Assembly: GCA_021904315.1 (NCBI GenBank)
Contig: CM038922.1
Span: 9,089,347 to 9,153,346 of the forward strand
Origin: Sphagnum magellanicum
Lineage: Eukaryota > Streptophyta > Sphagnopsida > Sphagnales > Sphagnaceae
DNA length: 64,000 bases
Reading direction: 5' to 3'
In this document: positions 1 to 64,000 of the stretch, in pieces
How the letters are laid out: every line of letters starts with the position of its first letter
Position numbering within the stretch: the first letter of the stretch is position 1
Notes under the pieces: generated by a model
The model's database searches: none
Told to the model about the DNA's origin: nothing
The model's input: only the letters and a program-made list of their open reading frames with translations
Program-made: the position numbers and the translations under genes

Positions 1-240
1 GACACCATCCGGTTCACCTCATGTGTCATCAACTACTGCCGAGATTTGTTCATCAGCTCTTGCCTCTACCCCCAAAATACCAGTAGTCTTTCCCGAGCAA
101 TCCACAAAACTTAGATAAAGAGTTGGTCCAGAATTTCAAGATCCACTACAAGTCAATTTCCACCAAAAAATTCTGATAGCATGCAGCAGCCGCCTGGAGG
201 TGCTCAACAGAACGTGAATTCACAAACCATGAATTTGTAA
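1..240 (+). other. possible 3' end of a gene cut by the window edge
   Basis: This stretch has clearly higher GC than what follows. Frame 2 reads as a Ser/Thr/Pro-rich peptide of about 39 residues, ending at a stop near 117-119. A second Gln/Asn-rich reading frame runs through about 138-240 and ends in a TAA. A CAG at about 130-132 could be a splice acceptor joining the two. I recognise no domain. It could equally be a decayed exon or chance composition. The call rests on composition and position only. Confidence 0.2.
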
Positions 241-724
241 ACAAGTCCATAAAGAATGGAATCCAGCATGCCATGCATCATGGCCAAACCAATATAATTT
301 ATGCTTTGAAAACGAATTGGAGTGACAATCTTTTAGCTTAGAAAGAAATTCAAGGTTTTAGATTTATACTTCATAAGTTGGGGCTTGTAGCTACTTCAAT
401 AACTTAACTCCGCACATTCTTACACCAACCATCTTCAAAGCTTGTATCTCTTTCAATCCCGAGAGATTCTTAACAAATTCTTCACAAGTACTGTGTAGCA
501 CCAAGTTGAGAATCCATCATGATGCAAATTAGGAAAATTAAGAGCGTGAAAGGGTGTGACCTTTGAAATGATGCCCTAGGGCACATTCCCTAACATAGAG
601 GCTATTGTGAAGTAGACAGGTAGGTTGTAAACTTGAGTAGTAAATGACAAAATCAGCCCTGGCAGTTGATTCTGCAATCTACAATGGGCTGTAAACCTGT
701 CAAATTAGATCAGTAGGTTTGGAC

Positions 725-1391
725 CAGTGTTGGGCCGGTAGTGATTTTTCAAGAGAACTTAAAATTGCAGGTATTCTATATTTATAACTTCGGTTAACCT
801 TTTGGGTAAAGTTTTGAGTTTTTTTTTTAAAAATATTTCAGAACCTCCAGGTACAGTTCAATTTATTTTTTTCAATTCATGGTGGTTATTCAGTTGAACT
901 GTACCTGGGGTTTAGGGTTGTTATTGAAATGGATGTCATTTTGAGGACAATTAAGGTTATGATTACAAGAAAAACATATACATCAGAGAAATCACCATGA
1001 ATTGGGAAAAATCAATTAAGCTCAAGTAGACAAAAATCAGAGCACATACACTAGAGAAATCAAATAGACAAAAATTAGAACTCAAAACTTAATGCACACA
1101 GAAAAAAAATTCAAACACACAAACTCAAAATGATGGCAGAAACTCTGAACCTTAAGAGTATCATCTAAGACACTAAAACTCAGGCAAGTACTGAGGATTT
1201 CCTGCACTGAAAAAAATGTGTGGGTAAAATGGTACTGAGTTTTACCCCAGTTCTATCACAATTGCTGATATTCACAGGTAAATGATCTAGATTGAGTTTT
1301 TAATATTTAGATCTTGTCAGGTCAGGTTCTTTATACATGTACCAAGAACCTTCAGTTTTAACACTTGGATCCAGGTACCTGCACAACACTG
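725..1391. mobile_element. hAT-like non-autonomous element, candidate
   Basis: The left end reads CAGTGTTGGGCCGGTA. The right end, read on the other strand, is CAGTGTTGTGCAGGTA, matching at 14 of 16 positions. CAGTG-type termini are typical of hAT transposons. The octamers flanking the ends (717-724 and 1392-1399) match at only 5 of 8 positions, so the target duplication is weak. A subterminal CCAGGTAC motif recurs in both orientations near 848, 902 and 1371. There is no coding capacity. Limits are moderately certain. Confidence 0.45.
847..908. repeat. perfect 15-bp inverted repeat with 32-nt loop
   Basis: Arms at 847-861 (CCAGGTACAGTTCAA) and 894-908 are exact reverse complements. A second interlocking inverted pair, built on CAATTCATGGTG, lies at about 873-884 and 992-1004. 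Both are inside the candidate hAT-like element and probably form part of its subterminal structure. Confidence 0.7.
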
Positions 1392-1854
1392 GTCTACCCT
1401 TACATGTATGGGATCATCAGGTCCAAAGAGGATTCCCTTTTTTATCCTCCAGAGAGCGCCTGATTCACTTCAGCTCCAATGATAGACTCCCATAGAAATC
1501 AAAACTCTCATAACAGTTTGGCACACACAGAAGATGTGTTCCCAACAAAAAATTATCAAGAAAATTCCACCAAGATTATTCAAAAGACTGAGGACAGAAT
1601 ATATCAAATCCTCCAATTTTGTCACAAAAATCCTCAAAAAAATCTCTCTACATGCAAGAGAACACCTCCTGCGTAAATCATCTTTCCAGAACAAAAGGTC
1701 AAGAAAGAGTGCAAATCCAAAATCACACATGGTGCCAAAAAAAAAACCTGAAGGTTTGCCATTCCTGTATCATAGCTTTCACATCCTCTATATTCCTGTG
1801 CTCGATCATAGCACACTATTCTCACAGGCAAGCTAGTGTAATCTAATGCACACT
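1392..1854. other. 3' flank of clpB, no gene seen
   Basis: This is AT-rich sequence directly downstream of the clpB stop codon. The 3' UTR and polyadenylation site should lie in its upper part, but I cannot place them. The short open frames here on both strands have no recognisable content. Confidence 0.5.
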
Positions 1855-4800
1855 CTATTGACCACCCTTGGCATAGGCATAAGGATCAGCATCAGACTGC
1901 TCAGGTAGCACTTCAGGCACATGCAACTTATGAAAACTCAACTTCTGCTGTGGCAGATTACCACCAGCAACAGCAGTAAGATCAGTATCTACCAGCACAG
2001 TATCTTCTTCCTTATAGTCTCCTCTCAATATACCCCTTGCTAACTCATTCTCTACACTTTGTTGAATTACTCTTTTTACGGGTCTGGCTCCATAGTTGGG
2101 ATCATATCCCATACTGCCCAGCAGATGCACTGCACTTTCACTCACCTGCAGATTGATTTTCCGGTCCTTGAGCCGCTTCTGTACCCGCTCCAACTGTATA
2201 GAGAGAAAAGAAAAGAGAGATTTCAAGATTAGCTATCAGGACAAATCAAAACACAATAGAAAGCAAGATCCCATCCAACATCAAACTCACTACATGAACT
2301 ATGCTTTTGCTAATGTTTGCAAAAGTGAAGAAGCACAAGATGACAACAAGAAGATGCACATAGCCACTTCATGCCTAAAATGTGCCAACTAGGTGCACAA
2401 TGGACAACAGGGTTATGCTGAAAAAGATTTAAGATCTTGAACAGGGACTAAAAAATTTCCAGCAGGAGGTTGAAAGTAAATTACCTGAAGTTTAACAATC
2501 TTACTGATCTGCTCTCTGTCAAGTGGTTGAAACACTATGTACTCATCAATCCGGTTCATGAACTCTGGTCGGAATGTCATCCTTGCAGCATCCATGACAC
2601 GAGCTCTCATTGCCTCATATGCTTCCTCTTTGCTGAGACCAGCAGAAGAATCAGCACTATTCAACACATATTGAGAACCTACATTTGATGTCATTATTAT
2701 GACAGTGTTCGTGAAGCTCACTTTCCGACCCTGTGAATCTGTCACCCTACCATCATCCAAAATCTGGAGAAGGATGTTGAAGACATCTGAGTGGGCTTTC
2801 TCTATCTCGTCAAAAAGGACTACAGCATAGGGCCTTCTTCGTACCACTTCAGTCAACTGACCACCTTCCTCATAACCCACATAACCAGGAGGTGCCCCAA
2901 CCAACCGAGACACTGCATGCTTTTCCATGTACTCACTCATGTCTATCCTCACCAAAGCATCCTCAGTGTTGAAAAGGTAAGATGCCAAAGCTTTGGCCAG
3001 CTCTGTTTTGCCAACACCAGTTGGACCCATGAACATGAAACTTGCAATTGGTCTAACAGGATCCGAGAGACCTGCCCTTGAACGCTGAATAGCTTCAGCA
3101 ATGGACTTGACTGCAGGGTCTTGGCCAACAACACGCTTATGAAGCTCATCATCAAGATGGAGAAGCTTTTCTCTCTCTGATTGCTGAAGCTTGGAGATAG
3201 GGATCCCTGTCCACTTGCTCACAATCTCTGCAATATCACTTCCAGTGACTTCTTCACGGAGCATGGACTTGCCTGTGTTCTGATATTCATCAAGAGCTTT
3301 TTCAGCTGCTTCCAGCTGCCTCTGTAGGGTCATCAAACTTCCATACTTGAGCTCTGCCGCCCGGTTCAGATCATAGTCCCGTTCTGCTTGCTGTATCTCT
3401 AGATTCACTCTGTCAACCTGTCATGTTTACTCACAAAGTCAGAAGCAACATCACAGACATTTACACGAGACATATTCTTAACAATCTAGCCAAATTTGCC
3501 TTCAAGAAACAGCCAGGCATCCTGTGCAGGCTCAGCCACCCTCTGTACAAGAGCTATGTCTATAACCCCCACAGAACCTCAACACCAGTCTCCATGCAAG
3601 TGAAAGACCTTTGCTGAGGAAAAACCGGAGCAGCATCCTATAGCATAAGGAGAAGCTAAGGTACACCCCCCAATGTTTGGTGTCAACATACCTCTTCTTT
3701 GATGGATTGGATGCGAGTCATAACTGATTTCTCATGCTCCCATTGATCAGTTAACTCCTTTTGTCTTGTCTTCAGCCATTCAATCTCTGTGACGAGGCGA
3801 CCAAGACGGTCACGGGAGGCCTTGTCAGTGTCATTCTCAAGTGACAACCTCTCCATCTCTAATTTCAACACTGACCGGTCTATTTCATCAAGCGCTGTTG
3901 GCTTTGATGTTATCTCCATCTTCAACTTTGCAGCCGCTTCATCCACTAAGTCAATAGCTGTTGATAAGGCAAGGATAACCTCCTGTTAGATTTATTTTAA
4001 ATGATCTTGAAATATCTTGTGCAGTAATCAGTGTCAGGCAGGTGACAGATGAGGTGAGGATAGTGTAGAAGATGTTACAAACAAATCAAAACAGAGGAAT
4101 TTTGAACAGGAATATGGACCTTTGTCAGGAAGAAACCGGTCACTGATGTAACGATCGGCAAGCACAGCAGCCTCCACTAAGGCACTATCAGAAATCCGAA
4201 CACCATGGTGAAGCTCATAACGCTCTCGAAGCCCTCTGAGAATAGATATGGTATCCTCTACTGAAGGTTGATCTACATAAACTTGCTGAAAACGCCTTTC
4301 TAAGGCAGGATCCTTCTCAATGTACTTCCTATATTCATCCAATGTTGTGGCTCCAATACAACGAAGCTCTCCTCGTCCTAACATAGGCTTTAATAAGTTG
4401 CCAGCATCCATAGCCCCACTTGTAGCACCTGCAAGTAAAAGAAGCACACAGCTAAGATAACTTGTTTTGATACACTGGTTCCTCAAGAGATGTTGTATCC
4501 ATTCATGTAACCCTGCACCATAATTCACCTGGCACGATGTGCACTAGAAGCTTGAATAGTGAAATAAACATAAGACAAAGACCTGCAAAAATGAACCATC
4601 ATATGTACCTGCACCGACCACTGTATGAATCTCATCAATGAACAATATAATTTGACCATCGGAGTCTGTTACTTCCTTGAGAACCGCTTTCAGGCGATCT
4701 TCAAACTCTCCCCGGTACTTGGCACCAGCTATTAATGCTCCCATATCCAGTGATATTAACTGTACCAAACCCACAATAACAATTTCAACAAGAAAACTCA

Positions 4801-6844
4801 GGCTACTCTATATGCAAATCTGAACTTCACATGGTAAAGCAATAAAGTATTACCTTGCGATTGATTAACGCTGAAGGGACATCTCCTTGCACTATACGCT
4901 GTGCTAACCTGCCCAGATGAAAGTTCATCAGCTCACAATAGATTGACAAGCAGAAATATTGAACCAAGGAAAAACCATGGTAACTTCAACCTTCACTCTG
5001 CAACATTCATTTCCTGGCAAAGACTCAAACAAAAGCACAGCACAGAACCACAAGTTCTCCAATAAGTGGTAGTCCTGTAAACTCAACAAACACAACTCCC
5101 ACACAAGCCCATACTTTGGAGACACTCACCCTTCAGAGATAGCAGTCTTGCCTACACCAGGTTCTCCAATAAGAACTGGATTGTTCTTTGTTCTTCGTGA
5201 CAAGATCTGAATACAGCGACGAATCTCATCATCACGGCCTATCACAGGATCTAACTTCCCTTGTCGTGCCATCTCTGTCAAATCCTTTCCATACTTCTCC
5301 AGAGCTTCATACTTGCCCTCTGGATCTGGGAACACACAATACATCACACCTCTAAATTAGTTTCTTTCTCTACCAATACCAGACACAGCAGCTAGTTCAA
5401 TTCTTACACCTTCTTGAAGCACTTGAAACCAACACAGCAAACAGAATTTGCAATGGTATACCTTGATCTGTGACCTTCTGAGAGCCCCTAATGGCTTGAA
5501 TAGCAGCATTTAGTGACTTAGCAGACAACTGGAAGTCCCTAAAAAGTTGTTGTCCAAAACGCTTGTCTTGAACAAACCCGAGAACCAGATGCTCCACAGA
5601 GATGAAGGAGTCCCCATACTCTTTCTTATGACCTCTTGCCCTTTCTATCAATGCTTCCAGATCTCGACCTAGCATTGAACCACTTGTGTCCCCCATCACC
5701 TGCAACAAAACACCTCTAATGTGAAAGCAGAACTCAACAATTCTTTATCTAGTGCAACATGGGCAAACCCCCACCCCTCCAGTCTGTCCCTTCCTTGCCA
5801 CCATATGTTTTTGTTGATTGTCTTTTCATCCAACTACATCATCAATCCCCCACAGAGTCTCTTGCTGCTCTCACACTCCCAAGTTGCCAATCCAACCTTA
5901 CCACTGACTGTGTGCATTGGACACCAATACAACTACAACCAATCCAGCAAACCCTTAGAACTCTACATTCACAAAATGTAGTCCGAAATTCAAAATTGTG
6001 TTGTAGTGGACAAAGAAAGGCTGGGAGTAGATGAGGATTGCAACCCTGCACCCCACAATTTAATAGAGTTACAAGGAAGCTTAGAAACAATTGATCACAG
6101 GTACCTTAGGTTGGCGTTGGATGTAGCGATCTGTGGCATCGAGAAGAGTGGTATTGTCTACACCAGCTTTTGCGAAAATTCTTCTTGCTAGTCCGTTCCT
6201 TTGCTCCAGCAACGCTTTCATCAAGTGCTCTGTCTCCACGATCTGCTGCTTGCTTTCCTTGGCAACGTCTGGTGACGCCACTATTGCTTGCCATGCCATC
6301 TCAGTAAACTCTGCCTGGTTAATCTGGACACCGTACCACCACGGAAAGCTCTAGGAAAACTGCAATTGCGAGGCAGACCCGAAACCAAGAACGCATAATC
6401 TCAAACGAAAAAAACAGAAAACTAAAACCCTACACCAAGAACTCCAACCACCTACATGCCGACGGACATCCTTACCCGTCCATCTCTAGCCTCGGCAAAA
6501 GTCACAGCGCGCGAGCCTCGCCCCCCTCGCCCGCCTCGCCTCTCAAGCTTCACCGTCTCACTCGTCCCTTGGAATCGCTGAATTCTGAGCCCCACGAAAG
6601 CTTGCCGTGGCCCAACGCTAGTCAAACCCTGCGAATAAGAGCACGCGTTTCTCACTCCCCTTCTGTCCACGCGCACTCTTCTTGTAAACGAAACTCGAGC
6701 GGCACCAGAAGAAGAAGTAGTAGCAGCTCCGGAACAAACCCTGGATTGTGGCTTATTCGAGACTCGAGTGAGAGAACTCGACACCACAGAACCGGTGCAT
6801 TGATACAAGCTTGCCATCGCCGTCATGCCTAGCTTCTCCAGCAT
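1855..6844 (-). CDS. CLPB3: chloroplast ClpB (Hsp100) disaggregase, 10 exons
   Basis: This is a hexameric AAA+ chaperone of the stroma that pulls apart aggregated proteins together with Hsp70. Exons, 5' to 3' on the minus strand, are 6844-6476, 6323-6105, 5699-5462, 5325-5130, 4908-4854, 4759-4609, 4428-4120, 3957-3692, 3417-2485 and 2193-1855. All junctions are GT-AG and the frame closes to 1,024 residues. The order is a Ser/Arg-rich transit peptide (about 1-110), Clp N domain in exons 2-3, then NBD1 with GEPGVGKT (329-336), FIDE (399-402) and the arginine finger of ERRF (453-456). A coiled-coil M domain follows, then NBD2 with GPTGVGKT (732-739), pore GYVG (779-782), LFDE and sensor-2 GARPVKR. 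Three in-frame ATGs compete as start: 6844, 6826 and 6817. The last has the best plant context (GCGATGGC) and gives 1,015 residues. No catalytic residue is missing, so the gene looks intact. The plastid rather than mitochondrial form is inferred from sequence likeness to plant ClpB3. Confidence 0.95.
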
Positions 6845-7035
6845 CCAAATCGCTGCAATTGCGTCGCCAAAATCCACAACTCTCCGAAAAACCACCAGCA
6901 CCAAAAACACACTGCGAAGAACACGCAGGACACGCAGCAGCGAGAAACAGCAAGACAGAGAGAGCTTGTCACTAGTAACTTGCTAGTAGTGAGTAAGGAA
7001 TGGCAAATTCCGAAATCAGAATGTTATAGTAACCT
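6845..7035 (-). promoter_or_regulatory. clpB 5' UTR and proximal promoter
   Basis: This stretch lies directly upstream of the clpB start. The part next to the gene (up to about 6960) is GC-richer and probably transcribed. I see TATAAC near 7026 (minus strand) but no convincing TATA box. Heat-shock-element-like GAA/TTC blocks are present but wrongly spaced, so heat control can be inferred only from the family. Confidence 0.4.
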
Positions 7036-7274
7036 CAACAAAATGCGCTGTGACCTTCGTGGAAATGGTGAGTCTGTGGTCTGTTATAACATACTAGAGA
7101 TTTCTAGTAACATCCTGTCACAGAATACTCCTAACTAGATTTTCTTTCTGGACAGAATGTGCTGTAGCTTCGTGGAAATCGTGAGTCTCTAAGCTCTGAG
7201 GTGGTCTGTTATAACATTCTAGAGATTTCTAGTGACATCCTGGCGCCGAATGCTCATAACTAGAATTTCTTTCT
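7036..7274. repeat. tandem duplication upstream of clpB
   Basis: Two diverged copies of about 113-125 bp lie head to tail, at about 7036-7148 and 7150-7274. Each contains a CTTCGTGGAAAT block and a GGTCTGTTATAACAT block. Each also has the imperfect palindrome CTAGAGATTTCTAG, in which 5-bp arms flank GATT. On the minus strand this reads GAAATCTC, one mismatch from GAAnnTTC. The second copy has a 12-bp insertion. Its place 200-430 bp upstream of the start suggests a duplicated regulatory block, but this is inference. Confidence 0.6.
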
Positions 7275-8716
7275 CTTTTTTTTTTTTTTTTTTTGGGGTT
7301 CTTTTTTATTGCCCCAAGCTAATGGATGAGCATGTGTGGATTTTGGGTGCACCAATCTAATTGATGGGTTGTTCTGAAGTCTACCCATCTACTTGTTGGG
7401 TTTCTTTCCAAAATATGGAGGGTAATTGATTTAATCATGCCTCTATATCATTTTATTATTTTTGAGTTGTCACTTGCCTTTTTGTATCACGAGGTTCATA
7501 TCACTATGAAATATAAAAAACAATTCATATGATTAATTTTTTAAATGATTTTTTTTTATAAACATGCAAATAATTAGTTTCAATCCTTTTAAACCTTATT
7601 ATAATGAGATTCTTAAACTTCAATAAGGCTTTGATGAAGATTTAATAACAAAAATCATAATGAAATAAAATTTTAATTGATTTTTTTTTTGCATTGTTGT
7701 TTCCTTTTATGTTATAAAAATTTATTATCTCCCTAAGATAGTAGACATGCATCTATGATTTTAGCTTTTACTTAGCATATATGGGGGCAAACACAACTAG
7801 TTTTTTTTTTGGGAGGGGGGGCTGCTCCTGAGTTCTAACGTCCTTACTTCAATTTCTTTTTCTTTTACCCCTGTGAGTCCTTTTTTTTTTTTTTAGTGTA
7901 CTAATATGCAGAGGGTTTTGGATATCTAGGCTTATATCTAGGTGTGCAGAAAAAATATTATGGCCGATGAAATTGCTGGATTTGGTAGTTTGATTTTTAT
8001 TTATCTATCCGGAGTGAACTAGCAGTTAAATGTGTAATGGGCATTGGTAGGTTGATGAGAATTTTACAAGACCAATGGAAATGTTAGAAAGGGATCATTA
8101 TTTTCAATGTTCAGCAGAATAAGGTTGTTTAGGGTTGTGTGTAGGCCTGAAAATTCTTTTTTCAGTCCAATGGGATTGTTGGATTTTGGTGGTCTGAATT
8201 TGTTTTCTTAGTTAACTTGAGTGAACTAGTAGTCAATGGGTAATAGCCATTTACAGACAAGGTTCTAGCACATAATCTGTGCATTTTTATTTTTCAATTC
8301 TATGATATCAAAAATGTGATAAAATTTGAAATATATTTTCAGAACAAAATGGGTGAAAAAAAAATTTGTTGTTTGCATACAGACAAGGGTAAATAATATT
8401 TATGGTCTGTGGAATAGGCTTCTGCCTAGGGGTGAAAAGAGCCCAAATGGCCAATGAGATTGCTAGAATGGGAGCCTTGGATTCTTTTGAGAATGAATTT
8501 CAATAAAATGGCACTAAAATTTTGTAATAGCCCACAGGCTTGTGACTAGGTGCAAAGAGAAAAAGTATTGGTCAAATGAGATTGTTCAAAATCAATGCAT
8601 TGAATTTATTTTTTACGTTGCTTTATTGATTAGTAAGTTTACCGCTTGCATGCAAATGGCATGCACTTATCATTGCATGTCTAGAACATGCATGTCTTTT
8701 TGACATGCAAGGGAGT
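7275..8716. other. AT-rich intergenic DNA with degenerate repeats
   Basis: No gene is seen. There are long T-runs near 7275-7296, 7801 and 7880-7894. About four very degenerate copies of a segment containing TAGGCTT..CTAGG...GGCCAATGAGATTG occur between about 7925 and 8640. This suggests an old tandem array or overlapping transposon remains. Confidence 0.4.
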
Positions 8717-8820
8717 GTGCATTGGAATTCTAATATTTTAGAGATTTATAGGGAAACATGCATAGGACTTCTAATATTTTAGAGATTTATAGTGAACATG
8801 CATAGGATTTCTAATATTTT
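8717..8820. repeat. 40-bp tandem repeat, 2.5 copies
   Basis: Units start at about 8718, 8758 and 8798. Each contains TTCTAATATTTTAGAGATTT, followed by ATAG and a GCAT spacer. The copies differ at few positions, so the array is fairly young. Confidence 0.75.
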
Positions 8821-11800
8821 AAAATTTGAATACCTATTAGCTTTGGAGTTAGGGATTTGCACTTGGAGTGACATGGAAGAGCATAGGGGGCTATGATATG
8901 AGACATTGTTAAGATGATTTTGTCTACGATATCCATATCACACATGTTGGTTAGGAGGAATATCAATTTCCAAGACTACCTTGCTTTAACTTGCCACTCT
9001 TTCAAAGCTTTCTATAAGTAGGATTTTCCTTTATACGACAAAAAAAACTTTCACTCTTTAACAAACAAATTAAATCACCCCTCTTTTTTGGCTACAATCT
9101 CAAATTTCAAGTTGTGAAATCTCCCATCACATTCTTGAACTCACAAACTTCTCATGATCATGATTTTTAGTCCCTTTGTTGGATCTATCTTCTAGTAAAC
9201 CTTGAATATTTTTCTCATCTCTCTTAAATCTAAGTTTTTTTTTAATGGGTCCATTGCTACACTGAAGATCAAGATCAAGATCAATGATTTGGAAAAACAT
9301 TTGTTTGATAGGTGCAAGATGGTAACCATGATCATATTTATAATTAGTGTTATGTACGATAAGAATGTCATTCAATGGCTTTTTTTTCAAGGAATAGAAG
9401 AATGTAAAAATTGGAGACTCTTCTTGCAAACTTGAGAAATGATGTCAATTGTTGCCAATGTGCTAGTATGAAATTGTGAGCTATTGTTGGTATTTTGAAA
9501 CTTGAAAGTTCCTTCTTATTTCCAACTAAGTTTTTTTCTTAACCTAATTCAGGTTGTACAATGAATGTGATTTTTTTTAATGATTTTCATTTCAATTTGA
9601 TGTTTTACAATGAAAATAAAGAATTCATATTTTTTAATGATAATAAGTAAGAAATTTTGTAGCTTCAATGATTTATGTAAAAAGAGATTTGAACGTAATT
9701 TTGACCTACATTGAAAATTTAAATGACTAATGATGATTACCCTAATACCTTGGCCAATTCGGCACTAATCATATTATTTTCAGAATTGTTGAAATTTTCA
9801 AAAATTATTTCTTTCAAATCAAAAAATATTTTGAAAGATATTAGTGAATATTTAAAAATATTCCATTTGTTGAAATGAAAATTTCAAAATTAATTAATTT
9901 TTCAACAGACACGCGTTGAAATGGCCATAAATAATAAATTAGTTTTCACCCAAGAGGCCTTTTGGTGATTCAACCAAGTTGTTATTAGGTCAAAATTGTT
10001 TTGTTGGTTGCTTCATTCTCTTGGTCACTTCAAAATGGTTTACGCTTGAGGGTGCAAAAGATCTATGTATATTCTTTGTATTATGAACAATTTCATTCCA
10101 AAACTAGGATGACAATGTAAATTTGGTGCAAAGAGTAAGGTTGGGGATGGGAGATTCATTAATTTTTTAGAAGAATCATTTTGGTCATGTTGTTATAAAC
10201 GTATGATCATCATTGAAAGATTATGATAATGTGCTCACGAATGACACAATTTGTCCCCCAACCTTTAATTTATATATTAATAATTGGGTGCAAATAGGAT
10301 TTTAAAAATCACAATCACCTACTAGGGAAATTGCTTAGAAAGGTTGGGACTAATTACCATGATGATGCGGCAAATTATAATTGGCTACAAAGGTGATGGA
10401 TCGAAATCCATGTTTTTTACGATATCAAAAAATATTATTTTTGTGTCATGACATATTATAATATTATAAAAATGTGAATAATTATTATATATGATTATGT
10501 CATTTTTTAAAATTCAAGTCCTTTAAAGAATGAAAAAACCCAAAAAAAATATCGGTTATAACATTTTATGAATGTTTTTTCAATATTTCATACTCATAAG
10601 ATTCAATCCAAATAATTCCACAAGTTCCCATAATATATTTAAAATATTATCTTGTAAATTTGTTAGCTATTTACAACATTAAAATACAATTTTTGACCTT
10701 AAAATGTTAAAATTCAAGCATTGGTTACACTTGCTTTGGCTCTTGTTAATATGATTGCATGCAAAAAGAATTCATAATTTATATAAAAGTTATAATAATC
10801 CAATACTTGGCCTTCACATTACTTCACATTACTACTAAATAACAATTGACATTAGGTCAAAATATTATTATATTGAAGTTTTATTTAAATAAATTATTTA
10901 AAAATAATTAATTACCACACATTGGTAATCCATGATCACATTTAGATTATCCATGAAATCATTTCCACTTCCATTCAGTTTTTAATATAAAATTTCATAA
11001 TTTTCACTACTAAAACATTAATACTTTTAACACCCATTATGTCTTTTTTGGTGCTTTCATTCCCTTAAAATAAGATTTTTAAAGGCCTTTCCCATAGATC
11101 CCCCAATGTCTTTTCTACCATGCTTCCCAATGACCCTTTGTTTGAAAAACATATAAAACATAAAATATTTTCACTTTCAATGCCCACAACATTTTTTATG
11201 TATTTCTTGGTGTCCTATTACAATGTGTCCAACACCTTCAACCCTTAACATCTCAGTGACCCTTATTGCTCAAAAAGATAATTTTCATGTCCAACATAGC
11301 ACCTCTAGTGTCTAATGTCTAGTGTTTCAAATCTTTCTTTTTGACATCCATGTTATTGCTTGTTGCCATTTTCTCATCCATAATGTTATATGGGCGTGTT
11401 TTTATTGTTCACCAAGTTAAGGTTGCTTTCAAATAAACACACCACAACAATCTAGATCTTGTAAAGATGTTTAGATATGGGAATGTTTGTTAAGTCAACA
11501 TCCCATCTTGGAATCTCCTTTCAAGACCTTAATTTAACAAAGATAATAATGTTTTAAATGCTCAAACAATTTTGAAAATGTTTTTTTAAAAGTCCAAAAC
11601 AAGTTTTCACTAAATTTTTTTAATTTTTAAAAGCCAAAGTTGAAGGGGGAATATACTTTATTGATTTTAAAAAACCATAATAATTAGAAAGGGAAAACAA
11701 TGTTATTGGAAATTTTAATAATTGAAATTTGTTATGATTAACTTTTATGGTTTTTAAAAATCTTACCCATTTCAATTTACACCAAATTTGCAAGCATTGG

Positions 11801-12140
11801 TGTTTCATTAATAATTAGATCATTTTTTTTTTTTTTTTATTACTACATTGTTTGTTTCCCTTCTTTTTCTTGTAAAGCTTCTATGTCAACAAATCATTCA
11901 TTTTCTTATGCATTAATTAATTCAATTGATGACACACATTAAAAGAAAATTTTAACCCCACAACATATTCATGGGATATTGAAAGCACACATGATTCAAG
12001 AGATTCATCATATTTTCAAATTTGCTTAAATATTTTTTATTAATGTAATACAAAGGTTACTTCAACACATGTTCATAAAATAATTAATGAATTTTGAAAT
12101 TTTCATACATTAAGAATAAAATGTTCTTGAATATTCCAAA
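8821..12140. other. AT-rich intergenic DNA, no gene seen
   Basis: This stretch has no recognisable coding content; the open frames on both strands near 9130-9435 are unassigned. The segment 9785-9950 (with TTGAAATTTTCAAAAA, then TTCAACAGACACGCGTTGAA) resembles 60105-60270, so it is probably part of a dispersed repeat. Confidence 0.4.
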
Positions 12141-12454
12141 CACTACTACAATTCATGATTTTTTAAAAGGTTCAAATTGATTAGCTTGTTATTTTGACTA
12201 ATGAACATGTACATTTTACTTAAGGACAAGGGCTTGAATGACACATGTATTTATTGATTAATCAACTTGACTATAGTCATTCATTTGATTAAATACACAT
12301 AGTTAAATTATACAACCTTAGTCAAAACGGCCAATGGTTTTTAGTCAAATTGAACATTTAGTCAAAATGGCTAATCTTTAATAAAAATGACAAATGATTT
12401 TTAGTCAAGTTGAATATTTAATCAAAATGGCCAATGATCTTTAGTTAAATACGA

Positions 12455-12680
12455 CATGGTTTACTACCTTATGAATCTACCTCCTACTTACTCATTCACC
12501 TATTTATTTAGTTACTTACTTACCTATCTATTACCCACCTACCCACCTACCTACTTATACATTCTCACCTACGTACCTACATACATACCTATATTTTGCA
12601 CCTTTTTACAACCTACCTACTTACCTAGCCACTTACCAACATATTATTTACTTCCTTATCCACCCACTTACCTACCTAAT
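12455..12680. repeat. CCTA-rich imperfect tetranucleotide array
   Basis: The array is built of TACC/CTAC units with frequent substitutions. The long open frame across it, with a Tyr/Pro/Thr-rich product, is only a product of the repeat. Related arrays lie at 13905-13980, 17285-17440, 21325-21370, 21620-21990 and 31285-31485. Confidence 0.85.
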
Positions 12681-12689
12681 TTTAATATT

Positions 12690-13650
12690 TAAATAACCAT
12701 TAAATTTAGCCATTAGGTTTACCCAAATTTTAATCAAAATTTAGCCGTTAATTTTACTTTAAATTTAATGATTAAATTTAGCCATTAAATTTGGGACTAG
12801 GTTTAGCTTAAATTGAACCATTAAATTTTACCAATAGGTATAATCTAAATTTAACCACTAAATATAGCCACCTAAGGTTTAACCACTAAAGTTACCCATT
12901 AAGTTTAACTGAGATTTAACCATTATGTTTAACCATCGGTTTAGCCCAAATTTAAACATCATGTTTAACCAAAGTTTAGTAATTATGTTTAACTAGTAGA
13001 TTTTGCTTAGGTTTAGCCATGAAGTATGTTTAACCATTAGGTTTATCAACTAAATTTAACCATTATGTTTATCCATTAAATTTAATCATTAAATTTAATC
13101 AAGGTTTAACCATTATGTTTAGCCATTAGCTTAAGTCGTTGAATTTAGCCATTAGGTTTAACCATTAGTTTAAATCATTGAATTTAGCCATTAGGATTAG
13201 ACATCAGTTTAAGTTGTTAAATTTAACCACTAGGTTTAACCATTAATTTAAGTCTTCAAATTTAGTCACTAAATTTCGCCATTAATTTAATTCGTTGAAT
13301 TCAGCCATTAAATTTAACCATTAGTTTAAGTCGTTAAGTTTAACCACTAGGTTTAACCATTATTTTAAATCATTGAGTTGAGCCACTAAGTTTAACCATT
13401 ATTTTGTATTGTTGAGTTGAACCACTAGGTTTAGCCATTATTTTAAATAATTGAGTTCAGCCACTAAGTTTAACTGTTATTTTAAATCATTGAATTCAAC
13501 CACTAAATTTAGCCATTATTTTAAATCATTGAGTTTAGCCACTAAGTTTAACCATTATTTTAAATCATTGAGTTTAGCCATTAGGTTTAACCATTATTTT
13601 AAATCATTGAATTTAACCACTAGTTGTCACCTAGGTTTAACCATTATGTT
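12690..13650. repeat. 13-bp monomers in a 39-bp higher-order repeat
   Basis: From 13142 to 13622 the sequence divides exactly into 37 monomers of 13 bp with no insertion or deletion. Three monomer types alternate in order: AATTTAGCCATTA, GGTTTAACCATTA and GTTTAAATCATTG (commonest forms). This gives a 39-bp higher-order unit. The flanking 12690-13141 is the same material but out of register and more decayed. Because 39 is a multiple of three, one frame stays open (13451-13666) and codes a 13-residue repeat. I regard this as a by-product. Confidence 0.9.
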
Positions 13651-13705
13651 TAATGATGTGAAATAAACATGTGAAATAAAAACTTGATAAAAGTTAAACA
13701 CCTTT

Positions 13706-13775
13706 GACGGTGCAGTCCATTAGTAAGCACTTGGTTTAACATTGTGAAGGTTTGGGGTTTAATTCCTTATACTTA
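13706..13775 (+). other. tRNA-like segment (SINE-head-like)
   Basis: GGTGCAGTCCATTAGTAAGC resembles a pol III A box. GGTTTAATTCC (13756-13766) resembles the B box GGTTCGANTCC, about 35 nt downstream. It has no acceptor stem good enough for a working tRNA. The sequence after the B box (TATACTTRCAACCTATG) is shared with 31681-31697. Confidence 0.45.
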
Positions 13776-14249
13776 CAACCTATGTGCATGCTTAGAACAT
13801 TAGGGTAGGTAGGTTAGACTAAAGTAGTTCAATGAAGTTAGGTTAGGTTAGGTTAAATAGGCTAGGTGAGGGAAAGTTATGTTAGGCTAGGCTAGCACCT
13901 ACCTACTTAAATGCCTTTTTTCAACCTACCTAAACCTATTTACTACTTACTTACCTATTTACCTACCCATCTATGTATTAATTTTTAAAATAATAATCCA
14001 AAAATTGATTTTAATTTTAGTATTAAATTGACCCTGTCAAATGGTCCACTATCTACTAGTCAAATAGTTAGTCATTTTGTCAGTCGTTTTGCTACTCAAA
14101 ATGACAAGGTCCAATTTGACTGCCTAATCATGCAATACATGGCCAAAACAACTTTTCCAAATTGACAAGGTAGTTTCTTTTACACCTATCACTTTTAGGT
14201 ATTTTTTGACAAGAAAACCCAATTGAAAAAACCATGAATTGTAGTAGCG

Positions 14250-14436
14250 AAAAGATTATATATTTTTCTTCACAAAATTTTGTTTTTTGGAATTATTTTT
14301 TTATTTAAAACTATATAATTAATTTCAAAGATGCCAAGGTACTACAATAGTAAATTTAATGTAAAGATAAAAATGACATCCATGTATAATAAACATTAAA
14401 AGAAATATTGTCCATTCCAACCATATGATTATGATT
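14250..14436. other. AT-rich spacer, nothing seen
   Basis: This short stretch between two mobile elements has no recognisable feature. Confidence 0.4.
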
Positions 14437-14580
14437 TACTAGTAGAAAAAACCCATATTATGACTTGTCCAAGGTGAGTAAAAGTGTTGTTTGCAACTAT
14501 TTTGGTTTACACTACAATAATTGTAAATAACACTTCTACTCAACTTGAACAAGTCACAATGTGGGCTTTTCCTACTAGTG
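14437..14580. mobile_element. 144-bp MITE with long terminal inverted repeats
   Basis: The left arm begins ACTAGTAGAAAAAACCCATA and the right arm, on the other strand, CACTAGTAGGAAAAGCCCAC. They stay alignable for about 55 bp, including the GACTTGT..AAG and GAGTA.AAGTGTT blocks. The loop is about 30 bp. The CACTAGTAG terminus is of CACTA type. I see no clear target duplication. The element could fold into one long hairpin. Confidence 0.75.
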
Positions 14581-16435
14581 ACTATAGATGTAACTAATGT
14601 CCAAATCAACTACTTTTATGACAATAGTTAGGTTAATCCTATGTGTTATTTTAGTCATAAATGTGTGTAGTCATATATGTGACTATTGTAGTCACATATG
14701 CAACTATAATGTTGATATAACCAAATGAAGTCACAAATGTGATATAGTTTGTGACTATTACATGTTTGGAAGGGAAAAAAAAATGAAAGTGCAAATTTTT
14801 CATCCAATCTCAAATGGATCCTTGGATGAATGAAAATTTAGTTATTTTTGCAATTGGTCATATTGTTTTGGCAACTAGGGCCCAATAATTTTTCCATTCA
14901 CCATACCTTGATGATTAAAACATATGTGGTATATTTGAAATTATAATATTTGCTCGATAATCAACTTGTGTTGAATCATTTATTGGTATTTTTATTGTTT
15001 ATTGACATTGGTTCGATACAAATTATTATATTTTTATTAATATATTTGAGTTCTGATATGTTTATAAATGTTGTAGATGATGATTATTTAATTATATTTC
15101 ATACAATTAAATTAAATTTTATTGGTAAAATTACAACATATTATAATCATAATCAAATAAGATGTCTAAGAAATATATCATTTATCTAATCATAAAACTT
15201 TTATCATAATTTTAAATAACATTCGTATATTACATTTGTAAAAATTTAAAATTTAAAATTCCATTAAATTCATTAATTATCTAAAATTATTAAATATATT
15301 TTAAATTAAAATTTAAAATATAAATAATATTATACATCATAAATAGTATAACTGACAAAGGAATTTTATTATATATTTTTGAAATGTGATTGATTTATTA
15401 TCCATTTAAAAATTATATGTGAATTAATTAAAATAAGATATATTATAATCACATTGTATAACATGTTTTCAAATGAAATGAAGGATTGAAATGTGGGAGA
15501 TAAATAAATAAATTATTTTATTTTAATTGAAAAATATTTTCCATTTATAAATCATGTGCTTGAACTTGTTTTCACAATGAATTGTCATCAAAATGTAATT
15601 CAATTTTACAAAATTTGAAAAAACTTATTCAAATTAATGTAACTTTTTGAAAGAAAAATATTTTTAATTGTGTACATCATTGTACTTTAAGAATAAACTT
15701 TTAAATTTTCCATTTGGGTAAATATTAATAAATATGAAATATTGAAATTGATGTGTGTGCAATCTTTAAAACCAAGTATTGGGTAAATAAAATGCATCCT
15801 ATTATGTTTTCACATCAAGTGGGGTGGTTTGATGGCAAAGAAGTTGATATCCATCCTTGGGGTTTAAGGATCAAACTTCATAAGTGACATAGTTATGGTC
15901 AAGATGATATGTTGATTATATATGTCTTATGGAGCTGGGATAACCTAGGTGCTTACTTAGACCTGTTTAGGTGTTTAGATTAAGTGGCTTACCTAGGTAC
16001 TTAGATTAGGTTTTTAACCTAACCTAGGTTGTGATAGATGTCAACAACTCATAGGATGAAAATTTTGAAATTAACAATAACATGAATGATTATATTGCAT
16101 CAATTTTATAAATATAAATAGTTTATTTAATATATATGTGATTTAAAAATTATATTAAATCATTTAAATTTAATTAAAATTTAACATTGCCCAATATTTA
16201 ATGTAGTCATAGATGTAATCACATAGTCCTATGATTAGTTGATGGATGAAATATCCTTTGATTGCAAGTGACTACTAATGTCATACATGCCACATGAAGT
16301 TTTTTACAATTAGTTGTCTTTTGCCACTTGTCCAAGGCAGTCTATAGGGTTTATAGTTGCATGTGTTCATTGCGACTAAAATTTTATCTTTTGCAACTAA
16401 AATTGTAGTCATTTATGTCCAAATTTCTTGTAGTG
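14581..16435. mobile_element. CACTA-like element, right end clear, left end eroded
   Basis: The right terminus reads CACTACAAGAAATTTGG on the minus strand, ending at 16435, which is a textbook CACTA end. Subterminal TTTTAGTTGCAA and TAGTCRCAATG motifs lie at 16320-16420. Similar GTAGTCACATATGCAACTAT motifs at 14660-14710 suggest the other end, but its exact terminus is lost next to the MITE. The interior has a tRNA-like segment and a CCTAGGT-rich block (15940-16035), both of which recur inverted at 53150-53365. No transposase is present. Confidence 0.5.
15821..15885 (+). other. tRNA-like segment
   Basis: GGGGTGGTTTGATGGCAAAG is A-box-like, and GGATCAAACTT lies about 35 nt further on where a B box would be. 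It is clearly homologous to 53290-53357 and, more distantly, to 21440-21512 (both minus strand). It is a decayed pol III-type module, not a tRNA gene. Confidence 0.45.
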
Positions 16436-16606
16436 AAATTAATCAATAAGCAAGACGAATTGTTTCTTTCATTAAGACATATGTGTATAAAGGACAAGGA
16501 TCACCAAATGAATTTAAAAAGACATATGAACCATTTAATTTCATCAAATCGTGTTTGTTTTATAACAACAATTTCATCTTTTATTTTATTATGCAATGTT
16601 AATGAT

Positions 16607-16850
16607 CACTAATGCAAAAATGGGGTGTAGTTCATTAGCCTAAATCACTATGGGACCTCAAAAGAAAACAATAGGTTCACTCCACCTTAATGATTTCACC
16701 CTAATTAAAGCTATTTCATTATAGGCTTATATATAAACATAATGTTTCAATATAAGTTGACATAATTCACTATTATAATTTATTATGGTAAATAGGCTTA
16801 TTTTTATGTTGTTTTAAATACCCTAGGCTATTTTCATTATGAAGAAAAAA
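16607..16850. mobile_element. terminal fragment of a CACTA-like family
   Basis: It begins CACTAATGCAAAAATGGGG. For about 245 bp it matches, inverted, the right end of the element at 52860-54734. Shared blocks include TTCATTAGCCTAAATCA, TATGGGACCT and ATGTTGTTTTAAATA. I cannot find its partner terminus. Confidence 0.6.
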
Positions 16851-17284
16851 GGTGTTTTGCAATTGGCCTTGTAACTCAATTTTTGAATTGCAATGACCAC
16901 TTGCAATTCACCATATTTCTACATTGTGAATGTTATTAGAGAAGTTACATGAGTTGTAGAATTATAACTCATTGTATATACGGTGCAATTCATTGCAACT
17001 CAATTCCAACTCTACCGAACCCACTCATTTTCAACTATTATCCAACTCCACTATAACTATAGCCATAATGTCATGCTGACGTTAATAATTTCATCCATCT
17101 ATTGAAACTTGACATGTGGCATTATGAAGATTTTTGTAATAATTGTTTTTAAAATATTGATTTTCATCATCTATTATGATTATTGATGGTTTGATATTAT
17201 GACACGTGACGTAATAAAAAATTGCCACATGGCATATTAATTAAAATTTGAAAAATAAAATTAAAAAATAATGCATTTTAATAT

Positions 17285-17440
17285 CTAGGTAGGTCGATAC
17301 ATAACCATAGGTAAGTATGTTGGTAGGTCCTAGGACCTACATACCTACATTACATATCTACTTACTTACCTACCTACATAGGTAGGTAGAAAAATAAGAC
17401 CTATTTACTTATGTAGGGAGGCAAGTAAGTAGGAAAGTAT
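17285..17440. repeat. TAGG/CCTA inverted array with 18-bp palindrome
   Basis: A TAGG-type array turns into a CCTA-type array around GTAGGTCCTAGGACCTAC, a perfect 18-bp palindrome at 17323-17340. The wider arms pair imperfectly. It resembles the array cores of the fold-back elements but lacks their ends. Confidence 0.8.
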
Positions 17441-17940
17441 AAAACTAAATGAATTAAAAAATATTCTTGTAAAGTTTTATTTTTTATTTTTTATTTTAGC
17501 TTTAGGGATAAACATTTTTGAAGTCATCCCAAAATGGCATGTGTATTTTAGTGTGAAAACATAAGAGAGGACACCTTTTTTGTATAGTTTGTGACATGGG
17601 ATTCAAAAATAAGGCATATGGGTTGAATCCTCTAGTTGCTTTTTAGTTGCAAATTAAATTGCAACAACATAAATAAATGACTAGACATTTAGACGTTCAA
17701 TGCAAGAAAAATCCAAAGGGAGAGCTTTATTGTTTTTGGTATCCAAATTTTTTTTGAACCCCTCCTATTGGCACATATGGTGCATTAAAAATCATAAAAT
17801 ACAAAATAAGATTAAGAAAGTTACGGCCCCCCAAAGTATAGGGGGTCAAGAACTCAAAAAAACAAACCACCGAATGCTACAAAGGTTGGTTCTTGAACAC
17901 TAAAAAAATTCCTTGTATGTTGTTCTATTACTATTAGAGT
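17441..17940. other. AT-rich intergenic DNA, no gene seen
   Basis: The 67-codon open frame at 17700-17903 has no recognisable domain and no neighbouring exons. I see nothing else. Confidence 0.35.
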
Positions 17941-18385
17941 TCAAAAATGAGTTGTAGAACTTTAGGTGGCACTTTTATAACATTTTAAATCGTTTAAAAT
18001 GAATTAAAAAAAACAATCATGAGGTTAGAAAGTAGGGGTCAAAATGAAGAAAAATGAAAACTTTTGCAAATTGAAAAAATGTATTCTCTTTATATAGCTT
18101 TTTTTGGGTTGGTCCCTTGACTTTGCATTTCCAAGATGATTTGTAGAACTTTAAGTGGCATTCCTATAACACTTTAAATCGTTCAAAATGAATAAGAAAT
18201 AAAAAATTTATGAGGTTTGAAAGTAGGAGGGGTCAAAATGAAAAAAAAACACATTTTGTAATTTGTAAAAATGTATTTTTTTTACAACTTTTTTTTTGGT
18301 TGATCCTTTGGTTTTGCATTTCAAAAATGACTTATAAAGCTCGAAAAGATGTTTTTGTAACATTTGAAATCATTCAAAATGGAGA
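17941..18385. repeat. ~190-bp tandem repeat, about 2.3 copies
   Basis: Units start at about 17941, 18130 and 18321 (spacings 189 and 191). Each contains AATGAnTTGTAGAACTTTA, then AACATTTTAAATCGTT, GGGGTCAAAATGA and TTTGCATTTC blocks. Two further copies lie at about 56253-56510 inside a hAT-like element. The unit length resembles a plant satellite, but two or three copies are too few to call one. Confidence 0.75.
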
Positions 18386-18759
18386 AGATAATTAATTGTA
18401 ACATAGTTGTTGCCTTAATGGCACATTTACGATAGTTTTAAAATAGTTGTCACATGCAACTATTATGCAACTCCTTCAAAAATCAAACATGGTTGACTAC
18501 GGATGTATATATGTTATGTACAAATTATCATATAAAAGACCCATTTTCAACTGACTTACAATTATAATATAACTAACTGATTTTCTGAAGTGACAATCTA
18601 TTTATTAATTCCCTGTATTTCCAAAGGGATAGTTGCATACTAGTTATAATACTTAAGGGGTAGTTGCGTAATAGTTATATATGATTTATTTTTTTAAGGT
18701 TTAGTTGTAGGGTAGTGTGGTTTCAACGAACACAATTTCTCATAGTGTTTAGGCTATAT
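18386..18759. other. intergenic DNA with CACTA-type right termini
   Basis: TTTTCTGAAGTGAC (about 18589) and TTTCTCATAGTG (ending about 18748) look like right-hand CACTA termini. The second matches the ends of the MITE at 44125-44240. I found no matching left ends nearby. Confidence 0.3.
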
Positions 18760-19080
18760 TCCATGTTATTTTAACCTACCTTAATTATTTTAACTTATAC
18801 CTTAAAAATTATTATAGGCTTTTTTTTTAAAGTTATTTAAAGTTAAACTATTTAATTAACCCTAGGTTATATCTTAGGTTATTCAAAGTCATTATACTTT
18901 ATGTTATTATAAATTTTTTAATCCTAAAGTATAACAATAATTTAAAATAATCAATAATAGCCTCTATAAAATAACATAGAATAACCAAAAATGGCATATG
19001 GTAAAACAACCAATAATAACTTAAGGTAAAATAATTTAGAATAGTCAATACCAACTAAGAATAACTATCACAAATACTAA
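18760..19080. repeat. degenerate AATAACC-type repeats
   Basis: It is built from units such as AATAACTTAAGGTAAAATAA, in two orientations that meet near 18850-18900. The same material forms the arrays at 20660-21080, 22272-22496 and, inverted, 53640-54480. Confidence 0.6.
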
Positions 19081-20659
19081 CAACATAGACTTTATTCATA
19101 TGAATGTTCATCCATGACTTATAATTAATTTTTACATAACTTTTACTTTAGTTTCAATTCATTATTAGTTAGCTTTTAATTAATTTTTAGTTCACTTCTA
19201 GTTAACTCTTAATTCATTTGTAATTATCATTTAGTATTTTCAATTAACTCATAATTAAATTTCAATTTATTTTTTAGTTCACTCATAATTAATTCATAGT
19301 TTATTATTGGTTCCCACATGGATGGATATGGGCCACACATGGTGGAAGATGGATCACATGTAGGTTGGAAGTTTCCTAAAGAGCTTCTTTGAGCTAAGTA
19401 TTTAATGAGTATAAATAGAGGTATAATCCCACATTACTTTCATTCTATTCAACATTAGTTTTTTATCTTATTCTCTTCTTGTCATGTTTTTGTAATTATG
19501 TCCTTGTTGGGCAAGGATATTTGGGGGTTATCTTGGAATAGCCAAAGACCTAGACATAATGAATTAGTTGGCGTAATTTTAAGCTAATTAAATATTCTAG
19601 GTAGGACAACCTAGTTTTGGATAAATTCCAATTGAAATGAGTAATCAGTAAAATTCTAAGCTAACTTGACATTTTAGGTAGGAAAAAAAAGAACATAATT
19701 TTGAATAGTCAAAGGATTTGAACCCTGACACTTTGACATTGAAAAGTTATGGGGAGTACATAAAAGACAATTTTGGGGTATAGGTTGGATATACAGAAGC
19801 AAACAATCATTAGGAATTAGGGTAGGGAAAGGGGACTTCACCTCTTTTAGGGTTAATTCAACCTTAAATCATTTTCATCTTGAAGTGGGGTTAATATGCA
19901 AAAAATATGTTAATTCTAGATGTTTATTTGTTGAGTGGAAAATGATAGAAAGGAAGAAGGGTGAGAATCGTGACAAAGTGAAGGGTAAAGCCTTGGGGCA
20001 ACTTCTTGTTGTTAAGGAGAGGAAAGGAAGTGGGATGGTGGCAAGGAGGCAAGGATAACAAAAATAGGCATGAAAGAGGGGGAGGTAGAGAAAAAGGAGG
20101 GGGGAAGGACAAAAGAAATTGGAGGTAGAAAAATAAAAGGATTGTGTTTTTTTATATTCTTTAGCATCTGAACCTTGGTGAACACAAAGAAAAGTAGAGC
20201 ATTGGGGAAGGAGGTTGTGGGAATGTTGTGCACAGTAAGAAGAAAACATTTTGTATTGTTATTGTTGATCATGCTGTATTTTAATTTTAGTTAACCTTAT
20301 TGGGAGCTAAAACAAAGAAGAAAATTTGACATTAGGAACCATAAATAAGAATAAAAAAGGAAGTTTAGGTTGTAGGGAAAACAAGGTGTGTAAATAGTAG
20401 TGACAATTAATTGGTCCAAAATTTGAATTCACAAGTGTTGTTAAAAAATCCATATAATGGACCCACTAGAAATGTAAATAGGTAAATACACATCAGAACT
20501 CAAGGTGTAATATTTTGTTTAACATTCCTTTTACATTCACATCGTGCACACATTGTGTTTTCACTTTTGATTTTTTTATTCCATGACCTAGATTTAAAAC
20601 TAAACCTACCTTTGTTCATATGGTTTGGAAATCTTGTTATTTAGTTCTTTTCATGGCTA
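19081..20659. other. intergenic DNA, no gene seen
   Basis: 19930-20130 is a strongly purine-rich stretch on the plus strand (GGAAGAAGG, GAGGGGGAGG and the like). Its plus-strand reading is Lys/Glu/Arg-rich and soon meets stops. The long minus-strand frames opposite it are Ser/Pro/Phe-rich shadows. The rest is AT-rich without features. Confidence 0.35.
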
Positions 20660-21080
20660 TGTCAATAGCTTAATGTAAAATAATTTAAAATAAACAAATA
20701 TAACTTACAATAAAATAAACAATAATAACTTACAATAAAATAACCAATAATAGTTTATAGTAAATAACTTAAAATAACCAAAAATAGTTTATAATAAATA
20801 ACTTAAAATAACCAAAAATAGTTTACAATATAATAGCCAACAATAACCTATGGTAAAATAATTGAGAATAGCCTACAATAGAATAGTCAATGGTAAAACA
20901 ACTTAAAATAGTCAACAATAGTGTACGATAAAATAACCAACAATAACTTAAGGTAAAATAACCTAAAATAGTCAACAATAGTGTAAAATAAAATAACCAA
21001 CAATAATTTACGATAAAATAACCTAAAATGATTAACAATATCCTACAATATAATAGCCAATAATAGCCTATAATATAATA
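20660..21080. repeat. 60-bp tandem repeat of AATAACC type
   Basis: Between 20821 and about 21060 the period is 60 bp, each unit made of two 30-bp halves. Recurring words are AAAATAACCAACAATAAC and AAAATAACCTAAAATAG. The array is split by the CACTA-like element at 21081-22271 and resumes at 22272. Confidence 0.8.
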
Positions 21081-22271
21081 CACTACAAGAAATCACGATT
21101 TATTTAACTAGAAACTAAATTAAAAACCAATCATTTTGACATTTGGTCAATTTGACCACTTAGTCATATTAGACAAATCAATTTGGATGCATCTAACTTG
21201 ATTGATGGTTTTTTGACTGACTATAAAATGGTCTTTTTGACTAGTCAAATTGAACAAAAATTTGGGTAGCCCAAAAAAAAAAAAAAAAAAAAAATTGTAA
21301 ATATAAAAATGTAAATAATAAGTATCTACCTACCCACCATGGCCTCTTACCTACCTATCCACAACCCACCTATGTATTATACATTTACACACATGTTCAA
21401 AATATATATACAAATATACATATTCCACATAATATATGTTGGTAAAGGGAATTGAACCTTGGTCTACTTGGTTCCACACAATGTTTCGGCCATCAAATCA
21501 CCCCACCACTTTGTAAAATAATATGACACCAAATGAATTTAACATATATTTTTTATCTTCCATGAAATTTTTTGTCAATGTGTATAACAACATTTGAACT
21601 TCAATTTTTTTCATAAGTAGGTTAATAACTACTTAACTAAATAGATAGGTAATAGACATGCCTACCTACTTATGTTTTTAAATGTTCATACCTATTTATA
21701 TAAATTATAAATACATATGTAGGTAGATAAGTAGGTAACTTTGATAAATAGTAGATAAATAGGTAAATAGTACGTAGATAATAGTAGGCAAGTAGGACAT
21801 AGGTAGGTAGATGGTAGGTAAATAGCTAAGTAAGTAGGTAAGTAAGTAGGTAAAACATAGGTAGATAGATGGTAGGTAAGTAAGTAGGTAAATAGGTAGG
21901 TAGGTAGGACGAACATATTTAGGTAAATAGGTAAGTATGTGTTAGGTAAGTAGGTAGGTAGGTAGTTTAATAGGCATAACAAGTAGGCTAGCTAACAAAT
22001 TAATATGGGCAATTTGACTAAGCATGGCCATTTAGTATGGTCGATTTGATTAAGCCATGGGCATCTTGATGGACCATTTTAAAAAATTGTCTTTCTTCAC
22101 TAGATGCATGACCTAACACTTGGTCAAAATGTTCATTTCAGTCAAAAAACCTAACCAAAAAAACCATGTGTTTTTCATGCCCCATGTTTTTAGTCAAAGT
22201 GAATATATTTTTGGTTAATGTGAACATTTGAGTTAAGTTGAACCTTTTGAAAAACCATGATTTCTTTAATG
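21081..22271. mobile_element. CACTA-like fold-back element inserted in a satellite
   Basis: The left end CACTACAAGAAATCACG is a canonical CACTA terminus. The right end, on the other strand, reads CATTAAAGAAATCATGG, a decayed partner. Inside are GTCAATTTGACC-type subterminal motifs (21140-21260 and, inverted, 22010-22150), an A22 run (21273-21294), CCTA units (21325-21370), a tRNA-like segment (21440-21512) and a TAGG array (21620-21990). The same 60-bp repeat flanks both sides. No 3-bp duplication remains. No transposase is encoded. Confidence 0.6.
21440..21512 (-). other. tRNA-like segment
   Basis: On the minus strand GGTGGGGTGATTTGATGGCC lies where an A box would be. GGTTCAATTCC (21448-21458) is a good B box, one base from GGTTCGATTCC. 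It is homologous to the segments at 15821-15885 and 53290-53357. It does not fold as a complete tRNA. Confidence 0.5.
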
Positions 22272-22496
22272 AAAGCCAACAATAACTTAAGGTAAAATAG
22301 TCTAAAGTAACCCACAATAACCTACTATAAAATAACCAATAATAACCTATGGTGAAATAACATAGAATAACCAACAATGGCATATGATAGAATAACCTAT
22401 AATTGCATTTGGTAGAATAACAAAAAATTACCAAGAATTGCTTATGAATAAATAGTGTAAAATACCCAACATTGGCCTATGATAAAATAACACATA
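22272..22496. repeat. continuation of the AATAACC 60-bp repeat
   Basis: Units such as CCAACAATAACTTAAGGT resume right after the inserted element and run on to the MITE at 22497. A short remainder follows at 22651-22720. Confidence 0.7.
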
Positions 22497-22650
22497 CACT
22501 CCTACAAAATGTGGGTGTAATTCATTAGTCCCTATTCACTAGGCTAGTGGATTCACTACTTCCCCACTAGGTCCCATTCACTATGATTGTTGAATTCACT
22601 CGACATTCAATGAAATCATTTAGTGTATAGGGACACATTTTGTTGTAGTG
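22497..22650. mobile_element. 154-bp CACTA-type MITE with ATA target duplication
   Basis: The left end CACTCCTACAAAATGTG and the right end, on the other strand, CACTACAACAAAATGTG match at 15 of 17 positions. Both flanks (22494-22496 and 22651-22653) are ATA, a 3-bp duplication. The sequence inside the left end (GTGTAATTCATTAG) relates it to 16607-16850 and to the right end at 54734. Confidence 0.78.
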
Positions 22651-22744
22651 ATAATAACCTATGATAGAATAACTAAAAATTGTCAAAAATAGCTTAAGGT
22701 AAAAAAAAAAGTGCATAATAATATCTGATAATAAAAAAATATCA

Positions 22745-25700
22745 TTCATTTAAATAATGGTTCAATAATTAAGGACTTGTTTTTTAAACATGGAAGTGAA
22801 AGGAAATAAAAGATTTAAACCTTCGCACTTACACCTTAGGTTGATGAACAAGTTGTTTAAATGGGCTAAATTTTTAATTTAGGTTAGGTAGCCTAGTGAA
22901 GGTTCTTAAATGCTTAACATAAGTTTGTGATTAATTGTTAATGAATTTATTATTGTTGATTTAACTATTAATGAATTTAGGGCATATTCACAATCAAGGT
23001 ACCATTTTTTTTGCCACAAAACTCAAGGACTTTGTTGTTGTTATCTTCCAAATATAAAATTTAAGTGGAATAAATTTAAATGAGATATTGAATAATTCAA
23101 ATTATGATAATTTTCATGGTGGTGGTGGGTTTTCACATGCATATGTAATTATGCATAAATATTTTGTTAAAAAACCAAAAATGCAAAAAATGAATACATA
23201 AGTTTTAATATACAACTTAACATGTTTCTTTGCATGAAAATTTCCTACACATTTTGCTAGCACTTGGGGCCACAAATTTGAACCTAATGAATAGAAAAAA
23301 TCAACCAAACGGGAAAAAAAAAAATCATTTTTCTTGTAGCCTTTTCAAAATGGATTTTGTAGCTTTCAAAATTCTTATATCCTACATTATTTAATCAAAT
23401 GCATTATATACATGAAAATTGCCAAACATAGATGTATACATTACTTATCCATGAAAGAAAATTGAAGTCAATTGCATTGTTTAATACATTCTTTGTAATT
23501 CTTTTAAGATGTAAATTACAATTAAGACAAGGACTTAAATTGTTTAAAAGGGCGCAAAAGGACATCAATATTAAATCCAATCTATTCTTGGATTTTTTAT
23601 TATATTAACATGACATCATTTTAATTATAATCATATACCAATCCACTATAATCATGAAATAGTAAACATAATAAAACTCCAAAATAGTCATTTGTAACTT
23701 TTTTCGTTAGACCATCCTTTTGGGTATGTGATTGTGAATATGCTTTTTATTATTAATTATTTAACTATTAATGAATTTTATTAACTATTGGTGAATTCAA
23801 TTAGTTATCATTGAATTCACTTGTCAAAAGCAATTGGTCCCTGTTTACGAAGGGGTTGCCCACTTTCACCATGGTAAATTTGTCCTCAATTTCACTGAAA
23901 ATTTAATGAAACACAAAGTGAACTTGAACGCATATTAGATATGAACTTGAACATGAATAATGTAAAAATAAATTTCATAAATTGTAAGGATATTTTAAAT
24001 TCATATAATAGAAAGTCATTGATTATTATATTATAAGTCTATTATGATTTATCATCAAGAAATGACATTTTTAATGAGAATTATGTTGGTCATATACCTA
24101 TATAATTAATGTTGTTTGAATCTACAAAGAAACTAATCAAAAGATCACAAATATAATTGACCATGAATACCGAAAAAGATCATTTTTATTCAATAAAACA
24201 TTCATGCAAAGGTCTTTTTACAAATTTATGATAACAAAATTTTGATTATCAAACATGCGATTATCCCAATAAATTGTTGGTAACCATTGATTTTGTTATA
24301 AGATGTGCACAAAGTTATTTCATTGATTTACTCATATTGTGTACACAATCTTGTAACAATGATCAAATGACATTTTGCATGTATAATGTTTTGTAAATAT
24401 TTATGAATCCTTATTCAATTTTGTTGAAGATTAATTTTATGAAACAACAAAATGTTAAATGTGAATTTCAAAGATATATCATTTAAATACACCTCCTCAA
24501 CCATTACTTGGTCAAATTTTTTTGTATTATTACATCTTCAAATTGTTTTTTAAAATTTTCATCTTGTTTAAATAATTTGACAAATAATATGTAGGTTTTA
24601 AATGTTTAAGTTTTTTCCTCTTTTTTAATATCCATGTCATTAAAAACATGTTTGTAAAAGTTTAAATGGGTTGTTATCATATGGCTTGTACTGTATAGTA
24701 ATGATGTGATGCATAAAACTTAATCAAATGATCAGAACACATCAAAGTATTTTTTTAACCAAAATGAAAAAAATACAGAAGAAGAACATTGAAAAGAATA
24801 ATATAATTTTTCATTCTTGGTCCATTAATCCTTTAAAATCATTTCTTTTCACATAATGTACACATAATGAGGTATAATACCTTATGTGAATGTCACAATG
24901 AAAGGGAAAAAAAATGCATGCCCAAACATAGAAAACTCATGATAAAAAATGTTCCATCAAAAATCACAATTTACATGATAAAAACATAATTATCCGTGTA
25001 AATTAGACCAAAAAGTACATCTACTTAAAATCCCTTTTAAAAATGTGACAATTTTCTACAAAAACATAAAAAAATAGATTGGAAATTTTTTATCTTTCAT
25101 TTTGAAAACATCTATGCCTCCATTGAGTTTATGGTAAGTTTAGTATAAAATTTGAAAGATTTAAGAATAATAATAGTAGGTTACAAATAGGTTTGAAATT
25201 GACTGATATATATATTTTTCAAACTGAACTTTTACCCTATAGGCTGGACTTATTTTTATTAGAATGTGAAAAAGATGAAAAAACATAAGTACATTTTAGG
25301 GCCCCATTAATTCAAAAAAAAATTTAATGTAATAGTTCATCTATTTACAACCTACTTAAAATGTATAAAGTAGATTGTGAGCTTGCTTGAATTCCCATGA
25401 ATCTACTTAAACCTACTTTGAACATGTAGTCTTTAGTTAAAGTTTTAACAAAATTGAAGAAAATTTTCATATTAATCCTTGAACTAAAGTTCAATATGTC
25501 AAAGCATACTTGATGGCTACTTTCCATTTATGTTGCAAGGTATGTTTGTAGTTTAATTTACCATAATTCTAATATCTTGCTAAACAAATAATCATTTCTG
25601 AACTGGATGGTGGGAGTGAGCCTTTTTTTCTTGTTTTGACAATTGACAAAATCATGTAGTCTACTTTAGAAAATATTAATAAAACCCTTATTTGAGCCTC

Positions 25701-26299
25701 TTTTCAAAATTCAAACCACATGTTTCATTTTGAAATTTTTTTATCAGAAAGCCCTTTTATACTTCCAAATTCATAGACAATAATGCTTTGGCCTATACAA
25801 ATCAATATTGAGAAATTTTGACTTCATCATAATCTATATATTAATGAAATCAAACTAGTATTATAGTCCAAATCACTACAGGGTCTTAAGCAAAAACTAC
25901 TTAACCTAGGCTATATCCATATATACAACCTTACAAATCAATTGATTAAAACCCAATACAATATAGAGGTTTTATAGGATTTTATAATATCTTCATTTCA
26001 TGCTAATATTTTCTTATGTAAATTAGACTGCTATATTGAAAACAGATTAATACCCAAATACATTGTAAGGGATATGCATCAAGTGTTAACAAGATATAAA
26101 AAAAGATTTCATCTTAATCCAAAAGACAATGCCTTTTGTAAGGATCCATAATTAGAATTGGCTAGTTTTGCATTTAAACGTTGTAGGTAAATTGAAACAA
26201 ATAAACCTGATTACAAACTAGACCCTAGAGGATTTCAAAGACTCAATATCTTTAATATGTATATAACATCACATGTCAAGTGTTATAGATAGCAAACAA
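22745..26299. other. AT-rich intergenic DNA, no gene seen
   Basis: No coding content, clear repeat or terminal repeat could be recognised over this 3.5 kb. Short open frames are isolated and of AT-driven composition. Confidence 0.4.
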
Positions 26300-26805
26300 T
26301 GTCGCAACCCCACTTTGAGGGAGTTGTGAGGTCACCACTCACACTCCCTAAAATGGGACTTGGGAGTCCTTCGAGACTCCCAAAAACTCAGAGTGCAATT
26401 GCAGGGGTCAAAACACCTTGCATTGAAGCATTCTTTATACCATTGGAAAGGTCTTGAAGTGCAGATGTCCAAAATGGCCTCGCATGAGCCATTTAGACAT
26501 ATGCAGCACAAGTTATGGTCAAAAGAAGGGTCGGGAGTCATATTGGCAATTTGACTTTCGACCACTAAAAGTCAAGAATCAACCCGATTCTGGTGCGTGC
26601 AGGTGAAGTGAAACACACCATTGGAAAGCTCTTGAGGAGAGCTACAACTTTGGTTTAGACCTCATCTTAATCCGAGTTGGGGGCGAGGAGTTATGAGCGT
26701 CCAAAGTCCCAGGAGTCCAAATCGGGACAATTTCGAGACTCCACTTTGGGAGTCCTGGGAAAAATAGCCATTTGGATGTAGGTGTGGCGGAGAGCTGCAG
26801 AGAAT
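26300..26805. repeat. GC-richer dispersed repeat, copy A (possible solo LTR)
   Basis: It starts TGTCGCAACCCCACTTTGAG. It is alignable over about 500 bp with 32835-33333 in the same orientation. Many GGGAGTC/GACTCCC words occur. The TG start and C-rich opening recall LTR ends, but I see no terminal CA, primer-binding site or polypurine tract. Minus-strand open frames are similar in both copies, but with many amino-acid changes, so I do not call a gene. Confidence 0.6.
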
Positions 26806-28139
26806 ACTATATGGGGGGAGGTGGTGGCTTCCCCCGAGTCCGGGCCGTGGTGAATCAAGTGAGTCCAAGTTAGACCGTGGCTTGTCCCAACACCAAAAAG
26901 GTGTAGAATGAATTCCAACCAACTTGTTGGTTGGATTTGGATGTAGGACCGTGTAATTGAGTGAGCTTGTCCCTCTTCCTAGTCTATCTTGGAGCTTTCA
27001 GCATGCCCCTCTCACCCTCTTTAGTGCTGGAAGCTGGGAACGTGCCTCGAGTCCCAAAAATTCGCATCTTGAGTGACTTAGCCCAACTTGGGGCTAACTT
27101 GGGGACTTGGGAGTGCGTCAAACAAGATGCCTTGGAGATTAGACTATAAGGAAGAACTGAAATTAGACATGAAGGAATGAAAAGGCCCCATATTAAATGC
27201 AAAGTTTGAAATGGCCAAATACTTAGGTGTAATAACATATTATGGTACTAAAAGTGTTATGGAAAGTTTAAAAAATGACAAGGTCACATCAAAACAATGT
27301 TTTATTGATTAATTGTTTTTATTAATGATTTAATAACAACAGCCTTGGAATGTCAATGTGCAACACAAAACGCCAAAAAATTAGCCCAAGCAACTTCCAA
27401 TCAATGATTGGTGGCCATAGAAGACAAAAACATTATAACTTATTTTTCATCAATAATACATGACATTATTAACTATTATTTATTTGTGAACAAACGTTAT
27501 TCCTTATGGAAAGTCATGTCCATCTAATCTTGTGTTCTAACTTTAACCAAAAGAATGGCCTGTAGTTGGTTGAGGTTGTTTTCCATGAAGTCCAAACTTG
27601 CAAATCACAATAAAAAACCAGAGGGGGGGGGGGTAGCCTTACTATATTATTTTACTTCTATGAAAACTTTGGGATTTCACATTATAAAAAAACCCTTTTA
27701 GTTTTAGTGAGGTAGCTATATTTGATAAACCTTATGATAGAGTGTAGATAAAGTAAGTAAATTACTCACAATTTAATGATGAATGCAAATTGTGTAATAA
27801 CACAAAATAACTTAAATATTTCATTTGAAACCTTTTCAATATGACTTGAAGGAGGTCGAAGACTCTTGTTGAGGTAGCCATAGTCAAATTTGAGGAATAA
27901 ATTACGTTATACCATAAATGCCATAGTTAAAAGTGTGTAGTAGAAAATTGCATAGGGTGAAAGCATGAAATAAAGAGTCAAGAAGTGTGTGAACAATCCT
28001 TAAAAACTATTTTTTGAATTTTTGAAAAATCACCATGGGAACATTATATATTAAGAAAATTGTTTAATTTTTCAAACAAGTTTTTATACTCTCAAAGTTG
28101 CAACTACAAATTTTTCATGAGAATTCACCATGTTTCAAG
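26806..28139. other. intergenic DNA, GC-richer to about 27150
   Basis: 26806-27150 continues the composition of the repeat before it but has no counterpart at 33334, so copy A may be longer. An 11-G run lies at 27623-27633. No gene is seen. Confidence 0.35.
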
Positions 28140-28600
28140 AGTCTTTTTATATGTTTAAAGCACTAAAGAAAAACATGTGGAAAGGTGGTTTTTTTGTTTC
28201 AAAAATCTTTTTTCCTTATCAAATGTTCACCAAATCATTTCAAATTTTTTTGAACTTTAATATATTTTACAAGAAGGGATCCATGTGTTCAAAACATTCA
28301 AAATGTAAAAATACGTATACCTTAAGTTTAAATTTTTGATACTCAAACATCCTTAAGAACTATTATAGTTTTGAATTTGTAATCATGGTTCTTGAAGTAA
28401 AGTTATAGATTTGATTATAATGTAAGGCTTGATGCAAAAACAATTGTGTTTTTATCATGTTATATGTCATAGCTGGCCTCAAATTTGATATTTAGTGGGA
28501 AAAACTATGTGAAAAATGCAGTATAAACCAATAAAAAATTGCCATGAGGAAAATGTAGTCCTTGGAAAGAATTAAAACCATGGTGTGACTAGTTCCTTTT
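28140..28600. repeat. dispersed repeat, copy 1 (partner 34550-34975)
   Basis: Shared blocks include TGGCCTCAAATTTGATAT, TATAAACCAATA and TAGTCCTTG.AAAGAA, in the same order and orientation as in the partner. Both copies lie about 1.7-1.8 kb downstream of the GC-richer repeat, so they may be parts of one larger element. Confidence 0.65.
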
Positions 28601-30949
28601 TTCATGTTTTCACCCCATAATAGTTGTGTGTCCCCATGTAAGGGGTACTAATTGCATTTATATGAATTTTTTTTTGCAAAAGCTAAAGAAATTACCATGG
28701 ACAAACTATATGCAAGGAAACTTGCACGTGTGGTTTTGATTAAAGGGGAGGATAAGAACCCTATTGGAATTTTTCAATGTGTAGAACTTTGCATTTAAAA
28801 CCTGATGACGCTTTGCGTCCTACTAGGGTCCTGGGCAATAATTTAACTTTTGCCAACTCCTCAAGGGAAGTAGTGTCACAGAATCAAGAAAGTGGCTTGT
28901 ATAAGTGTAGGTAAACAAATTTCGACAATGGCTCTATGGTCAACTTTCATTCTTGTTTTGTGTTTGAAACACATTTTCATTAATTACCAGACTCATAACA
29001 TTCTTGCACATTATCTCCCTTGTGCATATAATTTTCACGTACTATTTACATAATTGTAAACAATCACAGAAATTTATACAATTTATGCTCTATGAAACAA
29101 AAATAATAATAAATAGGATATTGAGTACCATGCATAGTATTGAAATAACTTGATCATGATTGTTTCCACATGTTAAATGTAAAAGGCATTTTTCCATTCT
29201 CACCATGACATTCATATTTGCTCCTTTTTTAACAATCTTTTGAACAAGCTCAACATGTCCACACGAAGCTTAACTAGATAACAAATGTTCATATGTCAAT
29301 GACATGACATGTTCAAATAACCTAGATATGAATGAATTTCAACCAAAGGGCAATAATGATATGATCACAATGTGTAACATGCAATAAATCTTATTTATTT
29401 ACACCAAAATTAAAACATTGAAAAAATTAAAGAAAAGATAGATATCCTTGTAGGGTAAGAAGTTTTTAAAATGTTTTTAAAATGAAAGACATTACTTCAT
29501 TTATATATGAAATTAAAGTGTAAACAACATTATAATGCATTAAGCTGAATTTGAGTTGAATTGAGATTGAATTCAATTCAATTCAAATTCATTTCAAGAC
29601 AAATGGGATGCAAATTGGTGGAAAAGGTATTCAAAATCTTTTTATGAATGTGGCATTGGCAAAAAAACTTTAAAAAAACAAAAATTTGAAAAAACACCTT
29701 TCCATGCTTCTTCACGTGGGATTGGGTTAAACAAATTTTAGTTTGGAACTATCTAATGATGACTTATGGAACCTAAAGTTGTCATACCTAAACCAATTCT
29801 GATAAATCATTGTCATTAAATTATAGATGACTTGCTTGGCATTATTTTACAAAATCAAGATGAGTCTAAATATTAATTCATTGTTAACATCTTTTTAGGT
29901 TTTCCAACAAACAACACTTGGAAAAAATATAAATTTTTTAATGTTCATTAAATTTGTCCCATAATTTGCACATTGATTTATTGGCTTAATCTTGTACATT
30001 TAATACATTTTGGGATGTAATAGGTGTACTTAATTGTGGAACAATGCTACTAAATGTTGAATGTATTCATTTTCCATTTTCCATTAGAAGAACACATATG
30101 ATTAGGTTTTTACTAAATGGTATGCAATGACACTTATTGTGTTGGAATAAATTGATTTGGATTCAAGTCCTCTTTAATGTATTGGAACTTTAGTTTCATA
30201 TGTGTTGGTGTGTGTGTGGGGGGGGGGGAGGGATCTAGCAAGTAATAAAATTTTAAAATTGGATTTGTTTTATTTTCATGAACTTATACAAGTTTGCATG
30301 GTCTTTAATAACCTACATTAACTAAAGTGCAATATTCAATCTTGAAGTTCATGCATTGCAAATTTTCAAACTCTAGAAGTGAGACTACAAAACACATTTG
30401 ACATTCAAAATTATTGAATTGGATGTTAACCGATACAAATTTCATGTCATTTTGTGGGTTGATTTTATCACCCTAAAATAATTGTTGATGTTAAGTTCTA
30501 GACCATTGGATAGGAAGCAATTCATTTAAAATTACATCTTCTAAGGACATTCAATTTCATGTGAACCGTGAACAACTTTATTTGCTTATCACTTTGAATT
30601 CCCCCTTAAACTTCAATGTTCAATTATTGGATCAGGTTGACCTTTGCACAATATCCTACTAGCTCCCATAATACATATGGTGGAACAACAAAGAATGACA
30701 CCCATTAGGTTTCTTTGTATCTATTATTGAGATGTGAAACTTGTGTTATATTTTACGCTTTTAGGTTTATTACTACCATGTTGTATGTGCATGATGTTCT
30801 AAACAATGCTTCTTATTAAAGGGTGCAAAAACATGAAAACCATAAAAAAAAATTTGGTTTTGAACTATGAAAAAAATGGGATATATGATTAATGAAACAA
30901 CTACATTTGTAATCATTTTGAACACATGTGACTTGAATTCATTCAAATT
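28601..30949. other. AT-rich intergenic DNA, no gene seen
   Basis: There is a second 11-G run at 30218-30228. I recognise nothing else. Confidence 0.4.
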
Positions 30950-31958
30950 CACAATAATAGAAAAACATGGTTTTTCAAGTTGTTCAAGTTGACTAATTGC
31001 TGATTTTTTTATTAATGAAATGTCCATTTTGACTAAAAGTCCATCATATGAATGGACATTGACTGATCAATTTGAATAATGATGACCAGTTTGATTATTC
31101 ATCAAATGGGGCATCTAATCAAGTTGGACAAAAAATGATATTCTTAGTCAAGATCACCAATAGATTTTCCTCAAATGGAACAGTTGGTCAAGTTGAACAA
31201 ATTAAAAAAAAAACATTTCTAGTCATGATGGCTGATGGGTTTATAGTCGAATAAGACATCTCCTCAAGTTGGACAAACAAAAATGACATCCTACCTACCT
31301 ACTTAAAAGTTACCTACCTAAGCTAGTATAGTACCTACCTACCTACCCACCTATCTAATTACCTATTGTTGCACTTAAGTATAATTACTTATAATTAATA
31401 CTTACCTACCTAGGTAGCATACTAAGTACCTAAGTCATTTTAAGTTAACTATATATGAAAGTAGGTAGGTGGGTGGGTAGGTTGATAATAGTTAAGCCAA
31501 TACACCACCTATTTAAGTTGTCTACCCAATTATTTCTTAATTACCATTTTATTTATTTACATAAGTCTACTACATACATTGTCAAATGTCAAATAAAAAA
31601 GTTGACAAAAATTAATATGAATTTCTTTTCCATTAATAAAGATTTTGTTTATCATCATGGAAGTGAGGGGTTCAATTCTTAATACTTGCAACCTATGTTC
31701 ATGTTTAAAGTGTTGGGTTAAGTAGGTTAGGTTGGGTAGTTAGGTTATCACCTAGTTACCTACCACTTTGATTTTTATGAAAATAAATATAAAAATAAAT
31801 AATCTAAATTTGACCATTCAAAATTGACCACCTAGTCACAACAAACATGTTAAAATCGACTTATTCAAAATGATGGGGGTTTTTTTCATGGTTATTAAAA
31901 TGGGGGTTTTTTTTTCATTAAAAGTTTTAATAAAAAAAACCATATTTTCTATTAGTGT
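30950..31958. mobile_element. CACTA-like fold-back element
   Basis: The left end CACAATAATAGAAAAACATGG pairs with a right end reading CACTAATAGAAAATATGG on the other strand. The order inside matches the 12141 and 21081 elements: GTCAAGTTGGAC-type motifs (30980-31270), a CCTA array then TAGG (31285-31485), a tRNA-like segment (about 31640-31700), GTTAGG units (31710-31760), inverted motifs and a T-rich end. No target duplication can be seen. No coding capacity. Confidence 0.55.
31640..31700 (+). other. tRNA-like segment, B box only
   Basis: GGTTCAATTCT (31669-31679) is a good B box. The following TAATACTTGCAACCTATG matches the segment after the B box at 13756. The A-box part is not convincing. 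Confidence 0.35.
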
Positions 31959-32834
31959 CATCACTTTCACCATGAGTCGTTTTTGTGGTACAATAGTTGC
32001 AAACCACATTTTTAAATGTTTTAAATGATTAAAATTACATTTATTAATTCATAACCTAAGATATTAGTCTATTTTAAGCTAACAAATACGAAGTTGTAAG
32101 AAATCAATGTGAGTTGTGAAATTCAGTAGTTATTGAACATGGTTTTATTTTGAAATGTTGCACATATATGTTAAGTAGATTTATAAATTGATTTGACACA
32201 ATACTTAACAAAATGTCTTTGGGAAAAAAAGTTTTCAAAATTTCAAATTGTCATGATCTTGAACATTTACTTGGGAATGTTAATATTATGCAAAGAATGA
32301 AATATTTATGAAATTTAAAGGAGAAACGTCATTTATAAATATAAAGGTAAAGTGTAATTATGACTCATTATGATTGGCAACATATATGTTGGGGTTGTTC
32401 CTATCAACAAAAAAAATTTGTGGATTGATGAGATCATAATGACATTTGTTATTAAAAACTATTAGATAAAATGTTTATAAATAATAATTTCATTTCATTA
32501 AATGTGTTTGGGTAGGGTGTAAAGATGGTTCAGTTAATGAAACTAATGAATTTTGTGAAATAAAATATTCAATTTTAAACATGGAATTTTTTTAATTAAT
32601 TAATTATTCATTAAACATGTGTAGCAGAATTTTGCATATGTAGTATTTGGCAAACAACAATGAGTTTTCCAATAAAAATGATTAGTATTGAAAATAATAT
32701 CCATTACTTCTAAAGGAAACACAAACATTCACTAATCTTTTGTCTTCCATACCAATAACTTTCATGTCTTTAAAACCTCTCCACTCCCAAATGCATTTGC
32801 AAGCCATTGGGACAAAGTGAATTCCTATGGATTA
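31959..32834. other. AT-rich intergenic DNA, no gene seen
   Basis: I recognise no coding content or repeat structure here. Confidence 0.4.
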
Positions 32835-33333
32835 TGTCACAACCCCACTTTGAGGGAAGTGTGAGGTCACCACTCACACTCCCGAAAATGGGACTTAAGA
32901 GTCCTCCGGGACTCTTGAAAACTCAGAACTCGATTGTAGGGGTCAAAACACTTCACATTGAGGTGTTCCTTACACTGTTTAAAAGGTCTTGAAGTGTAGA
33001 TGTCCAAAATGACCTTGCATGAGCCATTTGGACAGCTGTAGCACAAGTTATAAGCAAAAGAAGGGCCGGGAGTCAAATTGGCAGTTTGACTCCCGACCAC
33101 TAAAAGTCGGGAATCGACCTGATCCCGATGTGTGTAGGTGGAATGCGACACACCATTGAAACCTCTCAAGGAGAGCTACAAGTTTGCTTCAGACCTTGTC
33201 CCAATCGGAGGTTAGAGCGAGAAGTTATGAACGCCCAAAGTCCTGGGAGTCCAAACCGGGACAGTTTCAGGGCTCCACTTTGGGAGTCCCGGGAAAAAGT
33301 GCCATTCGGATGCAAGTGCGGCGGAGATAGTGT
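32835..33333. repeat. GC-richer dispersed repeat, copy B (possible solo LTR)
   Basis: It starts TGTCACAACCCCACTTTGAG and ends after GTGCGGCGGAGA. It aligns throughout with 26300-26805 at roughly four of five bases, by eye. The two copies are 6.5 kb apart in direct orientation. A single LTR retrotransposon is therefore possible, but I see no gag or pol between them. Confidence 0.6.
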
Positions 33334-34549
33334 CAACTTCAAAATCTTAATATGCAACTAGTTGTGAATTGAATGCACAAAAACAACTAACTATCAACTC
33401 CATTGTTAATACTTTAAAACTTCTGAAACATTGTTTATTAACAAATAGATTAACATTGCAAACAATAAAATATCATGGCAACTTGAGCCATCTATCATCA
33501 TCTAGATACTCATATGCAAATCAAATTATAAGATTTTGTTCAATGATGAAGCCAATTGACAAAAGCCTAAACATACATTTCAACAAATGTTTTCACAACA
33601 CACTTTTGAAGATACCATAAACACCACATTTGATCATAAATCACATGCATGCCGATTGTTGCTAACGTTAGTTTGTAACATAAGCCTACCAAAAACAGTA
33701 CCAAAAATTGTGCTTTACACATGAATTATTAATGTTTGATGTGGGTGGCAAAGTATGGGCATACTTGTTTGATATGTGTTAATGATTAAAGTAGATGGTG
33801 TATATATCATAATCTTTAACCAAATTTGTATTTTATAAACCATATGTATTTTTTGATTCTCCCAATCTATTGGAAGTTTGCCGCATGTTGTGGTAACACA
33901 TTTATAACTCCATTCCAAATGAGTCTTCATAAAAGCATATGTGCATTTCAATATGACTTTGAATTTTCCCAAAACTTCAAGAACATAAACACTAATGAAA
34001 CCAAAAATAATGGGTTGAACAATTTTGGCATTTAATGGTTGTCCTACACTTTCATCTTTAGATGCAAATCACATAATATGAATAAGATTTGACCTTGAAG
34101 ATAAAGGACCCTTGTGTTCACTATTGATCAACATGAATGGATTAACTTCACCTTATTGTATGAATTAAGAACATTGGCATCAATTTACCATCAAAGGTAG
34201 ACCATTCATACATGGAACCCCTACTAAGCTTTTTGAAAAGGCATGTATTCTTGCCTAGTTCCTTTCACAAATGCAAAAGGTCAAAAAATTATTGAAAAAT
34301 GGATTAATTAGTTTCAAAAGGGGTGAGATCATAATTAAAAGAGCCAAAGGACTTATTGATAGTTAGTTTTTTATGTACCTTGTCTATTTTGAAAATGTAT
34401 CACATGTAACATTTAAATGATATAAATATATTATCTTTACATTATGTTCATTTACTCATGAAGTTATCATCTTATGAATTTGAAATCATTTCATTGTGTT
34501 ATGAAGGTCCTTTTTGCATATGCAAAGGAGTTGTTGACATGTGCTAAAA
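33334..34549. other. AT-rich intergenic DNA, no gene seen
   Basis: There are open frames of 69-85 codons on both strands at 33369-34035, none recognisable. They may be remains of a mobile element. Confidence 0.3.
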
Positions 34550-34975
34550 ACAACCATAAAATATGAATGTACTTTTTGTTATTCAAACCTTCACTAAATT
34601 CTTTCAAATTTTGTATGGACTTATATATACTTCACAAGAAGTGAGCCATATGTCTAATCATTCAAAAATATGTTTACATGCTTGTATTGAAACCTTTTTA
34701 CATGACTAGTTAAAGTGGTTTCAAGCGTGTTTTAAATAGTTCATAATTTATCATTATGGCTAAAAGAAAAGTTGTGCATTTGATTTTAATGTAGAACACA
34801 ATGTAAAAGAATTAACAATTTACTATGTTTTGGGTCATATTTGGCCTCAAATTTGATATCTAGCCATTATCCAACTTGAAAAGCTATTTTTAAAAATGCA
34901 TTATAAACCAATACAAGAAGGCCACATGTGCAATTTAGTCCTTGAAAAGAACTTAAACCTTGTTGCAAATGGCTC
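34550..34975. repeat. dispersed repeat, copy 2 (partner 28140-28600)
   Basis: It has the same ordered blocks as the partner (CACAAGAAG.GA, TTGATTTTAATGTA, GGCCTCAAATTTGATAT, TAGTCCTTGAAAAGAA). Divergence is substantial, with small insertions. Confidence 0.65.
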
Positions 34976-36847
34976 CTTTTATTGTGATTGCATCCAAAGA
35001 CCTTGACCCAGTTTTTCATGATTCAATATATTTAAATGAAAGTATTAAAGAAACATTATTTATGTGCAACTTTTAGGTAATGCAACACTTGAGAAATATT
35101 TTGATGCAACCTCAATAAGTGGCCATTTATCTACCACAAACCAATTAATGTAAAAACCTTTCTTTCCTTTTGAACTATGTTGTGGTTGTTCTTGTGGTGG
35201 ACTTGAAGATTAAAGTTGTGGCAAATACAAAAAGGGATATCATTTGGGGAACTTTTTGAAGCCTCCCAACTAGGTTTTTAGGTTTGATGGGAGTAAATGT
35301 CTTCCTATTTCCTACTTCCTCAAACAGTTACAATGGCATTTTTTATAACCAAATCTTTTTGAGTTATAGGCTTCACCAAATTTGTCAAAGCAACGTGTTT
35401 GTGGGCCATTTTTTCAACTACAAGACTACAATCACTTTGTGTGTATCTAGGAACTCAAGATGTTTCCTCATCAAAACTATTTTTTTATTAATAAACTTTT
35501 CATGAAAATTAATTTCTAAATCAATGTGCTCTTTGTTTTCCTTCAATTAACAGAAAGATGTTGGCAAAATTCTTTTGATTACACATTTGTATTGAAAGCC
35601 TTATTTCTAAATGCATTCACAAGAGATAAAGTTTTATATAAATTATCAACTTATATGAATAATGAATGGGTGGAATGTAAGCATTAGCGTTATTCCTCAG
35701 AAGACATAATATGCAAATGCAAAAACTTTTTGCTTCCATCACACATTGTATCAAATTTTGGGTGACCAAAAGTATGTTGAGGAGTTTCATTGTCGAAGAC
35801 CTCCATTTATACAATGTAATGTTCAAAAGTCTATGGCTAAGAAAGAGTGATTAGAAATTGATGTTTGGTGGAAATTGGTTTCAACTATTAAATATTGCAT
35901 AGAAACTTTTGAAAATTAAGTGTTAAAAAATTCTCTAACTCATGCGTCGAAACTCTAGAACACAAAATATGAAATGCCAAACCAACCCAAGTGTCAAATT
36001 TTAATTATTTTGGCATTCGGTTGTCAAAACAAACAACAACAAGCCATATTACAAGAAAGGATCATAGATCATTTGCGAGGAGGAAAGTAAGTTCACAATT
36101 AGAAAGAGGTAGGATATAAGCCTCACACCAAGAGACAAACAAATATAAATGATGAAATTGTCATGATTCATTAATGTAATTTCATCCTAGGTGATTCCTT
36201 ATATATTCTATGAAGCACATGAGATAAAAAGATTACTTTTGGTATGCAAAAATGAAACTCTCTAACAAAATCATGCAAGCAAAGTTATATGGTGTAAAAT
36301 TGAAATAATGATCTCCACAAAGCATAAGTCCAAATATAGAAACTATGTAACCTACTAAAACAAATTTAATGTGGATTAGCATGACACGGTTGTTTAAAAC
36401 TCATCACATTGAATTGAAGGAACACCTAAGTTCTTAAGTCTAACCACCAACTGAAAAAATGAGAAGGTGGTTCTTTGTCATGCTTCACCTTAACCACCAC
36501 TTCTTTATTCCTTTCCATCAACTAGATATCTTCCTAAATTGTATCTATTTTCAACCCCAAACTATGTTACACCATGAAAGTTCAAAGGTAGATAGATAAG
36601 TAGGTAAGTAATACTTCAAGGGACATTCCTTGTCAAAGGATAATAGCCTTTGTTGGCCAGATCTTCCTGCAAATAAGTAGATATAAATGAATCATTGAAT
36701 ATAAATGGCATTGATCAATTTACCACAATTAATATTGAGCGTAAATTTATATTGCCGTTGGTATTATACTAATTAGAACAGGGAGATTTTAAATCAGGGT
36801 TAAGTGGAACTAGTTTGTTGGATGGATGGCGGACAGCGCGTGTCCGT
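34976..36847. other. intergenic DNA and 3' flank of the cyclase gene
   Basis: No gene could be recognised. A short TAGG-type run lies at 36589-36612. GC rises from about 36800, where the last exon of the cyclase gene ends. The 3' UTR must be here but its end is not visible. Confidence 0.4.
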
Positions 36848-38510
36848 TTAGTTCGAGAAATTGTGGAGCGTGAAACGGGGATCGCACGCGACGGCTTCAG
36901 GGACGGCAGCCGCGTCCTCCGAGGGCTGCACCACCTCCGCCGTGAGGTGCTTCGGCAGTTGCGGGATGCCGGTGAGCGTGAATGTGTAGAAGAATTTGAA
37001 GGGAGTGACGGTGTGCAGGCGGACCACGCCTCGCGCTTCTCTGAAGAACCCCACTCCTCCCGTGATGGTCATCAACGTATCTTGGTAGTTGACAAAAGGA
37101 CCCTGCAGCAAATCAGCCGGCCGGATGCATACTCAAGATGATCAGTTTTTGTTGAAATTCATTTTGCCATTGTCATGTCTACATGTACCACAGTACTACT
37201 ATGCTTTCTCTAACAAAGATCGACACAAAATCTCCTTCGTGCCAGAAGTCGAATATGGGGCTGCAGAAGATTCTAGGTAAAGGCTGATACTCTGAGCTGG
37301 GCCGGGTTCAAATCTTTCTATGATGGGCTCTGATCTCATGAGCAGGGAAGCTGAGAAGACTGATCATAAACCGAGTGAGTTATGAATTATATAGTAAATT
37401 CCAGATTTAGGGTTTAGGGTACCTGGCCAGAGATGTGACCGAAATCGCCGAAGTACCAGGTCATCAAAGTCTCATAGCGATCGGGAGTGAAATACTGTTG
37501 CCTCTTCATTTCCGGGGTACCCATTCCGGGGTAGTGCTTCATGAGGAGGCAGATGCCAGCCGTGATGCCCAGTCTCAGCTTCAGCGACCCATCATACAGC
37601 TGCATCATAAACCATCCACAACGCAGATCTGATAATGAGAGCTTCATCATCAACATGGTACAGCGCTCGGAATACTATTGTCAATTTCCTTTGCAATGCG
37701 ACTGATCTACGGAGTCTAATACAGCAATACCGTGACCCATCGTTGACATGTCCATAGAATTCTACTCCAAGCTGCAATTTAGTGGGACGAATCTGTTGTA
37801 CTGACCTTGTTGGTGAATTGAACTTGGTCGCCAAGAGCATGGACATGCGCCCCGGTCCTAGGATCGACCCTGTTCACAGTCTGTGAACTGAATTCCAGAA
37901 ATGCAGGGCTATCCCGATCGAATTCATTCAGCTCATATACACTGAATGTCTGCTTTTCAGCTGCACACAATACATAATATCGCAACATGATGCTCAATTA
38001 ATTAGCCTTTCCGTTCATATTAATCGAAGCTCGCATTTTGCAGCGAAGGAATTAATTCCAGAGAATAAAACGACACTCGCAGGGACAGAGAAGTTGACAC
38101 CAAGTACCTAGTTTGGGGACTGATTCCCAGAGGAGAAGCCTGTCGGCTGAATCGCTGACACTGCTCTCGCCGTTGATGTCGTCGGAAGAAGGTAGAGTCT
38201 CAAAATATTGTATCAAAGCCTCCGCTGGGTTCTTTGTTTCAAGAAAGTTGGGCAGCTTGGATGGCGTCGTCACAGGAGCCGCGCCAGACCGCTGTGTCTC
38301 TAGGATACTGGAGCAGACCCTGGGTCCTCTAGTTTTCTTGGCCGATTCGTGCTTGATACTGGTCCAGAGGCGAGAAGACTTGAATGAATGAAGCTGTTTA
38401 TGACCTGCTGGTTGAGCTTGACGACTAATTCCGTCTACCCTTTTGATTTGTGACTGACTCAAACATGCTAGTTGCCCAGTTTGAGCACACAAATTCATCG
38501 TTGCCGCCAT
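36848..38510 (-). CDS. AOC: allene oxide cyclase, plastid, 4 exons
   Basis: The enzyme turns the unstable allene oxide of a C18 (or C16) fatty acid into cis-(+)-OPDA, the plastid step of jasmonate-type oxylipin synthesis. Exons on the minus strand are 38510-38108, 37960-37806, 37599-37423 and 37102-36848, all GT-AG, giving 329 residues. The start ATG has an ideal context (AGAAATGGCG). Residues 1 to about 80 are Ser/Lys/Arg-rich and look like a transit peptide. The barrel follows, with VYELNEFDRDSP (142-153), FTNKLYDG, GITAGIC, YFGDFGHIS, TGGVGFF, KFFYTF and a C-terminal NFSN. Active-site residues known from Arabidopsis AOC2 (Glu23, Asn25, Pro32, Asn53, Cys71) correspond to Glu144, Asn146, Pro153, Asn185 and Cys203, and all are kept. 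The protein is longer than usual because of its N-terminus and about ten extra residues before the FTNK motif (NRVDPRTGAHVHALGD). No break is seen. Confidence 0.95.
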
Positions 38511-38704
38511 TTCTATTGCAGATCAGATTTTTCTGTAACACTATATCTAAGTGCTTCTCAATTAGGTTCCAATCTGAATACAACCTACGACTGTGAGTGA
38601 GCAAATTCAGGAGCAATTCTCAGTCTATCTTGGACACTGCTCCAGTTGGAGATTTGAACTGATTTGTCGAGTGATTGAATGAAAGGTGCAGGGACTGAAC
38701 CCAG
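38511..38704 (-). promoter_or_regulatory. 5' UTR of the cyclase gene
   Basis: This is the stretch between the TATA box and the start codon. If transcription starts about 30 bp below the TATA box, the leader is about 165 nt. It contains no upstream exon that I can see. Confidence 0.5.
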
Positions 38705-38711
38705 TTTTATA
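38705..38711 (-). promoter_or_regulatory. TATA box of the cyclase gene
   Basis: The minus strand reads CTCTATAAAACTGG, a full TATAAAA, 195 bp upstream of the start codon. It lies in GC-balanced sequence, so it stands out from chance AT words. Confidence 0.65.
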
Positions 38712-40285
38712 GAGTACGGGTCACGAAAGGGAGACGATAAACCGCCTACCCCCCTGAAGGTGGAAACTACTTAGGCTGCAGATTCCCTGAATCGCATGAG
38801 CAGCCACTCAGGACTACATGGCGGCAAGATTTGGCAGCTAATAAACCACCAGCATGCTCTTACGACAGCAAGCGCAGCCGTAGCTGCTGCCGATCAATTA
38901 GAAGCTTGCAGCTATAATCTATGGAAATCCTAACGTCTGTGCTCTAACACTAACTTAGTGGGTAAAAGCGAAATTATTCGAGGCTCATAGAGTCATGATT
39001 CATGGTTTCTGAAACCTCGAATTCATAGGTTTATGAGCCCCTTCATGGTTCATGAAATCTGCGCAGATACTTTGAGGAAAAAGAAAAAGGCTGCCACACG
39101 AGTCGGCGCGAATCTCTGAGGCATGCGACACAAGTGCAGCTAGTGCAGCAGACGGGAACGCCAAACTGCCTTTGACGAGTTGTTGGTGGAGAGGGAGTGT
39201 CACGGCGCGCGTAATTGCCCTTGTCATGGAAACAGGGTTTTTTTTTTTTTTTCAATTTTGTTAGGTGAGTGCACCAGAGTTGATTTTTTTTCTTTTCTGG
39301 TTTGAAATTTCGCCGAAGTGAGAAATTTTTTTTAAGAAAAATTAAAAGGGAATATTCGATCGCAATATTCCCATTTTTTTGCTGAAAACAAATCACCAAA
39401 TTTCGAGAAAAAAAGAATTTGTGAAACTTTTTCGTCACATTTGGACTTTGCTTTTAGTTTTCTAGCAGTTTTATTAACTAGTTTTTTAAATTGTCGGCAT
39501 TTAATGCTAAATCCTTCTTAGGATGCTAGCGAATGACGCAACATCTGACATTTGAAAAAAAAATAGTCACTGAGGTGCACTGACGATCATCCACAAGAGG
39601 AGTTAGAACTACTGGCAACAGAGGAAAGTACAATTTTTTTGGAACCTTGTCGCCGACTTACGAAAACCGATGAAACCTATGGTTTAAGGGCGACTTTAGA
39701 CGGGGGTCCGAGGTCCAGGGACCAATGAATTTAAGCACTCTTATTGGTCGAAAGCTTTAGATTGGTCCCAAGGCCTTTAGACGCAAGACGCTAAATACAC
39801 ACACCCCCCCCCCCCCCCCCCAATGAGCACTGTCCAGTGTCCTTTCTGGGCCTGACAGTGCAGCCCTGCAGAGAACCATGTGGTTCTGTCACAGGGTTTG
39901 ACTTTTGACTGTGGAAGTTATTCAAATAGAAAACAAAACGCCATTTCTTCAGTGCCTGAATCTGTGCCAGTCAGTGGTCTGTAGCATGTTTTTTACAGGT
40001 TTGGAGCTTACTGCAAAACGTAATGTCCTTATTCAATTAAAAAAACATTACTATGTTCTTTTGCAGAATAAAAAGAACATGTTGTACCGTGTTGCATGGT
40101 TTTATGCAGAACCATGCAGGGCCCAAAAACATGCGCAAGAAGACAAATAAAAGAGACGCCAGGCAGAGCTCAGCCAAAAATCAGTCCTAATAGGAGAGCT
40201 CCCTATTTGGAAAACCAAGAATCAAGCTAGGGACCAAGGTACAGTCCACTGTCCAACTCAAGGATTCAATTTGCTTCAAATCAGT
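38712..40285. other. upstream and intergenic DNA, no gene seen
   Basis: GC is nearer 45% to about 39230, then falls. A T-run at 39239-39252 and a C18 run at 39804-39821 are the clearest features. The 81-codon frame at 39905-40150 is unassigned. Confidence 0.4.
39804..39821 (+). repeat. C18 homopolymer
   Basis: Eighteen consecutive C follow ACACAC. The length is prone to sequencing or assembly error. Confidence 0.85.
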
Positions 40286-40398
40286 TCATAGGAAATTGGA
40301 CCCTGGACCCTCCTCTAAAGTGGGCCTAAATCTCGTTATGAGTTCCTTGGAGATTGGACCCTAGATCCTCCTCTAAAGTGGGCCTAAATCTGGTTATT
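40286..40398. repeat. 58-bp tandem duplication
   Basis: Two copies contain ATTGGACCCTGGACCCTCC or its variant ATTGGACCCTAGATCCTCC, followed by TCTAAAGTGGGCCTAAATCT. They differ at a handful of bases. Confidence 0.8.
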
Positions 40399-40847
40399 TT
40401 TATTTGAGTTTACGTCAACATGCACTGACTTTAAACCTTATCTTCCCCAAAAAAAGGAACTTTTGTTGTATTGGCAGTCGATTTTTCTTTTGTCACGACT
40501 AGTGAAATTTCACCCAAAATTTCCCATGTCCCAACCATGACCCACCAGCCCACCATCCACTAGATGTCCATTGGGACTCGATTGTGAATGGACCTCAACT
40601 GAGTAACATCTGGTTTCACCAATGTGACCCATTCTGTTGTACTAACTAGGTGTGTTTCATTAGAGCTTTTTTAGAGTTGACTGAGTAAACTGTGAACCCT
40701 TCTGATGTGAGTTCATTTTTTTGGGAACCTCATGGAACATTTCCTATTTTCAAACTGTTATTGCAGATTTGAACCTGTCCCCTGCCCAACAGACTGAGTT
40801 TGAAATTGGTTGCATTGTGTTTTCTTTTGTTAATTTTGTGATGTAAC
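40399..40847. other. intergenic DNA, no gene seen
   Basis: I found no recognisable feature. Confidence 0.35.
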
Positions 40848-41100
40848 CAAAGTGACTATGATCCACAGGAAAGATTTAGCCAAATTTGGTTAGGAGTTAA
40901 ATATGAAAATAGTTTTTAAAAAAATACTTCTATATCTTTTACTATCAACTTCAACCATGAATAGAAATCTGACAAGTTTTCTTAAATTTTATTTGAATTC
41001 TGGCTGTTGAAAATCTCAAAAAGCACTTGAAATTAGCACTTTGAACTTTCAAAACAGCATTTTGGATATACCCATTACTCTGTGAGCCACTTTGTTTCTA
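40848..41100 (+). repeat. dispersed repeat family, copy 1
   Basis: It shares GTGATGTAACCAAAGTGA, ATTTAGCCAAATTTGG and the following ATATGAAAA stretch with copies starting near 45395 and 60366 in the same orientation. The downstream AT-rich part aligns poorly. Confidence 0.5.
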
Positions 41101-42153
41101 AACAAAAACTCTCTAAGATGATCCAGCCCTTTCTTGATAATTTTTTACCTGATTTTTGTTGATTGTTTACTTTTGGTTTTTGTGTCTACTTGTGTTCTCA
41201 TTTGCCTTGTACTTTTGATGGATGGGTTCTCATCCTTGATATTTATCTACAGGGTTTTTCTTCTTTTTTAATATGGCAAACTGGTGTTAAAGCTCCAATT
41301 TGCCACTCATGCTCTTGGATGAGATTTAGGGTGCCAGCTTGCTTCCAATCACAAAGGAAGTTTGGCCAGATTTCTACTGTATATGGCAGTTTCTTTTGCT
41401 GCTAGCTTTCTACTGTTTGAACAGTTTTCTCAAGAGGTGTCTTCATTGAAGCAAAATCTTTTGTGTAATCATCCCCCACTCGTGGTACATCTCTTGTTGA
41501 TGGAAGTGACCCATGCTACATCACTAAAAAGGTGATGGATGCCCTTTTTTTGGCCTTGCTGACCAAGGCAAGGATGTTGTGTTTAGATTCATTACAGAGT
41601 ATAGCAGCTTAATGGATTTTGGCCCCTAGGTAATAGGTCTATTATTATATGAGGATTTTTGAAACATGATATTTTGGCTTGTGTTGGAACTTGAGATTAG
41701 TTATAGAGTTAAAATAATATTTTGAAGGGTTTTGGTTTCTTTTAGAGGATTTTTGGATGATTATATTTTTGAATAGTGAAATATTTGCATTTCCATAATT
41801 CTTGTTTTGCATTAAGATACTCTTTAATGTAAATGCCAAGGCCACAGTGTGACACACCCCTTGTTAATTCTGTTTTCCACGTTCTTGGTAGTTGGCCAAA
41901 CTTATGTCATCCTTCCCTCATGAATCTACTTGTGTTAGATCATGTCCACCCAACACAATTGTCACTTCACAAAGGAAAAGCACCTAGTTCCTTATTGTCA
42001 CTTTGGAACCGAAAGAAAACAATCCTGCAAAAGTCATCACTGGGGGGAGGACTTCAAAAAGTCAATGCTGTAATGTTCTTTTGCTGAAGGATTCTGACAA
42101 GTAGTAAACTTATGGAAAATGGAACGCCCATAGGATGGAAAAATGGCATGCCT
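41101..42153. other. intergenic DNA, no gene seen
   Basis: The open frames at 41163-41405 and 41833-42087 (plus) have no recognisable content and no exon partners. Confidence 0.35.
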
Positions 42154-42200
42154 GCTCCTGGTGGCAACATGGCAACCACACACCATTGCCCACCAGGAGC
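42154..42200. repeat. GC-rich inverted repeat (hairpin)
   Basis: GCTCCTGGTGGCAA at 42154-42167 pairs with TTGCCCACCAGGAGC at 42186-42200, with one unpaired base and a loop of about 18 nt. It is not followed by a T-run. Confidence 0.75.
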
Positions 42201-43689
42201 TGGCGTTGGCTGAAACGGCACCTACACTGGTACCATGGTAAAATCCCTGAAGTTTTATAGGTTGCTTTTAACCATCGTAAATATCCCATCCTGAGATGAA
42301 ATCCAGGTCTCTGAATTCAAATTCAACATTTCCTATGGTCACAAATAAGGCCTCACTCAAGAAAGTGAAGGTACCAGCAGTTGTAGGTGCCATAGTTCAT
42401 CTGTACACAAAATAGTGTTACAATAGAGTTATCCTTAAGGTCATCCTGTCTTTGAGCCCTAGTTTGACCCCTGTAGTCCCTGTTTCATCCCCAATTTGAA
42501 CGTACCCATGAAGTGAATGAAGCATACTGAAACTGTTCACAAGATTTTCAGGATTTTATTCTGGCATGACTTTGTTTAATGAGTAGCAATGAATTGACAA
42601 GTAAGGCAAATTGAAAACTGGGAATGAAACTCTTGTGCACACCAATCTAGATGTAACGAGGTTGTCAACTTCCACACATGAGTGCAAGTAACGACTGGTA
42701 ACTCATATGTCAAGATGACGCAAGTTCTGCCTATCAGCTCCAATGGTGCTCAGTATGTTGCCTAGCAAAATCAAAATAGATAAGGACAAGTCAAAACAAG
42801 ACTTTGAATCCCCTATGAATCTACTATATTAATTCACTACTTCTGTCTGTGACGCGACAATTTTGCTGCAAAAGCATTCTATGGCAGAACTGGCCTCTGT
42901 ATAATGTTGGTGTTGCGGGTCGTGATGGCGGAGAGACACACGCCAGCCATCGATCACGTCGTCACCACCGTCAGTCCGTCTATCTTTATCTTACTTTAAC
43001 TTACTTTAAGTTACCCTGGGGGGAAGAGGAATAAAGATGTGATAAAGTGAGTTAGGAGCGTTGGATCAGGAATCAGACGGGTGGAATGATGTTTTTCAGG
43101 GGTAAGTATCGTGTTGGGGTAAAAGTGGTGAGCTGGGAAGTTACACATGGGGTGGGATGGACCATTGGGGGGGGGGAACCGGTGGGTGAGGAGGCAAGAG
43201 ACCATTGGACAGAGAATAAACAATACTGCCATGTGTTCAGTGCCGAGCCCGTCCGACTCTAAAGGACGTTGCTTTGGGGGGGGGCAGACGGGGAGGGGTC
43301 CGTTGGTGGAGACATATTTTTTCACACTGAGAAATGGGGCCCTCCGGCTGCTCTGAGCGCCCTTTTTTTTCTTTTGGGGGTTTTCTTTCTCCGGCAAATA
43401 TTTGTTTCAAGGAGTGATGAAAAAATTGGAGATAAGGCACACTAGCAAGGGAGGGTTTGGGTTTGTAAGGTCTCTTATAAGGTTTATAGGGTCCCTCAAC
43501 CTTGGGATGAATGGATGAATGAGTGGATCGATGGATGGATGCCTCCTTCCTCCATATTTTAGTCAGGCTTTTATTTTAGCTCCGACTTAGTGGGTGTTCC
43601 AAGTTTGAAGTAACCTTACGACCACTTGAAATGTGCCACACTTGAAAACCATCTGTGCCTTGCAAGCAAGGGTTACCACTAGTATGTGA
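42201..43689. other. intergenic DNA with a GC-rich island
   Basis: About 42845-43400 is much richer in GC than its surroundings and contains several G-runs. Open frames occur on both strands (the longest 128 codons, minus), but none has a recognisable domain. It may be a decayed gene or promoter fragment. Confidence 0.3.
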
Positions 43690-45415
43690 AAAGTCGCTTG
43701 ACAACATGCCAATGCACTACTCCAAGGTTGTTGAAAAATTGAACCACAACTCCCACTACTATAGCTATGTCCAATCTCATGGTCACTGTGCAATACATCA
43801 AGTTGCCTTTAACATTCCTATATGGAATTTTGGCCATATTGAATTCCTCCTTTTCTGAACTAGCACCTTATTTCTTGGATAGTTTAATTCTTACTTTAAG
43901 AGGGTGGTAATAGGATTGCAAGTGTCCATTTGAAATTTCTTCAGAATGCTTGTAATGTAGTTGGATTGGTTTAACATGATGATTTTTGGCTTTTGTCCCA
44001 TGTTACTTACAAGCCCAAAATGAACTATTAAACCTCCCTAAATTTGTCATAGAAAAGTTTTCACACAATATGTTTTTCAACCAGTGAAAAATTCATATGT
44101 GCGAAGAAGAGAAAATCATCAACACATTATATGAGAAAACTGTGTTTGTTGCAATTCATTGGATGTAACTAAAAAGTGTTTGATAAAACTAAATTACAAT
44201 TAAATAGACAAGTTGCAACAAACATGATTTTCTCATAGTGACATAGATAACAATGATCACACCTTCACCTATGTTACTATAAACATTGTGATCAAATTCC
44301 AACCTAATTTGTTTTTTAGAAAAAAACTATATGGTTTTTGGTACCAAGCTTTTGAACTTTGTCTTAATTCGTACAATGACTTTTAGAGCTTGCAAATGAT
44401 TTTTTCTTCACTTGCAACAATATGTCCATTTGGTTGTTCCAGGAAGATAACATTTTCGAAATTCGCATTTAAGAATGTGATTTTGAAATCAACTTGGAAC
44501 ACCTCCAAATCTTATGCAACTACATTAGCTAACAACACTCTTATTGAAGTGAATTTAACCACTAGAGCAAAAGTTTTGTTGAAATCAATGCCATGTTTTT
44601 ATGCATAGCATTTGGCCATTAGCCATGCTTTGTGATGTACAACTTCCCCTTAAGCATTTTTTTGGTTTCAAAAACCCAACCCAATAGGTTTGCAATCCTT
44701 CGATAACCTTGACAACATTTACGTATTATTTCTTTTTAGAAATTATATTTCCTCTTCAACAATTGCCTTCCATCGATTTACATCTTCTATTTTTAATGCT
44801 TCTATCAAAGTTGTCGATCCTAAAAAAAACTTGCCATGTTTGTGTAATCTACAACAACTACAAAATATTCTAACAGTTTCAAGAATTGTTTTCCCCTACT
44901 AGGCCTTCGAGGTGTTTTTATAGACTTTGAACAAGACTTTGGAATAGGGTTGACATTTTCTTCAACAATGATTATAGATTGGAGTTCTCCATTAAGATCT
45001 CCACTATTCTATTGAACTTCAACAACTTTGTTTCTTAGGTTTCATGTGATGTTTTCGATTGAAACTATTGGAGTTAGTGGATTTTCGACCACCACATCTT
45101 TGTTAATACATAGTTTCCTTTCAACTGGAACCCTTGCTTTATATGACTTCCTTTTGTAGCCCATGAACAAACCTTGGGTGGTCTTGTTATCTAGTTTTGA
45201 TCATAACTTTTTCAACATATGGACGAATGCAATGTTGCCAAAAGTTTTGAAGTGCTTAATATTTGATTTTTTTCCGTTCAAAGCTTCTAGTGGAATTATT
45301 CCTTTTAAGTAGCTATTTGGACTCATGTTCTTCAGGTATGTAACTATGGTCATAAACTTTCAGGGTAAAGTTAAAGCAATGTTTTCTTTAAGGATTTTGT
45401 GATGTACCCAAGGTG
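43690..45415 (-). pseudogene. Ty1/Copia retrotransposon pol relic
   Basis: Read from high to low coordinates, the C-terminal part of the integrase comes first, at about 45310-45130 (GKKSNIKHFKTFGNIAFVH, FMGYKRKSYKA). Reverse transcriptase follows: KAWLMAKCYA and HGIDFNKTFALVVKFTSIRV at about 44630-44540, DLEVFQVDFKITFLNANF, then KSLYELRQSSKAWYQK near 44360. The end of the palm, with TWCIAQ and a VGVVVQFFNN-like stretch, is at about 43830-43720. Several in-frame stops, mostly CAA changed to TAA, and frame shifts show it is dead. The catalytic YVDD part is not legible. A 116-bp MITE has inserted at 44125-44240. LTRs were not found. Confidence 0.8.
44125..44240. mobile_element. 116-bp CACTA-type MITE inside the Copia relic
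   Basis: The left end CATTATATGAGAAAAC and the right end, on the other strand, CACTATGAGAAAATC are followed in both arms by TGTTTGTTGCAA. The flanks 44122-44124 and 44241-44243 are both ACA, a 3-bp target duplication. It is younger than the retrotransposon it interrupts. Confidence 0.75.
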
Positions 45416-46310
45416 ATGATCATCCAAAAAATAATTTAGCCAAATTTGGCTACATACTATGCATGAAAGTAGAAAAAATTAGAATCCTTCCATATTCTTA
45501 ACTAGCTACTAGAATTTATCATACAATATTTTGCAATTTGAATTTTTCCTCAAAACTTGGTAAATTTGGGCCATTTTTCATGAGAAATCAGTTGTATAGG
45601 TAGATTAAAATCATATTTTTCAAGTCAAAATTTGGTTAAAATTTGCCAATAGAAAAGAACATTACATTGAAGCTTAGATATGTGAAATATTGGGCAAGAA
45701 AATTTACTCCATTTCATCATATTCCTTTTTTACTTTGACTTTTTGGCAACTTTTTTGAATTTTGGAAGCTAAGAATTTCAAATATATTTTTCTTTCAATA
45801 ATTGGGTTGTGAGAATTGGTTTTGAAAACTACTTCTTTTGTAAGTTTAGAGAATAAGCACTTGGAAAATTAACTATAATTTCTTTTCCCACAATCTGAAA
45901 CTCTGGTTGGTTCTTAAATTTTTAATTAAAAATTATGATTATGATTTATAATTTTAAAATAGAAAAAAAGATTGATTTGGATTTTAAACTACAATTCAAT
46001 AATTGAAACCGATAGTTCTCATGAAGAAGTGAGAATTGCCCAAAACAAGTATGCACATGATACATGCCTCTCCAAACTTAGCCAATAGAGTTATTAGTAA
46101 AGTAAGGAAAAGGCAACACCAAAATCTTGGGTTTTGTCATAAAAGGGGGTGAAATTGAAAAAACACTCCAAACAAGTACATTAGCATCCAACCGAGGGTG
46201 AAACTTAGAAACCATCCATTTTGGTAATAAACTGAGTTTCATCCTATCTTCCCTTTTTTTTTTAAGTGCGTCCATTGTTGTTACGTATATTGTAGCTTCG
46301 GGTTAAGTTT
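45395..46310 (+). repeat. dispersed repeat family, copy 2
   Basis: It opens TTGTGATGTACCCAAGGTGA and ATTTAGCCAAATTTGGCTAC. It closes with GTCCATTGTTGTTACGTATA near 46267, matching GCACATCCACTGCTGTTACA at about 60798. At 46005-46045 it also contains AAGTGAGAATTGCCCAA, which resembles the right end of the hAT-like element at 55598-57752. It is therefore probably a composite of two families. Confidence 0.5.
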
Positions 46311-46599
46311 AGTACATTAAAAATGAATAATCAATTATTTTCAAAAAATGCAATCAATTTTTTTAAAATATTTTTGTTAATTTAAATTTAAATTTTTTAA
46401 TGAAATTCGTTTGATGTATGAATGCATGTACTTGAAATGCCTGGATGAATTATTAGTATACTCATTTTATCAAAATCAAGGTCATTGTTAAGATCAAAAT
46501 CCATTTCAATAAATATAGTTGCAAGTTCACTTTTTTTTTTCTTTCCAAGCATTACAAATTTTTTTAATGTAGAATTGTTTATCATATTATTGAAAAGTC
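46311..46599. other. AT-rich spacer, nothing seen
   Basis: I found no recognisable feature between the repeat and the transposase relic. Confidence 0.35.
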
Positions 46600-47898
46600 A
46601 TGGCTCATCAAACCATGATTTCTGATATGTTCCAACAGATTGGAAAAATAGAGCATGAAGAGGCATTGTAGCATGAAGCAAAGCAATTAGCTATGAAAAA
46701 TCAAAAAGCTTCTTTGTAAACAATAGTGGAAAGAAGCAAGCGTCGAGTTGGACGACCAAAGTTACAACCTCACATGACATTGCAATCACTTGGCAAATGC
46801 ATCAAGCATGAGAATGAAGAAGGGACAAGCAACCAAGAATCCAAGAAGCATCAAAAAGGTATTTACACTCAATGGTTTACACCACACCTTTGGCCTCACA
46901 TTCAGATTACAATGGAAAGGCATAAGAGTTTGACGACTATTTTACATTATTTCCGTGCATTCCATAAAAAGCCAAAGGAACATTCAAACCCATTTGATAA
47001 GCTTTCTAGATCCTCTTTAGGAGAGTGGTTTACCTTAGATGGAAATATCAAACTAGGGGTTAAAAAGTCAATAGAGAGGGGGAGAGATTTTACAATCACA
47101 AAACAACACATTCCAATACTAGATTGTAGGCTAGAAGTGAAAAATGAGTTCATGTATTTGTTACAAAAGATTAGAGCTTTTGGATAAGCCCTTTTTGGAC
47201 CCATAGTCCAACCCATTATCCAAAGCTTTCTTGAATTCAAAGCTCCTAAACTCCTAAGTGGTTCATTCAAAGTTTCATTGGAGTGGTCTAGAAAGTTCAT
47301 GAAAGCCAAGTTGGGTTGGTCCTTTAAAGCAACTACTTTAACTGTAATAAAACTACCAGCAAATTGGGAAGATCAAGGAACATAGATGGTGCATAGGGTG
47401 GCATACCTTGTAAAAGCATACAATGTCCCTACATCACTTGTCATAATTAAACACGGATCAAACAGGGATTCACCTTGTACCTACAGGTGGGGAAAGAACA
47501 TGGAAAAGAAGGGATCAAAAGACATACATGTTCTTGGGGTTGAAAATAAAAGGCAAATTATTGTTGTAGTATCCTCTACAACTAATGGAAGTTCTTTGCC
47601 TCTACAAGTGATTTTTACACGATCAATAACAAGATGTCTTCTTTAAAATGGTCTAGGGAAGGCATCTTGTTTGGGAGTAAGGTTTCATTTGACATAGTCT
47701 GGTACTCATTGGTCTATTTTAAAGACCTGCCAACAATTTGTGGAAAAGATTTTAATTCCTTATCACAAAAACGAGGGATAGGAATTGAACTTGCCGCAAA
47801 ACCAAAAGATGGTATGGCTAATAGACTATTGGTCAGTCCATAAGAACGTGGAGTTCATACAATGGATCAAGTCACAACATCCATATGTATGTTTGTGA
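46600..47898 (+). pseudogene. pogo/jerky-type DDE transposase pseudogene
   Basis: One frame can be followed from an ATG at 46600 to 47898. It meets in-frame stops at 47185, 47383, 47644, 47695, 47779 and 47896, besides two in the N-terminal part (46672 and 46717). It shows a basic RRVGRPK motif, then a helix-turn-helix-like region. RKFMKAKLGWSFKATT at about 47290 is typical just before the catalytic core of DDE-1 family (Tc1/mariner-Pogo) transposases. KNMEKKGSKDIHVLG, ENKRQIIVVVSSTTNGSSLP and the second catalytic block VWLIDYWSVHK (about 47812-47844) follow. The first catalytic Asp appears lost (KHGSN where NxDQT is usual), and the third lies beyond the point where homology stops. Confidence 0.8.
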
Positions 47899-50069
47899 AG
47901 CGACTTCCCGTCCCTTTACTCCTAGTTCTACAAGGTGACTATACTTGAAAGCACAAATGCTACTGGTGAAGGAAAAATGCAAGTGTATTTCTAGATGTTA
48001 AATTACGTTTGTAGTTGAAACTAAGTAGCTTACCTCCTATGCACCAATTACGATTAGAACTATATAGATATATTTTCTAATCTCAAACATTACACATCCT
48101 AGAACTTTATGTCAAATTGTCATTCATTTAAACCGACATTTAAGGGCTCAACACCATGTTCAACTTAGCTATAGACCACTAATCACTCTTCTACTTTATC
48201 TTCAACTTCCTTCTTGTGATGTTAGTTCACCTGCCCATTTTATCTTCTCTTATATGGTCAACAACAAATTGCTAGAATTATCCACCCTACTAGTTCACCA
48301 CTTGCAATCTCACCATTAGGTCATCCTCTAGGTTTTTTAAGAAGCAAAGTCATGTTCATCATGTTTATTTTTTCCTTTGGTTATGGTACAAGTGATAGAG
48401 TTGGAAAAGATAGATGTGAGATAATCTGTTGGTAGCTGTAGTTCATGATCTCCAAAATCAAGCTGGTTAAACTAACATGATTTCCATTTACAATAGAACT
48501 TTTTATTAGACTAGTCTGAATCAAATGCATCACCAATCAGACTTTTCTCCATTGCCATGATTTCAGACATTACTTCATAATTATGGAAATTTGAAGGATT
48601 TTTCATTGTAACCATTTGAAGTTCGGCCTTGCCTGCATTGTGTTCATTTTTAATGGACTTTGGTAGTTATGTTCCTTCCTCTTACTTTAAATGTTTTTGC
48701 CCAACAACAATAGGATTTGCAGCATGATGAAGGTGGTCATTAAAAAACTATGAAAACTGTTGCTATGATCAAAAAAGGCAAAAGAAGAAGAAGAAGAATC
48801 ACCAGGCACTTTCCGTGAATATCATCATGTCCACATGACACATTCCATTGGAAACATGCTTCAAGAGCAAGTTGAAGGAACTATAAGAAGCAGTTGACAA
48901 TGAGCCTTTTAAGACAATAGTGTCAACTTCAGAAAAAGACATATAGAAGGTTGAGACATACTTAAAATTGCTCAAACTTTTCCCCATAAAGGCCTAGTTG
49001 AGATCAGAGATCTTGTTTAGTTTTGAGCAACTAGGCCATTTGTTCAATATAAATATGTGACTTAGCTTCCTCCTAAGCAAAAAGTTCATGTTGCTACTTC
49101 AATTTCACCTCAACAAGTTGTTATTCAAGTGCCTTAGTTCTTAGCTATGAAATAACCCACAACAAACATTTATGAACATAAGATGCTACTTGACTCATGA
49201 CTTGAACCAAATGACATGACTAGAACATCTATAACCTTACTTTACTTCATGAGCAAGACTTTTCTTTGCATTCTTAGGCTATTCAATGTTGAGTTGAGAG
49301 GTAGCAAATAGTGGTGTTACCATACATCTCATTTTCTTTTATTTGTTGCAATTGCTCATCCCACTACTCTTCCAACTTGCTTGTGATATCTTGGATCCAT
49401 TAAATTCCCCACCAAGAAAATAAAATTTGAACATAGAACTACAAGATGTTGAACATTAGATGCTAATCCAACACATGAATTTTGACTTAATTCCAAGGAT
49501 TATTAGAATAGACCTTGATTGTATTGTGAAATTTGGTAGAAAGCTCTTGACGCTTTTGCTGCTCTTCTATAAAAATCCTTTTGTTCTCATCTTTTCAAGC
49601 GAAATGGATCACAACAAACCCACAGTCACATTTCTAAAAGCATTATCCAAAGTAATAACACAACTATAGCATGCAAAGAAAGTTACAAATTGCGTGTGTC
49701 TTTTGAAAAGGAATAAACTAGAACCATAACACAATTTGACTAAGGAAGTCATTGCTAGACAATCAACCCCAAAGTAATTTACACTTCAAAGAGTTTATGA
49801 CCACTCCATGTGACACAACAAGCAAGTTAAGATGTTTACAAGAAGTATTTTATTCTACTGTTGGAGCTCCTAACATAATGACTCTAGCTTCAACCAAAGA
49901 ACACTGACCTTAATAAACTCCCCATAAACTGTAGCCAAGATATAATAACACACAATGGGTATTTTAAGCCAATTGGCACAACCTATACAACATTCTTTAA
50001 TGTCATCTTGTCCAATAGTGGGTTGCATAACACAAATCACAAACACATGTTCCCAATTTAGACATTAGT
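47899..50069. other. intergenic DNA, no gene seen
   Basis: The composition is less AT-extreme than in the first gap, and it may be old retrotransposon sequence. I could not recognise a domain on either strand. A GAAGAAGAAGAAGAA run lies near 48783. Confidence 0.3.
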
Positions 50070-50400
50070 TTACAACCTCAACCATTGCAATTCTCTTGGA
50101 AAACATATTAGTATCTTTTTCTTTGTTGACCTATTCACACTTTCATCGTACAACCAGTACCTCTTTCTCGAGTTGCCTTGTTTCACCCACCTAAATTTTG
50201 ATCCACAACATATCCATGTTATTGTTTTCAAATCCATGTGTGGAGGTCTTGCTACCATAACTAATGTATGACAAGCCAAAAAATTAAGAACCCAATTAAG
50301 TCTCCCTACTTCCTTGGTGTACAGTTCAATGTAATGAACAACAAACATGAGATTTCAGAACCATATGAATGACTATCTGCTATTGCACAATAGATGGTGT
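50070..50400 (-). pseudogene. unassigned coding-like relic
   Basis: A 92-codon minus-strand frame (50348-50070) has coding-like composition, with Trp, Cys and Met well represented, and continues on both sides through stops and shifts. It lies downstream of the gag-protease relic on the same strand and may belong to the same retroelement. I cannot name a domain. Confidence 0.3.
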
Positions 50401-50866
50401 TGTATACACCTACTATAGATATTTTTTATTCAATAGTCGTAGTTTATCATTAGCACTTCGGTTAGGTCGATCCAACATTATCTTCACTTGCTTTACTTGG
50501 CATTTCTTTGCCTTAGTTCCTCTCCCCATTCAATCCACACAATAATGTCAATATAAACTCACATCAACCATAATTCCTATCATAACTTTGTGCTATCAAG
50601 ACAACCCAACCTTCATATCCAAAGTTTTTTTGTCTTCTAAAACCTTTTTCTTTCTTCATACCATCACAGACTCATCTTGGTTTCCCAAAACTTTAGTGTT
50701 TTGAGTCATCATAATTGGAACTTGTGGAGAATTGGACAACCAAACACAAAATGTAGTAAAAGTGGATTGGGCTTCTAAAATGATGATACTTCCACCTATT
50801 GCAAACATCTGCATCCTACCATCAAACAAACAATGTAATAATTATTGGCTTTGTAACAAAAAAAAA

Positions 50867-52760
50867 TTATTTTTCTTCATATGTGATGCCATTTTGATAA
50901 TCATAGCATAATAACATTTCTAGTATTCTAACTTCACCTCCCAAATGTTTAGTAGCTGTAATTATTCTGACTGTCCCATTCCCTTGTATGGTAAAAATGT
51001 TACTTCCCCAATCATGTGCCACTTTAACATCCCTTAACCATGGTCTCCCCAACAACATGGAATAGGTAAAATCTACCACACTATTATGAAGTACAATAAA
51101 TGTAACTATGTAAGGAATGCCACGAACATATATCTTCAGATCTCTTATCAACCCCACTAGTTTTGTGGGTGTTTGATCTACCATCTTTATATTATATGGT
51201 GCAAGTTTAGACTTTGGAGGCCCTAATCTCAATCTCAACTATTTTGTGATAATATTTGCTCAAGAACCTCCATCCAACAACACATCTTCTATTGTATTCT
51301 TCTCAATTTGTACTTGGATAATTACCATATGATTATTTATTGCTATAGTAGTTTTCCCTACTTCTGATACTAAAAAACCAACTTCTTTTTTTGTGGTTGC
51401 TTTACTTACATTTTGAATTTCGTTTAGTTTTAATTTCTATCAAATATATCTTTTTAGCTCAAGAGCTATTTTAAGTAATTGTCATAAGTTCAAAGTATAA
51501 CTCGTTTCTAACATCTGCTTACCAATGTTTAGAAAAATATCTTCTATTGTGATCAATTTCCCTTGTGAATTCACTACTTCTATTACGTCCATAGGAGTAA
51601 TATTTAACATACTTGGCTAGGTTGTGTTCCATCCTTCCATAGATGTGGATGGCCCTTCTGTCTAGGTTTTTGTTTTATGAATTTGTTGAATTGTCTCCAC
51701 CATTGAATGCTTCAATCTCTTTTCTTTCTCTTAGTCAACAACACTCTTTGTTTTTCTTGGCTCTTTATCCTTGAACACTTGTTCTTTAGTTATTTTGCTT
51801 CTTGTGGTAACATTAACATCCACCGGATCACATCTTCAATGATTGTTTGTGTTTTAGCAACAAGTTGAAATTCTGTTATTATCACATATTTCCCATGAAA
51901 CATTTTTTGCATTTTAACAAACTTTGGACAATCTGTCATTTTATGTCCATTCAAACCACAAATGTGACATGCATATAAAGATGTCTTCTATGTTTTTTGA
52001 CTTGGTTATGCTACCTTTGTGGTTGCCATCGTGGTCAACTTTTTCTTATTTCTGCATGTCTCCACATTGTGATTTGACATCCCACAATTTGTGTAATGTT
52101 TGTTAGTCTTCCCTATATTACTTTGTGTTTTTGTTGGTGCTACCTGTTTGGTACTCTATGGTATTAACAATGCATTCCTTGCTTTTGAAGTAGTCATACA
52201 TTCTTCACACAACATTGTTGCCTCCTTATGTTGTAATGTTGACTGCTTCATTTCTGAAGTCGCAATTTGAGGTATGATTGCAAACCCACTCTAAACACAA
52301 TAGTTAGAAAACTATCTATGGTTGGTACTTATAAACCATGAGCCAACTTCTGAATCCATTCATAGTAAACCTCCACCCTCTTAATCTCCTCCTGCTTCAT
52401 GTTTTTTAGCTCCATATATATTTGCTTATCATTCTAAATCTTTTGATGACCTTTGCAAAATGCTTGTGTAAGCTCCGAAAAAATACACTTAGAAAATTTT
52501 GACATGTAATTATGGCTTTAATTCAATGTCGTATCTCTTAATGTATAGCTAAATGCATTGATGATATACTTTTCAAAAGATTTTGCATTTGCTTTTATTA
52601 TAGAATTGAACACTTTGACGTGAGCATCTGGATTCACATCTTTTTTGAATTAGGATAATTAAGAGCTACCCTATTTGGCCTAACATAATGGCCATCTCTA
52701 TTATCAAGAATTAGTCTAATTACAACAAATGGTTTTCAATATCTTCCTCTTGGATTTGTG
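50867..52760 (-). pseudogene. Ty3/Gypsy-like gag-protease relic
   Basis: High to low: a decayed capsid-like region (52760-52150), then a degenerate zinc knuckle whose first Cys is His, then an intact CCHC knuckle at 51969-51928 (CHICGLNGHKMTDC). About 600 bp further is a retropepsin. Its active-site LLDGGS lies just before a TGA at 51260-51262 and a TAG at 51239-51241. After these the frame runs open to 50867 with YSMLLGRPWL, the usual C-terminal retropepsin block. Knuckle and protease are in different frames. No reverse transcriptase follows, so the element is truncated as well as mutated. Confidence 0.8.
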
Positions 52761-53289
52761 ACATCTACATTTCTGTATCTTCCAGCAACCATTGACCTCA
52801 TTAATGGTCGATCTACAATCCTATTCACATGAATAGTTGTTATCGAATTAATAAACACCCACTACACCAAAATGCATCTTAATTCACTCTGGGTTTCACT
52901 ATATTTTGAGTGATTTTGGACATTTTTACCATGGTGACATTGGTTAACCTTGTAGTGAACGAGGACTAATTGTTATAAATAGTGAATTGGTTCATTAGTA
53001 CCTAGTGAAACAAAGTTATTTTCAAATGAAATACAAATTTACCAAGCCATTCATTTGTTAGTCAATTAACTAGACAACATGGAAATTAATTAAATTTAAA
53101 TTATTTAATATATAATATTATTGATAATTTCATGATTTTTAGCCTACAAGTTATTGACACGTGTCAACTTAGGTTAGGTTAAAAACCCAACCTAGGTACG
53201 TAAACCACATAATCAACCTAAGCACCTATTTTAAGAAACTAGATAAGAGAATATTCGGTCAACTTATTATTGTTGACTACACATAAACC

Positions 53290-53357
53290 ACTTGTGAGGT
53301 TTGACCCCTTGACCTTTAAAATGGAAACAAACACCTTTACCATCAAACCACCCCGCT
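53290..53357 (-). other. tRNA-like segment
   Basis: On the minus strand GGGGTGGTTTGATGGTAAAG is A-box-like, and GGGGTCAAACCTC lies about 35 nt on as a T-arm/B-box-like block. It is homologous to 15821-15885. Confidence 0.45.
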
Positions 53358-53929
53358 TGTTGTGATAATATGTTACATTGCATTCTATTTATCAACTACT
53401 TCATTTTAAACATTACAAAAACATAAAATTTGAAAATTCATATCTTATTAAAATTTTGTCCAAATGAAATGATTTGAATTTTTTTTTAAAAAATTCAATA
53501 CTGTACTTAATTACATTTATTTCTTTTTGAAAGTGTAAAATAATTTGAACAATTTGTTTTTTGAATATCACTATTTAATAACATTTCAATGACCATTCTT
53601 TTGAAAAAAAAAAATTTAATAAATGAATAATTTTTTTGTTAATATAATAATACTACCTATGCTAGGCTACTTTCAATTATTATAAGGTTACTTTTCATTA
53701 ATCTAAATTATTTCAACCAACATTATTTACAATTATTTATGGTTATTCTTAAATACTTTTGGCTATTTTTGGCCATTTCACCTTAAGTTACTTTTAGTTA
53801 TTCTAAGTTACTTTTGGTTATTTTATGTTACTTTTGGTTATTTTAACCTATTTCACCTTAAATTACTTTTGTCTATTGTAAATTATTTCACCCTAGATTA
53901 TTTTTGGCAATTCTAAACAATTCTAATAT

Positions 53930-54240
53930 ATGGCTATTGGTGGCTATTAATGGTTATTCTATTAATGACTCTTGGTAGCTATTCTACTGGGGCTATTACT
54001 AGATATTTTATTAATGGCTATTAGTGGCTATTTTATTAATGGCTATTAGTGGTTATTCTATTAATGACTATTAGTGGCTATTCTATTAATGGCTATTAGT
54101 AGTTATTCTTTTGGTGGCTATTTTATTAATGACTATTTGTGTCTATTAGTGGTTATTAATGGTTATTACATTAATGGCTATTGTGAATATTTTATTAATG
54201 GCTATTGGTGGTTATTCTATGTTATATTACGACTATTGGT
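53930..54240. repeat. 25-bp tandem repeat
   Basis: Units are TATTAATGGC followed by TATTAGTGGTTATTC or close variants. The period is 25 bp around 54005-54110 and loosens outward. Its reverse complement carries the AATAACC words of the arrays near 20.7 kb. Confidence 0.75.
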
Positions 54241-54737
54241 GGTGATTCTCTTATAAGTTATTGTTGGATATTCTAAGCTATATTATTGTAGGCTATTGGT
54301 AGTTACTCTACTGTAGGTTATTTTAAATTATTTGTCATAGGCTATTATTGGTTATTATAGGCTATTTTATTTTAGGTCATTATATTTTATTTAAAATTAT
54401 TTAAAATTATTATACTTAGGATAAAATAATTTATAATAACTTATAATAATGTAGGGTATAAGTTATAATAACTAAAGTAGCCTAAAATAATATAGGGTAT
54501 ATCATAAAGTAACATATATAAAATATTTAAAACAACATAGAAATAAACCTATTTATTACAGTAAATTATAATAATGAATTATGTTAACTAAATAAAACAC
54601 GATGTTTACATAGTGATATTATAATGAAATAACTTTAACTAGGGTGAAATCACTAAAATGCAATGAATTTATTTCATTTTTAAGGTCCCATAATGATTTA
54701 GGCTAATGAAGTGCACCCCACTTTTGTAGTAATGACC

Positions 54738-55597
54738 ATATAAAGTGTGCCAACAACTCCAATAATAGCTACTGGTAATGTCGAATTTCAATTCAAATTC
54801 CTTATTCCTAAAATTTCATTTAATCCGCTTCCCAATTTTGTTGTAGATCCAATCAATATTCCCATTCTAACAGTAGTTATGTTGAGCGCAACAACCATTT
54901 CCATTCCTATGGTTGTTATACCTACATCAAGTGATTGAATAACTCCTACTCTAATATGTTGTTTTAGGGTTTCAACATAATTTATTAATTTCCAAAAAAT
55001 AAGTTTTAAAGGAAGAAAAAAAGAAACTAAACTAACACAAGAGCTACAATATTTTATATCAAACTCAAATGAACTAGTATTATTTTAAAGGGGAAGTGAA
55101 GACAGAAAAGAAAAACAAAACACCAAGTTCCATAACCTTCATACATTCCTTTGTATTGCTTTCATACATATAACCCTTCCTCCAAAATTTCCTCATACCA
55201 AAATAAACAAAATCCTTCTAATCCCCTTCTTCTTTAAACCACACAAGATTCACATTCCACCCATAAAAGTAGGTCCTTACCCTAATCTCTTTACAAATCC
55301 CTCCTAGTTGATTGGTAGACAAATACCAATTCACATGGGCTAAATAACTTAATGACTTTACCTTCTAAATAAATTAAAAGATATTAAGTACGTCTATCAC
55401 TAGTACACACCTAATTACCAAGAGGCCCATAGGACTAACTAGTTTAAAAAGATTTTCTACCTTTAACAAATACATGAAGGAATTGTTGGGAATATGTGCA
55501 AGTCTTGGGTCAAGGTTTATTTGAACATTGAACTATCTATGTGGGATAAAGTGATTAACATTCAATTTTCTTGTGTTAATTGTGTTGGGGTATTCAA
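54738..55597. other. AT-rich intergenic DNA, no gene seen
   Basis: The 63-codon frame at 54747-54938 is hydrophobic and Ile/Pro/Thr-rich but has no recognisable context. I found nothing else. Confidence 0.35.
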
Positions 55598-57752
55598 TAG
55601 TGTTGGGCGGTTCTCACTTGCCGACTAAAAACCAATGCCAATTTTTAGTTTGATTTTCACGCTAATGAGAATCGATTATGAAAACTACCATGAGAACTGG
55701 ATTAAAGGTTCTCATTAGAGGTAAAAACTACCCAATGAAAAATACCTAGGTTTTTACTTGGCATCCACTTTGAAAATTGGACCAATTTTCACACTTAGAG
55801 AAGCCTCTGGTTCTCATGGTAAAAAATAAAAAATAAACAATAAAAAATAAACAAGAAGTAAAAAATTTAAGTTACAAAAAATGAAAGTTATCTTTTATGG
55901 AGGTGGTTGGCATAATAAATGAGGAGTTAGCCAAGTTTGACTATATGATAGTTAGAAAGCTAAGTTTTTAAAAAATCCTGCTAGGGTAGAAAAGTTGGTC
56001 ATAACACGTTTAAGGTAGGGTCTTTTACCATTTTTGCAAGAGGGCCCCATTTTTTATGGTGTCCATGAATAGATGGAACCCTCTTCTTTGCACATCTATC
56101 GTGCTAAAAATTAATAAAAATAGACTAGATGCGAAAAATTTATGGGCCCTCAAATTAGGGGGGTCATTTTTATAGAAAACTCTCAACAAATAGTTCATAG
56201 CCTATTCTTGAATCATTCAAAAAATCCTTAAATATTACTCTGTTGCCTTTAGAACAAAAAATGATTTGTAAAGCTTAAGATGGAGATTTTAAAGTAGTTT
56301 AAATAGTTCAATTTGAATAAAAAATGAGAAAGTTATGCATTGGTGAAGTAGGAGGGGTCAAAATGAAAAAAAAATGAAAAAAATGCATTTTACAATTCGA
56401 ACAAACGAATTTTCTTTACTACTCTCTTTTAGCTGTTCCTTTGGCTTTGAATTTCAAAGATGATTTTTAAAGCTTGAGAAGGTGCTCCTATAACACTCAA
56501 AATGGAAAAGAATTGAAAAAGATCTGCCAAAACGTTCGATGATATGTTAATGTTCGGTGATGGGCCAATTTACCTTACTTTAATTACTTCTAGAAGCACA
56601 TAGTCTAAAAGTGGTGAACAATGTCTTTTTCCCCTACTTTTCTGGTGAAGTTTTTGAAAAAAATTTAAAATAACCATTGGAGCTTGTCGTAGGTCATTTT
56701 CAAATTTTGATTATAAAAAAAGATACACAAAGAAACCAAAAAAAAAGGTTATCTATATATAAACCATCCTTAAGAATCGACAATTCAAAATTTTGTGAGA
56801 ACTCGTTGACCCTAAAATCGCCTAATCAATTATTTTTTAAATTTCAAAAATTAACAGGGTTTTTAGAATGGGGATTCTTTTTTAAAAAAATTGGGTGGTT
56901 TTCAAAACCTGCTGGGTCAAAACTTGTAACTAGGAACCAAAAGGATTATTTTGCAAAATGATGGTAAGTCCTTTTTCTTAAAACAAACTTTTACATGCAA
57001 ATGAATTTTTGAATGGAATTTTTTATAACTTGTTCTAAAAAATATTAAAATTTACCCCAATGCATCACATTTTTTTTGTTAGTCATTATTGAATAAATGT
57101 GAGATTTTAAAAGTGTGTAAATTCCTTACAGATTCAATGTTTCATCTTGAAAAATGATCAAACTTTTAAGTCATCACCAAAAATAAAATTTTCACATTCA
57201 AGTCAGTTTTATTATATTCTAAGCTACAACTTTTATTAATACATCATGTACATTATAACCCATTTATATGTAGTAAAAAAATCTTGAAGCTTTGAATTTT
57301 TCACGCAATTTTGAAATATTATTTGAATTATTAAAGTTTTAGAATTTCAAAATTTTAAAATTATGAGTGTTTTTTGAGTGTTGATAATATGTTCTTATCA
57401 TTTATATTTTTTTCAATGATTTTTTTATTATTATATGAGTCCTTTTGATAGTCCTTTGCAAAATTGACTTCATCTAACGCAATAGGTGTACATTTTCAAA
57501 TGTTCTAAATTAAAACCAAAACTTAAAATTGGATCAAATGAATTTTTAGTCTAAGTTCCTTAACATTCATATGAAGGAAAAATGACTAATTTGCTATCAA
57601 TACTATGATTTAATGGTAATAAAAAAAAAGTTTGATTTTGACTGATTATGTTTAACCTCCGATGCCCTTTTTAGCTCATTGTTACATTTTTTGACCTTAA
57701 CCCAAAATCAGAATTAATAGTTTTCATAAAAAGTGAGAACCGCCCAATAGTA
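55598..57752. mobile_element. hAT-like non-autonomous element, 2.15 kb
   Basis: Terminal inverted repeats of 22 bp differ at two positions and share a perfect TTGGGCGGTTCTCACTT (55603-55619 and, inverted, 57731-57747). The flanking octamers GTATTCAA (55590-55597) and ATATTCAA (57753-57760) match at 7 of 8 positions, the 8-bp duplication expected of hAT elements. Subterminal GAGAAC/GTTCTC words occur repeatedly at 55670-55820. The interior has two ~200-bp repeat copies and an unrecognised 94-codon frame (56677-56961), but no hAT transposase domain. Confidence 0.72.
56253..56510. repeat. ~190-200-bp repeat, second cluster
   Basis: Units start at about 56253 and 56453 (AATGATTTGTAAAGCTTAAG and GATGATTTTTAAAGCTTGAG), with GGAGGGGTCAAAATGA between. 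They are homologous to the units at 17941-18385. Confidence 0.65.
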
Positions 57753-57760
57753 ATATTCAA

Positions 57761-58141
57761 CTTGAAATAAAGTTATGTATTGAAACTAAAACAATTTTCG
57801 CTTTTGTTTTCCTCTTATTAGTAGAAGCATATCTTGGGAATTTCAAGGGTTGAGGGTTTTACTTTACACCTTATTGCATTGTTATTGTATGGGTGTACTG
57901 AATTGTGTGTAAAGCATGACATTCTTGCAAATAAGGGGAAATGGTTAAAATGAAAGACCATATGTTGGCTACAAAATAATTTTGATTTTTACCCATTTTC
58001 TCTAGAATTCTAACCTTTTGAACTATCCCAAGTAACATCATCATGATCAAAACAACAAAAATTCAAAATTCAAACCCATAAAGTTTCTTGATTAGTCCTA
58101 ACTACCTTGTTCATGCAAAATCACATACTCATCCTACCCCC
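57761..58141. other. intergenic DNA, no gene seen
   Basis: This is AT-rich sequence without recognisable features. Confidence 0.35.
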
Positions 58142-59183
58142 TTAACAGCTGCAATCACCATATCTGTACAAAAGTAATATTGGCTTTATGATGACGGTTT
58201 GAGGAGGAGGAGGAACACATGATGTTTGATCCTGCAGTAGGATGGCAGAAGCAATCAAGGTCTCACTTGTTATAGGTGGTGTTTCCACTATGCAGTGAGG
58301 CACCTCCTCCTCACCACCCTGATCAGGCGCCTCCTCCTTTTGATCATCTTCCCGTCTCACCACCATGTGTTGTTTAGTAGAAGCATCTACTACTGTAAGC
58401 CTAGGAGCTACTAACTTTGCCAATATAATTCCTGGAGTAGTTTGAGAGATTGCACGGAGACAAGTTTTTGCTTGCAATATTGTTTCTAGATTTGGATGTT
58501 GTAGCTCTTCATTCAGGTAAGGAGCGTTCAAGTTTTAAGAAACTCTGGGACATTGAACCATCATTCTTTGTAGCAGCACCAAATGACGAGATTACTTGGC
58601 TCCTCCTCCTGATGAATCTTTTGTCAATTGAGGAGGAAGAGGAGGTAACAGGCTGCTGTTGCTACTGATCAGCACCAGAGCAGCATTGTTGCAGTTGTGG
58701 GCGGACAAGGATAGTAGTACTGGCGGTGGAAAAAATTTGTGGTGTAGTATTACTACAGCTAGTGTCAGAGGATGACGTAGGGCACTGTGTCTCCAGCTGC
58801 GACTTCTTGTCAGAACTCTCGAACTAGGCAACAAGACATGTTGCCACAACTGCTGCTGGAGACTCGTTATATTGATGAGGCGTGGAAGACTTAGAGATTG
58901 AAATGATGGTCATTGTGAGCAGCAGCAGCTGTAGATATCGATCATTTGCAAAATGAGCACATCGCGTCAACTGGAACTCCAAGGAAAAATTCTGTCTACA
59001 GCCACCCAGCCACTCAGCCAGCAACTGTCCGTAGCTCAAACTATAGTATTTTGTTGCAACAACAACTAGAATTGGAACCATACTAAAACACAAAAGTTTG
59101 TGCAACATTGATTGAATCAAACTCAAATAAAATTTTGCTGCTACGACTGCGTCTAAAGTAGCAAGCAAGCAACAGGGTAGCAA
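58142..59183 (-). pseudogene. coding-like GC-richer block, probably a decayed gene
   Basis: On the minus strand, open frames at 59183-58824, 58849-58592 and 58531-58142 follow one another in different frames. One reading around 58800-58540 is rich in Gln and Ser (DQ*QQQPVTSSSSS) and is interrupted by a TAG in place of CAG. The last frame is 129 codons with an acidic stretch (REDDQKEE, GGEEE). The low-complexity Gln/Ser composition recalls plant regulatory proteins, but I recognise no domain. It may be a pseudogene, or exons I cannot join. Confidence 0.3.
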
Positions 59184-60365
59184 ACAACAGGGGTTTAGGG
59201 TTGCCTGCGCAAGGCTTCTCCTACAAGTTTCTTCAAATTTTCAAAAAATCTGTCACTTCCCCAAGCATTTATCATAGTTTTTGTTAGTTCCAAATTGCAT
59301 TTATCACATTTTTCGGCGCTTCAACCTTTATTTTTCTAAAAAAATTGTTTAAATTGTTTAATATTTATTTAATGTCAAACCTAACCCAAGGCTACGATAT
59401 TTGTTTTCACTGCTCGTACCTGTACAGCTACTATAATTACTCTCGAACCTTGTGCATTAGGTGCTGAGTTTCAGCATTTCATACGCACATTTATTAAAAT
59501 TTCCTTACTTTCTTGATACCATTGAAAGAGGGGTTTGAGGGTGAAATGAGGCCCAGAGATAGGGTGAAGACAAGGTGGGTTTATGGATTTCTCTAATGTA
59601 TTAAACTCCTTTACTTAATTTTTAGTTTTGTTTTGTATTAAGTGTATTATGGTGCACGTTGATTTCCAACTTATGTTACAAAAAGGACAAAATATTGGAT
59701 CATGACACAATTGAATGGATATATGACTAGGTGCGTGTCTATATTATATTTTGCAATATTTAAATATTTTTCCAATCTTTTTGGTAGAAAATAGTTTGAA
59801 GGACTTTGTCTTATTAAATATATAAGGTTTTTGACTCGAGTTTAGGTTGTGCTATGTTCGCAAATCTTTCTTGGTGTGCATTTTCTGTGCAGAGTAACTT
59901 GGTTTCAATTTTGGAATCAATCAGATTATGTATCAATTTTAAAAGGCCGGACTCCCATCTTTGCTTTATGCAGCAATTTATTAATTTTCTTTGGAAACAA
60001 ACAAGAAATCCTACATTTTTTGTTGATCATTTGTTTACATCCATTGGCATTTCATAAAGGGTACCATAGTACCTTGGCAGCTTTGACATTAATTATATTA
60101 TTTTTGTAGAAATTTAGAAATTTTCAAAAAATACTTTTTCCAACGAAAAATATTTGTGAAGGAAAATAGAGAATCTTTTGAAATATTTGAATTTCAGCAT
60201 GGAATCTTCAAATTTAATTAATTATTCAATAGAAATGTGTTGAAGCTGGCCATGTACTAAATATATGGTATTGGTCATTTTAGCAAGCACAATTCTATTG
60301 TGAATGTGGATTTTCAAAAACATGTTGGATGAAGAGAAATGTAATGCCAGCAGTGTTTTATTTAT
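59184..60365. other. intergenic DNA, no gene seen
   Basis: 60105-60270 is related to 9785-9950. The 86-codon plus-strand frame at 59849-60109 is unassigned. Confidence 0.35.
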
Positions 60366-60830
60366 GGATTTGGTGATGCAGTAATCATCCAATGGAAAGA
60401 GGTAGCGAAACTGGCAATCATCCATAGGAAGATTTAGACAAATTTGGCTACAAACCAGATATGAAGAAAAAATCTTTAATCATCCTTTAATATTGTTGAC
60501 TACTTGTTGAAACCAAATATAGAAATCTGGCATTTTTTTACTTACTCTTCTGGACTTCTGGAAATTGAAATCCTGAGAACTCACTTTCATTTTCAAATTT
60601 TTGATTTTAATTTTGCTATTTGGCGAAAGTTTGAAATTTCATTGGTAAGAAAAAAGGCTAATGATCACATTTGGATTTGCAAAAACCTACAGATCTACTA
60701 CATTTGGATTTGCAAAAATAGTTGTGAAAATCCCTTCATGCAAGCTTTCTACTGCAAGAATCTTGGGGCATAAACTTTCCTTTTCCCTTTTCCCTAAGCA
60801 CATCCACTGCTGTTACATATATTTTCAGAA
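60366..60830 (+). repeat. dispersed repeat family, copy 3
   Basis: It opens with ATTTGGTGATGCAGTAATCA and GATTTAGACAAATTTGGCTA. It ends with GCACATCCACTGCTGTTACA, the same opening and closing blocks as copy 2 but about 450 bp apart instead of 900. A short internal duplication (CATTTGGATTTGCAAAAA) lies at 60669-60719. Confidence 0.55.
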
Positions 60831-61660
60831 GGAATTATAAGAATTCTTGGGGCATTAACTTTTCAGGGCAATAACATTTGGAACATATTCACTGTACTAT
60901 GTAAGAATCTTGCGTGTAGAAAGCTTGCATGAGTTTGATTCCTTGTTTGCTTCCAAAGAAAAAATATTTTGAGTTATACACCACCCACCAATACAATCTA
61001 TGCCTAAATACAATGAAGTCAGAGAAATCAGAAAGATCAGAAACTAGAAATCATCTGCCAACCTTCTATCAAAGATAACATGAGGAACAAAGTTATCTAA
61101 AGAGAAAATCTAGCCAAGGAGATAAATCCGAAGCTTTTGCCTTTTCTTTGAAGCTATGGAGAGACAGAACTGTTGAAGTCGTGGATCCCTTATTTTCCTA
61201 CACCAATTGCACCCTCATCCCATAAAACTCACATTTTAAGAAGTAGCAAACGTCTGAGACATAGAAATGACAGCAGAATTGCAAAATTTTCTGGAGATAG
61301 TTTACTTATGAAAGTCAAGAAAAATGCCTACTAGAGGAAAAGGATCTTTGCAGCAAAGCCCCCAGTACACAGCCCAAGTACCCTGCATTGGCATTGCAGA
61401 AAATTCTTTCCTGGATATGATCTACTAAGGAATGTAGCTCTTGTATAGTACAAATATCAACTTCGTAACAGTTTTGCTCTAAACTCCAAACTTATCAATC
61501 TTCACATGACACTAGTGCTGTACTTTCCCGATTCCAATTCAGCGGATTGTATGCATTAATTTAGCACCGATTGATTGAATAGATCATACCCAAAAGTATG
61601 TACGCTACCACTTGACTTGAAAGGTCTGAGATTTACATTTGCCCAACTGATCAAATTCGT
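60831..61660. other. 3' flank of the hydrolase-fold gene
   Basis: There is no second gene here. GC is closer to genic values from about 61100, so part is probably the 3' UTR. The ORF that crosses 61575-62120 on the plus strand is the complement of the last exon. Confidence 0.4.
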
Positions 61661-63823
61661 TCACAATTCATTGAGAAATGTGATCAGTAAGGTTGCTACA
61701 TCATCTGGGTATTCTTCCTGTGGCAATAGAGCTCCCGGGATCTCCACAAACTTAGTGACCCCCTTGGCTCCACGAAGAGCCTCCATCTCTGCCCGTGAGC
61801 GCCGGGGGCTCTTCACGGATGAAAGCACAAGAACAGGAACCTTACCCTCCAGCTCAGCAAAGAGAGAGAGAAATTCCTCCCTTGACCGGACGGGGTCTAG
61901 TAAGCCTGTGAGAAAAGCAGCTGGTGCAAATCGGGCACCTTCTCTTTGTGTTAACAGTGTTCGATTCTCAACCACTGCCGCTGTCACATTGTCCGCATCC
62001 GCATATACGTGTGTGAGATACTGTAGACGTATGTTTTTGGGACTGCTAACCAGATACTTGTACATTGCCCATCCCATGCCAGGAGATCTCAGTGTTCCTC
62101 GCAAAAGTCCATATCTGTAGCACCCCCCACAACTCAGACACCTCTTGGATTCAACAGGTCCGTAATTGAACAAGAGCCTATGGCTGGGAGAGCACCCCTA
62201 ACCTCCAATTTGTAGCGAAACTTGGAAGTTAATGCCTACCGTGTCTCCATAGTTGGGCTGTGGCCAAATACAATTGGGAGGGGCCCAGCCCAAGTGGGTG
62301 CAACAGCTGCTATTGCCTGTGCATTGATAGCACCCTTGCTCAGTGCCCTTGCTGCAATGGTGGCTGCGTGACCCCCTCCTATGATCACTGGTACATCCTC
62401 TGTTCACAAAACCAGATACACATTCAGATCCTGCAGAGTTTGTAATGCTGGAGAGTTTTGATGAGGTTTTTGCAGCAGCAGCCGTGACTAGAGTAAAAGG
62501 CTAGTGGTTACAGAAGTGCCAGCCTAATTCCTTCTTGCACTTGAGGTTCAAAACTCACAAAGCTCACAAGCACGTCAAGCTGTGGACACCAAGGATGAGT
62601 TAAACCCTCCTAAAACATGTCAGCAATCTTATACATTAACTCAAAGGCAAGAGCAGTGAAGTTCATGTATGGTCCAAATGAATGTTCACAGTGACCCAAG
62701 GAGATAGAGGAACATAGCATTCACAACCTGAAGTCAGACCAAGAGGACCATTTGCATCCAGCACCAAATCGATCAAGAACTTCTCAAGTACATCAACGGT
62801 ATACTCAATAGGAGGTCGATCTGAGAGGCCTAGCCCCGGCCAATCGACAACCACAGCTCGCCAATTGTCAGACCCAGACTGTTTTACCAGAGTTTCAGCT
62901 ACAGCCTGCCATTCTTCCGTTGTGCTCACATCTGATAGACTTGGCAGGAGCAATAAAGTCTTTGAAGGACGGCCCTCACTCCTAGAATGCTCTACATAAT
63001 GAATGTTTAACTGGTTGCCTTCATAAGACCATTGCCATGTCCCTGTTTTAAATTGCTGCTTCCATCATGTACAACAAATCACAAAGTGGTGAATTATGAT
63101 GAGACAATTGCAAGTGTGGCGGTGGCGGTGTCACCAAGGATTCCAGCTTTTCAGCAAACACAGAGAGCATCTTAGGTCAAATAGAATCAAGCTTTCCTTC
63201 CTCTTGAACTCTCAATTTCCAAATTGGAAACTGGAATTGTAGCATCCATGAGGAAACTGAGAACCACAGACATTACTACACAACAAGCCATTTTCTGTTG
63301 AAACAAGAACATAAGTAGGGTTTCGCTTCCAGTTCTCCTCACCAAAAACCCAGATTTCTACTGAAGATTCAGCCAGCCCTAAGCATGATAAGAACAACAT
63401 ACACCAACATCAAACTCTCCCTCTTTCTTTCACAATTCGGTTCATGGGTAGATTGTGTTTTACCTTGGAAGGTTGGGTAGTCTCCACAACAGCAGCTCGC
63501 AGGCTGGAATGAGGTCTCATTCCAGACCCTTTCTTCTTGCCCTTCTCCTCCATATGTGTCCAATTTGCTGCCTTTCTGATACCCCGCACATACACTCCAT
63601 GTGCAGCCCAGGAATCACTCTGCACTTTACTGCCCACCACGGCTGTTGCTCTGGAGTTGTGAACCAAACAACACAAATCACCTTTGGGTGATGAACCATG
63701 ACAAGACTTGTACATCAAAGAAGGCATGGAATCTTGGAGCTTGAGAGCAACAGCCATGGCCATTGTGTGCACAGGTCTGACATAAGAAACTGAGGCCACT
63801 GTAGCTACTGCCACTGCTGCCAT
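61661..63823 (-). CDS. alpha/beta-hydrolase-fold protein without catalytic triad
   Basis: Exons on the minus strand are 63823-63464, 63055-62740, 62399-62240 and 62114-61661, all GT-AG, giving 429 residues. The start ATG has a strong context (AAAATGGCAG). Residues 1 to about 110 are Ala/Ser/Val/Lys-rich with few acids, a likely plastid transit peptide. The fold is recognisable from TGTWQWSYEG and LLLLPSLSD, from VVVDWPGLGLSDRP (188-201, the usual DxPGxGxSDRP), and from the strand and turn VIIGGGHAA at 230-238. A helical cap and the C-terminal PGALLPQEEYP (405-415) complete it. The nucleophile Ser is Gly235, the acid is replaced by Ser in VKSP, the His before xPxEE is Leu408, and the HG of the oxyanion hole is PS (158-159). 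It is probably a pseudoenzyme. I know similar plant proteins only as unnamed alpha/beta-hydrolases and give no function. Confidence 0.88.
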
Positions 63824-64000
63824 TTTTGAAGCTTTGAAACGTCGAAAACCCAAACTTCCGGAGAAAGCTACTTCTTTGCCCACCTGATCATGCAACAACA
63901 ATCAAAATCTGCAAAAGCAAAAAGTCTGCAACAACAATAGACTATTGTTTGTAAACTTTCTCTACCATGTGCAAATGTACCCAAGACTACTACTTTCTTT
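63824..64000 (-). promoter_or_regulatory. upstream region of the hydrolase-fold gene, cut by window
   Basis: Only 177 bp upstream of the start codon are present, probably mostly 5' UTR. In-frame codons extend to 63901 without an ATG, so the start at 63823 is the first possible one in this frame. Confidence 0.4.

Follow-up and report, generated by a model that had tools for sequence, protein, structure and literature searches.

Several non-autonomous CACTA families of Sphagnum magellanicum share a tRNA-like internal module

Five CACTA-type elements in a 64,000-nt stretch of Sphagnum magellanicum DNA (the window; positions 9089347-9153346 of contig 16 in a 439-Mb, 31-contig genome) each contain one tRNA-like segment, which raises the question whether this module is a regular part of such elements, where it came from and whether it serves a purpose there. 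Our preferred reading, to which we assign a probability of about one half, is that several non-autonomous CACTA families carry a tRNA-derived, SINE-head-like segment as a fixed internal part, captured once or a few times.

Table 1. Elements and modules in the window; TSD, 3-bp target site duplication.
Feature	Position	Strand	Details
e1, CACTA element	12141..14249	+	ends CACTACTACAATTCATG / CGCTACTACAATTCATG; TSD AAA/AAA exact
e1, internal diverged tandem array	12656..13658 (approximate limits)	+	units ~39 bp by eye
e1, tRNA-like module	13699..13788	+	A box-like 13713-13723 (5/7), B box-like 13756-13766 (9/10), gap 32
e2, CACTA element	14394..16435	+	ends CATTAAAAGAAATATTGTCC / CACTACAAGAAATTTGGACA; TSD AAA/AAA exact
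144-bp CACTA MITE inside e2	14437..14580	.	no module; flanks ATT/ACT
e2, tRNA-like module	15811..15897	+	A box-like TGGTTTGATGG (6/7), B box-like GGATCAAACTT (6/10), gap 32
e6, older e5-like element	~16607..23943 (approximate)	-	ends decayed, no TSD
e7, CACTA-like element	16835..18747	.	TSD TTT/TTT; CCTA/TAGG block; no module
e3, CACTA fold-back element, nested in e6	21081..22271	-	flanks ATA/AAA (2/3 bases)
e3, tRNA-like module	21429..21508	-	B box 10/10 informative positions
154-bp CACTA MITE	22497..22650	.	TSD ATA; no module
e6, tRNA-like module (sixth)	22757..22841	+	not in training set, E 2.5e-7; boxes decayed
e4, CACTA fold-back element	30950..31957	+	ends CACAATAATAG / CACTAATAG; no TSD seen
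e4, tRNA-like module	31630..31699	+	B box 9/10, A box poor; e1 lineage
e5, CACTA element	52860..54734	-	TSD ACC/ACC exact; internal diverged tandem array
e5, tRNA-like module	53283..53363	-	e2 lineage

All five segments lie in elements of CACTA type, as an earlier note on this DNA had claimed (Table 1). Inverted CACTA-type ends are present throughout, decayed at the left end of e4 and the right end of e6; 3-bp duplications are exact in e1, e2 and e5, agree at two of three bases in e3 and are missing in e4 and e6. No transposase was seen in the window elements. The extents proposed earlier hold for e1, e3 and e5, whereas e4 ends at 31957 and e2 starts at 14394 rather than near 14581, a nested MITE having split its left end from the rest. 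The 1.9-kb e7, e3 and the 154-bp MITE are all nested in e6. Rfam models MIR8742 (both strands, best 51.1 bits against a cut-off of 130) and mir-5014 (one strand) match the MITE within e2 at 14446-14572, probably reflecting the hairpin likeness of a MITE and not a miRNA gene. Elsewhere in the window, a Group II intron model reaches 39.5 against a gathering score of 40 at 28701-28770, possibly a nuclear copy of organelle DNA, and open frames on the minus strand at 2413-4543 resemble what we take to be a ClpB/Hsp100 AAA+ chaperone gene in pieces.

A profile built from nine module heads finds one segment in each of the five elements at E values from 1.7e-14 to 3.2e-11, all five modules or their family consensus being part of the training set. 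The same head-only profile also finds three modules on which it was not trained, in the fetched loci L004 (2.3e-10) and L075 (3.9e-8) and in e6, adding a sixth module to the window. Among controls, the lowest E was 0.0047 for 20 shuffled versions of the window, 0.19 when the window was reversed and 0.0036 over 60 kb of random genome. The modular layout of the fold-back elements recurs as well, and by eye it can be read in L004, L006 and L080. Across 14 elements, CCTA and TAGG together amount to 0 to 87.5 per kb upstream of the module and 10 to 55 per kb downstream, against a background of 6.2 per kb at random loci; the upstream value is under this background in e2 (0), e5 (5.0) and L080 (5.0).

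Modules of different families are homologous. The five named elements represent two module lineages, e1/e4 and e2/e5, with e3 as the odd one out: the e1-family module profile finds e4 (E 3.6e-24), the e2-family profile finds e5 (E 2e-53), and about 620 bp around the e5 module align to e2. The ends of e3 are e1-like, yet a low-stringency alignment of 150 bp (E 2.4e-6) ties its module to e2. Leave-one-out profiles, which were built from the other families and cover flanking parts as well as the boxes, detected 8 of 11 targets at 1.1e-8 to 6.5e-22 (e1 at 1.1e-8, e4 at 3.1e-10, e6 at 1e-11, and L001, L004, L005, L006 and L050). Detection was weaker for e2 (6.4e-4) and e5 (2.6e-4), and the e3 module was missed (E 5.3). 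Among the 91 pairs that the 14 elements form, 62 align somewhere at E<=1e-3, 38 of them at the module and 24 outside it only. The sole alignment includes the module in 19 pairs and spans at most about 210 bp in 14 of these, for example in L080, L006, L005, L004 and L050, each compared with L001. What aligns at the module consists of three pieces: an upstream block ahead of the A box (around TTATTACAATATGATGACAAAA), then the tRNA-like segment, and finally a short tail close to CACACTTACAAC. The ATGATGA of the upstream block, presumably reminiscent of a C/D snoRNA box, was considered as a sign of such an RNA and rejected: snoRNA models score 12.6 to 19.7 bits on L006, all under their cut-offs, and no D box was seen.

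In the 439-Mb genome a first look yielded 742 candidates for the e1 module and 581 for the e2 module, 40 of each being scored. Thirty e1-type and thirty e2-type loci were fetched, window copies included. They align past the module, and, picked by module similarity, they cannot reveal module-less elements. Where both ends follow the strict form CANTA...TANTG, an exact 3-bp duplication flanks 9 of 10 e2-type loci (8 of 9 insertions, window copy L039 included) and 4 of 5 e1-type loci. The flanks common to L047 and L051, and those common to L029 and L032, suggest that each pair arose by segmental duplication and not by two insertions. On contig 4, seven of the L080-type module places listed lie within 125 kb (about 16.55-16.67 Mb), namely the L080 query and six copies with 87-97% identity to it (>=95% in three), possibly a recent local amplification.

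Other loci were chosen by their ends and not by the module. Thirteen were fetched by the end word CACTACAAGAAAA alone, L006 and L007 being one element, which leaves 12 distinct loci; L001-L008 head the list of places, L081-L084 are the top four from contig 2, and L080 was picked for two facing ends 1.4 kb apart, a bias towards a real element. Seven of the 12 contain the module (L001, L004, L005, L006, L080, L081 and L084), or 6 of 11 when L080 is set aside. It is missing from L002, L003, L008, L082 and L083. No element is recognisable in L003 and L083, and L082 is a CACTA element of about 145 bp. The end-like words of L002 and L008 were discarded as real ends: the former is 1.2 kb ahead of a frame that matches DUF4218, in a frame that itself has no Pfam match and that we read as transposase coding sequence, and the latter lies, by eye, within gene-like sequence. 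Both words are probably due to chance. The end pattern has 198 places against 83 for the reversed pattern, so that about 42% chance places are to be expected.

Co-location points in the same direction. For each of three module types, the 40 best-scoring places were set against the 100 listed end places, which span contigs 1-8; the three types are end-chosen families, with query modules from loci picked by the same end. Among the best places listed, 22 of 72 have an inward-facing end within 2 kb (13/25, 7/23 and 2/24 by type), or 19 of 69 with the query loci left out, whereas outward-facing ends number 1, 1 and 0 and random placement predicts 0.0006 per site. It is hardly conceivable that AT-rich elements merely contain random tRNA-like words and that the recurrence is illusory. 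The top A+B box score of a whole element is indeed reached in at least 9 of 40 shuffles for 5 of the 14 elements (L080, e2, e4, e5 and e6), as such chance resemblance would predict, but this reading is contradicted by the leave-one-out homology, by the shuffled and reversed controls, by the co-location of modules with CACTA ends and by pattern counts of 170 (up to three mismatches) and 138 (up to one) against 0 in reversed controls.

The module is not universal in the CACTA elements of this genome, as e7, the two window MITEs and L082 are without it. In randomly chosen sequence, the e1 and e2 profiles had no match at E<0.1 in six random 10-kb loci, and the general profile and model R1 gave a single weak one, at L073 9440-9493 (E 0.0036 and 3.8e-4, respectively). 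An end-like word lies nearby, with no convincing left end and no clear CACTA element around it, and the match could be either decayed or free-standing. The earlier note had regarded module-less ends or stray modules as signs of a chance association; both are seen here to some extent, in e7 and the three short elements, which have no module, and in the weak L073 match. Its proposal of a defined family stands insofar as the association is recurrent, being borne out by the end-chosen loci, the co-location and the cross-family homology, and has to be amended in that several CACTA families are concerned, not one.

How the module reached several families is a separate matter. A tRNA-derived SINE family, past or present, could have been captured independently by several CACTA families, and box conservation would then reflect selection on the SINE and not on the CACTA elements. 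This would fit the groups that have the module in common while their other sequence fails to align, and the occasional disagreement of module and ends as in e3. Nevertheless, we regard such recurrent capture as unlikely. At E<0.01, 363,430 fetched bases gave 78 profile rows (overlaps included), all within CACTA elements or their copies, and none is a free SINE copy, in a small sample picked mostly by family or end (60 rows belong to copies of the e1 and e2 families, and the ends guided the retrieval of most others). No poly-A tail or target duplication of the module's own was noticed. Moreover, the shared block reaches upstream of the A box, and place and orientation are near-constant within families, the module being oppositely oriented in only one of the 22 places with an inward end (C2:26177139). 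The single SINE capture considered in the earlier note may be what happened, although the sampled sequence yielded no free SINE copy to prove it.

The likeness to tRNA rests mainly on the paired boxes. The best A+B pair of an element falls within the module in 10 of 14 elements (in e4 it ties with the reverse strand), and a gap of 32 nt separates the boxes of the e1-family consensus and of 7 of the 14 best pairs taken within modules. Scores of 16 or 17 out of 17 are reached by L005, L001, L084 and the e1-family consensus, in which the A and B boxes are ordered and spaced as in a pol III promoter; most window copies are degenerate. Among 6,000 simulated sequences with gaps of 30-36 nt, 16 was reached once and 17 never; the best scores of L001 and L084 use gaps of 42 and 46, outside this range, and within it they amount to 16 and 14. 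The Rfam tRNA model matches L010 over positions 1-71 of 71 at 23.6 bits, under the gathering score of 29. Up to E 10 it had no match in the other nine e1-type loci, 10 e2-type loci, window positions 12000-55000, six other loci or three single-module searches. ARAGORN reported no tRNA gene in the window or the e1 consensus, and no cloverleaf is conserved in 10 aligned modules, which rules out an intact tRNA gene. Elsewhere in the genome, 62 matches to tRNA genes were located. The suggestion of tRNA ancestry keeps the paired boxes in its favour and gains little from the Rfam model; judged by its sequence, the module is likely, though not proven, to descend from a tRNA.

The same data have to be weighed against an old conserved internal core of CACTA elements with another role, e.g. 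a protein-binding or replication site, whose likeness to tRNA would be coincidental. The lone sub-threshold Rfam match among many negatives and the missing cloverleaf would agree with such a core, as would the non-tRNA upstream part of the conserved block, which, unlike a plain SINE, reaches upstream of the A box. We consider it quite improbable all the same, given A and B boxes in tRNA order, their 32-nt spacing in half of the 14 elements and best box scores that at most one in 6,000 simulated sequences attained.

Conservation between families peaks at or near the boxes. In an alignment of 11 rows from which near relatives had been dropped, the top two of 132 windows of 11 columns are AATGGTAAGGA, which takes in part of the A box, and GGTTCAAATCT, which is the B box. 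The strict A-box window is outranked by 15 of 132 windows in this alignment and by 19 of 132 in all 15 rows, where seven windows rank above the B box; a subset of six rows yields a consensus that has lost the B box. Within families the boxes have no special conservation: 88 and 48 of 202 windows rank above the A and B boxes in the e1 family, and 7 and 194 of 368 in the e2 family. Inspection by eye shows that five of the 15 aligned copies (L050, L084, e4, e5 and e6) have runs of at least four T between their boxes, where they would stop pol III.

Since the box-like blocks are among the best-conserved parts between families, we consider it slightly more probable than not that selection for a time kept them competent to bind pol III machinery. 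The conservation between families would argue for working boxes; the T runs and the lack of special conservation within families would argue against them in present copies. The other proposal of the earlier note, an internal promoter belonging to the element, may hold. A stronger version, in which a putative pol III type-2 promoter or TFIIIC site is a working cis part and selection keeps the A and B boxes across families while other sequence is turned over, seems to us doubtful. If true, such a cis part might keep the element in open chromatin or make small RNA.

No autonomous, transposase-bearing partner was identified among the loci examined. The Transposase_21 domain (PF02992) has 152 matches in the genome; 1 of 104 listed module places (103 of them on contigs 1-8) lies within 15 kb of one of the 77 listed transposase places, with 1.1 expected, and elements longer than 15 kb would escape this comparison. 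The module profile had no match at E<1 in three transposase loci examined. On contig 7, a transposase-domain match lies 3.4 kb from the e1-type module copy L010 (3276477, 3279849), at about the chance rate. As listed modules and transposases co-locate no more often than by chance, the module seems to be characteristic of non-autonomous derivatives.

Under our preferred reading of a fixed internal part captured once or a few times, the module would be a unit of about 130 bp. A conserved block would stand upstream in it, followed by the tRNA-derived, SINE-head-like segment that holds the A and B boxes and by a short conserved tail; CCTA/TAGG-rich stretches usually border the unit on both sides. 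The tRNA-derived sequence, probably a SINE head, may have been taken up by an ancestral CACTA derivative in one event or a few, after which each family would have passed it on in a constant orientation and place as the remaining interior diverged. To judge from the ends and 3-bp duplications, these elements presumably move in the usual CACTA manner, with a transposase supplied in trans that acts on ends and subterminal repeats.

The window elements resemble CACTA (En/Spm) transposons and their small non-autonomous forms (SNACs) in their CACTA ends, 3-bp duplications, repeats near the ends and lack of a transposase. They differ from SNACs in a tRNA-like module that is common to several Sphagnum families here and absent from the available text of PMC8978399 and PMC9033089. 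Captured gene fragments and satellite arrays are described for angiosperm CACTA elements in the available parts of PMC8978399, whose main text does not contain the words SINE and tRNA. In Sphagnum divinum, CACTA is reported as the most abundant classified repeat type (6.8%), and the accessible portion of that account mentions no such module (PMC9946827). Among the titles and abstract openings that searches of open-licence PubMed Central listed, we found no description of a CACTA layout with a tRNA module, which is weak evidence for its novelty. Plant tRNA-derived SINEs have A and B boxes like the module, according to the available text of PMC9033089; unlike them, the module is embedded in CACTA elements, and neither free copies nor a poly-A tail or a duplication of its own were noticed. 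A parallel in the accessible text of PMC6887750 is the mammalian MITE MER6/MER6A, a DNA transposon derivative with a SINE-derived part. MER6 belongs to Tc1/Mariner, not CACTA, and its SINE part excludes the tRNA-related head, whereas in Sphagnum the tRNA-like head is the part that was kept. With a recurring module whose box-like blocks are among its best-conserved stretches, the Sphagnum families would represent unusual class II elements that keep a pol III-type signal, and would allow a test of whether non-autonomous DNA transposons gain from binding pol III or TFIIIC.
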